Shown here: one piece after another, positions 1 to 64,000 of the stretch
Layout: each line of letters opens with the position of its first letter
Numbering within the stretch: position 1 is the stretch's first letter
Source of the DNA: a virus
Direction: 5' to 3' (one strand)
DNA: 64,000 nucleotides
Virus record (IMG/VR): IMGVR_UViG_3300036770_008728
Coordinates: 1-64,000 of that record
Notes under the pieces: model-generated
Database searches by the model: none
The model's input: only the letters and a program-made list of their open reading frames with translations
What the model was told of the DNA's origin: nothing
Made by a program: the position numbers and the translations under genes

Positions 1-1194
1 ATGGCTATTACAGTTACTTGGCTAAACGCCGTCCTGAATAAGCCCCGAGATAAAATACTCCGAAAAGCCGATACCAATGGGTTGAGTGTCCGTGTCACCC
101 TTCGAGGTAAAGTCATTTTTACCTACCGCTACCGGCTAGACGGGAAACAAACCTCGGTGGATATCGGGTCTTACCCCAGCACATCGCTTAATGAAGCTCG
201 AACCAAGGCACTCGAAATCATGAGCCAGCTGCAGGTTGGGGTGTCTCCCAAAACCACAAAGGACGAGCCGACTGAACCACAGATCCTCACTATTAAAGAC
301 CTGTGCCTCCGATGGTACGAGGATTACGTGAAAGTCCAACGCAAGAACGAAGCACCTGCAGTATTGCGGATAATGGAGTTGCACCTCTTCCCGGATTTTG
401 GTGACGTACCCGTTAACAGTCTTACGGTCAAAGGCGCTTTTAATATGCTGTCTGTGCTGGCCAAGTCACAGACCACCAGTAGGTTCATCACTCTACTGCA
501 GCAACTGAAGCAGGCATTCAGATATGGTGTTAAGTTCTACGATGTCGAACAGAACCCACTGAGTGAAATCACGAGCCGGGACTTTGGTAAGCAGGTGAAG
601 GACCGAGACCGTGTGTTATCCGAAGATGAGCTGGTTCAAATCATTCGGCTTATAGAATCTGATGAGTTCACCATTGAGCAGCGTTGTGTGTTCTGGATTG
701 TTCTCCATACCGGGTGCCGGCACTCTGAGCTCACCCAGGCACAGCACAGTAACTTTGATCTTGATACCGGGGTATGGACTGTGCCACGAGAACTCAGCAA
801 AAACAAAATCGCTGTGGTAAGGCCTTTGAGTCCTGAGTGTATGGTGTATGTGAAACGACTCATGGATTGGAATGTACACAGCCCCTTTATCCTACCGGGC
901 CGTAACCCATCCTCTCCAGTCCAAATCACTTGGGGTTGTCACATCGCCAGAAAGATGCGTGAATTCCTTAAAGAAACACCCGATTTCGAGGAATGGACCC
1001 TGCATGATTTAAGGAGAACGGCCAGGACGGCATGGTCAAAATGGACCCAACACCACGTTGCCGAACTAATGCTGGGCCACAAGCTGACAGGCGTTCATGC
1101 GGTGTACGATAGGTACAAGTACCTTGATGAGATGACCGAAACTTATAAACAGTGGGCGAATTATCTGGAGGGGTTAAAAAACAAAGGGGCTTAA
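1..1194 (+). CDS. int: Tyrosine-recombinase integrase (P4-like, arm-binding N-terminus)
   Basis: Site-specific recombinase expected to join phage and host attachment sites. Residues 1-85 resemble the DUF4102-type arm-binding domain of P4-like integrases, residues about 95-195 the SAM-like core-binding domain, and 205-380 the catalytic domain. The full catalytic set is visible: R240 (TGCRHSEL), K269, H335 and R338 (LHDLRR), H360 (MLGH) and Y369 (VYDRY). At 397 residues it has normal family length. The ATG is the first base of the window, so no upstream signal can be judged. It converges on the lysis genes and its stop codon lies inside a bidirectional terminator. No attP core could be identified. 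Confidence 0.95.
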   Translation: MAITVTWLNAVLNKPRDKILRKADTNGLSVRVTLRGKVIFTYRYRLDGKQTSVDIGSYPSTSLNEARTKALEIMSQLQVGVSPKTTKDEPTEPQILTIKDLCLRWYEDYVKVQRKNEAPAVLRIMELHLFPDFGDVPVNSLTVKGAFNMLSVLAKSQTTSRFITLLQQLKQAFRYGVKFYDVEQNPLSEITSRDFGKQVKDRDRVLSEDELVQIIRLIESDEFTIEQRCVFWIVLHTGCRHSELTQAQHSNFDLDTGVWTVPRELSKNKIAVVRPLSPECMVYVKRLMDWNVHSPFILPGRNPSSPVQITWGCHIARKMREFLKETPDFEEWTLHDLRRTARTAWSKWTQHHVAELMLGHKLTGVHAVYDRYKYLDEMTETYKQWANYLEGLKNKGA

Positions 1195-1210
1195 GAGCCC
1201 CTTTTATTTT
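1183..1210. terminator. Bidirectional rho-independent terminator
   Basis: GGGGCT-TAAG-AGCCCC (1186-1201) is flanked by TTTTATTTT on the right and AAAAAACAAA on the left, giving a U-rich tail in both directions. It closes the integrase transcript and the long leftward structural/lysis transcript, and overlaps the last codons of both terminal genes. Confidence 0.85.
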
Positions 1211-1406
1211 CCAAGCAGTCGACATACTGCATCAGCTTTGCGATATCAGGATCAGCGATGTATATCCCCGGTCCCAGTAACGGATGGTGATGCCGCACCG
1301 CTTTCAGCTGTGCTGGTAGACACTGAGGGCTTTGAACTGGGGTCGTCGTGCAACTCGCCAAAGCGCTGCTCAAAACTACCAACAGGATTGGCCGTAATTT
1401 GTTCAT
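1191..1406 (-). CDS. Candidate outer-membrane spanin lipoprotein (Rz1-like)
   Basis: A 71-residue protein with a signal sequence and a lipobox LASC (Cys19), predicting a mature lipoprotein of 53 residues in the outer membrane. It sits at the end of the lysis cassette and its first half overlaps the neighbouring 1252-1497 gene in another reading frame, the arrangement typical of embedded Rz/Rz1 spanin pairs. There is no good Shine-Dalgarno, so translation is probably coupled to the overlapping gene. Spanin function is inferred from lipobox, size and position; the mature part is not especially Pro-rich as in lambda Rz1. Confidence 0.6.
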   Translation of the reverse strand: MNKLRPILLVVLSSALASCTTTPVQSPQCLPAQLKAVRHHHPLLGPGIYIADPDIAKLMQYVDCLENKRGS

Positions 1407-1497
1407 TCCGTTTGTCCTGTTTTTGTTTGTCAGACATAGCCAATAGCCGAATAACGCCCTCAGCTATGACTCCCAGTATTTTCAGGATTTGGTTCAT
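1252..1497 (-). CDS. Lysis-cassette protein, possible spanin partner
   Basis: 81 residues. An N-terminal hydrophobic/amphipathic stretch (about residues 3-20) is followed by a polar Ser/Thr/Gly-rich tail. The start overlaps the holin stop (ATGA at 1494-1497) and the 3' half overlaps the lipoprotein gene out of frame. By position it should be the inner-membrane spanin, but the hydrophobic stretch is weak and no long coiled coil is visible, so this is uncertain. The protein at 30585-30950 has a better i-spanin topology. Confidence 0.45.
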   Translation of the reverse strand: MNQILKILGVIAEGVIRLLAMSDKQKQDKRNEQITANPVGSFEQRFGELHDDPSSKPSVSTSTAESGAASPSVTGTGDIHR

Positions 1498-1706
1498 TGA
1501 ATTTTCTTTTGTGCTTTAAGTCGGCCAACCAGCGCCATCACTGAACCCACGGCGGTACCCAGGGTGGAAAGTACTTCAACGAGGTCCTTCTGAGCCTGCT
1601 CATCCACGTTGTAACCGTAAATACTCCCAATCTGGGAAATCACGATTACCACAACGCCAATAATGGTTTTTGACTCATACCACTTTTTTGTCACGTAGCT
1701 GTTCAT
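1494..1706 (-). CDS. Putative holin
   Basis: A 70-residue protein with two hydrophobic segments (about residues 13-31 and 44-61) and a basic C-terminus ending RLKAQKKIQ, the size and topology of small class II-like holins that permeabilise the inner membrane for lysis. It heads the lysis cassette and carries the complete leader AACCATTAGGATTAAC just upstream of its ATG, so it is probably its own expression unit. The family is assigned by topology and context only. Confidence 0.65.
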   Translation of the reverse strand: MNSYVTKKWYESKTIIGVVVIVISQIGSIYGYNVDEQAQKDLVEVLSTLGTAVGSVMALVGRLKAQKKIQ

Positions 1707-1738
1707 TTGTTAATCCTAATGGTTATTGCTGTTGGGCA

Positions 1739-1948
1739 TTAGCCCTCTGTTTTTTCAATCTTACTTGCTGAGACCACTGCTCCTACAGCGTCGACTATCG
1801 CTTGAATCCCACAGGACCCATCTAAGGGGATCCCCACCAGTTGTGCAATCTGAGTCAGCGCCACATTAAGTTGCTGATTCGCTTGCTGCATCTGTTCCAG
1901 CTGCAGTTGTTTGTCAAAGGCCCAAGCCTTTACTTCGTTAATATCCAT
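1739..1948 (-). CDS. Small phage protein, function unknown
   Basis: 69 residues, Gln-rich helical N-terminal half (residues 1-35) and a small hydrophobic C-terminal half. The ATG overlaps the stop codon of the preceding gene (TAATG at 1946-1950), so it is translationally coupled. It lies between the tail-tip genes and the holin, a place often taken by tail-fibre accessory proteins, but no family is recognised. Confidence 0.6.
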   Translation of the reverse strand: MDINEVKAWAFDKQLQLEQMQQANQQLNVALTQIAQLVGIPLDGSCGIQAIVDAVGAVVSASKIEKTEG

Positions 1949-2304
1949 TATTCAGTCGCCAGAACATTTGTCAGTAACCACTGCTCACAAGCACTTACCA
2001 TTTCTGACTCAGCTAATGGCTGTTGAAGCTGCATATTAAAATATTCTGGAAAATTGTTAGGCCGGAAAGTCAGCGGGGGTTTACGTTCCTGTAAGGCCGC
2101 TAAGGACGGATAAATCAAGGCAGTGAAGCCAATTTGAGAATGAGACTGCTGACTGGTATTCACGTACTGTGGGCCAGTTTCAGTAATTTCCAGATTTAAT
2201 TGAGTATGTTGATTGGAACTGTGACTCACATGATTAATAACCACAACTGCTCCGGTATAAACAATACCGTGTGCATCTTCATAGCCATCGGGTACATTGA
2301 TCAT
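1948..2304 (-). CDS. Tail-region hypothetical protein
   Basis: 118 residues. The ATG at 2304 is chosen over one 13 codons upstream because AGGAG lies 8 bases before it. The protein is polar with no membrane segment. It follows the two tail-tip genes in the operon and is coupled to the next small gene. A role with the fibres is a guess from position. Confidence 0.6.
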   Translation of the reverse strand: MINVPDGYEDAHGIVYTGAVVVINHVSHSSNQHTQLNLEITETGPQYVNTSQQSHSQIGFTALIYPSLAALQERKPPLTFRPNNFPEYFNMQLQQPLAESEMVSACEQWLLTNVLATE

Positions 2305-2366
2305 TGAACTCTCCTTTTGATTGATAGAAAAAATAGTGTGCAATAATGGCTCTAATTGAAAAGCCC

Positions 2367-3644
2367 CTAAACACCATAAAAGTTGAAACTGTAGTTTGCT
2401 GAAATGCTGACAATCACTGCGTTATTAAATTTGCTCCGTATTTGAATCGTAACTACACCAGAATATCGACGTTCCAAATTTTGGTGTGTTTGACTTAGTG
2501 TTACGCTGGTATTGTCTTCAGACCATGTGCCAGGTGAGCCCGTATTTGAGGTCATTTGTATTCCAGTAGATAACATGCCACCTGAAGACTGAGACAGGGT
2601 GTAGCGGTATTCTACGGCGCCCTTCATACCCGGCCCATATCCAACATCAAATCCCATATTTCCAGAGAGACCCACACCCCAAGTGATGCTAAGAGTTCTC
2701 ATCACCCCACTGGTGCTACCAGAGACAGATTGCGCCTTTGGGTAAACACTGAAGATCAGTGAGGTTCCAGAGCCGGCAAATTGGGATAATGAGAGGTTTC
2801 CAGAAGAGGGCACACTGGCATTTTTTGTAATGTTGGGGACATAACTCCCCCCCTTTAGATAGGCCCGTAAATTCCGATATGGGGGGTAGGCCAAACTGGT
2901 CCCTCCGAAGAAGTTTATGACATCGGTAAGGCTGATCGGCAGACTTACTTTTGGGAAATTGATTACTTGGCCGGTACCTGGGTCTGTCGCCGTCGTAACT
3001 GTAAAACTGGCACTGACCCCTCCGACGGTCATAGTTCCCGTTCTGGACGCTCCCCAACTAGAGGGCGAAGTTACAAACAGCTGAATTTTATCCCCGGCTT
3101 GCACCGTTGCACTGGTGACACTTGATCCACCATTTACAGTAAAATCGGCGCCGGCGCTGCAGGAGGCTGAGACTGGCGTGTTAATACCCGTTACCGTAAA
3201 GGGTGCTCCAGCAATCCGGTCACTTGTAGATACGCCAGAGTAACTGGGTCCTACACTAAAGGCATCTGGAGTGGCATCAATTCCGTCCGTAATTTTTATG
3301 TAGAGATTGGGGTACATCGAATGCCCCGGCCCGTACATATCTACAACCAGGGTGTCAATATAACCGGAGCCCACAACTGCGGACGCTATGGTTTGTCGAG
3401 TAACGGTTCCGTTTGGATTGGTTATCGGGGAGTTTGATGTGTCTGTCCAATACCCAGAGTCAAAAGCATAGACAAGAAAGAGGTATCCCGTAGCATCGCC
3501 AGTTTCCTGAAATATAAAATTTACGATGTCTCCCTTGGTAATCACTATGGGGTTGGCGTAACTGTTTGCCGGCAAAAAACTGGCCGTGCGGGTACCGAGC
3601 TCTTGGTTATAGTTTGCTCGGCAGTAAACGTTTATTGTGGCCAC
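2367..3644 (-). CDS. Tail tip/fibre-associated protein with Ig-like segments
   Basis: 425 residues, rich in Ser, Thr, Gly and beta-prone sequence, with no catalytic motif. Residues about 140-220 look like an Ig-like/BACON-type beta-sandwich, and LSQFAGSG near residue 290 resembles the LSQF motif of several phage fibre proteins. The GTG start has GGAGG just upstream and overlaps the last 13 bases of the J gene, indicating coupled production with the tip. Likely a virion surface protein contacting the host or decorating the tip. Confidence 0.6.
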   Translation of the reverse strand: MATINVYCRANYNQELGTRTASFLPANSYANPIVITKGDIVNFIFQETGDATGYLFLVYAFDSGYWTDTSNSPITNPNGTVTRQTIASAVVGSGYIDTLVVDMYGPGHSMYPNLYIKITDGIDATPDAFSVGPSYSGVSTSDRIAGAPFTVTGINTPVSASCSAGADFTVNGGSSVTSATVQAGDKIQLFVTSPSSWGASRTGTMTVGGVSASFTVTTATDPGTGQVINFPKVSLPISLTDVINFFGGTSLAYPPYRNLRAYLKGGSYVPNITKNASVPSSGNLSLSQFAGSGTSLIFSVYPKAQSVSGSTSGVMRTLSITWGVGLSGNMGFDVGYGPGMKGAVEYRYTLSQSSGGMLSTGIQMTSNTGSPGTWSEDNTSVTLSQTHQNLERRYSGVVTIQIRSKFNNAVIVSISANYSFNFYGV

Positions 3645-6600
3645 CGCGGTCCTCCACTAATGGCCCGAACCTCACGTTTCAGAGCTTTCAATGCTTCAAC
3701 AATTAAGCCCGTAACTGCCAAGTTTGAGACATGCAATTTCCCCTCGGACTCGTAAACTCCTTCAGGTAGAACCTTCTTAACATCTTGTGCGATAAGCCCG
3801 GCACATCTACGGTTATTTTGGTCAATCCGGTTAAAGGTTAAACCTGCCAGGTGCTCAATCAACTCCAAAGCGTTCTCTATGGGCGCCAGTCCTGTTTTAA
3901 CCCGAGCGTCCGACGTCGAAATACAGTCCGTGGCTGTTAATGTTCCCGCACAAGACGCATTACCCGCCTGTGTGACTCGGAAAGCCCAGTTCAGTTGATT
4001 ATTCAAAAATCCAATTTCTGATCCCGTGGCCATTGCTGCCCCGTGGCTCCCGAGGTACACGTAAACACTGGAACCCGCGGCGCTGTTAGCCGTCCATCCA
4101 TAATAGTTAGGTGTCCAGCTAGTTCCACCAGAGCTCAGAGATGTTACTGTTAATGTCGCATTGGTAGCAGATGTTACCCGACCCTTCGAGTCAATTTGTA
4201 AGACGGGAACCTGTGTACTGGAACCATAGGTGTTGGCTACAACCCCAGTCGTGGACAATGAAGCCGTGCCGGATAATGCTGCTTGACCATCAAAAGTACC
4301 GGGGTTCCAAACAACATCCCCACTCATACTCACAGACCGGGCAGTCGCCAGTTTGACCGCCGAGGTGGCCGTGGTGGCACTGGTGGCACTGGTAGCCGTC
4401 GTGGCGCTGGTGGCATTCCCATTTAAACTACCGTTAAACACGTTGGCGGTCAGATTACCTGAAGCATCCCTGGCGGCCACAGTACTTGCCGTGGCGGTCG
4501 TCACAGCATTTACCGACCAGGTGACAGAGTTTGATCCCGTGAAGGCGGACCCGGTAAGGTAGCTCCCTGGAGTGAGAGTTCCCCCTCCTCCGGTAGCAAT
4601 CGTAATAGAGCTTTCCCCTGTAAACGCAACACCGTTTATAGTGATGTTGTTTTTTAGCCGGGTCGCCGTTGCGGCGTTAAAAGAATTCACCGCGAGTTTT
4701 AACTGAGCAGCAGTGGCTATTTTCGCCACCGTGGACGTGCCGGCTACAACCTCGGGATCCGTCATCAGCGGTTTATTAGTAATGTTTGCCCAATCACTGG
4801 TGGTCCCTGCGGCGCCTGAGGGTACTTGGTACGCCCGGAAGTTGTGCGTTCCTTGGTAAGCTTCAGGCCAGTTATAAACCATGATCTGAACGCTGTATGT
4901 TAGAGGACCGGCCGGGGGGGTTGCTTCTGACGGAGACCAGTCAATCATGGGTAACTGCAGAGCGTACAAACCAGGCTCATCCAATGTAGCCGAACCAGAA
5001 AAGGTCTGGGTGGCAACTGTGGTGGTTCCCCGCTTAATTGTGACTTCAATAAGTGGAGTACTCGGAGCTGAGGGATAGGCTTTCATAATGCCCCGGCCAC
5101 CGTAGTTGTAATTGAATGAGATGGATGTCGCGTTGGAGTTTAGCGATGGCAAAGGAAATGTATTGGAAGAGAAAGCGCCGGAGTATGTCCGTAAACCCCC
5201 AAACTCGGGGTTCCCCGCACCGAGTTCAGAACGAAGCCAGCTGACTACACTGGCGTCGAGGTGCTTTTGTTTAACGGAGCTACCGCGGAGATATTCACCG
5301 TCCACGAACCCTACACCATTACCTACGGCGAACAGCTGAGAGTTGCTGGACATGGCCTCGATGTAGTAATTCCCCCCGAGTCTTAAATAGTTAGTGGCGT
5401 TACCGACCATTAAACTCCCAGTAATGGTGGCTTCCGTCGCAAACAGGCTATTTATGTTAATCTTGTCGGCGGTGATGGATCCTGTCACCAACAAGCTACC
5501 ATCAATAACTTCTGCAACAGTCGACCATGCACTACCTGTCCACGTTCGGGTTTCAGACCACTTTCCGGCGGGGTAACTTTGAGTTACCCGGTCAGCGACT
5601 ATTTTCCCATTGTGAGGAGCACCAGTCAGAGCAGAGTTCGCCGCAGCATCGGACCAGACTGCAGAGGAGGTTAGAACATAAACGTGAACAGTTCCCCGTC
5701 GGCCCTCGGCTCCCTTATCACCTGTTAGTTGCACCGGCGCTGACCAGCTACCAATCAGGGTGCCATCGGCATTTTTCTTCGCAGAACTCATGTAAAGGGG
5801 ATCGGTACCCGTCGGCGGGGCATCAAACCACCCAGCAGGGGCTTGACCTGTTGGGGTTGTTGGAGGTGTTGCTGACCGAATAAAGATGTAATCCACGTAT
5901 GGACCATCTTTACCTTTTTCCCCCACGATTCGAATGGCTGCAGACCACGTTACACCATTATCTGTACTCTGGCGCATGAACACGTCGAAGGCTTGGAACC
6001 CACTATGCCACGCGGCACCATCGACTGAATATTGAACCAATGTAACTGGAGCATTATCACCAGTTATTTTAACTGGCGTAGACCAAGTAACTACAATCGC
6101 CCCTGCCGCGTTTTTTGTGGCCTGTACCATCCACAGCGCGGTAGTACCCGCAGGAGTACTTGTTGTCCATCCGGCGGGTGTGGCTCCCGTTGGCGTTGCT
6201 GGCTGAGTTGCTGACCGCTGGTACCTGAACTCGATATAGTTACCATCCTCACCAGACAGTTTAATTACGTTGGACCAGGTACCTTGCAGCTGTCCCAAGG
6301 CGTTTTTTGTACCTCTGATCATCCAAAGGGCGCCTGCGCCACCCGGAGGATAATCTAACCAACCAGCGGGACTATCAACGTTTGTTGGTTGTGCCGGTTG
6401 TGTCGCGGCTCTTTGGAATCGGAAATCAATGTATTTCCCACCTTGGCCGTCTTCCCCCACAATTCGAATGGCTGTCGACCAGGTTACACCGCCGTCCGTG
6501 CTTTGGCGCATAAACATGTCGGTTTCACGGAATGCAGAGGACCAGTCATTAATACCATCTGGTGAGTACTGCACAGTTAATGTCTGAGCTGCACTGGTGA

Positions 6601-9600
6601 CCTCATTCCACTCAGTACTTGTACCATCCAAATAGAAAATTCGGCTGGTCATCCACAAAGTATCAGATCCCGGAGGAACCGCCAGGCTCCACCCAGCAGG
6701 TACCGGTGCTAAATAAGTCCCACTGACTTTAGTGGGTCTTAGAGGTTTACTGGTCGCTCGTTGATAAACGAAAACCGTCTTTTCCAGATTAAGTCCAAGC
6801 TCATCGAAGCTGGCTTTTTGTGTTTTTATGATTTGTCCAGGAGCGGGCTCCATTTGACCAGTCGTTGAGTTAAATACATCAGCCGGCCAAAACGACGAGT
6901 AATAACCGGCGTATTTAAATCTAACCCACACCTGACAATCCATTTCTGGCACACCGACGTAGAGGCCATACATGGACGCCCCAGTGTGCGCCAGTTTTCG
7001 TGGATTCATTACGACTTTTAATGGGTAGTTACCCTGACCATCCGGGGGCTGCTGAGTGTCTGGAACCTTATCGGAGTCCGCTACCCACCATTCAACTTCT
7101 GCAGGAACTGTGCCTCCCGAGCTGCTGAGCTCCCCAGAAATGGTTCGTGACGAACTGATTAGGGTGATACCTTGAACCGTGGGAAATTCAGGTTTCGTTA
7201 CATTGATCTGGCGCTTCTGCCAGGGGAATTCGTTGTAATTTGGAGGAGTAACTGTGCTGTAGACAAAAATATACCGTGGGTGTGTTGCCGACGTGGAGTA
7301 ATCCACAAAGTTTACGCTGGCACTCCATGCACCATAAACGTTACCACTGCCATTGTTCGTAACCGTTCTGGTTCGGTAAAACTTGTGTGTGGACAAATAA
7401 CCATAAACCCAGGTAGAACCATTGGCAGAGAACTGAATTTCTTGACCCAAAGTGAGATTCTGCAGGCCTCCCCACTCACCAAGAGCCACGCCACCTGCCG
7501 TGTATTGCCTCGACTTTCTCCACAGGTAACCACCTGAACCCGTCGGAGTTGAGTTCCACTTGAACGGCAATTCGTTCAGTAGCGCCTCGCTATCGCGTGA
7601 AATAAGGCGAACGTGTAAGGACCACCCACCATTGGCTGTATTCAACGCCGTTAGAATCGTGCTGCCTTCCAAGAGAATTTCTGGGGAGGTTTGAGTACCT
7701 TGCAATATGGTGGTCGGATAACTGGGACCGGTTGGTGGAACGACCGTACCAATCAGTTCGAAATTAAACCCAGATATTTCGTTAGAACCAAACAAATCGA
7801 GGGTCTGGTCCGTGCCGGGGATCAAGTAAGTCGCGGCCAGTTTTAGTTTCATACTCAGATAGTTAAATTCCTGAGTCACACTTATGGCCAGATTGGATTC
7901 CACGATATCTGCCGGCCGCAGTCGGTAAGACTGCCAATCCAGGATGTTGGAATTGAGTTTGATGTCCTGATAGCGCAACTGGACATAGAACTGATAAACA
8001 ATATCTCTCTTGATCGGGAATTCGTAATAACTGGTTCGAGTTACGGCCGCTTCATAAAATGGGTTACCGTTCTCGCTTACGTAGACTGCATAGGCAAGTC
8101 CCAAGAATGAATATTGTTCGGTGTCCCACTGCAGACGAACCATTGGGCTGAGTTCACCGTTCACAATGAGAGAGGTCTCACCGATATAGCTGAGGTTATT
8201 CGGCCCTTTAGGCATACGAGGTTGTTCAAAGTTGTACCGAGGCTTTTCTCCGAGTACACCATCTAAGGCCTGTTGCCACTTATTCCGGTTTACTTCAACA
8301 CAGGTAATAGACCTGAGATGTGAGGCTCCATCTACCCGGCTAATAGCCACAATACGGAATGGTTTGGAGACACCCGGGGCCGCACCGGTTTTCTGAATGG
8401 AGAACGCGGGGTATTCCGCCAATGAGGCTGTCACCGCCGCGGTCAGTGTTAGAGTGCTATAACTGCCCACTGCCGGAATATTAAAGCTATGGGTCACGGT
8501 AGATCCATTAGCTGTCTGCAGCAAAAAGCTGTAAGTGCCTATGGCTTCAAAATACAACGGATCACGCAAAATAACGGTGGTGCCGGTGATACTGCGGGCA
8601 CGGCCTGACATCCCCCAGTCCATATCCGGATCTACGATATTAATGATGTCGTAGATTTCCCAGCTGATGGCCATCAGTGGAATGGTGAAGGTGCATGTCA
8701 GAACTTCGGTCTGAGCGCTGATGAGTCGGTAAAACGCCTTGTACGTGGCTTCATAAATATTGGTGCAACCGAGAGCCTTGAACTCATAGATGTTTACGCC
8801 CTGAGATTTCTGCGCCTCTTCATCGCGGAACGGGCCAACGAACTGTTCTTGCCAATCCAGTTCCGGCTCAATATATGTGGCTTGGACCTCGTTAGGTCGG
8901 TCTTTCAATGCGCTGGATGAGTAGTTAAAAACAATGCCGCTATCTTGCTGCACACACATTTCTGGTGTGACATCCATGATAGCTGCGACGTTACGGTCAG
9001 AAACAATTTTTAGAAAGCCCGAGGCATATTCAATGGCCTGTGCGTGAGCTGAACCAAGGATAAAGTTAATCAACTCCAGACCCAGCATTGGATCCCGAAT
9101 CACACCGTTGAAGGTGAACAGTGGAATAGTTTTACCATCCACTGTTCTCATGGTGTCGGCGTACTTCGCTTCCTCATACAGGCTGAAATCGTCCACTGTA
9201 ACCCGCGGGTTATACCGAGCCATACCGAAGCGTGGGTTGGTGATGAGCTCTCTGACTATCCAGAAGGGGTTGTTCGTCCACACGCGAGATGTTTTAAAGG
9301 TCCCATCCCACGGCGTTGACTCGTTGTATGTCCGAGCCACTGGATCATAGTTACTGGGTACCTTACACAGCAAACCTCGCCACACAGCTGTAAGGCCAGG
9401 GATCCGGTTAAAGTTCTCACCAATTTTGGACACGAACGTCATCATTGCCGTGCCAGGGTGATACTCTTTAGTGACCTGACCATCCTTGTTCAGAGACTCT
9501 GACAACTCATAGTTCAGCCAGAACAGTTCGCGGATGGTCGTTTCAGGGTCGTTCACATCCAACATGGTGACCCGAAGGTCCCTATCTACGCTGGTGTCTG

Positions 9601-10189
9601 GTAAGAAAAATGCAAACGACCGGACAAAACCACCACTAAGGGTTTTACCAGAAATAGTGTGTGTCTCAGTGTTCCAGCTGGCGTCCGCGGATTTTTTGTG
9701 ATCAATACGAACTCTAACTGAAAGCTCTTTCGCGCCGTCCTTTGTGACATTCGCCAGACGAGCAACCATCAGGCGGATTTCAATTTTGTTGTATTTGTTC
9801 CGGTATAACGAGGGAACCGTACGAGTGATTGATACATCCTGTTCAAGACTGGCCGATACTGCGACAGGTGTGGCCGTACCGCCAAGCATGTAGGGGATAG
9901 GTGTCTGGCCATAGACCGGATCTTCCACCTCGGTAACGGCGGTACCCGGTTCGAAGTTAATGACAACCTGACTTTCTTTGAACGACTTGTCGCCCGACGC
10001 CGTGAGAATGGGTGTACCATCGAGATAAACATTTTTCAGCTTCTCTTCGATTGTCGCCCCTTTAATGCCCTCAATCGGGCCTTCAGAAATACCGAGCACA
10101 ACCTCAACGGCATCCCCACTGAATAGTGAATCCCGAGAGTTTTTTGGGCCACTACCGCCGCCCGCCCCTGAAGTAAAAGGCTTTGTCAT
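3632..10189 (-). CDS. J: Central tail tip / host-specificity protein (gpJ-like) with C-terminal S74 chaperone
   Basis: 2185 residues, about twice lambda gpJ (1132). The N-terminal part (to about 900) follows the gpJ tail-hub plan. Residues about 1140-1500 are an array of related modules: four begin with an R(A/S)AT/RATS-x-P motif followed by PAGW and LWM/LYM, interleaved with two copies of an FMRQSTD-x-GVTWS-x-AIRIVGE unit. The last about 100 residues, starting SDARVKTGL and including AGLIAQDV and LPEGVY, match the S74-type intramolecular chaperone that trimerises fibres and is usually auto-cleaved. The start carries a leader (AGGGATTAAC). It is expected to sit at the tail tip and set receptor specificity. 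Confidence 0.92.
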   Translation of the reverse strand: MTKPFTSGAGGGSGPKNSRDSLFSGDAVEVVLGISEGPIEGIKGATIEEKLKNVYLDGTPILTASGDKSFKESQVVINFEPGTAVTEVEDPVYGQTPIPYMLGGTATPVAVSASLEQDVSITRTVPSLYRNKYNKIEIRLMVARLANVTKDGAKELSVRVRIDHKKSADASWNTETHTISGKTLSGGFVRSFAFFLPDTSVDRDLRVTMLDVNDPETTIRELFWLNYELSESLNKDGQVTKEYHPGTAMMTFVSKIGENFNRIPGLTAVWRGLLCKVPSNYDPVARTYNESTPWDGTFKTSRVWTNNPFWIVRELITNPRFGMARYNPRVTVDDFSLYEEAKYADTMRTVDGKTIPLFTFNGVIRDPMLGLELINFILGSAHAQAIEYASGFLKIVSDRNVAAIMDVTPEMCVQQDSGIVFNYSSSALKDRPNEVQATYIEPELDWQEQFVGPFRDEEAQKSQGVNIYEFKALGCTNIYEATYKAFYRLISAQTEVLTCTFTIPLMAISWEIYDIINIVDPDMDWGMSGRARSITGTTVILRDPLYFEAIGTYSFLLQTANGSTVTHSFNIPAVGSYSTLTLTAAVTASLAEYPAFSIQKTGAAPGVSKPFRIVAISRVDGASHLRSITCVEVNRNKWQQALDGVLGEKPRYNFEQPRMPKGPNNLSYIGETSLIVNGELSPMVRLQWDTEQYSFLGLAYAVYVSENGNPFYEAAVTRTSYYEFPIKRDIVYQFYVQLRYQDIKLNSNILDWQSYRLRPADIVESNLAISVTQEFNYLSMKLKLAATYLIPGTDQTLDLFGSNEISGFNFELIGTVVPPTGPSYPTTILQGTQTSPEILLEGSTILTALNTANGGWSLHVRLISRDSEALLNELPFKWNSTPTGSGGYLWRKSRQYTAGGVALGEWGGLQNLTLGQEIQFSANGSTWVYGYLSTHKFYRTRTVTNNGSGNVYGAWSASVNFVDYSTSATHPRYIFVYSTVTPPNYNEFPWQKRQINVTKPEFPTVQGITLISSSRTISGELSSSGGTVPAEVEWWVADSDKVPDTQQPPDGQGNYPLKVVMNPRKLAHTGASMYGLYVGVPEMDCQVWVRFKYAGYYSSFWPADVFNSTTGQMEPAPGQIIKTQKASFDELGLNLEKTVFVYQRATSKPLRPTKVSGTYLAPVPAGWSLAVPPGSDTLWMTSRIFYLDGTSTEWNEVTSAAQTLTVQYSPDGINDWSSAFRETDMFMRQSTDGGVTWSTAIRIVGEDGQGGKYIDFRFQRAATQPAQPTNVDSPAGWLDYPPGGAGALWMIRGTKNALGQLQGTWSNVIKLSGEDGNYIEFRYQRSATQPATPTGATPAGWTTSTPAGTTALWMVQATKNAAGAIVVTWSTPVKITGDNAPVTLVQYSVDGAAWHSGFQAFDVFMRQSTDNGVTWSAAIRIVGEKGKDGPYVDYIFIRSATPPTTPTGQAPAGWFDAPPTGTDPLYMSSAKKNADGTLIGSWSAPVQLTGDKGAEGRRGTVHVYVLTSSAVWSDAAANSALTGAPHNGKIVADRVTQSYPAGKWSETRTWTGSAWSTVAEVIDGSLLVTGSITADKININSLFATEATITGSLMVGNATNYLRLGGNYYIEAMSSNSQLFAVGNGVGFVDGEYLRGSSVKQKHLDASVVSWLRSELGAGNPEFGGLRTYSGAFSSNTFPLPSLNSNATSISFNYNYGGRGIMKAYPSAPSTPLIEVTIKRGTTTVATQTFSGSATLDEPGLYALQLPMIDWSPSEATPPAGPLTYSVQIMVYNWPEAYQGTHNFRAYQVPSGAAGTTSDWANITNKPLMTDPEVVAGTSTVAKIATAAQLKLAVNSFNAATATRLKNNITINGVAFTGESSITIATGGGGTLTPGSYLTGSAFTGSNSVTWSVNAVTTATASTVAARDASGNLTANVFNGSLNGNATSATTATSATSATTATSAVKLATARSVSMSGDVVWNPGTFDGQAALSGTASLSTTGVVANTYGSSTQVPVLQIDSKGRVTSATNATLTVTSLSSGGTSWTPNYYGWTANSAAGSSVYVYLGSHGAAMATGSEIGFLNNQLNWAFRVTQAGNASCAGTLTATDCISTSDARVKTGLAPIENALELIEHLAGLTFNRIDQNNRRCAGLIAQDVKKVLPEGVYESEGKLHVSNLAVTGLIVEALKALKREVRAISGGPRWPQ

Positions 10190-10217
10190 TGTTTGTTAAT
10201 CCCTAATTTGTGCTCTA

Positions 10218-10952
10218 TTACGGCCAGTATTCGCCTTCGCCACCACGACCAGGACCGCCCGGTCGTCCGCCCGGAGATGGACCATTAGTACTAACACCAC
10301 CACTACCATCATGAAGTAAAAACCATGATTTTGAACCGGTGATAGCGTAGGTATCTTTAAATGCCTTGAGATCAAGGTCTTTGCCCTGACGAGTCTCAGT
10401 ATTCAGGCTGAAGATGTGACCACCATGAAGATGTTCACCTAAAACAAATGGAATGGGTGTACCGGACTTCACGGTGTTTTCGTAGCCGGTGAGACTTTTG
10501 TTTCGTTCCTGCTCCTCGGCCTTTGGGTCCTTTGTGAAGAGCTGCATAACACCACCCAGAACCATACCGAAGCCAGATGCGGCCATGGCCAGACCCAAGT
10601 TACCAATAGTCTCGCTACCGGCTCCCATCATCATGACCCCCACAACGACCAGAACCACACCAATAATAATCCGTACATAGGGATTATTGCCGGCGCCACG
10701 ATATGCCGAACGGTCGATTACGGCATCACAACTCACATGTAGTTCCTCCGTTTCCAGCGGAGCATCCAAATCCAGAACATGATTAACACCCCGGACCTTG
10801 CAGTTATACAGCTTTTTGTTTGTCTCAGGATTCAGCTCTGGCTGTAGTCTCAGCGCCGACAGCGCCAGTCGGGCCGTTTTTGCTTCAACGACAATTTCCC
10901 GAGGACAGGCTTCTTTTAAAGCGCCATGAAGAATTACTTTAACGAGTGACAT
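10218..10952 (-). CDS. I: Tail assembly protein (gpI-like)
   Basis: 244 residues. The N-terminus has the ubiquitin-like look of lambda gpI (MSLVKVILHG...), followed by a hydrophobic Gly/Met-rich stretch at about 90-140 and a Gly/Pro-rich C-terminus. It is needed for tail-tip assembly in lambda and lies, as there, between K and J. GGAGG precedes the ATG, and the start overlaps the upstream gene by 14 bases. Confidence 0.85.
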   Translation of the reverse strand: MSLVKVILHGALKEACPREIVVEAKTARLALSALRLQPELNPETNKKLYNCKVRGVNHVLDLDAPLETEELHVSCDAVIDRSAYRGAGNNPYVRIIIGVVLVVVGVMMMGAGSETIGNLGLAMAASGFGMVLGGVMQLFTKDPKAEEQERNKSLTGYENTVKSGTPIPFVLGEHLHGGHIFSLNTETRQGKDLDLKAFKDTYAITGSKSWFLLHDGSGGVSTNGPSPGGRPGGPGRGGEGEYWP

Positions 10953-11301
10953 CCAGCCTCCGCCGAATTATGTTCATGACTTGACCATCAACGACACCAT
11001 ACAAACCAACCTGGCCGGGAGTAATAATTGCGTGTATTACGTGGGGGAGGTCTGAAACTGCGTTGTAGTCATCAATCGAGAGATTGGCGGGGCCTCGTGG
11101 ATGCGTATGCCAGATGCCGGCCAGTTTATCCTTATACGGTGAAATCTGGGCTTCTGAAATGACAAATGAAGAGTATGGGTCGGAGGACTCGTTGACTAAT
11201 TCAATGATCTGAAAATCCTGGAGAACTACGCCGCAACGCTCATCACCCTCGTAATCAACTCCCAGTTTTTCCCAGAGCAAAGCAATTATTTGTTCTGTCA
11301 T
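10939..11301 (-). CDS. JAB/MPN metallopeptidase-like tail protein (N-terminal half of gpK)
   Basis: 120 residues carrying a complete JAMM signature: E21, H65-x-H67-P68, S75 and D78 (HTHPRGPANLSIDD), the zinc-binding motif of Prok-JAB peptidases. In lambda this domain is the N-terminal part of gpK; here it is a separate gene translated after the NlpC gene (ATGA overlap at 11298-11301). Expected in the tail tip, acting during assembly or entry. Confidence 0.85.
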   Translation of the reverse strand: MTEQIIALLWEKLGVDYEGDERCGVVLQDFQIIELVNESSDPYSSFVISEAQISPYKDKLAGIWHTHPRGPANLSIDDYNAVSDLPHVIHAIITPGQVGLYGVVDGQVMNIIRRRLDVTR

Positions 11302-11780
11302 GAGGGGTTCCTTTTTGATAGGCGCTGTCTGACCGCAAATGGTAACTGTGCCAGGGTGTCCATAGTCAGATTTTCAAAAGTGAGCTCATAAGTCGGGTGC
11401 CTGAGAACCCGCGTCACCCGTTCACGCCATTTCAGGTTATATGGGTCAAGACGAGATTTTTGGCCGGTCAGATGATGCAGAATCATTCCCTTGCCCACAT
11501 AAATAGCGATGTGGTTGCTGGTCTCAGTTCTCCCCATCGCCATCAGTAACGCATCACCAATAACAACATCATTGGGGTTTGTGGTGGCCTGCTGAAAACC
11601 TTCGTCGGGGAACAGTCGATCAAAGAAATTAAATCCAGGCAGCATGTACCATTGCGAGGGGCGGGCATAATCTTTCAGCTCCAGCCCCATCACTTCTTTG
11701 TAATACTGGCGGGCGAGGGTATAGCAGTCCTGCCAACCCTCTTCAAAATCAATGCCCAATAAATGTTGAAGGTGCTGCAT
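11298..11780 (-). CDS. NlpC/P60 cysteine peptidase tail protein (C-terminal half of gpK)
   Basis: 160 residues. Candidate catalytic residues are C19 (QDCYTLAR), H90 (SNHIAIYVG) and H102/H103, the NlpC/P60 order, indicating a murein peptidase carried in the tail tip to help DNA entry. Its gene precedes the JAB gene in transcription order, the reverse of the lambda gpK domain order. The start overlaps the gpL stop (TGATG). Confidence 0.85.
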   Translation of the reverse strand: MQHLQHLLGIDFEEGWQDCYTLARQYYKEVMGLELKDYARPSQWYMLPGFNFFDRLFPDEGFQQATTNPNDVVIGDALLMAMGRTETSNHIAIYVGKGMILHHLTGQKSRLDPYNLKWRERVTRVLRHPTYELTFENLTMDTLAQLPFAVRQRLSKRNPS

Positions 11781-12271
11781 CAGAGCCTCACCAATCCAAA
11801 TTCTGGTTGAATAAACCGGCGACCCGGAAGTTTAAAGCTGTTGCCGTCAGACAGCGTACTGAGCTGCAGGCTGATAGCGATAGCATTCAGTTCTTCAACC
11901 TGAGATACATACCACACAGACATGGATGATTGTCCACTGGCCAAATCATCCGGATGCACCTCATACTTGGTGATACGGGCACCATCCATCCAACCTTCAG
12001 AGATGTAGTAGCTGAACAGGCTTTCCGGGTTGGCCAGAACTAAGCGTGGTCTGGACTGTTCGCCTCCGGCACGTTCACCCTCACCGGTCAGGCTAAAGGG
12101 AGCCAATGCCCATGTCTGGCTCTGCCAGTTCACAGTCTTTTCAGCGCAATAACGTAAAGTGACCACCGAAGCATCCGGGGCAGTAATTTGAATTTTCAGG
12201 AGTGTCAGAGGTTCGACCTGAGAGAGGGCGGCAGCATTGGCACGATAGATCTGTGGTATTTGCTGGTTCAT
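11780..12271 (-). CDS. L: Minor tail protein (gpL-like)
   Basis: 163 residues. The start at 12271 is chosen because the leader GGGATTAACAGAC precedes it; an in-frame start 15 codons upstream lacks any signal. It lies between M and K homologues as lambda L does. Lambda gpL is a tail-tip initiator protein with an Fe-S cluster in its C-terminal part; this protein is shorter than lambda gpL (232) and shows only one Cys, so the cluster may be absent. Confidence 0.75.
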   Translation of the reverse strand: MNQQIPQIYRANAAALSQVEPLTLLKIQITAPDASVVTLRYCAEKTVNWQSQTWALAPFSLTGEGERAGGEQSRPRLVLANPESLFSYYISEGWMDGARITKYEVHPDDLASGQSSMSVWYVSQVEELNAIAISLQLSTLSDGNSFKLPGRRFIQPEFGLVRL

Positions 12272-12300
12272 GTCTGTTAATCCCGAGTTTTTTCTGCATG

Positions 12301-12339
12301 ATAGCTGAAAAAACAAAACCCAGCCACAAGGACTGGGTT
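12301..12339 (-). terminator. Rho-independent terminator between M and L
   Basis: Read on the minus strand, AACCCAG and CTGGGTT (12317-12323 with 12333-12339) form a 7-bp stem with a 9-base loop, followed by TTGTTTTTT. It would separate the head/tail-tube transcript from the tail-tip genes, which restart with their own leader. Confidence 0.7.
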
Positions 12340-12340
12340 A

Positions 12341-12363
12341 ACCATTAGGATTAACAAACATTG
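12341..12363 (+). promoter_or_regulatory. Orphan leader copy facing right inside the leftward tail module
   Basis: A perfect ACCATTAGGATTAAC directly after the hairpin, oriented against the surrounding genes. Instead of ATG it is followed by a TTG codon at the normal spacing (12361). This TTG opens a 99-codon frame to 12660, most of it antisense to gpM and with no recognisable protein signature. It may be a remnant of a lost plus-strand gene or a working antisense unit. Confidence 0.6.
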
Positions 12364-12399
12364 ACACGAGGCCACTGCTTGCTAATCCAAATATTATTG

Positions 12400-12434
12400 G
12401 ACAACTGCGGACAAGTCAAGACAACCGCAGACAA
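12400..12434. repeat. Four GACAA sites at exact 10-bp spacing
   Basis: GACAA occurs at 12400, 12410, 12420 and 12430, one helical turn apart, in a 107-bp intergenic gap. A 14-base unit ACAACYGCRGACAA is repeated at 12401 and 12421. The same half-site occurs as inverted pairs in the control region at 39911-39974, suggesting operator sites for a phage regulator. Confidence 0.6.
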
Positions 12435-12447
12435 ATGTTACAAATTG

Positions 12448-12840
12448 TTAGGTTGGCTGCTGAATCAGTTTAATCGTGATGTCTTTTACCAGCCCATTTC
12501 CGTTTTTCACTGCCTCAGGTATAACCAATGGTTCCTCAAACCTAACGATCATATTCCCGTAGCGATCACTTGGATAAATAAATTCCTGATGCAGCTCATG
12601 TGCGGCATAGAAGTTTTCCAACGCCAACAAATTGAGTTTCGGCTGAATCGTCGCGGATAGCACGTTGTTACTGTCCTTGAACCACCATAAACCATCAAAC
12701 CGAAGTTGCAGGCTCTTCATCGCTGGGGCATTTGGCTTTGTCGTGTAAGTCCAGTTACCACCCAGTTTTACCTGGGCGCCACGCTTTGGATAGGACACTG
12801 AAGTCACATGGGTTGGAAAATCGAAAGTTTGTAGGGCCAT
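12448..12840 (-). CDS. M: Minor tail protein (gpM-like)
   Basis: 130 residues, of the phage minor tail protein family (lambda gpM, 109 residues), a tail-tip component. The ATG at 12840 has GGAG 7 bases upstream and overlaps the tape-measure stop as TGATG; a GTG one codon earlier is possible. Position between H and L homologues agrees. Confidence 0.88.
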   Translation of the reverse strand: MALQTFDFPTHVTSVSYPKRGAQVKLGGNWTYTTKPNAPAMKSLQLRFDGLWWFKDSNNVLSATIQPKLNLLALENFYAAHELHQEFIYPSDRYGNMIVRFEEPLVIPEAVKNGNGLVKDITIKLIQQPT

Positions 12841-15800
12841 CACATATCTCCAGTGCTAATACGTTTGACTAATTTCTTCGTGGTAGAGTCCCGCATCAGC
12901 GCCTTGTTAACGACAACCAACATGGAATTCTCATCCATCGAATTGGCCTTCTCATCTTCCGATACCACCCAGACGTTAACTACGGCTTCACGCCCGGAGG
13001 ATTCTGAACGTTCTCCGGACGGCATCGCCTCCAGAGACTTCACCGAACCACGGTCCATATTGTTCAGCGTTCTTACGGTATCCACACCCAATGCCTGAAC
13101 AGCCGCACGACGCAACACGAATTCACCCTGGGCCGCGTGAACCAAAGTGCTATCTCGTGTTTGCATACCGCTGGTGATTAAACCACCGGAGGCATATCGT
13201 TTTGGTGCACCCACCTGACCACCGTTCCATAGAGGTTGAGCTCCAGTAGCCATCGAAAGATCCATCTTTGGCGCGAATGATGAAATCGCAAAACTTATCA
13301 GTTGCTGCATCAGGGCGTTGGCTGCAATCTGCATCGCCACATCAGTCAAACTTTGCAGAATGCTGGCAGCAAAACCACGGAAGGATTCACCCGCAGTCAT
13401 GGAGCCTGTTGCGAACTGAGTAAAGAAGTTGCCCAGGCTGCTCCCTGCACCATCCAAAACACTCTTAAGACCCAGAGCTGCTTCGGTCAGACCATCCATG
13501 CCTTCGTAAGCCTTTGACGATTGTGTCAGGGCATAGTCAAACGCATTACGGGCTTGCTGGCCCAGTCCGCCGGCTGCAGTGCCCGCAGAGGTAAACTCAC
13601 CTTCACCGGCCAGTATCTGCTTATCCGTCTGATATGAACCACCTTTAACAATGGCCTGTACCCGGCGACGATCTTGGCTGAGAAATGGTTTATCGCGGAG
13701 CTCAGCCATGGCGGCATTGCCCCGCATCGCATTAGTTTGTTGGCCTGTCTCATAGGTGTTTTTGTCGATTGAGCCCTGCAGTTCCTGAATTTTCTTATTG
13801 TTGTCCTCGATAGTGGGCGTCAGCTTGTTAATTTCCTCCTGATACCGGCGGGCTTCAGCAACGCTCATATTTGGTAATGCTGCAGTTAATTCACTGACAC
13901 GGGCCTGCTTGACTCTGTTGTCCGCCTGATAGGCCGAGATTTCCTGCTGCATCGATCTGACAGCTGTTTGGCTGGCCCGCTCAATCAGAGGGATGCTGAG
14001 CAGGTAGGCCTGTTTCTGACCCTCACTACCCAAGCCGGCGTCATCGGCACGGCCCACCAACTTATCGGCTTGGCGCTTCAGTTCATCCGCCCGGTTTTTC
14101 TCTTTTTCCGCGGCGGCAAGCTGCGCCTTCAAACGGGCAGATTCCTCAGCGTTCGTTTTGTCAAAGTACTGATCGGCGGCCCGGGCAATTTCCTTGGAGT
14201 AGGTCCTCGACACACCGGACAGACGGAAGTCACCTTTTGCAAACAATGAACCGGCTTGCAGGCGGGCCCGTTGCCGGTTTGCGTTCTCGGCGTTACTCCC
14301 CAGACGACTGTCGAGCGCATCACGGGAACTGGCCTGTATTTGTTCCAGCTGCGTCAGGTCTTCACCAGCTTCAGCCTTTGAAATCTCCAGCTGCAGAGCC
14401 GATTGTTTACGTAGCAACGCGGCAATAGCTTTCTCCAGTCGCTCGATATCCTTCAGGTTGTTCGCATCACTGAGCTCCAGTTCCCGAAGCTCCAGTTCGG
14501 CTTCAACACTTCCACCCTCAGCCCGATTCTGACGTTTGAGGGAACGTAGAGCAGATGGGGCGGCAGAGGACTGTGCACTACGTGTTTTGGCCAGGGCACC
14601 ATTAATAAACTCGGGGTAGCGTGAGTCCGTCAGTACTTTGTTGAGTAGTTCCGCCGGCAATTTAGACTTAGCCAGTTCGGTTTGAACGAAGGCTTTAATT
14701 TCTTGGTTGAGGCCCCGAGCCTCAGTCTCAGACTGGCCACGGTACTCCGTCAGGCCCCGGTACAGTCCCAGGGCGTCTTTACCGTATTGTTTTGAGATCT
14801 GCCCATTTCGTTCGGCAACAGATTCCACAAATGTATTGGCTCGTGCACCGAACTGGCGTTTTACGGCCTCCACGATTGCAACGATTTGCTGTTGTTGTGG
14901 GAGCCTGTCTGACTTCTGCAGTTGATTCAGAATGTCATCCACAATCTGAATTTGACCCTCAATATCTTTTTTGGCCAGCTCCAACTCGGCCATTACGCTT
15001 TCCGGTTTTACATAATTGGCGTTGGCTCGGGCCTTCAACAGCTCGGGTTTTGCATCCATTTCCTGCGTTAAAAGAATGAGGTCTGTCAGTCGACCTTTTA
15101 GGGTTTTTTCCAATGCCACGATATCTTCTCTCGGGCTGTTTAGATTTAAACCCTTACCGGCTGATAGCAGTTTTGTGAATGGAGAATCACCGGTATTGAA
15201 CTGGCGATTATTCGCTTTCAAACCCAAGAAATTTGCGAGTTCCGGGTTAAAGGTAGACACAACACTGGTGGTATACCGGTTCTGAGGCCCCATGATGCCC
15301 TGACCGGATTGAGACTGCCCCTGATATCCGGCCAGTAAACCGAACTGGGCCTTAGCTTCATTTCTGGCGGCATCCGACTGACGTGCCAGGTCGATCTCAG
15401 TAAAGGCAATCATCCGACCGCGTAACTCTTCCAGCTTCCCAATCAGGGTATCAAATGCCGGGTTGGTCTCTTCCATGTAGAAGCCCAGATTTTTCAGCTC
15501 TGAGTTCAGCTGACCCACGAACTGGCGCATCATTTCCGGCCCGGTCTTGGCATCTTCCAGAGCCCCGCGCTTGTAGTAGGCATCAGAGATAATGGAGTCG
15601 ACTGATTTGGTACCCGCGGAGTACCTGTCCAGTCTGGCCTGTATCTGGTTGCTTTCAAACTTCGCCATATCCAATGGCTGTTGTAATCGAGCACTGCGAT
15701 TGTTGGAACTCATGGCGTAAGCAGTCAGCGCCGCCACACCTGATAAACCCCAGATCCAGGGGCCACCCAGCACTGTTCGGACCACGGCAAGCACCGCTGA

Positions 15801-18800
15801 GGTACTGGCCGTGGAACTTAATGCCGCGGTAGTGGCGATTGCGGCGGCGGTTCCTACGCCAGAATCTGAACCGGGAATTCCAGATTTACCACCACCTAAA
15901 ACACGGCCAGCCAACTTCCCGACGCCCACGACACCTCCTACGGCAAGACGTGTCGCTCCGATAGCAAGCAGCCCGTTCAGTAAAGGCCCCGCACCTTTTA
16001 GGTTAGAAACCAGATCTGCAGTCAATCGGACTAAATCGGTCAACACTTCAATCATCGGCGCCAGGGCATCATAAAACACTGACTTACCAATAGAGGTGAA
16101 CCGTGCCCATTGGTTGGCCAAGGCGCCCATCTGGACGGCGTTGGCGCCCGCTGCGGCACCGCTTTGATTCATCGCAGTAGTAATATCCCGAGCGGTCTGG
16201 ATGTTGTTGGCAAAGGCGCCGTAAGCGTTCGCTGCACGAACTTCCATGGTTTCCATGGCATCCACTACGGTAAAGCCGCTGCTGGACAGTTTTGCCATGA
16301 CATCCGTGAGGCTGTATGTGCGAAGATCCAAATCCTCCATTGTCAGGCCAAGGTCGAAGATTTTCTTCTTGAAGCCCTCGGTAGGTTTCTGGAGTGTGAT
16401 CAGGATCTGGCGTAAACCGGTACCCAGTGTCGAACCGGATTTAACACCCGAGTTAGCCATTGCGGCCAGTGCTGCCACCGTATCTTCAAAGCTGACATTA
16501 CTCTGTTCCGCAATGTTACCGGCGTACTGCAGGCCTAAGCTGACTTTATCCAGGTTCAGTTTTGATTGGTTGATGGAAATCGTTAGTTTGTCGACTATCT
16601 CAGGCATCCGGGTTGCTTCGAAGTTGAAGACACCCATTGCCGAAGTAGCAAGGTCGACCGCGGATTTCAGGTCGGTACCCACCGCGGTTGCAAAGAGAGT
16701 GATACCGGGTAATGCTTCCAGAATTTGGTCTTTACTCAAACCTGCTTGACCCAGGATAACCGCAGTATCCACCACTTCCACGGCATCGAATTTCGTCAGC
16801 TCAGAGATTTCGATCAGGGAACCCTTCACCTTTTCCATGTCGTTGTAGGTCAGTGCAAGGATGGCCTGAAGCTGGGCAAAGTTCTTATCGAGCTCCACGA
16901 TGAAGTTACCCGTAGAGTAACCAGCCGCCACCCCGCCACCCAACACCGCATAGTTCCGAAGCAACATGGCTTGGTTGCGGAACATATCCGCGCCACCATC
17001 AACATCTCGTCGGATTTGGTTTTGGTTAATCTGACTCAGTACACGAGCACGGTTTGCCGCGTAAGAGTCGCGCTCTGCAGCTTGCTGCGCGGCTTTCTCT
17101 TGCTGGGCCTGCCGGTAGGCTGGGTCATTCTGCTTTGCCGCCGTATTGCCCAGCTGGCGCTTAATTGTCAGCTGCTGTTCCAGAGTCCTCAGCTGTTCTT
17201 TCAGGAGGTTGAGTGATTCGACCTCGGCTTTAACATTGCCGTTCGTTGCTGCCGCTTGGTCAACCCGGAGCTGCTGGGCCCGCAGACGTTCATCCGCCCC
17301 CCGTTTAAAGTTTTCCAGATCCGTTAGTGCTAAACCACTGAGCCGGCTGGCGTCCGGTAGATAGCGCCCATCATAGCGGCTGCTGGCATAAGTACCCAGA
17401 CGCTGGTTCAGCAGTTGCGCTTGGGTTTGTGTTGCTGTGGGAGCTGCAGTGGCCTTGCCGCCAGATTTTGGCTGCAGCTCGTCCAGAGCCCGAGATAACC
17501 GGTCCAACACCAAACGTAACCGCTCTGATTCGCCCTGGGTGGCTCTATCGTTTTTGTAGAGTGTATTGGCATCAACCTTCAGCTGTTCAAGAGCTGAAAT
17601 AGATTTGCCGCGTACCAAGGCATCGAGCTGGGACTGAAAGCTCTGATCCGTTTTTAAACCAGACAACCGTTTGAGTTCTTCCAGCCGGCCGGTACTGGGG
17701 TTACTAATATCAGCCAGAACCTTTCCAACCAGTTCGGCGCTCTTGGCATACTGATTACCGGTCTTTTTATCACCATCAGAAAAAGCGCTTCTGGCCTGCC
17801 GGTTTAAAGCCGATTGCTGAGCCTTCAAATAGGCAGGGTCTTCTTTCTGTAAGGTGGCCACCAGCTGTTTTCTGCCCGCGGCAGTATTAGCCTGGGTGGC
17901 AAACGCTTTCAGCTGCTGAACCGCCGGCGCCATCTGTTGCAGTGCGGTTTGTAGGGAGTTCGCCAGCTGCGCGTAGTCTTGGGCCTTTCCAGAGTTACCA
18001 AACTGTTGGGCTTCGGTACTGGCCGTTTTCCGGGCGGTTTTAATCAGGACCTTAAGGTCTTCAGTATTCGAGCCGGCAATCAATGAATTTAAGGCGGCTT
18101 TGTTTCCAACGGCCGCCGCTAACTGTTCCTGCCGCCGACGCAACCCCGGAGCAGCCTTATCAGACATGTACTTATCAATGGTTTCCAGTGCGTTGCTTGC
18201 CGCCTTCATACCCATTTTGTTGCCGAGGTCTGAGCTCTGTTTAAGCAATTGAGCTGCAGCTGCACGGGTGGCTTTTACCTCATAAGCCGGGAGGCCCCGC
18301 AAGTACTGTTCTGGATATTTGGAATCGCCCGCAATCTGACTAATCCGACTTTGCCGACCACGCTGGGCCGCTTCTTTCTGGCTATTACGGATCTCAGCTT
18401 CAATTTGCCGGCGCTGACGAATTAATTCCTGTTGGAACTTCTGGCTCATCTGGCCAAGAACTTCTTTTTGGGTGGTCAGTTGCTGGTCGAGAGATTTCTT
18501 AAAGGCTTCCAGCTGCATTTTAACTGCCGCTTTTTGAGCCGGGTCTTGAAGATTGTTGTAAATGGCATCCGCTGAACTCTTGCCGGCCCGACGAGCCGTG
18601 GCCTGGTCACGAAGCAACTCCGCCAGTTTGGTGTTCAGACTTTTCAGCTCGGCCTCGGTGGTTTCCCGGGCGGTTCCAGATTTAGCCCCTTTACCCAGGT
18701 TGGCGAGTTTAGTACTGAGTTTTTCAACATCCCGGATAGTGGCGAGGATTGATTGGTCGAGCTGCTTGATCTGTTCCGCCGCAGCTTTTAGAGTCCCGCC

Positions 18801-18839
18801 GTCCTGAACACCAAGATCGAGAATTACGTCTTTGGTCAT
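12840..18839 (-). CDS. H: Tail tape measure protein (gpH-like, TP901 family)
   Basis: 1999 residues. Residues 1-600 are mostly charged, Gln/Ala-rich coiled coil. About 640-880 hold the TP901-type tape-measure region, with FIVELDKNFAQLQAIL and SAVDLATSAMGVFNF. About 960-1045 form a hydrophobic Ala/Gly-rich stretch that could insert in the host membrane. The remainder is helical, with an Ala-rich C-terminal region. The protein sets tail length; lambda gpH (853 residues) gives about 135 nm, so this one suggests a tail near 300 nm. The start has the leader AAGGATTAACAAAC. Confidence 0.95.
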   Translation of the reverse strand: MTKDVILDLGVQDGGTLKAAAEQIKQLDQSILATIRDVEKLSTKLANLGKGAKSGTARETTEAELKSLNTKLAELLRDQATARRAGKSSADAIYNNLQDPAQKAAVKMQLEAFKKSLDQQLTTQKEVLGQMSQKFQQELIRQRRQIEAEIRNSQKEAAQRGRQSRISQIAGDSKYPEQYLRGLPAYEVKATRAAAAQLLKQSSDLGNKMGMKAASNALETIDKYMSDKAAPGLRRRQEQLAAAVGNKAALNSLIAGSNTEDLKVLIKTARKTASTEAQQFGNSGKAQDYAQLANSLQTALQQMAPAVQQLKAFATQANTAAGRKQLVATLQKEDPAYLKAQQSALNRQARSAFSDGDKKTGNQYAKSAELVGKVLADISNPSTGRLEELKRLSGLKTDQSFQSQLDALVRGKSISALEQLKVDANTLYKNDRATQGESERLRLVLDRLSRALDELQPKSGGKATAAPTATQTQAQLLNQRLGTYASSRYDGRYLPDASRLSGLALTDLENFKRGADERLRAQQLRVDQAAATNGNVKAEVESLNLLKEQLRTLEQQLTIKRQLGNTAAKQNDPAYRQAQQEKAAQQAAERDSYAANRARVLSQINQNQIRRDVDGGADMFRNQAMLLRNYAVLGGGVAAGYSTGNFIVELDKNFAQLQAILALTYNDMEKVKGSLIEISELTKFDAVEVVDTAVILGQAGLSKDQILEALPGITLFATAVGTDLKSAVDLATSAMGVFNFEATRMPEIVDKLTISINQSKLNLDKVSLGLQYAGNIAEQSNVSFEDTVAALAAMANSGVKSGSTLGTGLRQILITLQKPTEGFKKKIFDLGLTMEDLDLRTYSLTDVMAKLSSSGFTVVDAMETMEVRAANAYGAFANNIQTARDITTAMNQSGAAAGANAVQMGALANQWARFTSIGKSVFYDALAPMIEVLTDLVRLTADLVSNLKGAGPLLNGLLAIGATRLAVGGVVGVGKLAGRVLGGGKSGIPGSDSGVGTAAAIATTAALSSTASTSAVLAVVRTVLGGPWIWGLSGVAALTAYAMSSNNRSARLQQPLDMAKFESNQIQARLDRYSAGTKSVDSIISDAYYKRGALEDAKTGPEMMRQFVGQLNSELKNLGFYMEETNPAFDTLIGKLEELRGRMIAFTEIDLARQSDAARNEAKAQFGLLAGYQGQSQSGQGIMGPQNRYTTSVVSTFNPELANFLGLKANNRQFNTGDSPFTKLLSAGKGLNLNSPREDIVALEKTLKGRLTDLILLTQEMDAKPELLKARANANYVKPESVMAELELAKKDIEGQIQIVDDILNQLQKSDRLPQQQQIVAIVEAVKRQFGARANTFVESVAERNGQISKQYGKDALGLYRGLTEYRGQSETEARGLNQEIKAFVQTELAKSKLPAELLNKVLTDSRYPEFINGALAKTRSAQSSAAPSALRSLKRQNRAEGGSVEAELELRELELSDANNLKDIERLEKAIAALLRKQSALQLEISKAEAGEDLTQLEQIQASSRDALDSRLGSNAENANRQRARLQAGSLFAKGDFRLSGVSRTYSKEIARAADQYFDKTNAEESARLKAQLAAAEKEKNRADELKRQADKLVGRADDAGLGSEGQKQAYLLSIPLIERASQTAVRSMQQEISAYQADNRVKQARVSELTAALPNMSVAEARRYQEEINKLTPTIEDNNKKIQELQGSIDKNTYETGQQTNAMRGNAAMAELRDKPFLSQDRRRVQAIVKGGSYQTDKQILAGEGEFTSAGTAAGGLGQQARNAFDYALTQSSKAYEGMDGLTEAALGLKSVLDGAGSSLGNFFTQFATGSMTAGESFRGFAASILQSLTDVAMQIAANALMQQLISFAISSFAPKMDLSMATGAQPLWNGGQVGAPKRYASGGLITSGMQTRDSTLVHAAQGEFVLRRAAVQALGVDTVRTLNNMDRGSVKSLEAMPSGERSESSGREAVVNVWVVSEDEKANSMDENSMLVVVNKALMRDSTTKKLVKRISTGDM

Positions 18840-18857
18840 GTTTGTTAATCCTTATTT

Positions 18858-19528
18858 TTATCCGAAGACGGAAGCAAACGCCGCATCCATTTGAGCCGCT
18901 GTTTGAGGCTCAAAGGCCCTCTTAGGCGTTGGAGTACCGTTACCCTTGCCGCCCCCCAGCGCTTGATTTATCACTTTGACCAGTGCTTCAAACTGCTGGT
19001 GGTGCCCAATCATAAACTCGCCGGATTTAATTCGAAGTTTGTAGCGCAAATCGGCATAAGTGAAAGTCCAGTAGATCCGCAGAACCTGACTTGGGACCAC
19101 ATCAAAGGACCAACAAATTTGCTCTTCAAAGTTCAGTTTTTCATACCACTCACGAAAAACGGTTAACCCTTCAGAATCTCCGCGTTTGTCCGCGTCTGAA
19201 GCTCCTGCTGACACTTCAGACGTTTGATAAAAAAATCCTGCAGATGTGCCACCACCCAAGCCAATAAGAGTTCACCCTGCTCAATGGTTAGCTGGAAATC
19301 TTCAGAGTCCGGATTATAAGCCTTGGTGATTTTGCCCTCACCATCCCGAATACTTAGAGCAAGTGCAAAGACAGCATCCCTTAGGGAGGCTTCACTCTGT
19401 AACAGGGGGAGGTCTTGAATACTACCGCCGATTGCGGAGATTTGATTGAGCAGGCCAAAACTCATAAAGAGCTTTTTATCGGTGCCATTTGCAAATTGAA
19501 TAGTGAGATGTGCCGACGGAGCTGTCAT
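18858..19528 (-). CDS. GT: Tail assembly chaperone GT fusion, made by -1 frameshift
   Basis: gpG-like residues 1-100 joined to the downstream frame (reaching 18858) by a -1 shift on T_TTT_TTT, giving about 223 residues. The downstream frame has no credible start of its own: only a TTG with no Shine-Dalgarno near 19259. In lambda, G and GT hold the tape measure and recruit the tail-tube protein before the tube polymerises. The gene lies between V and H, exactly as in lambda. Confidence 0.85.
19163..19528 (-). CDS. G: Tail assembly chaperone (gpG-like)
   Basis: 121 residues. The start at 19528 is set by the leader AGGATTAACAGAC, and the longer open frame to 19612 runs through the preceding terminator. 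It ends normally at 19163 when ribosomes do not shift. Size and place between major tail protein and tape measure match lambda G. Confidence 0.85.
   Translation of the reverse strand: MTAPSAHLTIQFANGTDKKLFMSFGLLNQISAIGGSIQDLPLLQSEASLRDAVFALALSIRDGEGKITKAYNPDSEDFQLTIEQGELLLAWVVAHLQDFFIKRLKCQQELQTRTNAEILKG
19229..19235 (-). promoter_or_regulatory. Slippery heptamer for programmed -1 frameshift
   Basis: On the minus strand the G frame reads GAT-TTT-TTT-ATC. The seven Ts form T_TTT_TTT in the X_XXY_YYZ phase; after slipping, reading continues TAT-CAA-ACG (YQTSEV...), the only way into the T frame. No stimulatory structure was verified. Confidence 0.8.
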
Positions 19529-19577
19529 GTCTGTTAATCCTATAGTTGTCGTCATAATAGTAAACCACAGGACCAGA

Positions 19578-19606
19578 ACAAAAAAGCCCCGAGCAATCGG
19601 GGCTTT
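19578..19606 (-). terminator. Rho-independent terminator after the major tail protein gene
   Basis: On the minus strand AAGCCCCGATTGCTCGGGGC is followed by TTTTTTG. It sits between the tail tube gene and gpG, which restarts with its own leader, and could reduce expression of everything downstream relative to the tube protein. Confidence 0.85.
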
Positions 19607-19622
19607 AATCACCAGGGAGCGG

Positions 19623-20423
19623 TTAGACCAATGCTGACTTAACCGTATCTTTCGCCAAGCTGGCCACCCGGTTAGTGAAGTCAGAATAGTACTTGTCAGT
19701 ACTCACCAACTGCATTGGGCGCCACTCTAAAGGCATATTGCCATAGTTGTCGGTCTGGAACGCCATGTTCAGACCTGACGTGATCCGAATACGTGGGAAC
19801 AACAGCGCAATCCAGGTACCATCAGCCAGCTGACCCGTAACCTTGGCCGCGTATTCCGTGGCTTCGTTTGTTGAACCCATAGCCAGGACGTCACAACGCG
19901 AAATCACAGTACCAATCGGGAACTGACGAGTACCCGTATCACATTCAACAATTAAGTTCGGCGTGATAGCGGTCACTTTACCGATGTTAATGTTTTGGCT
20001 GTTTGGCTCACGCAGCATCACGGTATTGCCGATGGCATAGGCTTGAGGTGACGCCGGACTATCCGTTGTAAACGTGTGTAACTTGGCGTTCAGCGTACTC
20101 AGGGCCGTCGAGGTTTTTGGTGTACCCGGCACATCCACAAAACCCGAACCGTCCAAGCTCAGTGCATAAGCCAAGTTCTTAGACGTGTATTCGTAGAGTT
20201 CACAGGAAGCACGAGCAGTACTGCCCGCATTACGGATATGCACCAGCGTATTAGAAATACCCTGACCAAGTTCTACCTGATCACGAGTTACTTCACACAC
20301 GAAGTTTTTGACCAGACCCACGGAGTTTAAGTCTGGAGTGAATTCGTACAGCTTGTCCCGAGGTCCAATCATAACCTCAGCAGTGCCTAACATAAAATTG
20401 GTCGTGCGAGCTTCACCGGCCAT
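19623..20423 (-). CDS. V: Major tail tube protein (gpV-like)
   Basis: 266 residues, similar in length to lambda gpV (246). Mixed beta-rich sequence with no transmembrane segment, consistent with a ring-forming tube protein; it would polymerise along the tape measure. The assignment rests on position immediately before the G/GT frameshift pair, a strong leader (AAGGATTAACAAAC) and its own terminator. Confidence 0.82.
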   Translation of the reverse strand: MAGEARTTNFMLGTAEVMIGPRDKLYEFTPDLNSVGLVKNFVCEVTRDQVELGQGISNTLVHIRNAGSTARASCELYEYTSKNLAYALSLDGSGFVDVPGTPKTSTALSTLNAKLHTFTTDSPASPQAYAIGNTVMLREPNSQNINIGKVTAITPNLIVECDTGTRQFPIGTVISRCDVLAMGSTNEATEYAAKVTGQLADGTWIALLFPRIRITSGLNMAFQTDNYGNMPLEWRPMQLVSTDKYYSDFTNRVASLAKDTVKSALV

Positions 20424-20477
20424 GTTTGTTAATCCTTCAATTGTGATAAAATCAGCTATAAACGGAACAATATAATC

Positions 20478-20819
20478 ATGCTAAAAAATATAGCCGTTAG
20501 CGTCCCGAGTGAGGTGTATGAAATACTGAATTCAATGACAGTATCATCACCCCGGTCATTACTCAGTATAAAGTTACTGAGAGCCTTTTTCAAAGAGAAC
20601 CCACCGCTTCGGGATATGTCAGGCCTTTTGGACCAAGACACGCATTCCTTCACTCTGCGCATTCCCCAGGATCTCATCGAACAACTGGAGCGGTTTGCTA
20701 ACCGTATGGCCTACAACCGCCATACGGCTCTGCTGGTCGCTCTGGTCGCTCAGATTGCTGCAGAGCAGCCTTACTTCAGAGAACCGACATCAATGCCGGC
20801 CGGTAACGTAAAGTGGTAA
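20478..20819 (+). CDS. Double ribbon-helix-helix DNA-binding protein on the opposite strand (moron-like)
   Basis: 113 residues. Two ribbon-helix-helix-like segments are visible: residues about 3-38 (KNIAVSVPSEVYEILNS...) and 52-92 (HSFTLRIPQDLIEQLERFAN...), each a short beta strand followed by two helices. It is the only convincing plus-strand gene within the 30-kb minus-strand structural block and overlaps the convergent gene 20771-21283 by 49 bp. There is no leader; TATAAT lies at 20470 region just before the ATG. Likely a separately expressed regulator or moron. Its target is unknown. Confidence 0.72.
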   Translation: MLKNIAVSVPSEVYEILNSMTVSSPRSLLSIKLLRAFFKENPPLRDMSGLLDQDTHSFTLRIPQDLIEQLERFANRMAYNRHTALLVALVAQIAAEQPYFREPTSMPAGNVKW

Positions 20820-21283
20820 GCCATAGTAGGTGTTACTGCCCAAGGCTGGCCACAATACTCAGCTTCGCTTAACATAAATTCAATGCAGGATAGTTTATCC
20901 AACTGATTGAATTTCTCTGCGAGACCTAACGCAAAACCCAAAAGATGCGACGTATCATATTCTGTCGCTGCCTTAGCTTTCGCACGATAACCCTCCAGAG
21001 CTTTTTGCTTATCACGCACGGCCAATAACCGGATTTCGACCCGACCGTTGTAACGCTTTAAAAACTCAGCAATCGGAGTTTCAACTACCCGATTGTGGGT
21101 TTCTTTTAAATGTTTCTGACCCAGTACCTTGAGCTTGAAAAGAGCACTAAATGAACCCTTGGATTCAATGGCTACTTCGCGCTCACGGTCATACACAGCG
21201 CCATGGCTGAACTTACCCGTGAGCCGGATTAACCAGCTTACGGGATGATTCCCAATGGCGAACAACGTTTCTACATACTGCAC
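20771..21283 (-). CDS. Possible permuted NlpC/P60 (YiiX-like) cysteine hydrolase
   Basis: 170 residues. His27 in KFSHGAVYD followed much later by Cys133 in LSCIEFM gives the permuted His-first, Cys-last order of YiiX/LRAT-type hydrolases, with E40 a possible third residue. GTG start with AGGAGG five bases upstream. It lies between head-tail joining genes and the major tail protein gene and overlaps the convergent RHH gene. Catalysis is inferred from motif order only; a structural role is possible. Confidence 0.5.
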   Translation of the reverse strand: MQYVETLFAIGNHPVSWLIRLTGKFSHGAVYDREREVAIESKGSFSALFKLKVLGQKHLKETHNRVVETPIAEFLKRYNGRVEIRLLAVRDKQKALEGYRAKAKAATEYDTSHLLGFALGLAEKFNQLDKLSCIEFMLSEAEYCGQPWAVTPTMAYHFTLPAGIDVGSLK

Positions 21284-21292
21284 AGGGACCTC

Positions 21293-21739
21293 CTAATTAA
21301 CGCTCTGGATTGAGGCTTGGAAAGTGATTCCCTGCATTGCTACTTGCGAGTTTTTCATAACGGGCATCAGTCGCGTGGTACCCATCATCTTCAACTCGCC
21401 AACCCTTTGGTTGTTATTGTCATAATATGGAATAACTGACCCCGGCTGCAGAACTTCAAAAATCACATTAAGCCGGCTCATCAAACGCATGTTGTTCGCA
21501 TCGTTGTAGGTGGCGCACACGATCATGGCGGACGTTGCGGACAAGGCTGAACCATCGTTGGCCGAGTACATCGCAAAGTTTTGCATCCCCACGAAATCAT
21601 TGCTCGGAAGCTCTACTTCACTGGCCAGCGCATCGAGGTTAATTGGCTCGACCGTCATCTGGTCGACGCTGGCGAATTCGCTGGCCATCTCCGTGATAAA
21701 CCGCAGCACCGACTGGTGAGTAAATTCAAGCTTATTCAT
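21293..21739 (-). CDS. Head-tail joining / tail terminator candidate (gpU position)
   Basis: 148 residues with no membrane segment. The ATG overlaps the stop of the upstream gene (TAATG). By order it falls where lambda U (tail terminator) is found, shortly before the major tail protein gene. No motif confirms this. Confidence 0.5.
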   Translation of the reverse strand: MNKLEFTHQSVLRFITEMASEFASVDQMTVEPINLDALASEVELPSNDFVGMQNFAMYSANDGSALSATSAMIVCATYNDANNMRLMSRLNVIFEVLQPGSVIPYYDNNNQRVGELKMMGTTRLMPVMKNSQVAMQGITFQASIQSVN

Positions 21740-22161
21740 TAAAACCTCTGGTCTTCTAATCGTTCTGAAATACGATCCAGCATTTCCCCAAAGAATGGGT
21801 CTATCACCGACCGGTCTTGGTCTCTCAAAAACATCAACGTGGCCGACGAGTGACTATTCATTCGGTTCAGAATGGGCATCATGGCCAATAAGAAGCCGTA
21901 CTCGTTGGATTCCACCTTTCTGAAAAACGTGTCTTCTACTCTGATTTTCATGGGGACCCGGATCAGCCCCTCAACAATGGCCCGCTCTACAGAAATCCGG
22001 CGCCGAGTTACGGGGTCGTAAAAGTATTCACCCTTAAAGTCCAGGTTCCCGCGGCCCACCACCAGACTTTGTTTACTGGTTTGCACACGACGAACTATCT
22101 CTGGAGGTACGATTTCCGACCACTTTGGAACTCGGTACTTTGGCTTCAGGCTATCCGTCAT
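21739..22161 (-). CDS. Head-tail joining region protein, unknown
   Basis: 140 residues, basic N-terminus (MTDSLKPKYRVPKWSEIVPP) and helical C-terminus. Its start overlaps the previous stop as ATGA. Position suggests a connector or tail-completion component; no family recognised. Confidence 0.5.
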   Translation of the reverse strand: MTDSLKPKYRVPKWSEIVPPEIVRRVQTSKQSLVVGRGNLDFKGEYFYDPVTRRRISVERAIVEGLIRVPMKIRVEDTFFRKVESNEYGFLLAMMPILNRMNSHSSATLMFLRDQDRSVIDPFFGEMLDRISERLEDQRF

Positions 22162-22691
22162 ACCCGCACATTCCGTCTTCGCTGGGCTTGTGCATCGTAA
22201 AGGCGCTGATCGGGTACATATCTTCCCAGTTCATAGCCCCGTTTAAACTGAAGTCCCCCGAACGCCATAAACAGGGTTTCAGCAATATTCGCTTGATTGC
22301 CCAGTTCACTCAGTAGCGCCACCAGCGATTTTTCTTTGGTTGGGCCATAGTAGTTCTGAAATTTCAGGGGATATTCACCCCCTGATTTGCGGTGATAAAA
22401 AAACTTCCGCTTAACGGTTTCATCCGACAGCGGGCGGTACTGGTAGATACCACCCATCCAATCGTTATTTACCCGGAACTGCTTTGATGAGCTAAAGCCT
22501 TCAACCGAATCCGCGATGGATTCAACACCCAGGCGACCAGAACCCGACACTGTTGCACTGATTTCTTCTTTTATCAGCGACGTGATCCGCTGCTCGACCG
22601 TTAAATTCACATCGGCTGCAGCCTGATGCTGAAGGCTTTTCAGAACCCCAAACAGTTGCTTGGATAGCGCGGCCATGACCGGGCCACTCAT
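22158..22691 (-). CDS. Head-tail joining region protein (gpZ-like position)
   Basis: 177 residues, helical and basic, ending in an Arg-rich tail (AQAQRRRNVRV). Coupled to the upstream gene by an ATGA overlap at 22688-22691. Lambda Z or HK97 gp10-type proteins occupy this place; the match is by position and size, not by motif. Confidence 0.5.
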   Translation of the reverse strand: MSGPVMAALSKQLFGVLKSLQHQAAADVNLTVEQRITSLIKEEISATVSGSGRLGVESIADSVEGFSSSKQFRVNNDWMGGIYQYRPLSDETVKRKFFYHRKSGGEYPLKFQNYYGPTKEKSLVALLSELGNQANIAETLFMAFGGLQFKRGYELGRYVPDQRLYDAQAQRRRNVRV

Positions 22692-23173
22692 GAGCCAACC
22701 TCGACCCGGTATACGCCGTTTAGAAGCGCCACATGGCTGACACGTAGGCCATTTATCTTGTGATTCGTCGTCGCCGGGTACGCCATGTAGTAAACGAGCT
22801 GAGGGACTTTCAGGCCCAGAACTTCCGAACTACTGACTAAATCCTGACAAACCTGAACTTTAATTGCAGGACCATCCACAGGGTTCCCTTTCATCTGGGT
22901 CACTGGATTGATGGTGGTGAGAATTTCACGAATGGTGACTTCTGCGTTCAGCTCTAATGCTGCAAACACAGTGCTGTCAGAGTTCAAATGGTGGTTTGCC
23001 AACACAAAAGCCGGCCGGCCACGTTGGTAAAGAAACTCTCCGGGCTTAACCGCCGAACCGTCAAGGATATGAACAAGGCTTTTCACCGGACCCAGTAGGC
23101 GAAACCCGTCTGCCGGTTTGGTCAGTACCGCAGAAACGTTTTTATTTCCAATCCGGTACTTCCGATGGTCCAT
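22688..23173 (-). CDS. Head completion/joining protein, unknown
   Basis: 161 residues from the ATG at 23173; a GTG three codons upstream is also possible. The gene overlaps its neighbours at both ends, so it belongs to the tightly coupled head-tail block. Mixed alpha/beta sequence without a recognised domain. Confidence 0.5.
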   Translation of the reverse strand: MDHRKYRIGNKNVSAVLTKPADGFRLLGPVKSLVHILDGSAVKPGEFLYQRGRPAFVLANHHLNSDSTVFAALELNAEVTIREILTTINPVTQMKGNPVDGPAIKVQVCQDLVSSSEVLGLKVPQLVYYMAYPATTNHKINGLRVSHVALLNGVYRVEVGS

Positions 23174-23174
23174 G

Positions 23175-23873
23175 TTATTCACCCGTCAGCGGGTCAGTGA
23201 CTGAGACCACCGTCAGAAGCGGTTCATAGTCATCCACTGGTACGTAATTGAAGTGAGTCACTAACAACGACTGGAACTGGGCATACAGTTCGCCCTGCAG
23301 CTTCACATAGTCAATGCTCTGCCGGGTCATTTTGTGGTCATCTACTTCTCGGGTTTTCAGTAAACGCAAAGGCAGAGTAGGGATCTGGCTTATGGCCACA
23401 TGCAGCAAAAGGGCCTTGTTTGCATGACTGACCTTACTGACATCTGTAAAAAGGTCCTGATTCAGGATTTCAGAAACCTCCAGATAGCCGGCATAGATAT
23501 CAAATACTGAATCTGGTAGCTCCTCGTTTGAGGCTCCCAGCAGATTCCGCACTTGTAATGGTGTGACTGTGATTGGTTTGAAACGCACCACGCGAACCGG
23601 TGAGCTCCAAGTGATTTGCTGGCTTGCCGAAACAAACGTCACTTCCATAAACAGGAATTTAGACAGCTCATTTGAGTCCAACGAAAAATTGCTGGCCGGA
23701 ACTAACCAGTCCGGCTCAGCCAAATCCAGATAAACCTTGTTACCCAGAGCCACACCAGACACATCACGCAGTACTACAAACAGGTCCTCTGCGGGATCTG
23801 GTGTGTAGAACTCATCATTTACCAGAAATTCCTTTTGTAATTTCAATGGTGTCTGTGTGCGAATTTCGATCAT
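23175..23873 (-). CDS. Putative head-tail connector/adaptor
   Basis: 232 residues. The N-terminal 110 residues look beta-rich; the C-terminal half (from about TPLQVRNLLG) is helical, resembling the helical connector proteins that bind under the portal. The start overlaps the previous stop (TAATG). Function inferred from place after the capsid genes. Confidence 0.45.
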   Translation of the reverse strand: MIEIRTQTPLKLQKEFLVNDEFYTPDPAEDLFVVLRDVSGVALGNKVYLDLAEPDWLVPASNFSLDSNELSKFLFMEVTFVSASQQITWSSPVRVVRFKPITVTPLQVRNLLGASNEELPDSVFDIYAGYLEVSEILNQDLFTDVSKVSHANKALLLHVAISQIPTLPLRLLKTREVDDHKMTRQSIDYVKLQGELYAQFQSLLVTHFNYVPVDDYEPLLTVVSVTDPLTGE

Positions 23874-24406
23874 TATTTTTTGCCCTTGTTGGCGCCAGCG
23901 TCGGCTTCTTCCTGAGCCTTTTTCGCAGCTTCAGCAGCCGCGGCAGCATCGGCTTCTTCCTGAGTCTTTTTCGCAGCTTCAGCAGCCGCGGCAGCATCGG
24001 CTTCTTCCTTGGCCTTTTTCGCAGCTTCAGCCGCAGCGGCAGCGTCGGCTTCTTCCTTGGCCTTTTTCGCAGCTTCAGCCGCAGCGGCAGCGTCGGCTTC
24101 TTCCTGAGCCTTTTTCGCAGCTTCAGCTGTAGCCTGTTCGTCTTCCACATCACCACTCAGAATGGCTTTGAATGACGCTACGGCCAGTTCGAAATCACCC
24201 TCAGCGGCCTGATAGCATTTCAACCATTCAGCATCCGTGGCATGACCTGGCAGTTCTTCAGCCACACAGAGCTTTACCTGACCACGAGCAATATTCTGAT
24301 CCAGAAAACTGGATTTCGACACGACCGAAGGCCGGTCATGGTGATATTCGTCACCGTTAAAGTCCGTCAGATAAACCGGACCAACTGTTTCAACTAAACA
24401 CTTCAT
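23873..24406 (-). CDS. Capsid-region protein with Ala/Lys/Glu repeat tail (FI-like position)
   Basis: 177 residues. Residues 1-90 form a small domain; residues about 92-171 are five 16-residue repeats of the type AEAAKK-(A/T)-(Q/K)-EEADAAAA, predicted to be one long charged helix, TolA-like in composition. Lambda FI, an acidic packaging helper, is found at the same place behind the major capsid gene, but no sequence match was seen. The ATG has GGAG upstream. Confidence 0.6.
   Translation of the reverse strand: MKCLVETVGPVYLTDFNGDEYHHDRPSVVSKSSFLDQNIARGQVKLCVAEELPGHATDAEWLKCYQAAEGDFELAVASFKAILSGDVEDEQATAEAAKKAQEEADAAAAAEAAKKAKEEADAAAAAEAAKKAKEEADAAAAAEAAKKTQEEADAAAAAEAAKKAQEEADAGANKGKK
23893..24132. 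repeat. Five tandem 48-bp coding repeats
   Basis: The repeat tail of the 23873-24406 gene is encoded by five nearly identical 48-bp units, differing mainly at codons for A/T and Q/K and at silent GCC/GCT positions. High DNA identity suggests recent expansion and a site for copy-number change by slippage or recombination. Confidence 0.85.
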
Positions 24407-24424
24407 AGAAGCTCCAGAAGTACT

Positions 24425-24444
24425 GGGAGGTCCGAAGACCTCCC
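24425..24444 (-). other. Stable UUCG hairpin behind the major capsid gene
   Basis: On the minus strand GGGAGGTC-TTCG-GACCTCCC is an 8-bp stem capped by a C(UUCG)G tetraloop, between the capsid stop codon and the next gene. There is no U-tract, so an mRNA stabiliser, processing site or partial terminator is more likely than a full terminator. Confidence 0.6.
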
Positions 24445-24459
24445 TTATTAGTTCAAGGC

Positions 24460-25677
24460 TTACGCCATGTTCAACACAGTGCGGGTATCACCAAAGATCA
24501 GCTTGTAACCTGAGTTGATAGTGCGTGTGTAGGTGATAGTCTGGTTCTTAATGGCTTGCTCAGACTCACGGATATCTGAGTTCGCTTCAATCAGCTCTTC
24601 CAGAGTATCTGCACGGCTGTAACAAATCAGTTTGTTCGCCGGAGCTGCAGACGCCAGTTTGAAAGACACGCCTTTCAGCAAGTCCATGGCCAGGCTGACT
24701 TTCGGCGCACCTTTCTCTTGCAGGTGCTCTGCAACAGACTTATTGGCCGTGGTTGGGTTGAACATCAGGAACAGTTCCAGATACATGTCCAGGTTACCCA
24801 CCATGGTATCCACTGGGGTACCGGCTTTGGCACGGGCTACCAGGAACTTCATCAGCGCGATGTAGTTGTCTTTCAGCGTTTTACCAGCAGAGAAGTCCGC
24901 ACCATGCACAGACAGGTTAACTACTGGAGCCGCACTATAAACCGCATCGCCATTAATGAGTTGGCCTACCGCAGCAGAGACTTTACTGATTTGCAGCTGA
25001 CGTTCTACGCGGGCAGCGTAAGGCTTCAAAATGTCCATTGCTACACGGCGTTCGAACTCATAGGTGGTACGAATCGCAGAACCATGTTTATAGAAACGAA
25101 CGTTGTTTTCAGTCGCTGTGATGTCATACACAGGAATGCTGGCGCCTTCAGCGATCATCGAAGTACTACGGGCTTCTTGTGAATCCTGCAGGATTGCACG
25201 AGTCAGAACTTCCGTACCACGAATGGTCCGTGTCTGGGCTACGAGACCTTCCGTCGATTCCATTTCATCCATGCGGGTTTCCCAGCGAAGCATGTCATCA
25301 ATGACTTCTGGAAACAGGGCACGAGTACCCGGCTTGAAGTTGAAGGTATCCGCTGCAGCTTCTAACAGGATGCCCTGTTTGAAATCCTGGCGAGTTGGTA
25401 AGCCTAAGTGCATCAGCGCAGCTTCGTAACCACTTAAATGGTCGCCACCGGCTAACAGATATGGATTGATCTGTTGGTTGTTTACTTCAATCGTAGACTT
25501 TGGAATATCTACGGCTAAGGTCAGGTAATCGCGCAGGTTCAAACCATATTCTTTGGCCTTGGAGCAAAGAATATGGCCGGCTTGAGCAGATTTGAACGTA
25601 TCTTCAGATGCGATATCACCCAGAACTAAAGCCAATGGTTGGCGCTGGATCTCGGTTAAACGACGGTATGCTGTCAT
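24460..25677 (-). CDS. Major capsid protein (HK97-fold type)
   Basis: 405 residues, the shell-forming protein. Position after portal, protease/scaffold and decoration genes, length, and the long mixed domain ending YTRTINSGYKLIFGDTRTVLNMA fit lambda E/HK97-type major capsid proteins. The leader AGGATTAACAAGC stands before its ATG and a UUCG hairpin follows it, as expected for a strongly expressed gene. Confidence 0.85.
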   Translation of the reverse strand: MTAYRRLTEIQRQPLALVLGDIASEDTFKSAQAGHILCSKAKEYGLNLRDYLTLAVDIPKSTIEVNNQQINPYLLAGGDHLSGYEAALMHLGLPTRQDFKQGILLEAAADTFNFKPGTRALFPEVIDDMLRWETRMDEMESTEGLVAQTRTIRGTEVLTRAILQDSQEARSTSMIAEGASIPVYDITATENNVRFYKHGSAIRTTYEFERRVAMDILKPYAARVERQLQISKVSAAVGQLINGDAVYSAAPVVNLSVHGADFSAGKTLKDNYIALMKFLVARAKAGTPVDTMVGNLDMYLELFLMFNPTTANKSVAEHLQEKGAPKVSLAMDLLKGVSFKLASAAPANKLICYSRADTLEELIEANSDIRESEQAIKNQTITYTRTINSGYKLIFGDTRTVLNMA

Positions 25678-25708
25678 GCTTGTTAATCCTATTCTAATTT
25701 TAGTGGAG

Positions 25709-25723
25709 GCGGGCTAGGCCCGC
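25709..25723. other. Hairpin between decoration and capsid genes
   Basis: GCGGGC-TAG-GCCCGC, a 6-bp GC stem in the 61-bp gap before the capsid leader. It lacks a U-tract on the minus strand and may act as a weak terminator or RNA-processing site. Confidence 0.4.
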
Positions 25724-25738
25724 ACGACCAACGAGCTG

Positions 25739-26134
25739 TTACTTCAACAGCACTTCACAGGTCAGAGTTGTGGTGTTTACGGCAACAACCACGGTGTTCA
25801 TACCGACGCCGGCACCCGCCGTTTTCACACCACCCAAACCATTGCCCACGACGCGACCACCGCGAGTAGGAGCCGTACCTGTGTAGCTGAACTTCTGATA
25901 CATCAATGGCTGATATGAACCGGTCTTCACACCGTCCTGAGAGCGGTTTTCAAAAGCAGTCAGAACGCCGTTGATGTCCACACCGTCTGGAGAGATACCA
26001 ACTGTGAAGTCCGCTGCAGGGTCAATCGAGACTGGTTTACCCACGTCGGCAATACCGGTAACCGTGGAATTTAAATACGCGGTGACCGCCAGGTCTTCGA
26101 CGCGAATACCCTTATAACTGGTAATTGTATTCAT
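25739..26134 (-). CDS. Head decoration protein candidate (gpD position)
   Basis: 131 residues from the second of two adjacent ATGs, which is better spaced from AAGGA. Beta-rich, Gly/Val/Thr-rich and without charged coiled coil, as in capsid decoration proteins. It lies between scaffold and major capsid genes, the lambda D position. Confidence 0.65.
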   Translation of the reverse strand: MNTITSYKGIRVEDLAVTAYLNSTVTGIADVGKPVSIDPAADFTVGISPDGVDINGVLTAFENRSQDGVKTGSYQPLMYQKFSYTGTAPTRGGRVVGNGLGGVKTAGAGVGMNTVVVAVNTTTLTCEVLLK

Positions 26135-26143
26135 CATGGGTCC

Positions 26144-26569
26144 TTAACGTGGTGACTTGTAAAGTGCCGCCTGACCCAGCATGGCTGGTACTGCAGCAGG
26201 TTGTTGTTTATCCGCCGGGTCAGTAACACCACCACGAGGGATTGCCGCCAGTACAACCTTGGCTTCGTCAATCGCTGCGATCATCTGTTCCGGAGTTGCG
26301 TTTGGAACTTCTGTCAGGTTTGCCGCAACACAAGCTGCCTTGTACTGTCCTGACAGGAAAGTTGTTACTGTCGCGTGAGAGGCCTTGATCGTGTCCAGCT
26401 CTTTCACGGTATCCGTTGAAGCCGCTTCCAGCTTGGTTTTCAGCTCAGCGATTTCGGTATTAGCGGTTGTCAGTGCAGCCTGTGAAGCAGTTAACTGGTC
26501 AGCCAACGTCTTCTTCTCACTTTCTAACCGCCCATTGGTTTGCGCCAGTTCCAGCATTTGTGGATCCAT
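26144..26569 (-). CDS. Nested in-frame scaffold protein (Nu3-like)
   Basis: An internal ATG (Met242 of the protease-scaffold frame) is preceded by CAGGAGATGTC, a strong Shine-Dalgarno at 5-base spacing. It would give a 141-residue scaffold without the protease domain, the same strategy as lambda Nu3 inside C. The boundary matches the end of the protease domain and a Pro-rich linker. Confidence 0.72.
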   Translation of the reverse strand: MDPQMLELAQTNGRLESEKKTLADQLTASQAALTTANTEIAELKTKLEAASTDTVKELDTIKASHATVTTFLSGQYKAACVAANLTEVPNATPEQMIAAIDEAKVVLAAIPRGGVTDPADKQQPAAVPAMLGQAALYKSPR

Positions 26570-27292
26570 GACATCTCCTGTGGGGTTGGTTTTTGGGGGT
26601 TGTGGTGCCAGGGTGACGGCACTAAACAGGAAAGACAGATCTGGTTGTGCACCAGATGCCGCCAGTCGCTGGTAAGTTTCAGCACCCAGACGTTGCTTGG
26701 CTGCGCCAAGGATTTTTGCTTTTGATGAAGCGCCACGGTTCACCAAGCTCAGCTCGGTCCATGTGTTCATCTCAGTTAAACGAAGGTGAACGCCGTCTTT
26801 ACCCAGCTGATGTTCATTGGGACATTCACGGGCATACAGGTAGTACGGTTCTGACATGTAATCAAAATCACACTGACTGCAGAAAGCATGTTTGGGTAAA
26901 GTGCCCACGGATACTTCGTCAATAATGCTGGTATCAATTTTTTCCAGCAGTGCCGTTTCCGTCGCCAGAAGATAAAACGCGGTATTTAATTCCCAGTGAC
27001 CAGCTTCGGCGGCAAACACGTCAGCCATGAACACCCGGCCGGTAGGCAGGGTGTAGTCGTCGTGCATGATTTGAAGAGTTACAGGGTTTGATTTGAGGTG
27101 TGCAGACATCTGACGCAGATACGCTTCAGTCATCTGAGCACCGTTATATGGGGAGTAACGCTGGGAAATCGGGCGCGTAGAAGCTGCCACAGCTTCGTAG
27201 GCAACGATTTTGCTGAAATCCATATCTGGATCACCAGCAACAGCACGAATGGCTTCTTTGTGCTTTTCAGTCAGCTCAAGGCGTTTTGCCAT
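26144..27292 (-). CDS. Prohead protease fused to scaffold
   Basis: 382 residues. Residues 1-200 are a prohead-protease-like domain, with candidate catalytic H77 (QIMHDD) and S128 (DEVSVG). It contains an unusual Cys-rich segment, C138-x2-C141 and C157-x3-H161, that could bind zinc. Residues 242-382 are a helical scaffold (coiled coil at about 250-310). As with lambda C/Nu3, the protease would mature the prohead and the scaffold part would guide shell assembly. Leader AGGATTAACAAAC before the ATG. Confidence 0.82.
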   Translation of the reverse strand: MAKRLELTEKHKEAIRAVAGDPDMDFSKIVAYEAVAASTRPISQRYSPYNGAQMTEAYLRQMSAHLKSNPVTLQIMHDDYTLPTGRVFMADVFAAEAGHWELNTAFYLLATETALLEKIDTSIIDEVSVGTLPKHAFCSQCDFDYMSEPYYLYARECPNEHQLGKDGVHLRLTEMNTWTELSLVNRGASSKAKILGAAKQRLGAETYQRLAASGAQPDLSFLFSAVTLAPQPPKTNPTGDVMDPQMLELAQTNGRLESEKKTLADQLTASQAALTTANTEIAELKTKLEAASTDTVKELDTIKASHATVTTFLSGQYKAACVAANLTEVPNATPEQMIAAIDEAKVVLAAIPRGGVTDPADKQQPAAVPAMLGQAALYKSPR

Positions 27293-27345
27293 GTTTGTTA
27301 ATCCTCAAATTGTCTATTTATGCTAGAGCATTTTATTTCGAACTT

Positions 27346-28809
27346 CTAGCGGTTTATTTTGTTGGTGTTTGATTTGACAGTTTTATTCGCTGCCGAACTG
27401 GTGCTTCTGCCCAATGGATCACTGTTTGGTGTTATTTTTTCAGCATCAACCATCATTCCACCACTCACGAACATGGTCCCGCTCATTTCTGGAATATGGT
27501 CCGGTCGGATCTTGCCGTACATGGCCAGATGGTATTCATCATCATCAATCAGACCATCACTCAAATCCTGGCGTAGCCGGTTACCTTTCAGCTGGCGCTG
27601 TGGCTCCATTTCCAGCTCAGAACGCAAATCAATCTGCGGGTAAACGACCTCGACCCGGCTTTCAGAACCCTGCAGACGGAGTGCCTGCGTCAGGATGTTA
27701 CTGAATACTCGACCAATACCCTGATTCAAAGAACCGGCGTTTTTACTAAAAAGCTGGGCTTCCACGGTCGCCGTGTTCACACCACTTTCGCCACGGCCAA
27801 GTACGGTGGCCATCGTCCGAAGCCCCGCTTGGTTCTGGGCATTGAGAACGTCGATGATGCTGGTGATATCCAATCCCACAGCAGGGTTTTTTTCATTCAG
27901 AATATTCAGCTCAGCACTGTCGTAATGAACCATCGGCTGGTCGGCACGAATCGAACCGAACTGCTGTACCAGTTCATTGCGCCTTGCCCGCAAATATTTC
28001 CGGAACTCTGCAGCATCGGCCTTTAGGTGAGCCGGGGCACTGCGGGCAATCACTTCTTCCAGAACCTTCACGGTCAGACGTGGAAAACCGGTAATTTGCA
28101 TGATCCGATACAGGTCATTAATCACCTGCTGACGTGCGGCCATGGAGTTAATCGCCGCAATAAACGGACTGTTGCCATAGGCTTCCATTGGACTTTTCCG
28201 GTACCAGTGCATGAAGAACGTCGGGATATCGAGCTTGATTTCTTTATCACCAACCACCTGCCAAGGCACCATGACACCCGGGGACTTTTCCTGCAGTTGG
28301 ATTTGCGCGATGTCTACCAAACGCAGTTCGTTCAACACCAGAAGTTCGTTGTACACGGCCTCAACGGCAATCCCGCCGCGGGCCAGAATCATGTAACGCA
28401 GGTCTTCAGCAATGGTCCTGAAATCTTTTCGTTCTTCATAGCCTTTCGAGTAATCCCGTCGGGTTGTCAGAACTTCGATGATTTCATTGACCAGCTTGTA
28501 TCCATCACGGTCAATGGCACCGTCTGGGTCACGAACAATAATCTTTGGTTCAACGTCGGCAGTTGTCAGGTAAGCGGACAGGGCACTGCTGGCATCCGGG
28601 TCAGCCTTCAGCAAACTCAACATCAGTTCCCGCGAGTTTTTGTTGATCCGGTCATCGTAAAGATTGGCCAAATGCTCCTTAAACGCGGGTAAATCAAGGG
28701 TGTCGCCTGTGCGCTCGGGGTCGAACGTCGCTGTCTGTGTATTGCCCTTGGGTTTGGTGCGCGTGGGCAGCAGGATTTTAATCTTAGCGAGAATGCCGGA
28801 GCTGGCCAT
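27346..28809 (-). CDS. Portal protein
   Basis: 487 residues, forming the dodecameric DNA gate at the capsid vertex. It lies directly between TerL and the prohead protease, with size and helical C-terminal half typical for SPP1/HK97-type and GpB-type portals. AAGGA precedes the ATG. The last 30 residues are Ser/Asn/Lys-rich and probably disordered. Confidence 0.85.
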   Translation of the reverse strand: MASSGILAKIKILLPTRTKPKGNTQTATFDPERTGDTLDLPAFKEHLANLYDDRINKNSRELMLSLLKADPDASSALSAYLTTADVEPKIIVRDPDGAIDRDGYKLVNEIIEVLTTRRDYSKGYEERKDFRTIAEDLRYMILARGGIAVEAVYNELLVLNELRLVDIAQIQLQEKSPGVMVPWQVVGDKEIKLDIPTFFMHWYRKSPMEAYGNSPFIAAINSMAARQQVINDLYRIMQITGFPRLTVKVLEEVIARSAPAHLKADAAEFRKYLRARRNELVQQFGSIRADQPMVHYDSAELNILNEKNPAVGLDITSIIDVLNAQNQAGLRTMATVLGRGESGVNTATVEAQLFSKNAGSLNQGIGRVFSNILTQALRLQGSESRVEVVYPQIDLRSELEMEPQRQLKGNRLRQDLSDGLIDDDEYHLAMYGKIRPDHIPEMSGTMFVSGGMMVDAEKITPNSDPLGRSTSSAANKTVKSNTNKINR

Positions 28810-28818
28810 AAAGAGTCC

Positions 28819-30585
28819 TTAGTATCGAGTAATGATGTTTTTGCCCCGGCGGGTCTGAGGCTCAAAGCCAATCAGGTCCATCGCAGCCCAAATTTTTGTG
28901 TCATCGAGTTCAACTTCATCCATCACAATCGAATCATCAACGTGCTGGTAATCGCCGGCAAAGCTTTGGAAATCGAAGTTCCGAACACCCGCAACCATGA
29001 AGGCCAGTGCGTGGAAGTAGTGATCGTTTTCGTTGAGCTTGACCCAGGTGGCCTCGTCTTCACCGGTACCTTCTTCCCGAACCATGTCCATCAAATGGGT
29101 CGTCAGTGTGGATTTGTCGTCCCGGTAACCGGCTAGTTTCCATGTGCCGTTCCGGATGCCGTTCGCCACGGTATCGAGCATCGCCGTCCGGCCTGCCCGT
29201 ACCGCAGCCTGTTCCAAGAACTCATCTTTGATGGGCATGAACTCCCGGCCCTTGCCATACTCGACCGGCATAATCAGACCAAAGCTCTGGTCCCGGATAG
29301 CATTCGAAGTCGGGGTGTATGGGTAGCGGTCGATACCGCCGGACACAATGTTGTACTGCTCCCTGAGTCCCTTAACCTTCAACGAAAGGTTGTCAGCGCT
29401 GCAGGTTTCAAACCGAAACACGGTCAGGTTATCCACGTCTGGACCAACAGCCAGAACGATATGGCAGGTAGCGCCAACGTCGATTCCAATGAAGACAGGG
29501 TGACCCTTTGCCGGCTCAAGCACCGAATCCTGAATCATCACAGCTTCGATTTGTTCCTGGGTCAGCCGGCTATTGCCCTGATCGTAGGTTTCACCTAAAA
29601 CCGTGTTGTGGAAACCCTTGAGGTTATTCCGGCGCTTGTAGTCAAACAGCTGGGTAACAACGTACTTCGCATCCAGTGTGTGGGTGGAAAACGGCCGAAC
29701 GTGATAACCCCGGTGGTGCGTCCGGTTCGGATACTTGGCCACCCAGGCTCGGGATTCATAGTCGGCCATGTTCAGCCGGCGCCGGCACTTCTCACAGGTG
29801 ATATGCAGGGCATCAAGGTCAATCAGACCGTCATCCAGTAACCGCGGCTCCAAATCAATGAGCGAGTTCACCCGGTCAGTCAGGCCGGGGATCCGGATGA
29901 ATTCCTTGGTGAACAGCGGAATTTGCCAGTGATTGCAGGCGCGGCACTTAATCATGAACTCGTGCTGGTCACTGGCCGCATAACCCTTGTGAATCCCGAA
30001 CCCGTTGTAGGTGGGTGTACTGAAGCGCTGCCGGATACGGAGGTCTGAACCCTGCAAACGCGAGTTGAACAGCGCCAGCATACTCTGGTCAGTCAGGTCC
30101 ACTTCGTCGTTAAAAATGAAGTCCGCGTTGATACTGGTGGCATCGCCCTCAGTCGAGCCGGTGACATACATGAACGAGGTCCCGATTTGCATCAGGCCCA
30201 TCGAGTTTTTCACGTCGCCGCTTAGTCGGAACGCCTTGGCATCCGACTGCAAAATTGGCTGAATACGGGTTTTCGATATCCGCTTGAACATCTTGTCATT
30301 CGGCATCGTGTAAATCAGTGACCGGTTATCCGTCCGCGTCAGAATCGACAGGGCCTTTCTGATTTGGATTTCAGTCAGGCCCACCTGTGATGGCTTCATG
30401 CAGTCCAAGTTTTCGTGCATGTCGTCCGCGATGGCTCTCTGAAAAGGGTACTTGTCAAAGGTAAACGGCTTTTTGTTCAGCGTGGTGTTGATGCACATGA
30501 ACTGGCCGTGCGACATCCCGCTACTGTCCTTGTTGTAGCGCTTTGTCGCATCCTTGATGAAGCCACCGAGGTACTGGTTCGCCAT
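28819..30585 (-). CDS. Terminase large subunit (GpA-like)
   Basis: 588 residues, the ATP-driven DNA packaging motor and nuclease. A Walker A-like segment is at residues 64-72 (KPSQVGLTE), Walker B FIFNDEVD at 156-163, paired Cys motifs CRAC and CEKC (zinc-ribbon-like) between ATPase and nuclease parts, and GIDVGAT near residue 365 as the probable start of the RNase H-like nuclease. The start is the ATG at 30585, overlapping the preceding stop as TGATG. Confidence 0.92.
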   Translation of the reverse strand: MANQYLGGFIKDATKRYNKDSSGMSHGQFMCINTTLNKKPFTFDKYPFQRAIADDMHENLDCMKPSQVGLTEIQIRKALSILTRTDNRSLIYTMPNDKMFKRISKTRIQPILQSDAKAFRLSGDVKNSMGLMQIGTSFMYVTGSTEGDATSINADFIFNDEVDLTDQSMLALFNSRLQGSDLRIRQRFSTPTYNGFGIHKGYAASDQHEFMIKCRACNHWQIPLFTKEFIRIPGLTDRVNSLIDLEPRLLDDGLIDLDALHITCEKCRRRLNMADYESRAWVAKYPNRTHHRGYHVRPFSTHTLDAKYVVTQLFDYKRRNNLKGFHNTVLGETYDQGNSRLTQEQIEAVMIQDSVLEPAKGHPVFIGIDVGATCHIVLAVGPDVDNLTVFRFETCSADNLSLKVKGLREQYNIVSGGIDRYPYTPTSNAIRDQSFGLIMPVEYGKGREFMPIKDEFLEQAAVRAGRTAMLDTVANGIRNGTWKLAGYRDDKSTLTTHLMDMVREEGTGEDEATWVKLNENDHYFHALAFMVAGVRNFDFQSFAGDYQHVDDSIVMDEVELDDTKIWAAMDLIGFEPQTRRGKNIITRY

Positions 30586-30950
30586 CACTTGGTCTTCTTT
30601 TCGAGCTCAATCGACAGCTGGTTCAGCTTCTCGTTGAGCTGGGTGAGTTGCGTCAGCACCCGATCCGTTTGTTGTGCTGACGCCGCCTGATTTGCATCAA
30701 GCGTTTTCTGGAACGCGGCTAACCGGTTGTCCACAGAGGTCTCAAGCCGGCCGACGGCGCCATTGAAGTCGGCCTTCGACAGATACTCGTCTTTCATCGA
30801 GTACTGCCGGTCATCGAGTTTCTGCATCCACACAAACATCACCGTTAAGCCGGCCATGATGAATGGACTCACGAAAATCGCAGCCTGGTGTAACCAGTGC
30901 AGCGCTGCGTGGGCATTCTGAGTGCCGAGTTGTTTGTTATCTTCAGACAT
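30585..30950 (-). CDS. TM plus coiled-coil protein next to endolysin (i-spanin-like topology)
   Basis: 121 residues. About 22 cytoplasmic residues, one transmembrane helix (about 23-43), then about 75 residues of predicted coiled coil outside (heptads to the C-terminus ELEKKTK). This is the topology of inner-membrane spanins, and the gene follows the endolysin directly with an 8-base overlap. It could equally be an anchoring protein of unknown role. No lipoprotein partner is encoded beside it. Confidence 0.5.
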   Translation of the reverse strand: MSEDNKQLGTQNAHAALHWLHQAAIFVSPFIMAGLTVMFVWMQKLDDRQYSMKDEYLSKADFNGAVGRLETSVDNRLAAFQKTLDANQAASAQQTDRVLTQLTQLNEKLNQLSIELEKKTK

Positions 30951-31488
30951 TGCCACCGGCCTTACGGAAAATTTCCCGGGCACACTTCAGGTCGATGTCA
31001 TAGAAAATCACGCTGTCTTTTTGTTTGATGGTGAAGCCCATGCCGGCCAGGTTCCCGCAGCCGATGTGTAGCCACGTCACCGAATCACCTTCTTCGACAA
31101 AGGTGATGAACGGGTAGAGTTCCGGATGTTTTTCAATATGGTCGCGGACTTCCGCCGCCGGTGTGGTACTGAACGTGATGTCCAGTGCTCGACCAAAACT
31201 ATGGTCTGAGAATTGTTTGAAGTGCGGGTCGCCCGGTAATCGCAGGCCACGGTACTGCAGGTTCCCGCCAAACGACCAGTTGTTTATCGTCGCGGTACCA
31301 ATCTTCTGGCCTTCTTCGTCCAGACAGAACCTGTCGGCCAGAGCGTCGGCCATCATCAGGATCCGTGGGTCGATATAACGCAGAACGCGGTTTTCCCCTA
31401 ACTGCTGGAACGCCTTCTGACTTACCAACTCTGCGGGCTTGAAGTGGCGCGGGCGGTAAAAATTAAGCGCGGTGCTCACGTCCGACAT
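30943..31488 (-). CDS. Endolysin, M15-type D,D/L,D-peptidase
   Basis: 181 residues. A zinc site is visible: H96 and D103 in SDHSFGRALDI and H141 in WLHIG, with E132/E133 the likely general base, as in M15A peptidases that cut peptidoglycan cross-links. There is no signal peptide, so release depends on a holin. It is the first gene of the structural operon, with leader AGGATTAACAAGC, and lies 29 kb from the holin gene. Confidence 0.85.
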   Translation of the reverse strand: MSDVSTALNFYRPRHFKPAELVSQKAFQQLGENRVLRYIDPRILMMADALADRFCLDEEGQKIGTATINNWSFGGNLQYRGLRLPGDPHFKQFSDHSFGRALDITFSTTPAAEVRDHIEKHPELYPFITFVEEGDSVTWLHIGCGNLAGMGFTIKQKDSVIFYDIDLKCAREIFRKAGGNV

Positions 31489-31621
31489 GCTTGTTAATCC
31501 TCTGATTGTATTGCCTGATTTTGTGCGGCAATTTCAGTATATCACCGGATAATTTGAATGTGGAACGGCAATATTCCGGTATGATTCACTGGAAAGTAAC
31601 ACATCGACAGGATTAACAAGC
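31489..31621. promoter_or_regulatory. Divergent control region, late operon / 31622 gene
   Basis: Leaders at both ends (AGGATTAAC on each strand) bracket 133 bp, the only place where the long leftward structural transcript can start. TATACT on the minus strand (GTGATATACTG) and TATGAT on the plus strand are possible -10 boxes. An imperfect inverted repeat ACCGGA...TCCGGT lies between them. No convincing -35 boxes were found, so an activator or modified polymerase may be needed. Confidence 0.5.
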
Positions 31622-32146
31622 ATGTCAGAGCAGAAAAAAGAACCCCGTGAGTACCCCAGAATCACCCCATCCATGGAAGATATGCTGGTCGAACTGGCTC
31701 AAATGTACCGCCAGTACCCGGATTTTCTGACCCATAAAGACTGCAAATACCCACTGGCAGTAAAAAACGCCATCGCCGCGATTGCAGCCAAAAATGGCTC
31801 TGTTGCACCGGTTTCAGCTCAAAAGCTCGCAGATACCAATCAAAACTCAACCGAAACCACCGAAATCTCTCTGGAAGAGGTCGATATTCACCAAGAATCC
31901 ACGCTTTTGTTCCAAAACCTGAAGACGTTTATGAAGGACATGAGCAAGATGGAGACCAGTGAAAAGGCCCAAATCTTCCGAACGGCCACAGCACTGCTCG
32001 AAAAATTACTCACCATCAAAGAGAAATCGAGCGGCATCCAGAAGTATGAGGATTTCAAAGCGCTGGTTATGAACACCCTCGACCGGCATCTGACGCCGGT
32101 TCAGATAACCGGATTTATCGAGCAGCTGGAAGAACTGGAAAAGTGA
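31622..32146 (+). CDS. Unknown protein, possible small terminase subunit
   Basis: 174 residues. The N-terminal 60 residues look like a small helical DNA-binding-type domain (MEDMLVELAQMYRQYP...), the middle is polar, and residues about 95-174 are a strongly helical, oligomerisation-like region. No other small terminase candidate lies near TerL, and this gene is divergent from the late operon start; the assignment is inference. Leader AGGATTAACAAGC precedes the ATG and a terminator follows. Confidence 0.5.
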   Translation: MSEQKKEPREYPRITPSMEDMLVELAQMYRQYPDFLTHKDCKYPLAVKNAIAAIAAKNGSVAPVSAQKLADTNQNSTETTEISLEEVDIHQESTLLFQNLKTFMKDMSKMETSEKAQIFRTATALLEKLLTIKEKSSGIQKYEDFKALVMNTLDRHLTPVQITGFIEQLEELEK

Positions 32147-32154
32147 CCCAAATA

Positions 32155-32185
32155 AAAAACCCCAGTGTCTGGGCTGGGGTTTAAG
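32155..32185. terminator. Rho-independent terminator after the 31622 gene
   Basis: AACCCCAG-TGTCTGGG-CTGGGGTT (32158-32181), preceded by AAATAAAAA and followed by TAAGC. The U-rich tail is better on the minus strand, so it may serve both directions. Confidence 0.65.
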
Positions 32186-32235
32186 CAATGCAGGTTTCGT
32201 ATGGCAACAACAGGGAGTGGAACACCTCAGGTTCG

Positions 32236-32260
32236 ATAAAAACCCCTCAGAGGCAGGGGC
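32236..32260 (-). terminator. Terminator of the minus-strand RHH gene
   Basis: On the minus strand CCCCT-GCCTCTG-AGGGG is followed by TTTTTATC, about 40 bp downstream of the stop codon of the 32297-33028 gene. Confidence 0.75.
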
Positions 32261-32296
32261 TTAAGAATCGGAGTCTTTGATGTTCCGCTTTTTAGG

Positions 32297-33028
32297 TTAC
32301 GCCTGCGCCACTCCAATGGCAACCAGAATTTTCATCAGCGCCTGAGACCGGCTGCAACCAAAAGCCGATTCGATTTCCCCCAGTAATTCCACCTGCCAGG
32401 GTAGCAATGAAACCGCCATCACCGGCCGGTCAGTCCGACCAGATTCCAGCTGAAAGTTGCTGCAGTCCACAAACGGAACCGGGTTGTCCGCATACTGTTT
32501 CATCCACTTCCGCAGCAGGTTCCCATACTTGGCGCCGTAATCCAGTAACCGGCTTTCCAGTTCAGTTGTCAGTCGAATGGGTGCCCTTTGTCCCTGCCCA
32601 GACTTCGGCCGACCCTTTGTTTTGGTCTCAGGTTTAGTTTCATCGGGTAAGGTCGGAGCCTTGGCCACCACCGGTAACTTGGCCAGGTCCTTCCCATGCC
32701 GGTAGTTCAGGCCCGACCAAAAGAGCAGGTCCGCGGCCGCGACCAGCGTCGTGCCATGCTTCTGAGCAAAGCGCTCGACCAGACCGGCCGTTTTCGCACT
32801 CACCCGAATCGACTCCGTTGGCCGGCTCGACTTCAGCCCCAAGGCATCATGCCGGCTCACCCCCTTCAGCAGCCCCAAGGTCACCAGCTCGTCCGGGTCC
32901 AGCCCGTCCAGCAAAGCGGCCAGAGGCAGCTCGTCATCCGCCGGACTGTGGACGTGAAGTTTTACCCGAGTCTGAAGCGGGGCGGTGTTTGGGTGTTGGA
33001 GGTGGTTCAGGGGCGGGCTGGTATCCAT
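32297..33028 (-). CDS. Protein with three ribbon-helix-helix-like segments, probable regulator
   Basis: 243 residues. RHH-like patterns (strand, helix, helix) occur at about residues 72-112 (SIRVSAKTAGLVERFAQKHG), 150-185 (APIRLTTELESRLLDYGAKYG) and 202-240 (MAVSLLPWQVELLGEIESAFG). They are joined by a Pro/Lys/Thr-rich linker. GAGG lies 6 bases before the ATG. It is transcribed alone, between its own terminator and a divergent intergenic region, as a regulator would be. The pattern suggests multi-site DNA binding. Confidence 0.6.
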   Translation of the reverse strand: MDTSPPLNHLQHPNTAPLQTRVKLHVHSPADDELPLAALLDGLDPDELVTLGLLKGVSRHDALGLKSSRPTESIRVSAKTAGLVERFAQKHGTTLVAAADLLFWSGLNYRHGKDLAKLPVVAKAPTLPDETKPETKTKGRPKSGQGQRAPIRLTTELESRLLDYGAKYGNLLRKWMKQYADNPVPFVDCSNFQLESGRTDRPVMAVSLLPWQVELLGEIESAFGCSRSQALMKILVAIGVAQA

Positions 33029-33263
33029 GGCATACCTCTAAATTTTTAAAATTTTTTCCGGGAGCTATCTTACCCCACATCGCGCTTCGGACACAATAGC
33101 ACAGAAAAAACCTGTACACCTTGCCAGATATTGCCATAATGCAAGGGCAGACCAGCTGCAAACGAGGCCCACCGGCTTCGACGCTCTAGTACTGCCCTTA
33201 GCCAGGACACGGTTGGAAACTTCCAACCGAACCGAACCAAGCCAAACAATGGGATTAATAAAC
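33029..33263. promoter_or_regulatory. Divergent intergenic region with a plus-strand promoter candidate
   Basis: 235 bp between the triple-RHH gene and the 33264 gene. TGTACA, a 16-base spacer and CATAAT near 33112-33139 form a plausible sigma70-like promoter for the right-hand gene. The leader variant GGGATTAATAAAC precedes the 33264 ATG. No terminator or coding frame of quality is present. Confidence 0.4.
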
Positions 33264-34007
33264 ATGAACAAATTAGCTGCTTTCTCTAAAAACATCGTTG
33301 CTGCAATGGAATCTCAGCGCTCCGGTGCGTTGGTTGTAAATTTACTGCTGACGCAGCTGCAGGTAGGTCAACCAGCTTTAACTACTGCTGACTGCTGGAC
33401 TTTGGTCGGCGGTGCGGGCAAACCAACCAAAAAGAATTCGTTAGTTTACTACCGCGCCAGTTCACTGCAGAAAACCGCTAAGCAGGTGAGCGAGATTTTG
33501 CAACAGCCAGCGGCAACAGATTGGGATCAATTCAATACGCTGCTGAATGCCGTTGACTTTGCGGATGAACAACTGCAGGCCCAACCGGCATATCTGGCGC
33601 TGCAGGGCTTCATTGCAATGAAAGGTTGTCATGCCTGCAATGGTTCTGATATCCGTGAATTTATCGCCACATTGCGCCCAGCCAGTGAACAACCTGCAGC
33701 GGGCAAAGCACAGGGCACAGAATCACAGCAAACAGCCACAGCCAGCGCACCGGACACGGTATCAGCTGAGGCCGGCACCACAGCGGGCAACACTGAAGCG
33801 GAAATTGATTTAGCCGCGTCAATGCTGGCAGATCTGGCAACGGCGGATAATATCGTTGGCAAAACTATTGCCAGCCTGATCGGCCTTGATCCGGTTGTTG
33901 CCATGCAAAAACTGGCTGAGGCTTGGCAGGCTGACCGCGCCAGACTGCTGAAAGAGATCAATACTCTCGAAGCTGCAGCGGAAAAACGCGAGACCAAAGC
34001 GGCGTAA
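33264..34007 (+). CDS. Unknown protein with coiled-coil C-terminus
   Basis: 247 residues; the start at 33264 is fixed by the leader, and an upstream in-frame start has no signal. An N-terminal helical domain (residues 1-130, with a CHAC motif), an Ala/Thr/Glu-rich flexible linker (about 135-180) and a C-terminal helical/coiled-coil part. It lies beside the non-coding repeat island, which would fit a DNA-binding or partition/replication role, but this is only context. Confidence 0.65.
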   Translation: MNKLAAFSKNIVAAMESQRSGALVVNLLLTQLQVGQPALTTADCWTLVGGAGKPTKKNSLVYYRASSLQKTAKQVSEILQQPAATDWDQFNTLLNAVDFADEQLQAQPAYLALQGFIAMKGCHACNGSDIREFIATLRPASEQPAAGKAQGTESQQTATASAPDTVSAEAGTTAGNTEAEIDLAASMLADLATADNIVGKTIASLIGLDPVVAMQKLAEAWQADRARLLKEINTLEAAAEKRETKAA

Positions 34008-34024
34008 TCCAGCCCGACCGACGA

Positions 34025-34047
34025 ACGGGGCCACCACCTGGCCCCGT
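34025..34047 (+). terminator. Strong hairpin behind the 33264 gene
   Basis: ACGGGGCCA-CCACC-TGGCCCCGT, a perfect 9-bp stem 18 bases after the stop codon. The following CAATCCCTATTTG is only weakly U-rich, so termination may be partial. Confidence 0.6.
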
Positions 34048-34218
34048 CAATCCCTATTTGTACACATGCACCGCCCAGGCGCAGGCCCGGACGGCCGTTG
34101 TGCATTTGTGCGTAAGAAAGACTTTTTCAAATAATCAGGGTGGGGAAGTTACTACCGGTTATTTGAAAGGGCCTTGAATTTCCGCGAAGGCCGGAATTTG
34201 GACGTTTTTTCTGAAAGT

Positions 34219-34330
34219 AGAACCACAGGAGGTTCTGACTTGCATGAAAAAAGTGAATATATGCAGGTCAGACCCTAGGTTCTAATTATAAAGAGAACCA
34301 TTTCATTAATGGTTAGGATCTGAACCTAGG
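34219..34330. other. Mutually exclusive stem-loops
   Basis: AGAACC/GGTTCT (34219-34236) is one hairpin. Downstream, CCTAGGTTC (34274-34282) pairs with GAACCTAGG (34322-34330); within it GGTTCT (34278) can instead pair with AGAACC (34294), and AACCATT (34296) with AATGGTT (34308). These pairings compete, as in an RNA switch or a cruciform-forming origin. Confidence 0.55.
34266..34290 (+). repeat. 25-bp element repeated inverted at 59585-59609
   Basis: Begins GGTCAGACCCT and ends GGTTCTAATTATA. The reverse complement of 59585-59609 matches it at 24 of 25 positions. Both copies lie in intergenic DNA. Confidence 0.8.
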
Positions 34331-34669
34331 CGGCGCCACGTCAGACAAGGGCTGCAGAGGAGTTGACCATCACCATTTTAGGGTCGTGTTCCGATTATGG
34401 TTAAAATCAAAGTGAATAAATATTCATTGAATGGTTATTTATGCAGTTTTTATTCACTTTTGTTTTGCTCAGGGTCTGACCCAGACTCAGGTTGACGTTT
34501 TTGGCCTGTTCGACTACTCGCGTCAGGGTGTTTTTGTGATGTAGTCGGACGGCTCAAGGCGTCGTTGTGGTGCTGATTGTACGTCGCGGCCAGCGCGTCG
34601 TTGTAGTTCTGGCTGTGAATTCCGTGACGGAACCCGAACGGGAGTGTATTTACTACCCGAACCACAGCC

Positions 34670-34723
34670 GGACCCTGACCCGGACCCTAAAAGTATATCT
34701 AAAGTGGACCCTGACCCGGACCC
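34670..34723 (+). repeat. GACCC iteron-like repeats
   Basis: GGACCCTGACCCGGACCC occurs perfectly at 34670-34687 and 34706-34723. Further GACCC words surround it (twelve between 34471 and 34967), all in the same orientation. A palindromic GGGTCTGACCC occurs at about 34472. Confidence 0.7.
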
Positions 34724-35079
34724 AACTAATCAGCATCTGACCCGCTACAGCCCTACTCCCACAAGGCTTTCAGGCGTTCAGACCCTAACCCTTTTTCACA
34801 GTCACACCCTTATTTTGACCCCCGCAAGCAGCTGGGTGTGGCTGTGGTTTTTATTCCGACGCTGACCTGACCACTGCGCCAGGTTGTGTCCTTTGTGGCC
34901 TGGGGCGCGTTCAGACCCTTTTGCCTACCCTGAAACTGGTGTTTTTCCGACTTATAATTTTGACCCGCTCAAACCCTTGAATTTGCGCGAGTTTTGGAAT
35001 TTGGACGGTTTTTCACCTATGAATTAATCGAAAAATTTGGGTAGTAACTTGCCCACCAATCAAAATTAAGGATTAACAA

Positions 35080-35379
35080 ATGAGCTCAGCACTGCACCAG
35101 AAAATCGACGCGATGATAGTGAACAAGCCGGGGCGCTTTGTGCTTCTGACCCAGACCATGAATGGCCAACAGGAGCAGGAGTTCACCAACGCTCTGGACC
35201 TGCTTGCTGCAGCCAAATCCTTTGCGGCCACCAGTCTCTTTAACGGAGAACCTCTGTGTCCTGTGGACATGATGTATGTCCAGGCTGGCCAGAAGAAATG
35301 GACCTGGACCCCGCAGGACTACAACGAGCTGCGGGGCCTTGAGCAGACCCCGAACTTCCGTATTTGGCGAGCTGCTTAG
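35080..35379 (+). CDS. Unknown early protein
   Basis: 99 residues, no membrane segment, mixed alpha/beta. The leader AAGGATTAACAA sits at the short 7-base spacing before the ATG. It is the first gene right of the non-coding island. Confidence 0.6.
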   Translation: MSSALHQKIDAMIVNKPGRFVLLTQTMNGQQEQEFTNALDLLAAAKSFAATSLFNGEPLCPVDMMYVQAGQKKWTWTPQDYNELRGLEQTPNFRIWRAA

Positions 35380-35464
35380 TGGTGCTTGACGAATGTGGTG
35401 TGGGTAGTATCTTTCTGACCGTCACCTGACATTCAGGGACAGAACAATTAGGGATTAACAAAAC

Positions 35465-35668
35465 ATGACTGCTACAACAGCTTCTAAACAGGCCCCAGAC
35501 TGGGCCAGTCGAATTACCTGCGACCTACCCCTTGCCTCGGTGGGTTCTGCTGCACCTGAAGCGATTCAGGCCGACCTCCGTCGATTTACGAACCAAGCTC
35601 TTGCTCTGGTTTGGCGCAGACTCTCAAAATCGACCCGTGAATGGCTCACTCAGTGGTGGGCATCATGA
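35465..35668 (+). CDS. Small unknown protein
   Basis: 67 residues with a Trp-rich helical C-terminus (ALALVWRRLSKSTREWLTQWWAS). Leader AGGGATTAAC upstream. It begins a chain of coupled small genes; its stop overlaps the next start (ATGA at 35665-35668). Confidence 0.55.
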   Translation: MTATTASKQAPDWASRITCDLPLASVGSAAPEAIQADLRRFTNQALALVWRRLSKSTREWLTQWWAS

Positions 35669-35790
35669 ACCACTTCCACTACCGCGAGGGTTACCCCGCT
35701 CAAAGCAAAATGCCTGTGCGTGTCCTGTTCACCATTCTGGCCGTGGCGGAGCTTTGTCTCCTGGTTGGCGCGTTTATGGTGTCCAAATGA
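35665..35790 (+). CDS. 41-residue membrane protein
   Basis: A short frame with one transmembrane helix (residues about 18-38, VRVLFTILAVAELCLLVGAF) and a basic N-terminal part. Both ends overlap neighbours as ATGA, which supports translation despite the small size. Confidence 0.55.
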   Translation: MNHFHYREGYPAQSKMPVRVLFTILAVAELCLLVGAFMVSK

Positions 35791-36074
35791 CTCCGGTTCA
35801 GCTGTCGGTCGCAAACATGGACGCGGGCCAGCTGCCGGCTGATTTTCACCAATGGTTCCCGATTGTGGATGCACTTCTGAAGGTGACTGGCGCGGCCGTC
35901 ACCTGCTGGTACAACCCACGCAGTGGCTACGTCGAGGTTTTAAACCACGACATGGTTGTTGCTGAGTGCGCCAGCCACATTGAGCTGCATTGTTTCTACG
36001 CCGGGATAGTGATTCAGATTCAGAACTCTGGGGCGGTAGTAGATTTGCTACCACTGAGCGTTCGAAAGCATTGA
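35787..36074 (+). CDS. Unknown protein in coupled cluster
   Basis: 95 residues from the ATG at 35787, chosen because it overlaps the stop of the 41-residue gene. The longer open frame has no start signal. Mixed alpha/beta, no motif recognised. Confidence 0.55.
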   Translation: MTPVQLSVANMDAGQLPADFHQWFPIVDALLKVTGAAVTCWYNPRSGYVEVLNHDMVVAECASHIELHCFYAGIVIQIQNSGAVVDLLPLSVRKH

Positions 36075-36081
36075 GGTTTGT

Positions 36082-36369
36082 ATGCAAATTGATGGCAAAG
36101 ACTTCACGGGTTTAACCGATAAGCAGGCCGAGTGGCAGCTGCACCACATGAAGGGCGCTGACATGGTATGGCATCTGGGGATCTTTTTCCTGGTGTTCGC
36201 TGCCTTGATGATTTCGGCCTTACCCATGCCTCTGGTGGTACTTCTGCAGTACCCATTCCTGTTCCTGGCAATATCCAACACCGAGGCCGCAAATGACCGG
36301 CGCTGGGAAGAATATTTGAATTGGTATTGTGGCTCACTGTGGCTGGATAACCTTGAGGAGGTGGAGTGA
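36082..36369 (+). CDS. Small membrane protein
   Basis: 95 residues with two adjacent hydrophobic helices (about 30-68) separated by PMP, polar ends. Coupled to the next gene by TGATG overlap. Function unknown. Confidence 0.55.
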   Translation: MQIDGKDFTGLTDKQAEWQLHHMKGADMVWHLGIFFLVFAALMISALPMPLVVLLQYPFLFLAISNTEAANDRRWEEYLNWYCGSLWLDNLEEVE

Positions 36370-36593
36370 TGCGAAAACAAAAGGGTTACATCGACACTTC
36401 CGGTTTCGCGTTTTTCTTTTTCTTTGGGCTGGTTGCTATGGCTGTGCTGGTACTGATGACTCCAATTGTTATGTACGACCAGTATCAGGCCTACAAAGAA
36501 GAGTCCAAGTTAATTTCAGACTGTGAGCGGGGGCTTCCTCGGGAGAAGCGCTGCGTCATTGTCAAAATTGCCAAGCTTGAGGAGCAAAACTGA
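36369..36593 (+). CDS. Single-TM protein
   Basis: 74 residues. One helix (residues about 12-34, containing a run of five Phe) and a soluble C-terminal part with two Cys (CERGLPREKRC) that could form a disulphide if exported. GGAGGTGGAG precedes the ATG. Confidence 0.55.
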   Translation: MRKQKGYIDTSGFAFFFFFGLVAMAVLVLMTPIVMYDQYQAYKEESKLISDCERGLPREKRCVIVKIAKLEEQN

Positions 36594-36802
36594 TGGGCAA
36601 CAAAATGTACGTTTCACCAACCCATGAACAAGCAGCCGAGTTCTACAACCGATTGTTCCCGTTCCCTCAGGTTTCCACCACACCATACAAAATCACAGGC
36701 CCTCTGCGGATTAACCTGGTGGCCAGGGCGGTGCGTGTTGCTCTGAGTGACTGGGCCTATTGGGATTTTCCTCGTGAAGTGGTGGAGGTGTGTGATGTCT
36801 GA
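36593..36802 (+). CDS. Unknown small protein
   Basis: 69 residues, soluble. The start overlaps the preceding stop (TGATG). The C-terminus overlaps the start of the next gene by 8 bases. Confidence 0.5.
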   Translation: MGNKMYVSPTHEQAAEFYNRLFPFPQVSTTPYKITGPLRINLVARAVRVALSDWAYWDFPREVVEVCDV

Positions 36803-37367
36803 ATTTCAAAAAGAAACTCGCTATATCGTCCTGAAGTTATCGAAGCTGACCGACCACCAGAAAACCGCCTTAGGCGCGGTGCTGGCTGAAATCAATTTGG
36901 AGGAGTCGGCAATGCCTGAGTGTGTGGTCGTTGAGCATGACTGGCCGAACTTCGATGAGACCTGGGCGGCAATTCAAGCCATTTCTGAAGGAGGCTTTGT
37001 CAGTGGTAAAGAACTGGTGCTGGAGCGTGATCGCTTACGCCGTGATTTAGACAATTCCGAAGAAAATGCCCGGCAGCAGTCGGCAATGAAAGTTCAGGCC
37101 AGACAACAGCGCAATGAGGTGATGGCTTCATTGCTGCAATTGAAAGCCGCCGCGGTGAATGCTTTTGATAACTGGAAAAACAGCCAAGACATTTTTGGAG
37201 CCATGCAGCGTCTGAAGAACACTTATGAGGCCAAAGCCGAAGATACCTTGGATGATGTCAGGGCACATGTGGCACTGGACATGGCCACAGACTTCCGAAG
37301 ATATGTCGAAAATGGAACGTATCTGGCGATGCTCGAATATGCCGTCAAATTGAAAAAAGGAGAGTAA
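36795..37367 (+). CDS. Coiled-coil protein, unknown
   Basis: 190 residues from the ATG at 36795, with GGAGG 8 bases upstream; earlier in-frame starts lack signals. Residues about 75-150 are predicted coiled coil (LERDRLRRDLDNSEEN...). Resembles the many phage early coiled-coil proteins of unknown role. Confidence 0.6.
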   Translation: MSEFQKETRYIVLKLSKLTDHQKTALGAVLAEINLEESAMPECVVVEHDWPNFDETWAAIQAISEGGFVSGKELVLERDRLRRDLDNSEENARQQSAMKVQARQQRNEVMASLLQLKAAAVNAFDNWKNSQDIFGAMQRLKNTYEAKAEDTLDDVRAHVALDMATDFRRYVENGTYLAMLEYAVKLKKGE

Positions 37368-37369
37368 TC

Positions 37370-37561
37370 GTGGAAATCATATTTAAAGTATTTTCGGTTG
37401 TGTCTGGCTTAGTGGGTGTCTTAAGCCTAGTCGTTGCCGCAATAGTTCAGTTCGCAAACAACGCCAAAGGCTTAGAAAACCGTATTGATTGGAATGTTTG
37501 GTTGGTATGCGCAGCGATTTCTGCTGTGGCCTTCAGTTTGGCTCATTACTTGTGGCGGTGA
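37370..37561 (+). CDS. Two-TM small membrane protein
   Basis: 63 residues, GTG start with AAAGGAG upstream. Hydrophobic helices at about 5-28 and 42-60. Holin-like in topology, but far from lysis genes, so a different membrane role is more likely. Confidence 0.5.
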   Translation: MEIIFKVFSVVSGLVGVLSLVVAAIVQFANNAKGLENRIDWNVWLVCAAISAVAFSLAHYLWR

Positions 37562-37564
37562 GCG

Positions 37565-37888
37565 ATGGCATTTAAAGAATTTAAAGGTCCTCCCGAGGAT
37601 TACAAACAGCCTGAAAACCTAACAGTATTCCAGTGCAGTCACATTGGAGTTTCTGGCACAACGCCGGTCATGGTTCGTCAGACAGGTCCGGAGTTTGAAG
37701 CTCGTATGGGCTTTGCTCTGTTCGGCTCAGCTCAGATGTCGGACGCTGAGTTTGAGGCCTGTGGCTTTAATCCGTTTCACGATGACTTCCATGACAATTA
37801 CGTTCGTGGCATGGGTGCCAGCCAGGATGCAGCCATTGCTGCACTGAAGGTTGAACTCGACCAGCTTTCTGAATCAATTTGGATTTAA
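37565..37888 (+). CDS. Unknown protein, N-terminus like its neighbour
   Basis: 107 residues. Starts MAFKEFKG, similar to MAFVEFNG of the next gene, possibly a shared strand or partial duplication. Polar and acidic. Confidence 0.5.
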   Translation: MAFKEFKGPPEDYKQPENLTVFQCSHIGVSGTTPVMVRQTGPEFEARMGFALFGSAQMSDAEFEACGFNPFHDDFHDNYVRGMGASQDAAIAALKVELDQLSESIWI

Positions 37889-37891
37889 AAC

Positions 37892-38098
37892 ATGGCCTTT
37901 GTTGAATTTAATGGTTATTCCCACGGTGCTAAAAAATTCGTAAACCCGGCGCGAATTGTTCATTTTGAGCAGATCGGTTTCAACGGGTGCAATGGAACAG
38001 AGCTTCACATGGATGACGGTTCAAAAATCCGTGTGGGCCACTGGCCTCAGGACGTTCAAAAAATGCTTCAAGCAGCAGAATTACAGGACGGTGCGTGA
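37892..38098 (+). CDS. Small FlbD-like beta protein
   Basis: 68 residues in the pattern NPARIVHFEQ...TELHMDDGSKIRVG, reminiscent of the small FlbD-type fold (residue position, strand, strand, helix). Weak resemblance only. Ends overlapping the next start. Confidence 0.45.
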   Translation: MAFVEFNGYSHGAKKFVNPARIVHFEQIGFNGCNGTELHMDDGSKIRVGHWPQDVQKMLQAAELQDGA

Positions 38099-38367
38099 TG
38101 GCCTATATACACGAAAAAGAATGCGAAGCCGCGGGGCTGGACCCGAAGGAAGTTCTCCGGATAGCTCGGGGCATTAGCAAATACGCCAAGCAGGCCCAGG
38201 CTCTGGGTATACAGGTGTTTGGTGGTTCCGGCACCGGGTCGCTGAGATTTCCTGACGGCTGGAACGGTGATTTAGTGCTTGCCGATTTAGATGGAACCTT
38301 CGATGGGGGCGATGGCAAGGCCAATGATTTCGGTGATGATGGTTTAATGAGAGGAGAAGTTGGGTGA
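38098..38367 (+). CDS. Unknown protein
   Basis: 89 residues from the ATG at 38098. The N-terminal half is helical and charged, the C-terminal half Asp/Gly-rich (DLDGTFDGGDGKANDFGDDG), possibly metal-binding. Coupled to both neighbours. Confidence 0.5.
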   Translation: MAYIHEKECEAAGLDPKEVLRIARGISKYAKQAQALGIQVFGGSGTGSLRFPDGWNGDLVLADLDGTFDGGDGKANDFGDDGLMRGEVG

Positions 38368-38522
38368 TGGGTGAAGAAAAACCATTCGCTACTTTAACAG
38401 GATTGCTTTCACGGGTTTCAGGTTCGATTTACGGCCGGCAGACCCGTGAAGACCGGCAAATTCAAAAGGCTGAACGCCGGCGCCAAATGAAAAAGCCGGC
38501 GCGTGGTGGTGGCCGGCCTTAA
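38367..38522 (+). CDS. 51-residue basic protein
   Basis: Short frame with a very basic C-terminus (KAERRRQMKKPARGGGRP), suggesting nucleic-acid binding. Its ATG overlaps the previous stop (TGATG), with GGAG upstream. Last gene of the 35-38 kb cluster. Confidence 0.5.
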   Translation: MGEEKPFATLTGLLSRVSGSIYGRQTREDRQIQKAERRRQMKKPARGGGRP

Positions 38523-38662
38523 TGCCAAACTGAGTGCATGACTCTGGCGCTGGGGAAAGTAGGGCTCATAACCCGAGCGGACCAGATAGCGCGTGTTGAC
38601 TTCTCACCAGCACAATAACCGGTGGTCGCCCGGTTGTCGCTTCCGGCGCCAGATTCATACAC

Positions 38663-39241
38663 TCACACCATTTGATGGCGGTTCATTTTGCGAACCGCGT
38701 AGGCATCCAGAGTCATGGACCAGATAGCCAGGAGCATCAGGAATTTTAAACTGATCATGGCCGTAGTCTGATGGCTGTAGAAGAACGGTGCCGCTATTGG
38801 GTGGTAAATTTCCCACTTGTAGGCCATGACTTCAGCCAAAACCAGCGCGTTGTAAACGATGTTGGTCAGTAACACGTAACCCATGAATTCCACTTGAGGG
38901 ATTCTGCGGGGGGCCAGAGAACAGCCGGCAGCAAGCCACATCTTGGGGTGACTATAAAAATTCAGCAGTACCCAGTATGTAATGGCGTCCAGAAACAAAC
39001 TACCCATGAGATACCATTGAACGGCGTATTTAGTATTCAGGGTGTCAAACATTAAGACATCAATGATTTTGCTGAACATTAAAATCAGCAAAGGTACGAA
39101 TATTTCAGGTTTATCCCGGTTGGCCACGGCAATGAATGCCGCAGCCAGTTCCAGAACAATCACCGGTAAATAGGGAACCTCGCGACAAACAAAGAGCGCC
39201 ACGATTGAAACTAAAAACAAAATGATGTTCAGGATAAACAT
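38663..39241 (-). CDS. Polytopic membrane protein
   Basis: 192 residues with five to six predicted transmembrane helices and little soluble sequence. Third gene of the minus-strand trio led by the XRE regulator, 5 bases after the Pro-rich gene, so it may be expressed from the prophage. Superinfection exclusion is a possibility suggested only by location and topology. Confidence 0.6.
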   Translation of the reverse strand: MFILNIILFLVSIVALFVCREVPYLPVIVLELAAAFIAVANRDKPEIFVPLLILMFSKIIDVLMFDTLNTKYAVQWYLMGSLFLDAITYWVLLNFYSHPKMWLAAGCSLAPRRIPQVEFMGYVLLTNIVYNALVLAEVMAYKWEIYHPIAAPFFYSHQTTAMISLKFLMLLAIWSMTLDAYAVRKMNRHQMV

Positions 39242-39246
39242 AAATA

Positions 39247-39513
39247 TTAAACCGGTGCTGGTGGTTCTTCAGGTGGCCACGGTGGTAAATCGCCACCACC
39301 GCTCATTGGTGTAGGCGTTGGGCTCGGTTCTGGTTCAGGTGTTTTTTCCGCCGGGGTCTCAGCGGCGAGTAAAGCCTGGCCTTCAGAAGACAACGTGACC
39401 TTATCGCTTACCGATTGCTCGATCCCAGAAGCGACTGGGTTTGCTGTCACCACGGGGCTCTGGCTCGGTAATACCGTCATTTCCTTGTTCTGGTAACGGG
39501 TGTTGATATCCAT
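39247..39513 (-). CDS. Pro/Glu-rich small protein
   Basis: 88 residues. The N-terminal part contains VSDKVTLSSEGQALLAAE, the tail is PEPEPSPTPTP and PPWPPEEPP. AAAGGAG lies 7 bases before the ATG, a strong start, although the gene overlaps the 3' 113 bases of the XRE gene in another frame. Function unknown. Confidence 0.6.
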   Translation of the reverse strand: MDINTRYQNKEMTVLPSQSPVVTANPVASGIEQSVSDKVTLSSEGQALLAAETPAEKTPEPEPSPTPTPMSGGGDLPPWPPEEPPAPV

Positions 39514-39799
39514 CTGTTTCTCCTTTGAGGGATTTTAACCAGTGGTGAGGTAGGATTTTTGCTAACCACTGCGGTAGTACGGGATTCTGTTCAATGTTGT
39601 CTTCAGAAAATAAATCCAAGACCACTAACGGATCTGGTTCCGTCAACCAAACCCATTTTCGAACAATATCAAAGCTCGTGTTGATATTGGCCTCTATGTT
39701 GTAAACGGTTTGTCTTGAGCATTTTAGTTTCTCAGCCATTTCTGCAACAGACCAATTTTTGGCCTCTCGCATTGATTTTAAGCGTTCACCTGTATCCAC
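39401..39799 (-). CDS. XRE-family helix-turn-helix regulator, repressor candidate
   Basis: 132 residues. Residues 4-55 are a Cro/CI-type HTH (ERLKSMREAKNWSVAEMAEKL, then SRQTVYNIE). The remainder is a helical region with a polar tail and no LexA-type protease motif. It is divergent to the early genes across a region with paired TTGTC/GACAA sites, as expected of a lysogeny repressor. Induction by self-cleavage is not expected. Confidence 0.7.
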   Translation of the reverse strand: MDTGERLKSMREAKNWSVAEMAEKLKCSRQTVYNIEANINTSFDIVRKWVWLTEPDPLVVLDLFSEDNIEQNPVLPQWLAKILPHHWLKSLKGETDGYQHPLPEQGNDGITEPEPRGDSKPSRFWDRAIGKR

Positions 39800-39910
39800 C
39801 TTAAGCCTTATTGTAATTATCTGTTAAGTTCTGATTATTTTTCGCTCGAAACCCTAGAAAATCATCTTTTTATCTAATTTCCGTAAGATTTTCTGTATAA
39901 AAATTCGACA

Positions 39911-39974
39911 CTTGTCCAATTAAATTGACAAGCGATTATGTATAGTCTGGGCACAAATGACAAGGTGGATTGTC
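39911..39974. promoter_or_regulatory. Candidate operators, two TTGTC/GACAA inverted pairs
   Basis: CTTGTC...GACAAG at 39911-39932 (10-bp centre) and GACAA...TTGTC at 39959-39974 (6-bp centre). GACAA half-sites are 32 bp apart, about three turns. A TATAGT box at 39940 lies between the pairs, so binding could block early transcription. Confidence 0.5.
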
Positions 39975-40102
39975 TGTTATTTGTACTATTTAGCCATTAG
40001 GATTTAAAACAAAATTAAGAGCGCCAAAGGGCGAACTTTTAGTGTCAGAGGGATTTGCACGGATCGCCACTGACCATTAGGATTAACAAACATCTGTTTG
40101 TC

Positions 40103-40171
40103 ATGGGGCTGTACATCGGCCCCTATAACTTGCTCTGTAAACCGGAGCCATTTGCTTCTAAAACGAAGTAA
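40103..40171 (+). CDS. Possible 22-codon leader peptide
   Basis: ATG-GGG-CTG-TAC... to TAA at 40169-40171, encoding 22 residues and spanning both hairpins between the two leaders. The AGGATTAAC leader is 20 bases upstream, longer than usual. It may be a regulatory leader peptide or chance. Confidence 0.25.
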   Translation: MGLYIGPYNLLCKPEPFASKTK

Positions 40172-40193
40172 CGAACCATTAGGATTAACAATT

Positions 40194-40520
40194 ATGCTGC
40201 ACTTCTACAGTCAAGCTGATCATCAGCTGTACCTCCAAGCTATATCCCAGCCAGTCACCGGCAAAGCACTACAGGAAATGGTTAACCGCAAAATTAGCGG
40301 CGATGAGCCACGCTCGTTATTCCTGGCGCCGGGTAATTCCAGTACAGACAAAGACGCGAATGGTGTCTCTACGTATTTCGACTGGATGTGGTTCAAAACT
40401 CCCTACAACGAAGAGGGCCAGCCAATTCCTGTTGTTATTGGCCAGACAGATTTAAAGCCATACCGGATTATGAACGGCGGTTTTCTGCTGAGTAACGGTC
40501 AGTGGTCTTCACACTCGTAA
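40194..40520 (+). CDS. First early-operon protein, unknown
   Basis: 108 residues, start fixed by the full leader AACCATTAGGATTAAC. Mixed alpha/beta, Trp-rich middle (YFDWMWFKTPY). Followed by a terminator, so it is a one-gene unit. Confidence 0.6.
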   Translation: MLHFYSQADHQLYLQAISQPVTGKALQEMVNRKISGDEPRSLFLAPGNSSTDKDANGVSTYFDWMWFKTPYNEEGQPIPVVIGQTDLKPYRIMNGGFLLSNGQWSSHS

Positions 40521-40530
40521 GATTTTTCGG

Positions 40531-40554
40531 AGCCCTGTAAACCGGGGTTTTTTT
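40531..40554 (+). terminator. Terminator with TGTAAACCG loop
   Basis: CCC-TGTAAACCG-GGG followed by seven Ts. A short stem but a good U-tract. The loop sequence recurs in the hairpin at 40132-40148. Confidence 0.6.
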
Positions 40555-40577
40555 GACTAACCATTAGGATTAACATC

Positions 40578-41087
40578 ATGTTTCACATTTCAAAGCACAT
40601 CTTCAAGCATCTGGAGTTCTTTGCTCTGGGCGCTCCGGAACCAGAATACGTCTTACCAAACCTTGAGCTGGATGCGGTGGCCCAGTTCGTGACTGACTTT
40701 GATATAGAAATCAAAGAAGTGGCCATTCAAGGTGAATGTTGGGCTATGTGTGATGTCACACGAACTCCATCTCTTTGCAACGTGGTCAATATCCGAGTGG
40801 CTGAGCCAGTAGTAAAACCCCCACCGAAGCGTAATTTCTACAGCGATGCGATGTTTATCCAAGGGGGGGCCAGCAACCCTCGGGCAATCGTCAACACCAT
40901 TCAAGACTTCATGAAAGGCCCATTGAAGGATTTCGGTACTGATGCGCTGCGAAGTGATCCTGGCCTGCGTTTGATGGTGCATCAGCTGGCTTATCTGATG
41001 AATGTGTACGAAATGGACAGCCGCCCGTTGATTTACAGTGAGGTGTGCGAGGCCTGTGTGAAACTGGGTAATGGTGAACCGCAATGA
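40578..41087 (+). CDS. Unknown early protein
   Basis: 169 residues, full leader upstream. No recognised domain; a Pro/Lys hinge (VVKPPPKRN, about residue 75-83) separates two halves. Coupled to the next gene by ATGA. Confidence 0.6.
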   Translation: MFHISKHIFKHLEFFALGAPEPEYVLPNLELDAVAQFVTDFDIEIKEVAIQGECWAMCDVTRTPSLCNVVNIRVAEPVVKPPPKRNFYSDAMFIQGGASNPRAIVNTIQDFMKGPLKDFGTDALRSDPGLRLMVHQLAYLMNVYEMDSRPLIYSEVCEACVKLGNGEPQ

Positions 41088-41353
41088 GTGAAGTGATTTT
41101 GGATGGTGTGACCTTCGAGGTCAATATTGAGAGTGGTAACGCCGCACTGGTGCAGGACCCGAACGCAGAAGTCATCCGAATCCTGCAGAAGATCATTGCG
41201 GTGCTGGCAGACAATCCACCGGCCAGTGGTGTGGGTGGTGTCGTGAAGGACATCAACGGCAATACCGTGGGCGACTGGGGTCTGTACGTTGAGACCAAAC
41301 AGCAAGACGACGAAGGTGAGTTGGACTTGCCGTATCGTGACGTGAACGTTTAA
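41084..41353 (+). CDS. Unknown acidic protein
   Basis: 89 residues, acidic, beta-prone. Starts inside the previous stop (ATGA) and ends its small operon. Confidence 0.5.
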   Translation: MSEVILDGVTFEVNIESGNAALVQDPNAEVIRILQKIIAVLADNPPASGVGGVVKDINGNTVGDWGLYVETKQQDDEGELDLPYRDVNV

Positions 41354-41373
41354 CAATCAGGGGATTAACAAAC

Positions 41374-41592
41374 ATGAAAAAAGGTTTTTTGGCCGCGCTG
41401 TTCGCCGCTACGGTGTCGTTCATAGTTCCGGATAATCGCCGGCAAAAGCGCAAACCTCAGCATTACCGGGCACTGCCGGAAACCAGTACCGGAACGCCAA
41501 TGCCGGTAGTAAAAACCCCACCGATGACTGAAGCGGATGCGAAGCGTGTGAAACAGCGGCACCGTCAGCGTAAAGCGAAGCGGGGTTACTGA
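41374..41592 (+). CDS. Basic protein with hydrophobic N-terminus
   Basis: 72 residues. MKK followed by a hydrophobic stretch to about residue 18 resembles a signal or membrane anchor; the rest is strongly basic (KQRHRQRKAKRGY). Leader GGGATTAACAAAC. Confidence 0.5.
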   Translation: MKKGFLAALFAATVSFIVPDNRRQKRKPQHYRALPETSTGTPMPVVKTPPMTEADAKRVKQRHRQRKAKRGY

Positions 41593-41593
41593 G

Positions 41594-41923
41594 ATGCGGG
41601 GAGCAAATACAGCCGGCGGTTTTAATCACCGCCGCCATGATGTGGCCCGTCGTGAACTGCAGGAACTGAGCGCTGTCATCCAACTGAATTATGTCCCTTC
41701 ACGGAATTTGAATGGTGATGTGGAGCTGCGTGGTGGTGGTTTTATGGTCACGTTCCGTGAGGCTGAAACGGTGCAGGTTGTGTTTGTCTGGGCGGATTCC
41801 GTTGCCCAGGCCCGGCACAAAGCCGCGAAGTACTGCACGTTGGTCAAAGTTGAAGAAGTCGTAGCTCGGCCAACGGGTTTGACCTCTGCCAACCGTGCTG
41901 TGGGTCTTATCCAAAACAATTAG
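41594..41923 (+). CDS. Unknown protein
   Basis: 109 residues, basic N-terminus then a beta-alpha segment. One base separates it from the previous stop codon, so coupling is likely. Confidence 0.5.
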   Translation: MRGANTAGGFNHRRHDVARRELQELSAVIQLNYVPSRNLNGDVELRGGGFMVTFREAETVQVVFVWADSVAQARHKAAKYCTLVKVEEVVARPTGLTSANRAVGLIQNN

Positions 41924-41940
41924 TCCTGTACATCGGGACT
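41922..41940 (+). other. Hairpin with TGTACATCG loop
   Basis: AGTCC-TGTACATCG-GGACT directly before the next full leader. The same nine-base loop occurs on a different stem (GGGGC/GCCCC) at 40105-40123. Confidence 0.55.
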
Positions 41941-41967
41941 GTCACTAACCATTAGGATTAACAAATT

Positions 41968-42600
41968 ATGCCGTGGCAAACTTTCAAACACATCAAAGAC
42001 GTGCGTAAAAGCCGTTTCTCTAAAGTCATTCGTTCAGCCATTACCCTCAACGAAGCTACGCAGCTTCAGGTGGTCTTCGATATCCAGATAGCGCAGCGCC
42101 GAAATACTTTTGAATACCACGGGGACCATCAGGCCATTGCCCGTTGGCGCTGGATGAAGCGCAAGCTGAAAAAACTGGTTGCCTCCGGCGTCATCCCGCC
42201 GGAATACAACAAGCTTGGCTCTAAAGTGACCCGGGATTTCTATTCCCGAAATCGTTATTACTACGACAGTCGTCTGACCTCTGAAGACGGCTGGGAGCAA
42301 TACGACACGGACCAAGATGCGTGGTACTTCGGCGTGTGGGTGAATCTGCGTGAGCGGAAGACTTTCAGCTATGTCGAGGGCGATCTGATTCTGGTCGAGT
42401 CTCCAACGCAGGAAATCTTCATTGCTGAGCTGAAGCAAATGGCGGAGTTCTACGAACCGGCTCGGGCCTTCAGCACCATCGATGAGGATGGAACGGTGAC
42501 ACGTCACTACTGCTCACGTCCTGGCGATGACCTGATTGGTTTCTCCATTGAAGAATGGGTGGCCAAGCAGCAGGCCCAGAAGGAGGCGGTGAATGCCTAA
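41968..42600 (+). CDS. Unknown early protein
   Basis: 210 residues, full leader upstream. Basic N-terminal half rich in Arg/Lys and aromatic residues (RWRWMKRKLKK), acidic C-terminal half. No recognised family; nucleic-acid binding is conceivable. Confidence 0.6.
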   Translation: MPWQTFKHIKDVRKSRFSKVIRSAITLNEATQLQVVFDIQIAQRRNTFEYHGDHQAIARWRWMKRKLKKLVASGVIPPEYNKLGSKVTRDFYSRNRYYYDSRLTSEDGWEQYDTDQDAWYFGVWVNLRERKTFSYVEGDLILVESPTQEIFIAELKQMAEFYEPARAFSTIDEDGTVTRHYCSRPGDDLIGFSIEEWVAKQQAQKEAVNA

Positions 42601-42802
42601 GTACCATATCACCTCGCCCAAAAAGCCCGAAGGCGCTGTGTTTGATGAAAAGCAGTTCGCGGAATTTCTGGTCTGGCTTTTCAAATGCCAGAGCGAAGAA
42701 CAGACCAAGCAGCTGATGAAGTTCCGTCACGAACTGCACGAAAAGGGCAAACACAGCTTCCCTGAGCACGGTGTAGAAATCACTGTGATGGAGTCTGCGT
42801 GA
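42593..42802 (+). CDS. Small unknown protein
   Basis: 69 residues, helical, overlapping the previous gene by 8 bases and the next start by 4 (GTGA). No domain recognised. Confidence 0.5.
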   Translation: MPKYHITSPKKPEGAVFDEKQFAEFLVWLFKCQSEEQTKQLMKFRHELHEKGKHSFPEHGVEITVMESA

Positions 42803-42912
42803 AACTAATGCTTATGCAGCTGTCAGCAATCCTGCTGGTAGTCAGCTGCCTAATTTTGATTGTCTGGGAAACCCTATGCTGGCTTGGCCGGCGAATTCGG
42901 AGATGGTTATGA
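42799..42912 (+). CDS. 37-residue membrane peptide
   Basis: GTG start overlapping the previous stop; one hydrophobic helix (about residues 6-24) followed by a basic end (GRRIRRWL). Its stop overlaps the next ATG (ATGA), a pattern that supports translation. Confidence 0.45.
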   Translation: MKLMLMQLSAILLVVSCLILIVWETLCWLGRRIRRWL

Positions 42913-43277
42913 CGGAAATAACAGAAGACCAACGTTTGGCTTTGTTGGAAAGCACGATGCGGGAATATTCGGACACCTTGGGTGACCACCACTGGCAGGC
43001 CGCTGAAGGATTAAAAAAGCTGCGTCAGTTCCTGAATACAGACGTGATGCAGAAGCCGGAAATAGGCGAAGTTCTGGAGCGAGCGCGGGATTTAATCGAA
43101 GCTGGCACCGATACGCTGGAAGACGAAATTGCCATGTTGTGGGATTTAGTCGGTGCTCTGTCAGGACATGTGAATCGTGCTGAGTTCGATGAGATCATGA
43201 TTAAGGGTCTACATCAAGCTCAGGAAAATATGCAGTACGCCCCCCAAGACGAAGAGAACGGTGACTGGAATGTGTGA
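42909..43277 (+). CDS. Unknown acidic helical protein
   Basis: 122 residues from the ATG at 42909 that overlaps the previous stop. Acidic and helical throughout. Member of the coupled 41968-43530 operon. Confidence 0.5.
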   Translation: MTEITEDQRLALLESTMREYSDTLGDHHWQAAEGLKKLRQFLNTDVMQKPEIGEVLERARDLIEAGTDTLEDEIAMLWDLVGALSGHVNRAEFDEIMIKGLHQAQENMQYAPQDEENGDWNV

Positions 43278-43530
43278 TTGCAAAACGAAATATGAAGAAG
43301 AAATCGTTAAAAGTGCCAAGGAGCAGTTGCCGGATTCAACTGACCACACGGCAGAGCTGCAGGGATATGTGCTGGGTATCCAAAAGGGTACGAATGACAT
43401 CGTACAGCGTCAGGCAATGCAGGTCGTGATTAAGTACACGGCACATCGCAAAGGTGTCTCGCGTTCGAAAAAGCTGGTTCAAAGTGTGATGGCCAGCTTC
43501 TGCATGTTCTGTGGCGCTTCGTTGAAATAA
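43270..43530 (+). CDS. Small zinc-binding candidate
   Basis: 86 residues. CDC near the N-terminus and FCMFCG near the C-terminus suggest a zinc knuckle. ATG at 43270 overlaps the previous gene; a GTG three codons earlier is possible. A terminator follows. Confidence 0.5.
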   Translation: MCDCKTKYEEEIVKSAKEQLPDSTDHTAELQGYVLGIQKGTNDIVQRQAMQVVIKYTAHRKGVSRSKKLVQSVMASFCMFCGASLK

Positions 43531-43533
43531 ACC

Positions 43534-43561
43534 GGCCCCCGCCAAAGGGGTGGGGCCTTTA
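43534..43561 (+). terminator. Terminator with GCCAAAGG loop
   Basis: GGCCCC (43534-43539) pairs with GGGGCC (43552-43557), followed by TTTAG. The loop contains GCCAAAGG, shared with other early hairpins. Confidence 0.65.
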
Positions 43562-43588
43562 GTACCCTAACCATTAGGATTAACGAAT

Positions 43589-44392
43589 ATGAGTAATTAT
43601 TACGGTTATACCGAAAAGTACTTAGACCAGTGGCCGCGAATGGTGGAGCTTGAAACACTCTTTCCAGTCGCAGGGTATCGGGCTGGAATGTGGCATGGTG
43701 CGGTTATTTCGGAAGATTTGAAAACCGTAGTAACCCCGTCACACAACGTAAACATGAATGACCCTATTGGCCATTTATTAGGTATCTGGGATTCTGGGTA
43801 TGTCCCAGACCCGCTGTTTGAGAGCTCTGCAGGTGTTTTTGGTCGCTTTCTTCAATATAGTTATAACCGTACAAGTGATCCCTTCGCAGATGACCCGTTT
43901 TTGGATCAAATCAAGGGCGGTTTTACCTTCACAGGGAACCATCTTCAAATTTCTCACGGGTTCACTATCTACACTGCGAATTTAGACTTGGCTAAGTATC
44001 TGTTAACCCGGCTGTCTGAAATTTTTTCCAGGGATGTGTACTGTACAAGCGCTCTATTAGCCAGACATGGACGCACCCAGGCACACCATCTTTACTACTC
44101 AAAATTATATGGTTTCTCGACAGTACGTGGAGATCAGCACGAGCAGATCCAGCAGATTTTGTCGGGCCAAGTCCTGTGTAAGGCCTCAGACCATCATAAC
44201 CGACAGTCTTGGATTACGTACCTGGCCAGTGAAGCCACCTACTTGGGGTTTCGAAAAGATGTCGATTTGGGCGAATTTCTTCGCAAGAAATTATCTGACC
44301 CCGAGGAGTACTTTAACCAGAAGTTACCTTGGAATTATTCACCGAAGTATCCGGTGATTTCTAACTACTTACTCGACCAGTACGTAGGTTAA
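43589..44392 (+). CDS. Unknown single-unit early protein
   Basis: 267 residues, rich in Tyr, His and Phe, without recognised motif. Full leader before and hairpin after, so it forms a one-gene unit. Confidence 0.6.
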   Translation: MSNYYGYTEKYLDQWPRMVELETLFPVAGYRAGMWHGAVISEDLKTVVTPSHNVNMNDPIGHLLGIWDSGYVPDPLFESSAGVFGRFLQYSYNRTSDPFADDPFLDQIKGGFTFTGNHLQISHGFTIYTANLDLAKYLLTRLSEIFSRDVYCTSALLARHGRTQAHHLYYSKLYGFSTVRGDQHEQIQQILSGQVLCKASDHHNRQSWITYLASEATYLGFRKDVDLGEFLRKKLSDPEEYFNQKLPWNYSPKYPVISNYLLDQYVG

Positions 44393-44395
44393 TTT

Positions 44396-44420
44396 TCCCC
44401 CGCCAAAGGGTGGGCTCTTT
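44396..44420 (+). terminator. Weak terminator with GCCAAAGG loop
   Basis: CCCCC-GCCAAAGG-GTGGG followed by CTCTTT. The stem is short but the loop and place match the other hairpin-leader units. Confidence 0.45.
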
Positions 44421-44427
44421 ACTACCA

Positions 44428-44442
44428 ACCATTAGGATTAAC
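44428..44442 (+). promoter_or_regulatory. Representative start-site leader ACCATTAGGATTAAC
   Basis: Typical copy of the leader found before about 30 genes. AGGA can act as Shine-Dalgarno, 10 bases before the ATG here. Further copies precede starts at 1706, 10189, 12271, 18839, 19528, 20423, 25677, 27292 and 31488 (minus strand) and 31622, 33264, 35080, 35465, 40194, 40578, 41374, 41968, 43589, 46980, 47475, 49949, 51099, 51569, 52648, 53798, 56497, 59643, 60115, 61137 and 63915 (plus strand). Confidence 0.85.
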
Positions 44443-44447
44443 AAATC

Positions 44448-44927
44448 ATGTCAAAAACCAAAGGTATTGCACCGCTCAATCTGATTTACACGTTCATTTC
44501 CCACAATGAAGGCGAACGTCCTTACATCTGCACCCAGGGTCTGGAAGTTCAGAGCTTCAAGATGTCTCAAACTGAGACCACGTTCGGTTTCGGCAACGAT
44601 AGCGTGAAGATTGACGATGAACCGATGCAGGCCTACGCCGACAATCCGACGCCAGAAACATTGGAAGCGATGGCAGCAGCCATTCACCGGACGATGCACT
44701 TTGCCTTGTTGAATTCTGGCATGGCCGTGGCCGGGATGCGCTGGCCGGTGACTGAAGAAATCTACTGGTACTTCCTCGAAATCCTCCCGCCGATGGATTA
44801 CCACAAGTCTGAAGGCTTCCGTATTTGTGAAGCCAAAGGAACGGACCCCCTGGGGAACTACATCCGTTCGGCTTACTACTTCGAAAACGGCACCTACTGG
44901 CACGAATACGTGGCGGATAAGAAATGA
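44448..44927 (+). CDS. Unknown early protein
   Basis: 159 residues, mixed alpha/beta, with a full leader. Overlaps the next start. No family recognised. Confidence 0.6.
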   Translation: MSKTKGIAPLNLIYTFISHNEGERPYICTQGLEVQSFKMSQTETTFGFGNDSVKIDDEPMQAYADNPTPETLEAMAAAIHRTMHFALLNSGMAVAGMRWPVTEEIYWYFLEILPPMDYHKSEGFRICEAKGTDPLGNYIRSAYYFENGTYWHEYVADKK

Positions 44928-45109
44928 GCCGGCGCCGGTTTGGTGGTGTTGCACAGCTGGTACTCCGGCTGTGTCTTTTCTGGTTTGGCGTTGTTCTGTT
45001 TGTGGCGGTGGTAGTCAGCCGCCTACCAGATCGAGTGCCCTGTAAAACCGTTGAGTGGACCGCGCAGCAAGATGCTGTGTGTATTACTCGTGATGTGGGA
45101 GGTGAATGA
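44924..45109 (+). CDS. Small membrane protein
   Basis: 61 residues: Arg-rich start, one long hydrophobic helix (about 10-32), then a short exported-looking tail with two Cys. ATGA overlap with the previous gene. Confidence 0.5.
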   Translation: MSRRRFGGVAQLVLRLCLFWFGVVLFVAVVVSRLPDRVPCKTVEWTAQQDAVCITRDVGGE

Positions 45110-45327
45110 TGTCAAGAATGGATATGTGTCGCTGTAACACTTGCGGGTCGACGTTTAAGGTCTCTGCATGTATCCCTGACTTTGGTAATCACGATGGTTG
45201 GGAGTTACCACCCTCAACACAGCACTACTGCCCGAACTGTCCCGATGCCGAGGCTATTGACGATTATTTCTATTCTGAAAGCCCTACAAACAACGTACAG
45301 CAAGGGGAGGTTCCCGATGTCAGTTGA
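45106..45327 (+). CDS. Zinc-ribbon protein
   Basis: 73 residues with CRCNTCG and YCPNCP, two CxxC pairs 35 residues apart, a typical zinc ribbon. Two adjacent ATGs overlap the previous stop. Function unknown. Confidence 0.55.
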   Translation: MMSRMDMCRCNTCGSTFKVSACIPDFGNHDGWELPPSTQHYCPNCPDAEAIDDYFYSESPTNNVQQGEVPDVS

Positions 45328-45664
45328 ATCCTACCCAACGAAAGCCCGGTTCTACCTGCTGACGATGGTACTGCAGATTGACTCTGGGCTGGCTTACGGC
45401 GGCTTTGAGTGGCACGAGAAATACGTGGCCAAGATACCGGCTGAGCTTTCGAACGAGGCGCTGCTGAATGCTCTTATGGCCGTGAACCGCAGCTTAAGCT
45501 CGGCGGTTTTGATTAAAACCGGCTCGGGCCACCGGTTAAAGCTGGGTAATTGCCTGATATTTGCGACCCGAACTGAACTCCGGCCGACGACGGCCAAAGA
45601 GCTCTTGGAGCAAAAAGTACTGCCATTACTAAATTTTCAACACAAGGTGGAGGTGGCCCTGTGA
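45317..45664 (+). CDS. Unknown protein
   Basis: 115 residues from the ATG at 45317 (AGGGGAGG upstream). An upstream in-frame start is inside the zinc-ribbon gene and has no signal. Helical with a basic middle. Confidence 0.55.
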   Translation: MSVESYPTKARFYLLTMVLQIDSGLAYGGFEWHEKYVAKIPAELSNEALLNALMAVNRSLSSAVLIKTGSGHRLKLGNCLIFATRTELRPTTAKELLEQKVLPLLNFQHKVEVAL

Positions 45665-46101
45665 GTGTTAAACAGATTCAAGCACGATTTCAAAGTATGC
45701 GCTTTGAAATCGACAATTTAACCAGCGCTAACCAGAACCTGAAGTCCCAGCTGGATGACGCCACAACGTTACTCAACACCATTCGTCACAGCCTGGGTGC
45801 TCAACCGGGTGAAACGGCGCTGGATACAGTGAATCGTGTTGTTGCTCTGTATCAGGATCGGGCTGAAAAAGCTGAAACAAATGTTCGACTTTTTAAATCA
45901 CGGAATACCGTGTTGGGGAATATCGTTTTAGAACGAACCGTCGACGCGGGGCGTATCAATGCTTTGGAGGCGGCGTTGTCTGTACTCCAGTTTGCAGCTT
46001 TCTTGGTGTGTGAAACCGATGAAAACCTTAAGAGGGTACTCATCGACACGCTGAAAATTCACAACGATGCGCCTGAAGAATTTAAGGACCTCAAACCATG
46101 A
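45661..46101 (+). CDS. Coiled-coil protein
   Basis: 146 residues, GTG start overlapping the previous stop (GTGA). Heptad-like pattern at residues 10-60 and a helical C-terminal half. Resembles generic phage early coiled-coil proteins. Confidence 0.55.
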   Translation: MSVKQIQARFQSMRFEIDNLTSANQNLKSQLDDATTLLNTIRHSLGAQPGETALDTVNRVVALYQDRAEKAETNVRLFKSRNTVLGNIVLERTVDAGRINALEAALSVLQFAAFLVCETDENLKRVLIDTLKIHNDAPEEFKDLKP

Positions 46102-46508
46102 ACCTACGTGAACAATTAAGTTTTGGGCGTGGTGTCCGCTGCTTTATCAATCAGCCGAGTACACTACAGCCATTGCATCAATACAGTGGCCAGCGTTGTA
46201 TTGCCTTTCAGGGCGATCATTCACCGGAAAGCGGTATGGTCGATATCTACTTCACTCATGGTGAAGTGAGTTCCATAGTGGCGCCCATTTTGAGTCTGAG
46301 CCCACTGCATAGCCCAGGAGACAAAGAGCTGTATGTCGTTTGTGGTTATGACGGTGATTACGATAACCAGTGGACTCGGCTTATCGAGGCAGATAGTTAT
46401 GATGCTGCTGAGACTCGGCTGAGGGACACCCATTTTCCGGACGTGAACAAGGTCCACATACACTTCTCGGGACGACTGACCGATATGTTAAACAACGTTC
46501 TGAAATAA
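46098..46508 (+). CDS. Unknown protein, paralogous C-terminus with next gene
   Basis: 136 residues. The last about 60 residues (ELYVVCGYDGD ... HFPDVNKVHIHF) match the C-terminal part of the following gene (KLYLVSGYVGD ... HFPDEMNWDIHF). The N-terminal parts differ. Start overlaps the previous stop (ATGA). Confidence 0.55.
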   Translation: MNLREQLSFGRGVRCFINQPSTLQPLHQYSGQRCIAFQGDHSPESGMVDIYFTHGEVSSIVAPILSLSPLHSPGDKELYVVCGYDGDYDNQWTRLIEADSYDAAETRLRDTHFPDVNKVHIHFSGRLTDMLNNVLK

Positions 46509-46531
46509 ACCCTCAGAGGAAATAAATCCAA

Positions 46532-46927
46532 ATGACTGAACAAAAACACTCACCCATAGATATTGGTGTTCGACTGAATTTGACGAGCAACTTCAACAAG
46601 GAAGCTGGTTTGCTTGAACTCACGGTTGAATCAAAAATCAACTCTGTCACGGAGCAGCTGAGTCGTGATGTCTTCAACCTGCGGGAGCAAGCGCTTCGCA
46701 ATGCGTTGATTGAGCTGGGCTGGATCCCCCCAGAAACGGCTGAAAAGCTCTATCTGGTGTCCGGCTATGTTGGAGATCCAGAATCCACGCAAACCAGCCT
46801 GGTTGAGGCGCCGAACTCGAAGGTGGCCGAGGACATCTTTGTTCGTAAGCACTTTCCCGATGAGATGAACTGGGACATCCATTTTGTCGAGACATTGACC
46901 AACCTACTGGCCGATTCGCTGAAATAA
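46532..46927 (+). CDS. Unknown protein, paralogous C-terminus with previous gene
   Basis: 131 residues. Shares the C-terminal about 60-residue domain with 46098-46508 behind an unrelated N-terminal half, so a domain was duplicated and re-fused. AGAGGAAAT precedes the ATG. A hairpin follows. Confidence 0.55.
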   Translation: MTEQKHSPIDIGVRLNLTSNFNKEAGLLELTVESKINSVTEQLSRDVFNLREQALRNALIELGWIPPETAEKLYLVSGYVGDPESTQTSLVEAPNSKVAEDIFVRKHFPDEMNWDIHFVETLTNLLADSLK

Positions 46928-46931
46928 CCAC

Positions 46932-46956
46932 GGTCCTGCCAAAGGGTGGGACTTTC
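46932..46956 (+). terminator. Terminator with GCCAAAGG loop
   Basis: GTCCT (46933-46937) pairs with GGGAC (46948-46952), followed by TTTC. The loop is GCCAAAGG-like and a full leader follows immediately. Confidence 0.55.
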
Positions 46957-46979
46957 ACAACCATTAGGATTAACAAACT

Positions 46980-47450
46980 ATGAAATCTCCGTATCAGGTG
47001 TACGTGTTCAACCTCAATGATTTTGCAACACTGTCGGCTGCAATGGCGGCCAGTTCAGAGATCCCCGAGAACGAGACCGGCCACTACCAGGCGCATTCGT
47101 TTGCAACAAAGGACGAGCGGTTATCGTTCATTGATGGGGTAAAAGCCGTCAATTCATTGCCCGGTCCTCACCATTTTGATGCAGTGCCTCTGGATTATTA
47201 CCTGCTGCAGGTTTACCGCGGTGCGGACTTTGACGAGAGCTATACAGCGGCTCGTGAAGACGGCGCTGTATATGACCTGGGTGTACGAGTCTCAATCGAA
47301 GAATTGAAGAATACGGATTTGCTGTCTTCATACCTGCGAATTGGGAACCGTACCGAGCGGTGTATCAATGATGGTCAGTCCAACATTCAGATGCTGCTGG
47401 TAAACCCTTTTGAGCCGTCAGAGTTTTATCGCTTAGAAGACCTTCTTTAA
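46980..47450 (+). CDS. Unknown early protein
   Basis: 156 residues, acidic, full leader. No recognised motif. Confidence 0.55.
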   Translation: MKSPYQVYVFNLNDFATLSAAMAASSEIPENETGHYQAHSFATKDERLSFIDGVKAVNSLPGPHHFDAVPLDYYLLQVYRGADFDESYTAAREDGAVYDLGVRVSIEELKNTDLLSSYLRIGNRTERCINDGQSNIQMLLVNPFEPSEFYRLEDLL

Positions 47451-47474
47451 TCAAACAATTCGGGATTAACAAAC

Positions 47475-48833
47475 ATGACAGAGCAGGTTAGCTATACCCA
47501 GCTGAAAGGGCACCGGGGCGGCGTTCGCCTTTGGATTGAAGGTAGTAAATTATCTACCGCCGGCTTCAAACGTGAAGCTCGTTACAACCGCGTCATCAAT
47601 GGTGATGAGATTCACCTGCAGCTGGCGACGAACGGGGAATTCAAAGTCTCTGGCCGCAGCCGCAACGGTGTTGACATTCCCATCATCGACATGTCGTTGG
47701 GCCGGCATAAAGATTTTCCGGAAGGCACTCGTATCCGTGCCGTGTTCTCCAGCGGCAACATCCATATCAGCATCCACCACGAAGACGCGGCACAGAAAGC
47801 CCGTGAAGAGCGCTTTGTGGCCAATGCCTCATCTGGCCAGTTGAGTGAAGGTTCGGCCTGTACCGGCGGTGGCATCAGCACTGCAGCGGTTCACATGGCG
47901 GTGGGTGATGCCGGATTTAATTCCCGGGTCGCCTGGGTGGTCGATACAGAGATTAAGTATCTGCAGTCCGCCTACGCTCAGAACTTCGCTATCACCGATG
48001 AAACGGTGTGTTTTGAGGCCCGACTGGAAGAGCTGGAGCCACACCTGCTGTCGCCGGTGGATATCTTCAGCTTCAGTCTGCCGTGTGCCGGCTTCAGCCG
48101 GTCCGGTACCAGTAAGCATGGCTTGAGTCCGGAAGAGCACGAATCGGGCGTCAGCTTGTTTGGGCTGATGTCGATGATCCGCGCTGCAAATCCGGCGGTC
48201 CTGTTCTCCGAAAACGTTCGGGAAGCACAGGGCAGTCCGATGTACATCCTGATGCAGCAGGAGCTGATCCGCCGTGGTTACCGGATTGTTGAAGCGGTTC
48301 TGGATAACAGCCACACCGGCACCTTTGAAAACCGGCAACGTTACTGGTTCATGGCTATTTCAAATGGTCTGCCTGCTGAGCTGCTGGCCGATGTCTTTAA
48401 GATGGAACCGGCCCGCAAGTTCCACAAATTGGCCGAGCTGCTGGACGCCGAGGTTCCGGACGATGTGTGGGCGGATAACCAGTACCTCAAAGACAAGCAG
48501 GTGCGGGACCAGGCCGCAGGCAAAGGATTCGCAACCAGACAGCTTCTGAGCGGTTCTGAGAGCAAGGTTGGTACCATCGGTCGCTTCTATCACAAACGTC
48601 GCAGCACAGAGCCATTCGTTGTGAATGCTGAGGGGAAAGAGCGCCTGCTGTCGGTCGCTGAACATGCCCGCTGCAAATCCATCCCTGAAGTGCTGGTGGC
48701 CAAATGCAATATGACCACCGGCCATGAAATCCTGGGCCAGTCGGTGGATTTCCAACAGGCCCTTCAACCCATGTACCGACTGATGGTGGCTGTCCGCCGC
48801 TGGCTCGGTATGGACTTAGCGGAGGCTGTATGA
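47475..48833 (+). CDS. Solitary C5-cytosine DNA methyltransferase
   Basis: 452 residues. Methyl transfer from SAM to cytosine C5 in DNA. Residues 1-115 are an extra N-terminal region resembling SymE/AbrB-like strands. From 125 on the catalytic domain shows motif I (ACTGGG, 128-133), motif IV SLPCAGFS with catalytic C204 (PCAG instead of the common PCQG), motif VI ENV (246-248) and motif VIII-like ENRQRYW. No restriction gene is adjacent, so self-protection or host-restriction evasion is likely. Leader CGGGATTAACAAAC; the stop overlaps the next gene. Confidence 0.9.
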   Translation: MTEQVSYTQLKGHRGGVRLWIEGSKLSTAGFKREARYNRVINGDEIHLQLATNGEFKVSGRSRNGVDIPIIDMSLGRHKDFPEGTRIRAVFSSGNIHISIHHEDAAQKAREERFVANASSGQLSEGSACTGGGISTAAVHMAVGDAGFNSRVAWVVDTEIKYLQSAYAQNFAITDETVCFEARLEELEPHLLSPVDIFSFSLPCAGFSRSGTSKHGLSPEEHESGVSLFGLMSMIRAANPAVLFSENVREAQGSPMYILMQQELIRRGYRIVEAVLDNSHTGTFENRQRYWFMAISNGLPAELLADVFKMEPARKFHKLAELLDAEVPDDVWADNQYLKDKQVRDQAAGKGFATRQLLSGSESKVGTIGRFYHKRRSTEPFVVNAEGKERLLSVAEHARCKSIPEVLVAKCNMTTGHEILGQSVDFQQALQPMYRLMVAVRRWLGMDLAEAV

Positions 48834-49285
48834 ACACCGGCAAGGTTTTTTACTCCAACTCACGGCGGTATTTGGAAGGCGTTGCCGCCGGCGTTGAGCA
48901 TGTTGGCGACTCCGTTCTGGAAATTGGCGATATCGAGAAGTCCGATAAACCGGGCTACCCGCTCAAACTCGTCATTGAAGATCGTGAAGCCACGGAGCTG
49001 CACGAAGATTTCACCCATTTCGATGCCCGCAAAGGTATCCCGCATATCGAAATCGACAAGCTGTGCTTTGACGACCTAATGAAACTCGGGGAGGAAGGTT
49101 ACTACTTCCCGAAAATTCAAAGTGCCCCAATGCACGAAAGCATGATTATCGACATGCAACTGCTGACACTCAACTGTACCGACGTTGACCGTGAATCGGT
49201 GATTGATTTGCTGGTGCAGTTCACCGACATCCCCCGTAATACGTTGCGCCGGGTGGCCATGATTTACGTGAAGTGGGAGGTGTGA
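48830..49285 (+). CDS. Unknown protein coupled to the methyltransferase
   Basis: 151 residues, acidic, starting inside the methyltransferase stop (ATGA). No domain recognised. Coupling suggests co-production with the methyltransferase. Confidence 0.55.
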   Translation: MNTGKVFYSNSRRYLEGVAAGVEHVGDSVLEIGDIEKSDKPGYPLKLVIEDREATELHEDFTHFDARKGIPHIEIDKLCFDDLMKLGEEGYYFPKIQSAPMHESMIIDMQLLTLNCTDVDRESVIDLLVQFTDIPRNTLRRVAMIYVKWEV

Positions 49286-49286
49286 C

Positions 49287-49514
49287 GTGAACAATCCAAT
49301 TCCACCACACCTCCAGTTTAAAAAGGGCGACAAGCTGGTGTGTGTGAGTACCGTTCTGGGCTCGAATTTGGTTATTGGCCAGGTCTATGAAGCCACTGAG
49401 GACACAGAACCCGGCAATCACCATACACCAGATCCGTTTGTCTGGATTAAAGGTCGTAACGGGAATTCGGTCGGTTGTTACGCTTGGCGATTCGTAAAAG
49501 CGGAGGCCGCATGA
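49287..49514 (+). CDS. Small SH3-like beta protein candidate
   Basis: 75 residues, GTG start with GGGAGGTG upstream. The pattern FKKGDKLVCV...VIGQVYEATE...WRFVKAE resembles small beta-barrel (SH3-like) phage proteins. Weak assignment. Confidence 0.5.
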   Translation: MNNPIPPHLQFKKGDKLVCVSTVLGSNLVIGQVYEATEDTEPGNHHTPDPFVWIKGRNGNSVGCYAWRFVKAEAA

Positions 49515-49717
49515 CCTGTGAGACCCCGAAGCCCATACGGATTGAGTGTTCTATCTACGGTTATTACTACCCGGACCGAACAACGTTCAGTTGTACTCAC
49601 GGCGGTTGGGAAAGCCAAATCGTGCTGATAGACGACTCCACTTGCCGGGTTCGAGCGCTTGAACGTGTCTCGACCTATGAATTTCTTGAAAAACTTCCTG
49701 AAGAATACGGAGGCTAA
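49511..49717 (+). CDS. Small unknown protein
   Basis: 68 residues from the ATG overlapping the previous stop (ATGA). Contains four Cys; no clear pattern. Confidence 0.5.
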   Translation: MTCETPKPIRIECSIYGYYYPDRTTFSCTHGGWESQIVLIDDSTCRVRALERVSTYEFLEKLPEEYGG

Positions 49718-49719
49718 TT

Positions 49720-49920
49720 GTGACCGTCGATGAAATCAAAACGGCTGTTGAAGCCGGCCAGAAAGTTTTCTGGTGCAATCCTGGCTATCAAGTGATTAAG
49801 GACTCGATTGGCCAGTACCTGATTAAATTCATCCCCAACGGCCACTGTATTGGCCTGACCGGGCAGGACGGTGTGACTTTAAACGGCGAACCCGACGAAT
49901 TTTTTGTAGACAACAACTAA
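49720..49920 (+). CDS. Small unknown protein
   Basis: 66 residues, GTG start two bases after the previous stop, GGAGG upstream. Likely small beta-rich protein; last gene of the methyltransferase operon. Confidence 0.5.
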   Translation: MTVDEIKTAVEAGQKVFWCNPGYQVIKDSIGQYLIKFIPNGHCIGLTGQDGVTLNGEPDEFFVDNN

Positions 49921-49948
49921 CCCGCAACAACCAGAAGGATTAACAAAC

Positions 49949-51067
49949 ATGACGGTACTTTATACCGAAAAACTGTATATCAACCACTCCAGCGGCCAAG
50001 CCGGCAGCTGGGAAATCGAAGTGACTGACGCCGGCGCTGACGGTGCTCGAATTGTAACCACGGCCTGTAAAGTAATTGGCGGCAAACCGGTGGAACATAT
50101 TGAGTTCGTGAAGGTCGGCAAGAACGTCGGCCGTGCCAACGAAACTACTCCGCTGCAGCAGGCTATCTCTGAGGCCCAGTCCAAGGCTCAGAAGAAAATG
50201 GACAAGGGTTACACCCGTGAGATCCCAGAAGCCGGCCAGAAAGCGGTGAACAGCCTGGGCCTGACTAAGCCGATGCTGGCGCAGGAATTCACGGGCGTTT
50301 CAAAATGGCCTGTATTTATTCAGCCAAAGCTCGACGGCAATCGCTGTCTGGCTGCTCGTGTTGACGGCAAAGTGAAGCTGTGGAGCCGGGGCGGGAAGGA
50401 AATTAACCTCCCGCATATCATTGAAATACTGGAAGCCAAACTGCCTGAAGGTCTTACTTTGGATGGTGAGCTGTACCTGCATGGTATTGCGTTACAAACC
50501 ATTACCAGCTGGATTAAGAAGCTGCAGCCGGAGTCAGCCAACATCCAGTATCACATTTACGACGTGGTTTCGCCTCAGTGCTACTCAGAACGTGCCGAGG
50601 TATTCAACAACCTGTTCGGTGGCCAGTGCGGCTTGGTCCGGGTGGTTGAGACTTATGCTTCACAGAACGAAGAAGCTATGAACAATCAGCACTCTTCATT
50701 TGTTGCCGCCGGTTATGAAGGCACCATGGTCCGTATGCCCGGTGTGGGCTACGAAGATGGCAAACGCTCCAAGTCCCTGCAAAAACTGAAAGATTTTCAG
50801 GATGGCGAATTTGAAATTGTTGGTATTGAGCGTGGTGTACCTCGGATTGTAAACGGCGGGCAACTGGAAGTTCCGCTTTATGTCTGTAAGGCGCCGAACG
50901 GCAAGACTTTCAATGTTACGGCCCCCGGTGATATGTACCAGAAACATGCTGCATGGGTAAATTCAGAAAATGCCCTGGGTAAGCAACTCACCGTGAAGTT
51001 CTTCAACTGGACACCGGACGGCCTGCCGTTCCTGCCGGTTGCTCTGCGTCTTCGTGACGATCTGTAA
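49949..51067 (+). CDS. ATP-dependent DNA ligase
   Basis: 372 residues. Seals nicks in DNA using ATP. Residues 1-90 resemble a WGR-like N-terminal domain. The nucleotidyltransferase domain has K127 in QPKLDGNR (motif I, AMP-accepting lysine), LDGELY (171-176, motif III), EGTMVR (257-262, motif IV) and SKSLQKLK (274-281, motif V). The C-terminal OB domain ends the protein. Leader AAGGATTAACAAAC. Acts with the exonuclease and helicases downstream in replication or recombination. Confidence 0.92.
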   Translation: MTVLYTEKLYINHSSGQAGSWEIEVTDAGADGARIVTTACKVIGGKPVEHIEFVKVGKNVGRANETTPLQQAISEAQSKAQKKMDKGYTREIPEAGQKAVNSLGLTKPMLAQEFTGVSKWPVFIQPKLDGNRCLAARVDGKVKLWSRGGKEINLPHIIEILEAKLPEGLTLDGELYLHGIALQTITSWIKKLQPESANIQYHIYDVVSPQCYSERAEVFNNLFGGQCGLVRVVETYASQNEEAMNNQHSSFVAAGYEGTMVRMPGVGYEDGKRSKSLQKLKDFQDGEFEIVGIERGVPRIVNGGQLEVPLYVCKAPNGKTFNVTAPGDMYQKHAAWVNSENALGKQLTVKFFNWTPDGLPFLPVALRLRDDL

Positions 51068-51098
51068 TTCAATTCAACAATCAGAAGGATTAACAGAC

Positions 51099-51353
51099 AT
51101 GCCTCAGTTATTTCAAATCAGCGTCGGCGGGATGGTGAAGCACATTGACCAAACCGACGAGCAAGCGTTCAACATCCTGAATCAGCAGCTGCGTGGCCCA
51201 GAGGCCCGTGCTCAGGCTCAGGAGCACGACTACAAACTGCCGGAAGAATACGAAGTGACCAAGCTGCTACGCCTCGCTCGGTCCGGGATTTCGGCCTCGA
51301 TGAACGGTGTGGCCATTGACCTTCAGAAACAACCTTCTGAGGTGGCCGCATGA
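51099..51353 (+). CDS. Unknown protein
   Basis: 84 residues, start set by the leader AAGGATTAACAGAC. Helical, Gln/Ala-rich. Coupled to the following small gene. Confidence 0.55.
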   Translation: MPQLFQISVGGMVKHIDQTDEQAFNILNQQLRGPEARAQAQEHDYKLPEEYEVTKLLRLARSGISASMNGVAIDLQKQPSEVAA

Positions 51354-51514
51354 GCAACGTAAATGCTTTCGTTGAAAGTGAAAAACTGTTTGAAGAATTT
51401 GGTGAAGAACATCCTGAATATGCCCGCTATGAATGGGAATCCGCCGTGGTCAATGGTGAAACCATTCTCGGTTACTGGATGTGGGTTCAGGACCAGATAG
51501 AACAGTCCAAGTAA
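51350..51514 (+). CDS. 54-residue acidic protein
   Basis: Starts within the previous stop (ATGA). Very acidic, Trp/Tyr-containing (YARYEWES, GYWMWVQD). Small acidic phage proteins often mimic DNA or bind host enzymes; here that is only a possibility. Confidence 0.5.
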   Translation: MSNVNAFVESEKLFEEFGEEHPEYARYEWESAVVNGETILGYWMWVQDQIEQSK

Positions 51515-51524
51515 AACAAAAAAC

Positions 51525-51546
51525 GCCGGCGGCAACCGTCGCCGGC
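51525..51546 (+). other. GCCGGCG hairpin before the leader
   Basis: GCCGGCG-GCAACCGT-CGCCGGC, a 7-bp stem without U-tract, followed by the leader of the DGQHR gene. Nearly the same sequence stands at 52603-52624 behind that gene. Confidence 0.6.
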
Positions 51547-51568
51547 ACAACAATTAGGATTAACGAAC

Positions 51569-52591
51569 ATGAACATGCGTTTTGAATTTCCGGCAGTCAA
51601 AGGTCGCCAGGGTGACCGTGATTTTTATATTGCCTCTATCCCATTTTCAGTACTGGGACGTCTTTTAGAAATTGATGCAGGTAACCCCCTGCAACGAAGC
51701 CAGCGCGTCGTTGATGCTGGCCGAGCAACGGCGATTGTCGATTACTTCTATCAAAACAACGACAACTACGTGCTTCCAAGTTTAACTGGCGTGGTTGAAG
51801 ACCCCAGTTTGGATTTCAAAGATGTCGGCGGTGGCGCCGGAGTTTTATCACTGAAGATGGATGCCATCATCAAGCTGTTTGATGGACAACACCGTGCGAC
51901 GGCTATTACTTCAATTGTGAAATCACATGCTTTCCGCAGTAAATGGGAAGACCAGACCATTGGTGTGCAGCTGTTTGTTGGCATGACCTTGCCACAACGT
52001 CAGCAGGCGTTCTCCGATATCAACAGCAAAGCCAAGGCCGTGAGTAAGTCCCTGAACCTGGCCTACGATGTCCGCGACAAAACAACGGCTGAGTTCCGGC
52101 AACATGCTGAATGGGTGTTCGGGATCCATGTGGACTACGAAAAGAACATAGCGACGAAGGGGCAACTGACGTGGTTCAGCTTCAAACATGTTGTGGATTG
52201 CTTCCGGCTGCTCTGTGGTATGAAAGCCAAAGACAAGTTTACCAAGGCGTCCAGTGAATTAATCATGCGTTGGTTTAACCATGTGGAATTGCGTCGGTCC
52301 TGTGACTGGAATCATGGCCATAAACCAGATCATATCAGCCGAACGGCACTGGGCTTGCTGGCACTGACTCGCGTCTTTAACTATGCCCATTCGGCTCAGA
52401 TCACTCCAGACGAGCTGGCTGTCAGCTTGGCTAAAATTGATTTTAACCGTGAGAACCCGCTGTGGTTAAACGTCTGTGTGGATGCGAAAGGCCGGATGAT
52501 TGCGAACCCGCAGTCAATTAAGGCCACGGCACGGAAGATACTGGAAGCCTGTGAATACACAGTCCCAGCGGATTGTCCGGCTCTTCAGTAA
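51569..52591 (+). CDS. DGQHR-domain protein (DndB/DpdB-like)
   Basis: 340 residues. DGQHR at 105-109 (KLFDGQHRATAI) followed by QAFSDINSKAKAVSKSL (146-162) is the signature of the DGQHR family, which includes DndB (phosphorothioate system regulator) and DpdB (7-deazaguanine modification). These proteins are ParB-like nuclease/regulator folds. No other dnd or dpd gene is in the window, so the role here is open: counter-defence, modification or regulation. It forms a unit between two near-identical hairpins. Confidence 0.8.
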   Translation: MNMRFEFPAVKGRQGDRDFYIASIPFSVLGRLLEIDAGNPLQRSQRVVDAGRATAIVDYFYQNNDNYVLPSLTGVVEDPSLDFKDVGGGAGVLSLKMDAIIKLFDGQHRATAITSIVKSHAFRSKWEDQTIGVQLFVGMTLPQRQQAFSDINSKAKAVSKSLNLAYDVRDKTTAEFRQHAEWVFGIHVDYEKNIATKGQLTWFSFKHVVDCFRLLCGMKAKDKFTKASSELIMRWFNHVELRRSCDWNHGHKPDHISRTALGLLALTRVFNYAHSAQITPDELAVSLAKIDFNRENPLWLNVCVDAKGRMIANPQSIKATARKILEACEYTVPADCPALQ

Positions 52592-52602
52592 TTTAAGAAC
52601 CC

Positions 52603-52624
52603 GCCGGCGGCAAAGGTCGCCGGC
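52603..52624 (+). other. GCCGGCG hairpin with GGCAAAGG loop
   Basis: GCCGGCG-GCAAAGGT-CGCCGGC directly before the full leader of the 52648 gene. Nearly identical to 51525-51546, so the DGQHR gene is flanked by a direct pair. Confidence 0.6.
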
Positions 52625-52647
52625 ATCAACCATTAGGATTAACGATC

Positions 52648-53445
52648 ATGTCAGCAATGAAATTTCTAAACGGTGTCCTGCACCGCATCACGATTGAACA
52701 AGATTCAGATCCGTTTAACCCACGAACCGACCGCGACAACGTGGGTACCATGGTTTGTTGGCACCGGAACTACAAGCTGGGCGACGAGCAACCAAAAATG
52801 GCGTCTGATGAGTACCGTAAAAATCTGGCTATTAGCTTTGACCCGAAACTCGAAGACAGGCTGGCACGGATTGAAGACCGGTTTGATAAATCGTACTACC
52901 AGCTGACAGGTCCACAGGGTCGTCAACAATGGCGTATTGACTATGATAATGCTCTGGATTCGGCGGTGAACGCGGTGCTGGATAAACACATTGTGCAGCT
53001 TCCGCTGTATCTGTACGACCACTCAGGTATCACGATGCGTACTGGTCCGTTCGGTTGTCGCTGGGATTCCGGCCAGGTCGGATTCATCTACATCACCCGG
53101 GAAAAAATCCAAAAAGAATGGGGATGGAAGAAACTGACCAAAGAGCGCCGTGAAAAGCTGGCTTCCTTCATGGAGTCCGAGGTCGAGGAGTATGATCACT
53201 ACCTGACCGGCCAAGTTTACGGCTTTAAACACGAAACCGCTCAATTGCCCGAGGACTACCTGGTTCTGGGCTTACTGAGCGACGTTCAGGCCTTTGACAT
53301 TCTGCAGCGCAACGTTGATGTCGACCGGCTGGACTGGGAAGAGCAGGACAGCTGCTGGGGCTTCCTCGGTGATGACATAGAGAAGAACGGGATTATGGAT
53401 CACATCCCGAAAGGTCTGGAGCAACTGGCGAGGGACGCCGCATGA
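52648..53445 (+). CDS. Conserved phage protein of unknown function
   Basis: 265 residues. The pattern FNPRTDRDNVGTMVCWHR near the N-terminus and DSCWGFLGDD near the C-terminus recall a family of uncharacterised phage early proteins. Full leader. Coupled to the next gene (ATGA). Confidence 0.6.
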   Translation: MSAMKFLNGVLHRITIEQDSDPFNPRTDRDNVGTMVCWHRNYKLGDEQPKMASDEYRKNLAISFDPKLEDRLARIEDRFDKSYYQLTGPQGRQQWRIDYDNALDSAVNAVLDKHIVQLPLYLYDHSGITMRTGPFGCRWDSGQVGFIYITREKIQKEWGWKKLTKERREKLASFMESEVEEYDHYLTGQVYGFKHETAQLPEDYLVLGLLSDVQAFDILQRNVDVDRLDWEEQDSCWGFLGDDIEKNGIMDHIPKGLEQLARDAA

Positions 53446-53747
53446 TCCAGTTGCATAATCCAATCCCCAAGGAAGTGCTGATTAAGCTCGGCAAGACCCT
53501 GCAGGAGTCTCAAGGATATGAGCTGGGTTATTTCTATGCTGACAAAGAAGAGTTTGGCGAGGTGGGCCTCTGGTTGTGTTTGCCAGGTAATGGTCACCTC
53601 GTAGGCCGACATGTCACCGTTCACTTTGTGGAAACCCACGGAAACTCCAAGGAGTACTTGGAAAGTTTTCAGAAACTGGCTAAGGACCTCAACACGTTAC
53701 TAAGCCTCAAAGTTCCTGAGGCTTGTCGAATACACCTGAAGTGGTAA
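53442..53747 (+). CDS. Unknown protein
   Basis: 101 residues, mixed alpha/beta, start overlapping the previous stop. A hairpin follows it. Confidence 0.5.
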   Translation: MIQLHNPIPKEVLIKLGKTLQESQGYELGYFYADKEEFGEVGLWLCLPGNGHLVGRHVTVHFVETHGNSKEYLESFQKLAKDLNTLLSLKVPEACRIHLKW

Positions 53748-53754
53748 ATTCCCT

Positions 53755-53774
53755 GTCGGGGCAAAGGCCCCGAC
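53755..53774 (+). other. GTCGGGG hairpin with CAAAGG loop
   Basis: GTCGGGG-CAAAGG-CCCCGAC, a perfect 7-bp stem, then TCTCT and a full leader before the helicase gene. Confidence 0.65.
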
Positions 53775-53797
53775 TCTCTAACCATTAGGATTAACAA

Positions 53798-55087
53798 ATG
53801 ACCAATGCACTGCAGAACCTGCCGCCTTTTCCCGAGCCGGTACCCAACCAATACTTCATCGACGGCCGCACCGTAGACCTCTCTGAAGACCAAATTTTAG
53901 TCCGGGATACCATTTTGTCTGGCCGGAACGTTTTCCTGACGGGGGAGCCCGGTACCGGCAAATCGGTGCTGACCAAAGTATTAAAATATGAATTTGCTAA
54001 ACGCCGGAAGTCACTGGTGGTTCTGGCTCCTACAGGAATTGCCGCTTTGAACGTCGGTGGTTCCACCATCCACAAGTTCTTCAAATTCAAAATTGACCCG
54101 CTGGAACCCTACTACGGCGACTCGGTGGGGCGCTCTTTCCGGATGCGTGAACTTATCCGGGCAACAGATGTTCTGCTGATTGACGAAATTTCAATGGTCC
54201 GCAGTGACGTGTTTGTTGCGATGGATAAGGCAATGCGGGGCGCGATGCTGGAACCGAATAAACCGTTTGGTGGTCGGCAAGTGATCTTGGTTGGTGACTT
54301 TTTCCAGCTTCCACCCGTAGTTTCAGACCCGAACCTGTACCCGTGGCTCGACCAATTCTTTGGTGGCCGTGCCGCCTACAACACAGCCAGCTGGGTCGAA
54401 GGTAATTTTGAGTGCCTGGGCCTGACTGAGATGCACCGTCAAACGGGAGACCCGATGTTTGTGAACGCCCTGCGGCATATCCGCAACCGGGACACTCAAG
54501 GTTTTGGGATGGTGAATCAGATGTGTCGGGTGACTCGGGATTTAGAGGGGACCATTATCGTGTTCACTCGGGATGCCGCTCGGGTTATTAACGGCCGGCG
54601 CCTGAACGAACTGGATGCCACACCATTCACCTTCGTTGCAGAGATTGAAAAAGGTGCGGTGGCGCCGGTTGATGCTGAAATCACATTGAAAGTCGGTGCC
54701 CGCGTCATTCTGATGGCCAACACTGATGCTTTTGTGAATGGGGACATGGGTGAGGTTATCGAACTCCGTACAGATACCATTGTGGTGAAACTCGACCGAG
54801 GCCACCGGATTGAAGTATGCCGGCATGTCTGGGAGCAAAAAGAGTACGTGGTGGCTTCCGATGGCCAGATCACGGAAAAGGGTGGCGCTAAATTCTCCCA
54901 GTTTCCTCTGGCACTCGGCTGGGCCATCACAGCGCACAAATCACAAGGCCAGACCCTCGACAAGGTGACGCTGCTGCTCGATACCCGCCCTTTCGAACCT
55001 GGCCAGCTGTATGTGGCCCTGAGCCGCGTTCGCCGTGCAGAAGACCTGCTGCTTGGCCGTCCGTTAGATAACTTTGACATGGTGTGA
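53798..55087 (+). CDS. Pif1/RecD-like SF1B helicase
   Basis: 429 residues, a 5'-3' DNA helicase. Motif I GEPGTGKS (49-56), Ia VLAPTGIAALNVGG, II IDEISM (128-133), III GDFFQLPP (166-173), V AHKSQGQTLDKV and VI YVALSRVRRAEDL are all present. The length equals a minimal Pif1 core. Full leader at the shortest spacing (7 bases). Likely works in replication or recombination with the ligase and exonuclease. Confidence 0.93.
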   Translation: MTNALQNLPPFPEPVPNQYFIDGRTVDLSEDQILVRDTILSGRNVFLTGEPGTGKSVLTKVLKYEFAKRRKSLVVLAPTGIAALNVGGSTIHKFFKFKIDPLEPYYGDSVGRSFRMRELIRATDVLLIDEISMVRSDVFVAMDKAMRGAMLEPNKPFGGRQVILVGDFFQLPPVVSDPNLYPWLDQFFGGRAAYNTASWVEGNFECLGLTEMHRQTGDPMFVNALRHIRNRDTQGFGMVNQMCRVTRDLEGTIIVFTRDAARVINGRRLNELDATPFTFVAEIEKGAVAPVDAEITLKVGARVILMANTDAFVNGDMGEVIELRTDTIVVKLDRGHRIEVCRHVWEQKEYVVASDGQITEKGGAKFSQFPLALGWAITAHKSQGQTLDKVTLLLDTRPFEPGQLYVALSRVRRAEDLLLGRPLDNFDMV

Positions 55088-55094
55088 GGTGAGT

Positions 55095-55583
55095 ATGTCT
55101 GCTGCTGAAAATTTGGATGTGCAAACCGAAATCAAAAAAATGCTGGTCAATCATCCGGATTCGGCGGATGCAGTTATCGCCCAGCTCAAAGACCAGCTGT
55201 TGGCTGAGCTGGTACCAGACGAGCAGTTCCGGGAAATGATTCTGGAAGTAACCGACGGCCTGAAGGGGTATTTAGAGAGCCAAATCGAAAAGGTTTGGTT
55301 TCAAAAACTAATGCCCGAGCTCATTGAGTTCCTGAAAGATACCGGTCGCGACAAAGCGTTTTTGGACCTGATTCGCGCCGACGATCTCTTGATGGATTCT
55401 CTCCGTGAAGACTCAAAGTTCATTGAGATGCTAATTGGGGAGCTTCCAACCCCGAGCGAACTCGACAGCGACGAACTGATTGGTGAAGTGATGAAACGCT
55501 ACCATGCCCATGACATGGATATCCGTCACTTCATCAACGACGTTCAGCTGAACAATCCACTTGTGATGCGGCGCAGGGAGTAA
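55095..55583 (+). CDS. Unknown acidic helical protein
   Basis: 162 residues from the ATG at 55095 (GAGGTG upstream). Nearly all helix, acidic. Seven bases after the helicase stop, so probably co-translated with it. Confidence 0.55.
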   Translation: MSAAENLDVQTEIKKMLVNHPDSADAVIAQLKDQLLAELVPDEQFREMILEVTDGLKGYLESQIEKVWFQKLMPELIEFLKDTGRDKAFLDLIRADDLLMDSLREDSKFIEMLIGELPTPSELDSDELIGEVMKRYHAHDMDIRHFINDVQLNNPLVMRRRE

Positions 55584-55586
55584 CCA

Positions 55587-55775
55587 ATGCGTGAAACTTT
55601 TGAGCTGAAGATTTTTGAACGTAACGACCATTTCAATAAACGGAAATGGTTCGAGCTAACCGAACTGAAATCCGGTGAAGTCATTTTTGAACACGAGCTT
55701 CAAGAGCGAGTTCTCAACTATGCAGAAGAGTTCGTGAAACTTCGGCCGGGCCAATACAAACTTCTAAAAAATTAA
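55587..55775 (+). CDS. Small unknown protein
   Basis: 62 residues, charged, with GGGAG upstream of the ATG. Last residues are encoded by CTAAAAAATTAAGG, a sequence repeated at 56055 before the next start signals. Confidence 0.5.
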   Translation: MRETFELKIFERNDHFNKRKWFELTELKSGEVIFEHELQERVLNYAEEFVKLRPGQYKLLKN

Positions 55776-55785
55776 GGAAATTCAA

Positions 55786-56049
55786 ATGCGTATTAATGTT
55801 TACAGTCAAGAGCTTACAAACGAAGTGATTTTGGTTGCCAAAGAAAGTAACACCGAAGTCACTTATCATGCAGCACAACTGATTTTGCATAGCAGTGAAC
55901 GACTGCACCATCCACCACAAGATGATGACCGCAGCGCCGTTACTTTTTGGCTTCCAAAATCTAAAGCTCGGCGGGAAGAAATGGCCGTAGCTTTTGAACG
56001 TATAGCCGAAATTTTTCGGACGGCTCCTTCAGAGACTGGCTTGGACTAA
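55786..56049 (+). CDS. Unknown protein
   Basis: 87 residues, polar and basic C-terminal part (KSKARREEMAVAFERIAE). AAGGAAATTCAA precedes the ATG, a start unlike the usual leader. Confidence 0.5.
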   Translation: MRINVYSQELTNEVILVAKESNTEVTYHAAQLILHSSERLHHPPQDDDRSAVTFWLPKSKARREEMAVAFERIAEIFRTAPSETGLD

Positions 56050-56079
56050 CCCGCTTCTAAAAAATTAAGGAATTCGACA

Positions 56080-56109
56080 ATGACCCACCGTACAATCCAT
56101 CCACCATGA
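56080..56109 (+). CDS. Nine-codon upstream ORF
   Basis: ATG to TGA encoding MTHRTIHPP, with AAGGAATTCGACA before it. Its stop overlaps the ATG of the next gene (ATGA at 56106), which itself lacks a Shine-Dalgarno, so it may deliver ribosomes to that gene. Confidence 0.35.
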   Translation: MTHRTIHPP

Positions 56110-56405
56110 CTGCAGGTATTACCATGAAGAAGAAAAAAGTCCCGACCCTCAACGCACAACTGACAGATCTGCCCGAACTCACCCAGATGCAGCAGCTGAG
56201 TAGCGATATTCAGAAGCTGCTACCTTTGGCTTCACAGGACATTCCAACCATCCACAACGGGAAGTCCTGGCGCCAAGTAGACTTCCTAAAACTCTGTCAC
56301 CAATGGTTTGTGCTTGCACAGAAACATCAGGTACCCAGTGATGGGATGCGGGCATTCCTTCAGCCTCACCGTGCGAAACTCACTGAGTTAGGTCTGGACA
56401 TCTAA
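56106..56405 (+). CDS. Unknown protein behind a mini-ORF
   Basis: 99 residues from the coupled ATG; a second Met six codons in (MKKKKVPTLN) is an alternative. Helical with several Leu-rich segments. Followed by a strong hairpin. Confidence 0.5.
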   Translation: MTAGITMKKKKVPTLNAQLTDLPELTQMQQLSSDIQKLLPLASQDIPTIHNGKSWRQVDFLKLCHQWFVLAQKHQVPSDGMRAFLQPHRAKLTELGLDI

Positions 56406-56406
56406 A

Positions 56407-56438
56407 AAGTTTGGGGGGCTTTTCGTACCCCCAAACTT
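56407..56438. terminator. 11-bp hairpin terminator candidate
   Basis: AAGTTTGGGGG pairs with CCCCCAAACTT. On the plus strand the tail is CGTTAAAA, on the minus strand TTTTTAG, so termination would be better leftward; the stem alone may slow plus-strand transcription. Confidence 0.55.
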
Positions 56439-56496
56439 CGTTAAAATACGCCAAGGACGACAAAGGTCGGCCGTTAAATGATTAGGATTAACAAAC

Positions 56497-57303
56497 ATGC
56501 AACTCAATGCGTCTGCCGCTTTTACGGTAATCACACGTCATCGGAAAATTCCACCAGCCACGGATACCCGGCCACAAGCAGAACCACAGCCGCACTTCGG
56601 CGTGTCTGAAGTCAACGGCGTGAAATACATCTTCCAGGATACATGCCCAGAGGGTATGCCTTTGGTCGCTTGGGAAGACCGTTTCTCCAAGCGTTCCGGT
56701 CGCAGCACAGAAGAAGCAGGTATCGGCGGGTGCTGTGCTCACAACCTCAATACGATTAACCTGTACCGCAAGGTTTCAAGCAATCAATGGGCTGAGTTCC
56801 TAAAGATTGCCAGCGACCCGCTGGTTCAGCTGTTTATGCCAGTACCGGCCGAGGCAAAGCCATTTCAATCCAATGTGCTGATCTTGGACCAGAACCTGTG
56901 TAAGAGCTGGTACTTTCTGCTCAAAAATTTAGAGCGTTTGTGCTCACCGATGTACACAAAAATCTGGCCATGGGGTGACCAGCAAGCACAGGACCGCTAC
57001 CGTGAACTGTCACTCACCAATATCCACCCGGTTGTTTACACGTTCAAGGCCGCGAAGCATGACTTCAATGAAATTCGCCAGTTTATTTCAGCGGCACGAA
57101 ACAGCGACGTTCGCCGGCCAGTGTTACTGGTGGCTGATACACCTCTGGTGGCCAAGCTGGCAGAAATCAAAGGGACGGAGGTTATCCAATCCGGTCTGGT
57201 TGATAACTGCCTGACCAGTAACATGATCACCTTACCGTTGGAGCACATTGGTACCCGAGTTCTGGGTTACTACGCCCAGCATGACACCATAGAGCTCCGC
57301 TGA
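56497..57303 (+). CDS. Unknown replication-region protein
   Basis: 268 residues with leader ATTAGGATTAACAAAC. Several Cys (GGCCAH) but no clear motif. Overlaps the next start by one base (TGATG). Located upstream of the SF2 helicase. Confidence 0.55.
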   Translation: MQLNASAAFTVITRHRKIPPATDTRPQAEPQPHFGVSEVNGVKYIFQDTCPEGMPLVAWEDRFSKRSGRSTEEAGIGGCCAHNLNTINLYRKVSSNQWAEFLKIASDPLVQLFMPVPAEAKPFQSNVLILDQNLCKSWYFLLKNLERLCSPMYTKIWPWGDQQAQDRYRELSLTNIHPVVYTFKAAKHDFNEIRQFISAARNSDVRRPVLLVADTPLVAKLAEIKGTEVIQSGLVDNCLTSNMITLPLEHIGTRVLGYYAQHDTIELR

Positions 57304-58058
57304 TGTCTCGTAATGGAGGCCCCCGGCTCCACGGGGGCGACTTCAGTTTTGTTCAGGGGCTGGACCGGCAGAAGTTTTTCACTTACGTATCGTTCAATGA
57401 AGTGCCGAGGTTTATCGGCCTGATTGACGAAGAGGAACGGCTGGGCCGTTTCAAGGCGTTGGTGGCCGAGATACGGGCTGAGCACAAAATTAAAAGCCTT
57501 CATGCCATGGCAAAAATCATGGGTAAAAACGCCGATGATTTCAGGAAACTGCAGTTCCATTCAGCGAAGACAGTTCCATTCGGCATGACCATGGACATGT
57601 GTTACCTGTTTCAAAAAGACCCTGCCAGGGTATTCCCAGAGCTTATCTGGATGCGTGACCTCTGGTTGGAAGACATGAAGCTGGTAATTGCAAGCGCACA
57701 GGCTTTTGCAGCGATTGGCGACCTTAAAGGTGTCACTGAGTGCCTTGAGGCATTAAAGCTCGGCATAGGCGTTTACACAGAGCCAGAGACCGCCTCAAAA
57801 CTTACCCCATTACTCCAGAGCACCGACGCTCACTTTACACAGCGCTACTGTTCCAACCAATGGATCCGGAAACAGATGCGGAATCAACTTCAGACGATGC
57901 CCTATCAACGAGCCGAACAGCTCAATCAGCAGGTGGCAGACCGTTTAGAACATGACAGGGGCGAAATTTATGAAATCCTCAGCGCAGAAAAGGCTAATAC
58001 CGAAGCAGCCGATAGACGACGGGCTGATCGACTTCGAAGAAGTGCAAAAAAACCGTGA
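57303..58058 (+). CDS. Unknown helical protein overlapping the SF2 helicase
   Basis: 251 residues, mostly helical, with a very basic C-terminus (DRRRADRLRRSAKKP). The last 89 bases overlap the helicase gene in another frame. No domain recognised; co-expression with the helicase is likely. Confidence 0.55.
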   Translation: MSRNGGPRLHGGDFSFVQGLDRQKFFTYVSFNEVPRFIGLIDEEERLGRFKALVAEIRAEHKIKSLHAMAKIMGKNADDFRKLQFHSAKTVPFGMTMDMCYLFQKDPARVFPELIWMRDLWLEDMKLVIASAQAFAAIGDLKGVTECLEALKLGIGVYTEPETASKLTPLLQSTDAHFTQRYCSNQWIRKQMRNQLQTMPYQRAEQLNQQVADRLEHDRGEIYEILSAEKANTEAADRRRADRLRRSAKKP

Positions 58059-59502
58059 GCTGTTAAGCCTCCGGCAATACCAAACGAACCACCTGGGTTT
58101 TTTCCTGAAGGAATGGCGAGCGGTCGACCGTTCCGATGCCGGCACCGGTAAAACTCCGGTGATGTGCTTGTGGCTTTATGCCCGGTCTCAGGAAGACCGC
58201 TGCATCTGGGCCATGCCAAAGTCACTGCTCTCGAAAAACTACGAAGAGCTACTGCTCTGGAGCAACCTGCAGCCGCATCAAATCGTGCTGGTCGACGGTA
58301 CCCCCGAGCAGCGTAAGAAACAGATGGACTGGAAAGACGGCCGCGTCTTCTTGATGGGCTTTGACACCTTTGCCAACAACTGGGAGTACCTGCGGAGTAA
58401 GTATTCCAACGTGGTGCACTTTTGCGGGGATGAGTTCCACCGGGGATTCAGTACTCACGGCGTTCGGAACTGGCGAAATCCGCTGAAGTTCGACGGTCCG
58501 CGCCGGACAGTGATGCTGTACGAGTTCCTTCACAAGGGCGGTAGCATGTTGGCTACCACCGGAACGTTGATTAACGGCAGGCTGACGTCGGCATTTCCGG
58601 TCATCCACCTGATTAATCCGGTGTACTACGGAACCTATTCAACCTTCGAGTCATGGCATTGCATCCTGGATAACTGGGGCAAGCCCATCATGTACAAGAA
58701 CCATGACCGACTCTCAGCCATTTTAGACAAGCATGGCCGGCGTATTACATACCAAGAAGCATACGGTGAGGAGAACAAACAAATCTTCGTCATCCAGTGC
58801 AACATGGGTGTAAACCAGAAAAAAGCCTACAAGCAGTTTGAAGAGCGGGCGATTTTGGAGCTGGAAGACGGGTTCATCGAATCGAAGAGCTCAGCCACCA
58901 CGCTGCGAAAATGTATGGAACTGATGCAGGTCCCGGAGCTGTTTGATATTCAGGACAACAACGACGATGGCAAAGAAGCCCATTTGCGGGATGAAGTGGA
59001 GCTGGCCATTGAAGAGAAGCAGCAGTTGCTGATTTTCGACCCGATTAAGAATGCCCAGGCTAAATGGGCACGTATCCTCAATGACATGGGGCGCAAAGCC
59101 GAGGTCATGAATGGGGATGTGACGGGCACCCAGCGGATGTGGCAGGACAAACGGTTCCGTGAGGGTGAAATCACAGATCTGGTTTGCAGCCCGGATGTGG
59201 CTGGTGTCGGTTTTAACTGGGAGCATGTCAACACCGTCATCTTCATGATGTTGGACTGGCAGGACACCACGTTCATTCAGAACTACCGGCGAGCACTGAG
59301 GGGCACTCGGACAAAACCATTGCGTATCTTGGTGTTTCAGTATCGGGCCAGCATCGACCAGAAAATTGCCCAAAAGCTCAACTGGAAATCGGAGAACCGG
59401 TTGCGGGTTGAAGGGGGCACCGAGGTCAATATTGGTGGCAAACCGAAAGCCGACAAAATGAGTTTGTCGATGGAAGATATCGTAAAAACGGGTACAAATT
59501 GA
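57970..59502 (+). CDS. SF2 (SNF2/DEAD-type) helicase
   Basis: 510 residues from the ATG at 57970; one 6 codons earlier is possible. Motif I DAGTGKTP (56-63), motif II DEFH (154-157), motif III TGT (197-199), and motif VI-like QNYRRALRGTR near the C-terminus. The arrangement resembles phage SNF2-like ATPases used in replication or recombination. Long overlap with the upstream gene. Confidence 0.88.
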   Translation: MKSSAQKRLIPKQPIDDGLIDFEEVQKNRELLSLRQYQTNHLGFFLKEWRAVDRSDAGTGKTPVMCLWLYARSQEDRCIWAMPKSLLSKNYEELLLWSNLQPHQIVLVDGTPEQRKKQMDWKDGRVFLMGFDTFANNWEYLRSKYSNVVHFCGDEFHRGFSTHGVRNWRNPLKFDGPRRTVMLYEFLHKGGSMLATTGTLINGRLTSAFPVIHLINPVYYGTYSTFESWHCILDNWGKPIMYKNHDRLSAILDKHGRRITYQEAYGEENKQIFVIQCNMGVNQKKAYKQFEERAILELEDGFIESKSSATTLRKCMELMQVPELFDIQDNNDDGKEAHLRDEVELAIEEKQQLLIFDPIKNAQAKWARILNDMGRKAEVMNGDVTGTQRMWQDKRFREGEITDLVCSPDVAGVGFNWEHVNTVIFMMLDWQDTTFIQNYRRALRGTRTKPLRILVFQYRASIDQKIAQKLNWKSENRLRVEGGTEVNIGGKPKADKMSLSMEDIVKTGTN

Positions 59503-59552
59503 CCTGTGGATAGAATTCTGCAAGCGAGGAACGGCGGGCACTCCAATTAGAT

Positions 59553-59609
59553 CAGATACACATTCTAATTAAAATGTGTGTCTATATAATTAGAACCGAG
59601 GGTCTGACC
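59553..59609. repeat. Palindrome and second copy of the 25-bp element
   Basis: ACACATT-CTAATTA-AAATGTGT forms a palindrome at about 59557-59578. It is followed at 59585-59609 by the reverse complement (24 of 25) of 34266-34290. The GGGTCTGACCC palindrome at 59600-59610 also occurs at about 34472. Confidence 0.75.
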
Positions 59610-59642
59610 CGCTAAAAACAATCAAAATTAGGATTAACAACC

Positions 59643-59939
59643 ATGGCTAAATCTGCCTTGAATTTCAAAATTTTTAACCTGTTCACCAGTGCGATTGGGA
59701 TGAATGAAGCTCAAACCAACCCACACAACGACCGGTTGAACGAGCTGTCCATTATGTCCAATTCAATGCTGACCCATTACCTGGTGGCTCCCGCTGCCGA
59801 GCGGCAACAAGTACTGACTCAGCTTCAAGAAACGTTGAATTTGGCGCTGGACCAGCTTCAAACCGGCCTGGCTCTCATCGAAGAAGAGCAAGCCCTCCTG
59901 CAGGCGGAGATTACCCCCTTGTCGAATACAGAAAGCTGA
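59643..59939 (+). CDS. Unknown helical protein
   Basis: 98 residues, C-terminal half a Leu/Gln-rich helix (QVLTQLQETLNLALDQLQTG). Leader ATTAGGATTAACAACC and a terminator behind it make a one-gene unit. Function unknown. Confidence 0.6.
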   Translation: MAKSALNFKIFNLFTSAIGMNEAQTNPHNDRLNELSIMSNSMLTHYLVAPAAERQQVLTQLQETLNLALDQLQTGLALIEEEQALLQAEITPLSNTES

Positions 59940-59978
59940 TTACACTTGTCCTCAGCTAATACCTCGTAACATTGGTCA

Positions 59979-60002
59979 ACCCCCGGTACTGGGGGTTTCT
60001 TT
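59979..60002 (+). terminator. Rho-independent terminator
   Basis: CCCCC-GGTACT-GGGGG followed by TTTCTTT, 40 bp after the stop codon of the 59643 gene. Confidence 0.8.
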
Positions 60003-60114
60003 GAGGTTTAGCTTGAGACTGAGCGTATCGGCCTTGGACCTTCCAAGGTTCAATTCCGATGCTCTTAGCATCTCCACAATCTGGGATTAACAATCATAAT
60101 CGAGGTAAAAAATC

Positions 60115-61068
60115 ATGACTATGAACATTGACGCCATGATCGCAAACGCTAATCAATCTGCTAATCAACAAACTCAACAAGCGGTCACTATCGACCAGAC
60201 CGTTGTCCACACTCAAACTGTAAATCAAGCTCAGAATACCCAGGTAGACGTCGTTGACGACGAAGAAGCTGAACTGATGCGTCAGTTAGAAGCCAAACGT
60301 GCGGCGAAAGCGGCCGCGGCAGCGCAAGCAGCCAGCCCTCAAGCCGGCCAAGCTGTGAGTCAGGTTCAACCACAGTATCTGCCTGCAGGTGCCCAGCAAA
60401 CTGTCGCTGTTCAGCAAAATGCTCAGGTCCCTGTTGCAGGTGCCACCGGTGCGGCGGCTCTGCCAGCGCACTTAGCGGCGTCGTTAATGCAGCCGATGAG
60501 CATGGATATGGAAACCTTCATGTCCATGGGGATGTCGGTGGACCTGTGGCTGAAGCCAAGTTATGCCGGCCTGACTGTGGGTGACAATGCCACACCAGTA
60601 CCTCACATGGATGTCGTTATTGATATGACTGAAAAAGTGGGTTTCCAGCTGGCCATGGCTATTCGTTATGGCAGTGAGCCAAATGTGAAGTACGACTACA
60701 CCCATGACTGCGTGACAAACAAAGATGGCCGCCCTTGGGCGGATGCTTTGGCTTTAGCATATCAACTGGATCCTAAAGTCAGCCCATACCGCTGCGTTCA
60801 GCTGCCGATGGTCGTGGCAGACGAAACTAAAAACTTCCAGAACCAGGTTGTTGCCCTGCCGGGTCAAACCGTGGGTTACACCACCGCTGTTACCGGTTGG
60901 AGTGCATGGCAGAACTTCTACATGCAAGTTCAACGGGCAGGACTACTGGGCCATAAGGTGAAAGTTCGCCTGACCAACGAAGCGAAAATGAAAGACACCA
61001 ACAAATGGGGTCTGATTAAGTTTGAGCTTCTGGGTGTTGCTGACGCGACACAGCAAAAAACAGCGTAA
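60115..61068 (+). CDS. Abundant-type unknown protein, possible ssDNA-binding protein
   Basis: 317 residues. Residues 1-115 are low-complexity (Gln/Thr/Ala-rich, with a helical EEAELMRQLEAKRAAKAAAAA); 120-317 form a beta-rich domain with FYMQVQRAGLLGHKVKVRLTNEAK and WGLIKFELLG, a pattern like the OB-fold of phage ssDNA-binding proteins. Both a leader (GGGATTAACAATC) and a GAGG Shine-Dalgarno precede the ATG. Placed between helicase and exonuclease genes. The function is inference. Confidence 0.5.
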   Translation: MTMNIDAMIANANQSANQQTQQAVTIDQTVVHTQTVNQAQNTQVDVVDDEEAELMRQLEAKRAAKAAAAAQAASPQAGQAVSQVQPQYLPAGAQQTVAVQQNAQVPVAGATGAAALPAHLAASLMQPMSMDMETFMSMGMSVDLWLKPSYAGLTVGDNATPVPHMDVVIDMTEKVGFQLAMAIRYGSEPNVKYDYTHDCVTNKDGRPWADALALAYQLDPKVSPYRCVQLPMVVADETKNFQNQVVALPGQTVGYTTAVTGWSAWQNFYMQVQRAGLLGHKVKVRLTNEAKMKDTNKWGLIKFELLGVADATQQKTA

Positions 61069-61076
61069 TCGCTACC

Positions 61077-61100
61077 GGAGGCCGGCAAACGCCGGCCTCC
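61077..61100 (+). other. Perfect 10-bp hairpin before the exonuclease leader
   Basis: GGAGGCCGGC-AAAC-GCCGGCCTCC, without U-tract, followed by the leader CGGATTAACAAAC. Same position as the other hairpin-leader units. Confidence 0.6.
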
Positions 61101-61136
61101 ACAAACAATTCGGATTAACAAACAAGCAGGTGACCT

Positions 61137-61934
61137 ATGCTCCGCATAATCGACGGTAACAACCGTTTCCGTGCTCACTTCGAAAAACAAGGCCCACAGG
61201 CCCTCAGTAATCTCTACAACCACAGCGTGACGTTCAACTCAGGTGACAAAGTGATCTGGGTGTGGGATGCCCCGGGTGGTTCCGGTGCCAGAAAGTCTAT
61301 TTATCCGGCCTACAAAGGCGCAACGGATAATATCCCGACAGACCATTTCTTTGAGACCATGAAGTTCTTCAAAGAAATCCTGCGGCATTCAAACTGCCTG
61401 CAGATTGAAGTACCTGAGTTTGAAGCGGATGACGTCATTGCCGCTCTTGCCTTGGGGAGTTCGCAAGAAATACTTATCGACAGTAGTGATGCTGATTTCC
61501 TCGTTCTGGTGAATGACCGGATCCAGAGCACACGAGACCCCATCAAAGGTGTTGATGCTCGGCATGTCCGGCTTTACAAAACGCTGGTGGGTGATACCTC
61601 GGATAATATTCCGGGCCTTAAAGGTTTTGGGGAGAAGGGCTTTATTACTCTTCCCGACAGCACGAAAGACCTTTTGGTCAGCCACTTCGCAGGAACTCAA
61701 AACCTGACTGGTGCAGACACCATGCAACTCTGTGGCTTCAAAAAGGCCCAGGCAGCGAACTGGGATTTGATGCAGGCCGACCTTCAAACCTTCTGGCGGA
61801 TCGTGGGGTTCTTCGACTTACCGCCTGAACTTCTTCAAAAACATATCACTGCCGGTGTTCACAACCCGCTTGAAGCTCAGAAGCTGTTGGCTTCTCAGCT
61901 GATGACGATGGCACCGACAATGGGAGCTGTCTAA
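61137..61934 (+). CDS. 5'-3' exonuclease (FLAP/PIN family)
   Basis: 265 residues, like the 5' nuclease domain of Pol I or T5 exonuclease; removes RNA primers and flaps. Metal-binding acids are visible: D6 (IDGNN), D44 (WVWDAP), E96/D98/D99 (FEADDV), D115/D118/D120 (IDSSDAD), D153/D156 (GDTSDNIPG), with R52 and K60 in the helical arch. Stop overlaps the thyX start (TAATG). The leader is 15 bases farther than usual because a second AGGTG is used. Confidence 0.9.
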   Translation: MLRIIDGNNRFRAHFEKQGPQALSNLYNHSVTFNSGDKVIWVWDAPGGSGARKSIYPAYKGATDNIPTDHFFETMKFFKEILRHSNCLQIEVPEFEADDVIAALALGSSQEILIDSSDADFLVLVNDRIQSTRDPIKGVDARHVRLYKTLVGDTSDNIPGLKGFGEKGFITLPDSTKDLLVSHFAGTQNLTGADTMQLCGFKKAQAANWDLMQADLQTFWRIVGFFDLPPELLQKHITAGVHNPLEAQKLLASQLMTMAPTMGAV

Positions 61935-62941
61935 TGCAGAACATCCATGTAGAACTGATTCAGGCCAGCGTAGGCCCGAACGGTATTCCAATCCACACCT
62001 TTCGAATGACTTACCCGCGGTTTATTCATGCTGAATGTAAGACACACCGGTTACTGAAAATTGACGATGAAAATTGGATTGTCGAGCAGGAACTGGCGCT
62101 GATGGACGATGTGAACCTGAGCCGTAACGCTGCCAGTAGTCGTGCTATCCCAGTTGAAAAAATGCTGGAACAAATCACCAACCAACCGGCGATGCCCGTG
62201 CACTGGGGTAAAAATCAGTCCGGTATGCAGGCTCGGGAAGAGTTAAGTCCAGAAGAAGCGTCAGCAGCTGAAGTGTGGTGGCGCCAGGGTGCCCAGCTGA
62301 TGGTGGACCACGTTCGTAACTGTCCCGTCCCTCTGCACAAGCAGGTTATCAACCGGCCGCTGGAAACGTGGATGCTAATGACCGTTGTCGTCACCGCAAC
62401 CGACTGGAACAACTGGCGGGCGTTAAGAGCGCACCCTGATGCACAGCCGGAGATTTATGAGCTGGCCAAGCAAGTGGTTGAGCTGCTGGACAACACCGAG
62501 CCATTTCAGTTGAGAGCTGGTGATCTGCATGTGCCGTTTGTTGAGAGGCAGCGTGAACCTGAGGGGTACCTTCATTATTTCATTGTTGAAAACGATGGCA
62601 CCCGTGTCTACCTGAACTCAGACCAAGTACTTCAAGTCTCAGCCAGTTGCTCGGCTCAAACCAGTTTCCGTGCTTTGGACTTCTCGTTGGACAAGGCCCA
62701 GCGGATCTACAAAAAACTGGTGGAAGACCGTCCGGTCCACGCCTCTCCATTTGAACATCAGGCCATAGCTTTGTTTAGTGACGAAGATATCAAAGTCCGG
62801 ACTATCAATGGTATCTGTGGGGGGCTCGAATTCCCTGAAGGCATCACCCATATCGACAGAAACCTTGAACTGTGGTCAGGCAATCTGCGTGGCTGGGTAC
62901 AACATCGTCAACTCATCAATGGCCACCATGTGCCAGGTTAA
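61934..62941 (+). CDS. thyX: Flavin-dependent thymidylate synthase (ThyX)
   Basis: 335 residues; makes dTMP from dUMP using FAD. The ThyX region is recognisable: FIHAECKTHR (H38, R39) and SRNAASSRAIP (63-73). In related phage enzymes these two parts are contiguous (THR-x-x-SRNA-x-SSRA); here about 21 residues (42-62) are inserted between them, the centre of the ThyX motif. The rest is in frame and normal, including a long C-terminal part. Coupled to the exonuclease. Confidence 0.88.
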   Translation: MQNIHVELIQASVGPNGIPIHTFRMTYPRFIHAECKTHRLLKIDDENWIVEQELALMDDVNLSRNAASSRAIPVEKMLEQITNQPAMPVHWGKNQSGMQAREELSPEEASAAEVWWRQGAQLMVDHVRNCPVPLHKQVINRPLETWMLMTVVVTATDWNNWRALRAHPDAQPEIYELAKQVVELLDNTEPFQLRAGDLHVPFVERQREPEGYLHYFIVENDGTRVYLNSDQVLQVSASCSAQTSFRALDFSLDKAQRIYKKLVEDRPVHASPFEHQAIALFSDEDIKVRTINGICGGLEFPEGITHIDRNLELWSGNLRGWVQHRQLINGHHVPG

Positions 62942-62950
62942 GGACCTCCT

Positions 62951-63865
62951 ATGTTTTTTGAAAATCTGAAGATTTACCGTGTGACTGAAAAGCTCCCGTT
63001 TGTTAAAGACGAAGACGCGCTTCAAGCCCAGTTGGAAGAGCATCAGTTCACTCCCTGCATGGCACATGACATGTTGAAGATGGGCTTTGTATCTCCGTTG
63101 GTTCCTGGCGGTAAGCAGCTGTTCCGAAACGTCGGCGGTAACTACTACTTTGCCCTGAAGCGTCAGTGGAAGGTGTTGAAGTCCACCATGATCAACGAGC
63201 AGCTGCAGCCGCAGATCACCCAGAAAGAACAGGAACGGGGCCGGCCGCTGGGACGTAAAGAAAAGTCGGGTCTGAAAGATGAAACCATCCAAAGTCTGTT
63301 GCCACGGGCGTTGACCGAATCATCTACTATCGTTGGGATGTATGTCCCGGCGAAAGACCTGCTGATTTTCAATACCAGCAGTCATGGCCGTGCTGAAGAC
63401 TTTATGGCTTTGTTACGTAAAGCTCTGGGCAGTTTACCCGCGGTACCATGGTTTGATGCGAACAAACTGTCCTTTGCAATGAATTCCTGGTTGGGCCAAC
63501 AACACCTGCCACAGGATTTTGTGCTGGGTCACACCGTAGAGCTGAAAGCGCCCGATGAAGACGGTGCAGTGGCACAGTTCAAATCTCACCTGTTGACCGG
63601 CGCCGACGTTCAAAGCCATTTAGAAGACAAAATGGTGACGAAGCTGGAGCTCTATAAGCCTGAGCATTTAAGTTTCACGATTGTTGAAGATGGCCGGATC
63701 TGCAAACTCCGCTGGCGAGAGCTCCTTATTAACCAGAACGATGAGCTGGGCTGGGAAGATTTGGAGGCCCGACTTGAAGCAGACAGTCTGCTGATGTTGG
63801 ATACCATTACAACTTTGTTGGACAAACTGACGGGCTCAATGCAAGCCGTTGACGACGCAGCGTGA
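62951..63865 (+). CDS. rdgC: RdgC recombination-associated protein
   Basis: 304 residues, the normal length of RdgC (303 in E. coli), a ring-shaped dsDNA-binding protein that restrains RecA. Residues 1-20 (MFFENLKIYRVTEKLPF) and the C-terminal DITTLLDKLTG-type end agree with the family. It follows thyX with 9 bases between and ends the operon before a terminator. Confidence 0.88.
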   Translation: MFFENLKIYRVTEKLPFVKDEDALQAQLEEHQFTPCMAHDMLKMGFVSPLVPGGKQLFRNVGGNYYFALKRQWKVLKSTMINEQLQPQITQKEQERGRPLGRKEKSGLKDETIQSLLPRALTESSTIVGMYVPAKDLLIFNTSSHGRAEDFMALLRKALGSLPAVPWFDANKLSFAMNSWLGQQHLPQDFVLGHTVELKAPDEDGAVAQFKSHLLTGADVQSHLEDKMVTKLELYKPEHLSFTIVEDGRICKLRWRELLINQNDELGWEDLEARLEADSLLMLDTITTLLDKLTGSMQAVDDAA

Positions 63866-63871
63866 CAATCA

Positions 63872-63893
63872 GGGTGGCTTCGGCCACCCCTTT
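63872..63893 (+). terminator. Terminator after rdgC
   Basis: GGGTGGC-TTCG-GCCACCC followed by CTTTAAAATTT: a 7-bp stem with a UUCG loop. The leader of the last gene follows. Confidence 0.75.
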
Positions 63894-63914
63894 AAAATTT
63901 GGGATTAGCAAACA

Positions 63915-64000
63915 TGCGGTTATTTAACGAAATCACAGGGCGCTGGGAGCAGTTGGTCGATGCCACCAATATGCACATCTTCATCCCCCAGATTGTAGCG
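63915..64000 (+). CDS. Partial gene cut by the window end
   Basis: Leader variant GGGATTAGCAAAC precedes an ATG at 63915; the first 28 codons (MRLFNEITGRWEQLVDATN...) run off the window. Product unknown. Confidence 0.6.

Follow-up and report, generated by a model that had tools for sequence, protein, structure and literature searches.

A recurrent start-site leader as candidate target box of a phage-encoded small RNA

The repeated start-site leader of this phage is very probably the box targeted by a small RNA (sRNA) that the phage encodes and that acts in trans; with the help of a phage ProQ protein, this sRNA would repress about 30 mRNAs. Hence, protein synthesis from most gene clusters is probably shut down at once by one short RNA.

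The leader and its sites

The window, i.e. the whole stretch of DNA analysed (64,000 nt), contains 46 matches to AGGATTAAC with at most one mismatch compared to 10.6 expected, a count reached by no shuffle. The full 15-mer was found 21 times with up to three mismatches (1.1 expected), eleven copies being exact, and exact AGGATTAAC occurs 28 times in the whole 84,406-b record (21 on the plus and 7 on the minus strand). The most over-represented octamer was GGATTAAC, with 39 copies (2.5 expected), 32 of them upstream of ATG ORFs. According to our own gene calls a leader lies at most 45 nt upstream in 34 of 107 genes; evidently, the repeat described in the first-pass annotation is real. Its consensus in this phage is ACCATTAGGATTAAC, and its invariant core comprises GGATTAAC and AAAC as far as the start codon; in place of the first A of AGGA there is frequently G, C or T. 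In most cases, the start codon follows the 9-mer by 2-6 nt and AGGA by ~9 nt, corroborating the proposed function of AGGA as ribosome site. Unit starts were defined by an intergenic gap of more than 12 nt or a change of strand, and the leader was sought within 45 nt upstream. Thereby, 33 of the 34 leader genes, compared to 25 of 72 leaderless genes, begin a unit (Fisher p=1.6e-10), so that the earlier claim of a leader at the head of each unit, in both genome halves, holds.

On the plus strand, full-form leaders are located at 40175..40189 (gene 40194-40520), 40560..40574 (gene 40578-41087), 41948..41962 (gene 41968-42600), 43570..43584 (gene 43589-44392), 44428..44442 (gene 44448-44927), 46960..46974 (gene 46980-47450; 19 nt complementary to the sRNA), 52629..52643 (gene 52648-53445) and 53781..53795 (Dda-like helicase gene 53798-55087). 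A further exact full copy at 40073..40087 (+) has no start codon at the expected position and is possibly a decoy or relic. Leaders at 31609..31617, 35069..35077, 49936..49944, 51086..51094, 51556..51564, 56484..56492 and 59630..59638 precede the genes 31622-32146, 35080-35379, 49949-51067 (DNA ligase), 51099-51353, 51569-52591, 56497-57303 (18 nt complementary to the sRNA) and 59643-59939, respectively. The form GGGATTAAC stands at 35451..35459 (ORF 35465-35668), 41361..41369 (gene 41374-41592) and 47462..47470 (DNA methylase gene 47475-48833), and the variants GGGATTAATA and GGGATTAGCA at 33251..33260 (gene 33264-34007) and 63901..63910 (DNA polymerase gene starting at 63914).

The minus strand carries a full-form leader at 1709..1723 (gene 1494-1706; 18 nt complementary to the sRNA) and GGGATTAAC at 10195..10203 in front of the central tail protein gene (3632-10189) and at 12276..12284 in front of the tail gene 11780-12271. 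Further minus-strand leaders precede the tape-measure gene 12840-18839 (18844..18852), the tape-measure chaperone gene 19163-19528 (19533..19541) and the gene upstream of it, 19623-20423 (20428..20436), the major capsid gene 24460-25677 (25682..25690), the gene 26144-27292 (27297..27305) and the first gene of the terminase unit, 30943-31488 (31493..31501).

Four copies are displaced and stand upstream of a separate Shine-Dalgarno sequence and ATG: GGGATTAAC at 60083..60091 (+; gene 60115-61068), CGGATTAAC at 61111..61119 (+; exonuclease gene 61137-61934), and the copies at 70767 and 75311 (record coordinates). Such 5' UTR-like arrangements would suit a phage promoter or mRNA 5' end, a role also envisaged in the first-pass annotation, to which we nevertheless give hardly any credence: in most copies the ATG lies at the tight and fixed distance of 2-6 nt behind the motif, so the mRNAs would be leaderless, the copies share no sequence further upstream and often have a hairpin there, and neither the few proteins scanned nor the annotation of the relative KB12-38 gave a sign of a phage RNA polymerase or sigma factor. 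A displaced leader with separate Shine-Dalgarno sequence is found at the same gene in this phage and in KB12-38 (75334/71612), and its conservation in both indicates a task beyond the Shine-Dalgarno function. The leader is more than a ribosome site. A boxA/nut-like antitermination element, considered for TTAACA, was rejected by reasoning: neither order nor core agrees, and the sequence in KB12-38 is TTGAC.

A predicted small RNA gene complementary to the leader

The exact full copy at 12341-12355 (+), inside the minus-strand tail operon, is no leader and corresponds to the antisense segment of a predicted sRNA gene (12308..12388, minus strand; ~81 nt, 5' end estimated) in the 176-nt gap between two tail genes. 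This sRNA gene is syntenic in 13 records and is composed of 5' hairpin, antisense segment and terminator. All of its elements lie on the minus strand. A sigma70-type promoter (TTGACT - 17 nt - TAATAT, 12391..12419) is followed by the antisense (seed) segment AATGTTTGTTAATCCTAATGGTTAACC (12336..12362), complementary to AACCATTAGGATTAACAAACAT, and by the Rho-independent terminator, a hairpin AACCCAGTCCTTGTGGCTGGGTT and then TTGTTTTTTC (12317..12339). The predicted single-stranded toehold UAAUGGUU between the hairpins (12340..12347) pairs with ACCATT of the full-form leaders. One promoter site and one terminator were found, both on this strand; the promoter by itself is not significant in every genome (weak in G001 and G010). 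The predicted fold has a minimum free energy of -34.1 kcal/mol and a z of -5.85 (-3.4 to -6.8 in the other genomes), and comparison with Rfam gave no family above the gathering score. Judged by these signals, 12308-12388 is a discrete sRNA gene with its own promoter and Rho-independent terminator.

The seed is, by its letters, complementary to a box common to several mRNAs at the translation start. Uninterrupted runs of 10 or more Watson-Crick pairs with the sRNA were found at 31 of 107 gene starts, the longest run being 19; by comparison, JWF, Lumi, Seuss and EAb13, in which no leaders of their own were found either, showed no such run at any of 424 gene starts. Duplex energies of -14 kcal/mol or lower were calculated for 43 starts compared to a mean of 11.3 with shuffled seeds. 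The predicted pairing extends from ACC upstream of the Shine-Dalgarno sequence, across AGGA and spacer, as far as AU of the start codon, a length of up to 22 nt if the first start-codon bases are counted. In G008 and G009 the sRNA would pair only with spacer and start codon and not with the Shine-Dalgarno GG. With the folded sRNA the median gain on binding was -10.2 kcal/mol for full-form, -4.9 for core-only and -2.8 for leaderless starts. Part of the antisense is masked by the 5' hairpin in this phage, and partly so in KB12-38 and G001, which explains the small gain of the core-only leaders in our simple cofold model. Among nine sRNAs tested, the own sRNA was the best binder in six of nine genomes.

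The antisense might be a cis-only attenuator of the neighbouring tail gene 11780-12271, whose leader lies immediately downstream on the same strand, at a distance of ~70 nt. We regard this as highly improbable, because the neighbour's leader offers only 9 complementary nt compared to 15-19 nt for distant full-form leaders and matches poorly in G007, G008 and G009, and because promoter and terminator delimit an RNA of its own.

Covariation, synteny and a ProQ/FinO-domain protein

Relatives were obtained by a TerL alignment search; a TerL single-protein scan gave no matches, and exact-pattern scans of IMG/VR with the full 15-mer and AGGATTAACAAACATG yielded single scattered matches and no multi-copy genome. 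All leader-bearing phages examined have the sRNA gene at this locus, in total 12 genomes (this phage, KB12-38 and ten IMG/VR genomes) and one close contig. Hairpin, antisense segment and terminator occupy the same tail-gene gap in all 12 genomes, most of them with a clear promoter. In KB12-38 (MF098558), from a lysogenic Pseudoalteromonas sp. with leaders at, e.g., the capsid and excisionase genes, this gap spans 13,766-13,932, and its minus strand would encode an RNA of ~80 nt. In leaderless relatives the gap is absent and the two tail genes abut or nearly so. Furthermore, altered letters in the leader are matched by altered letters in the antisense of the same phage, as in GGATTAAC/GTTAATCC, GGATTGAC/GTCAATCC, GGAAATTGAC/GTCAATTTCC, GGAAATCGAC/GTCGATTTCC and GGAATTGAC/GTCAATTCC. 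G002, which lies close to G004 in the tree, has mixed leaders (ATTGAC/ATCGAC); the corresponding sRNA base is a G, able to pair with either form, as would be expected of a change in progress. In the close relative C456 (81-86% DNA identity) antisense and terminator are identical, and the 5' arm is altered with its pairing kept. At orthologous genes of this phage and KB12-38 the leader is present in both at 14, in neither at 20 and discordant at 8 (p=1e-4).

These data also bear on the reading that the leader is only an extended standard ribosome site of independently initiated genes, its antisense being a coincidence or a decayed inverted copy. AGGA does lie at a good Shine-Dalgarno distance, the leader does mark uncoupled genes, and the similar Start-Associated Sequences (SAS) of mycobacteriophages have no known partner. 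Nevertheless, we consider this reading unlikely: TTAAC is more constant than the first Shine-Dalgarno base, the leader letters vary between related phages and the needs of Shine-Dalgarno pairing do not, displaced copies with a second Shine-Dalgarno sequence are conserved, and in every genome examined the antisense keeps its locus, covaries with the leader and is flanked by a terminator and mostly also by a promoter. The earlier suspicion that ATTAAC and ACCATT are kept for a reason other than ribosome binding was thus borne out, in that they point to a trans-acting factor and their complement is carried by the phage sRNA.

Beyond the window, the record further contains a ProQ/FinO-domain protein gene (74370-74867 in record coordinates), whose product in profile comparisons matches the solved ProQ, RocC and FinO; an AlphaFold model computed with no alignment was poor (pLDDT 49) and was not used. 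The ProQ domain is present in nine of nine full-length leader-bearing genomes compared to 0 of 14 without leaders, and its gene is among only four with a strictly leader-matching presence profile. Leader-bearing phages form one clade (99/100), so this co-occurrence may reflect a single historical event. As far as can be read from the genomes, a FinO-domain protein is encoded together with the sRNA system. This co-occurrence, together with the proposal of SAS as RNA or protein binding sites, would also suit a leader bound by a phage protein, e.g. a RegA-type translational repressor, instead of an RNA. We consider this quite improbable, because FinO-domain proteins bind terminator hairpins instead of linear boxes (PMC9674577) and an exact, covarying antisense RNA gene is present. 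Accordingly, of the RNA-binding phage protein suggested at first, a companion of the system is left: the exact complement in the phage sRNA, with letters covarying with the leader in related phages, indicates that the leader is read by RNA, and the phage ProQ is a probable chaperone of this RNA.

Proposed mechanism and comparison with known systems

In the proposed mechanism, a host-type (sigma70) promoter would drive the sRNA, which would fold into 5' hairpin, antisense segment and terminator hairpin. Contact would begin between ACCATT of the leader and the toehold, the sole antisense part that is single-stranded in the free RNA, whereupon the remaining antisense would displace the 5' hairpin, and pairing would cover the region from Shine-Dalgarno sequence to start codon of ~30 mRNAs. 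Since ribosome site and start codon would thus be hidden, the sRNA should repress translation, the sign of regulation being deduced from the position of pairing. The targets would be the first genes of ~30 units of replication and morphogenesis, and coupled genes inside the units would need no leader owing to their dependence on the first gene. The phage ProQ might bind the terminator hairpin, stabilise the sRNA and promote pairing. As the phages are temperate, a likely use would be the silencing of lytic functions in the prophage or their timing during infection. More tentatively, a constitutive sRNA and ProQ might silence most lytic units of the prophage and also superinfecting phages with the same leader, an RNA-based prophage immunity that is possible yet rather less than probable. 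In that case, the letters of leader and antisense would delimit groups of RNA immunity that drift apart between phages, a testable RNA counterpart to DNA-repressor immunity.

A single RNA would address ~30 start sites in one phage. The co-changed letters of box and antidote in several lineages amount to a natural compensatory-mutation experiment on a genome-wide scale. If the mechanism holds true, a phage ProQ/FinO-domain protein would be assigned a function, and other puzzling start-associated repeats may be sRNA targets as well.

P4 CI RNA and P1 c4 are phage antisense RNAs of lysogeny control. These, as well as P22 sar, lambda OOP and 24B_1, act on one or a few genes, whereas ~30 starts would be addressed here, and to our knowledge no phage antisense RNA acts at the starts of the majority of transcription units. 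As with P22 sar, lambda OOP and Stx phage 24B_1, which take part in lysogeny control (PMC12197685), a phage RNA would act on phage mRNA, presumably with a role in the choice between lysis and lysogeny.

The leader itself resembles the Start-Associated Sequences (SAS/ESAS) of Cluster K mycobacteriophages and Cluster EF Microbacterium phages (PMC3203893, PMC7302621) in being a short asymmetric repeat with a Shine-Dalgarno sequence directly before many start codons. There is no common sequence, as the Cluster K consensus GGGATAGGAGCCC differs from ACCATTAGGATTAAC here; in some SAS an inverted repeat lies upstream, whereas the upstream hairpins here differ in sequence from gene to gene. No anti-SAS RNA gene was found in the right half (30,001-60,835) of mycobacteriophage Anaya.

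Among bacterial systems, RocC/RocR of Legionella pneumophila combines a ProQ/FinO-domain chaperone with a trans-acting sRNA (PMC9674577, PMC9977716). In both cases a single sRNA with terminator hairpin and a FinO-domain partner is found, the seed pairs with a conserved box in several mRNAs (the RocR box there), and the outcome is repression of translation, which here would follow from the pairing. Unlike RocC/RocR, the present system is phage-encoded, with ~30 targets instead of four competence mRNAs, its pairing spans Shine-Dalgarno sequence to start codon, and its seed and boxes covary from phage to phage; its binding and repression are predicted from sequence. Finally, the plasmid systems FinP/FinO and Inc/FopA (PMC9977716) likewise represent mobile elements with an antisense RNA and a FinO-domain protein silencing their own genes; there the RNA is cis-antisense to one gene, whereas here one trans-acting RNA would serve a genome-wide set.

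The leader and the phages that carry it

Besides the window, bases 1-64000 of the 84,406 b record of the phage (here WIN), the other 20 kb of the record were also read. The leader contains a constant core, GGATTAAC, with AAAC and then the start codon behind it; ACCATT is present only in a subset of the WIN leaders, mainly in the early half. The proposal of the first-pass annotation that the leader marks unit starts was borne out, as a gap or a strand change precedes 33 of 34 leader genes. At the equivalent position the leader of Pseudoalteromonas phage KB12-38 (MF098558), the closest named phage (terminase 54% identical), reads GGATTGAC, and own versions (GGAAATTGAC, GGAAATCGAC, GGAATCGAC and GGAGATTGAC), each with many copies per genome, were found in phages with a terminase at least 50% identical; no version was found in relatives at a greater distance. 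For the orthologous genes of WIN and KB12-38 a leader was observed in both (14), in neither (20) or in one only (8), several of the latter being displaced leaders or start-annotation differences. At some genes displaced leaders occur, with the motif 20–30 nt upstream and a second Shine-Dalgarno sequence before the ATG, and this arrangement is conserved at the SbcD-like gene (75334 in WIN, 71612 in KB12-38). The leader has a task beyond that of a Shine-Dalgarno site, and a single-letter change at about 30 sites at once requires a trans-acting reader.

Hairpins without a U tract precede 12 of 21 tested leaders in WIN and 13 of 18 in KB12-38, compared to 3 of 11 and 3 of 12 other gaps, respectively. 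Between 40520 and 53800 (+) of the window, GC-rich hairpins of varied sequence, often with a GCAAAGG-type loop and without U tract, lie 10–20 nt upstream of many leaders. KB12-38 (34.1–60.1 kb) carries about nine near-identical palindromes, CGGGGTAACGTTACCCCG, each directly upstream of a leader and in most cases separated from it by ATTAAACTAAAACT; the palindrome is a possible second binding site.

Judged from their sequences, these phages are temperate. WIN and KB12-38 both encode a tyrosine integrase, which in WIN is located at the left end (window 1-1194). The right end holds a gene for a malate dehydrogenase-like protein (record 83468-84406), gammaproteobacterial in appearance, which is taken as a host gene. 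Taken together, the two ends point to an integrated prophage flanked by host DNA, and the records of these phages look like integrated prophages. In the record of the relative G004, positions 1-127 are the 3' part of a tmRNA gene, a likely attachment site. The phage contig C456 (81–86% DNA identity to the WIN record, 97% for the terminase) was binned in a Comamonadaceae MAG, a doubtful host assignment.

A predicted small RNA with the antisense of the leader

One full-form leader copy (12341-12355, + strand) lies inside the minus-strand tail operon. On the minus strand it is part of a predicted sRNA gene, in which TTGACT-17-TAATAT is followed by GGATTAGCAAGCAGTGGCCTCGTGTCAATGTTTGTTAATCCTAATGGTTAACCCAGTCCTTGTGGCTGGGTTTTGTTTTTT, which includes the exact complement of AACCATTAGGATTAACAAACAT and which is closed by a Rho-independent terminator. 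The fold of this sRNA is much more stable than that of shuffled sequences (z -5.85), and no Rfam family was matched. In KB12-38 and ten leader-bearing IMG/VR genomes (G001 to G010) an sRNA gene of this type lies at the corresponding place, in the gap that separates these two tail genes, each sRNA holding the antisense of that phage's own leader. In C456 antisense and terminator are letter-for-letter those of WIN, and the 5' hairpin arm is changed in a pairing-compatible manner. In the leaderless relatives the corresponding tail genes abut or overlap (JWF, Seuss) or are separated by a short gap (Lumi, EAb13). On this sequence evidence the reader of the leader is most likely a small RNA; the phage RNA-binding protein initially proposed as a possible binder has a counterpart in a co-occurring ProQ/FinO-domain protein, as a probable partner rather than as the reader.

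Complementarity was counted as at least 10 contiguous Watson-Crick pairs with the sRNA at a gene start, excluding the terminator. With the own sRNA this applies to 31 of 107 starts in WIN, 12 of 77 in KB12-38 and 19 to 32 starts in the remaining large leader-bearing records, and with the WIN sRNA to none of the 424 gene starts in the four relatives that lack leaders. In 6 of 9 genomes the own sRNA was the best predicted binder of the own starts; the sRNAs of the three exceptions have short seeds. G002 exhibits mixed ATTGAC and ATCGAC leaders and an sRNA G for which both bases are possible partners; in the closely related G004, all leaders are of the ATTGAC type and the sRNA carries an A, a pattern which looks like compensatory change via a G-U intermediate.

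Two full-form leaders are found at 40073-40189 (+) of the window with a spacing of 102 nt. The first (40073) shows AAACATC where the start codon is expected, followed by a hairpin, and may serve as a decoy (sponge) for the sRNA or represent a relic.

Proposed mechanism and the ProQ/FinO-domain protein

In the predicted fold of the free WIN sRNA GUUUGUUAAUCC is sequestered in a 5' hairpin, and UAAUGGUU remains open. Pairing would begin between ACCATTA of full-form leaders and the open UAAUGGUU and then invade the hairpin; the cofold gains in WIN are -10.2 kcal/mol for full-form leaders, -4.9 for core-only leaders and -2.8 for leaderless starts. In the sRNAs of G002-G010 the antisense is mostly open and flanked by two hairpins. 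Since the pairing would span Shine-Dalgarno sequence, spacer and start codon, repression of initiation would be its natural outcome. Leader genes include those for capsid, tape measure, tail, the terminase unit, DNA ligase, helicases, polymerase and exonucleases, and in KB12-38 the excisionase.

The gene for the ProQ/FinO-domain protein (record 74370-74867), whose profile matches solved ProQ, RocC and FinO, is present in all nine full-length leader-bearing genomes and in none of 14 leaderless ones; none was found in the 65-kb fragment G003. Only four WIN proteins are shared by all eight leader-bearing genomes of the comparison and absent from its four leaderless ones, ProQ being the sole predicted RNA binder among them. 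In the phage collection searched with WIN ProQ, KB12-38 was the only other match. As the leader-bearing phages form one monophyletic clade in the tree, the co-occurrence is a correlation that probably reflects one event. FinO-domain proteins bind terminator hairpins with U tails (PMC9674577), and the WIN sRNA possesses both. Two genes next to ProQ (record 70175-74336) share its strict leader-bearing-only profile; their products are a 1171-aa Herpes_ori_bp-like helicase and a 194-aa protein without known function.

Relation to known systems

In appearance the leader resembles the Start-Associated Sequences (SAS) of Cluster K mycobacteriophages, whose partner is not known (PMC3203893); no anti-SAS RNA was found in the right half of the Cluster K phage Anaya. 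A review of phage sRNAs describes antisense RNAs directed at individual genes, or sRNAs with few targets, none of which targets most of a phage's own units (PMC12197685). The proposed working of leader, sRNA and ProQ would be akin to RocC/RocR (PMC9674577, PMC9977716). With respect to this likeness, to the review and to the Rfam result, the system may be called a ProQ-associated trans sRNA regulon, of which the viral and genome-wide character would be new.
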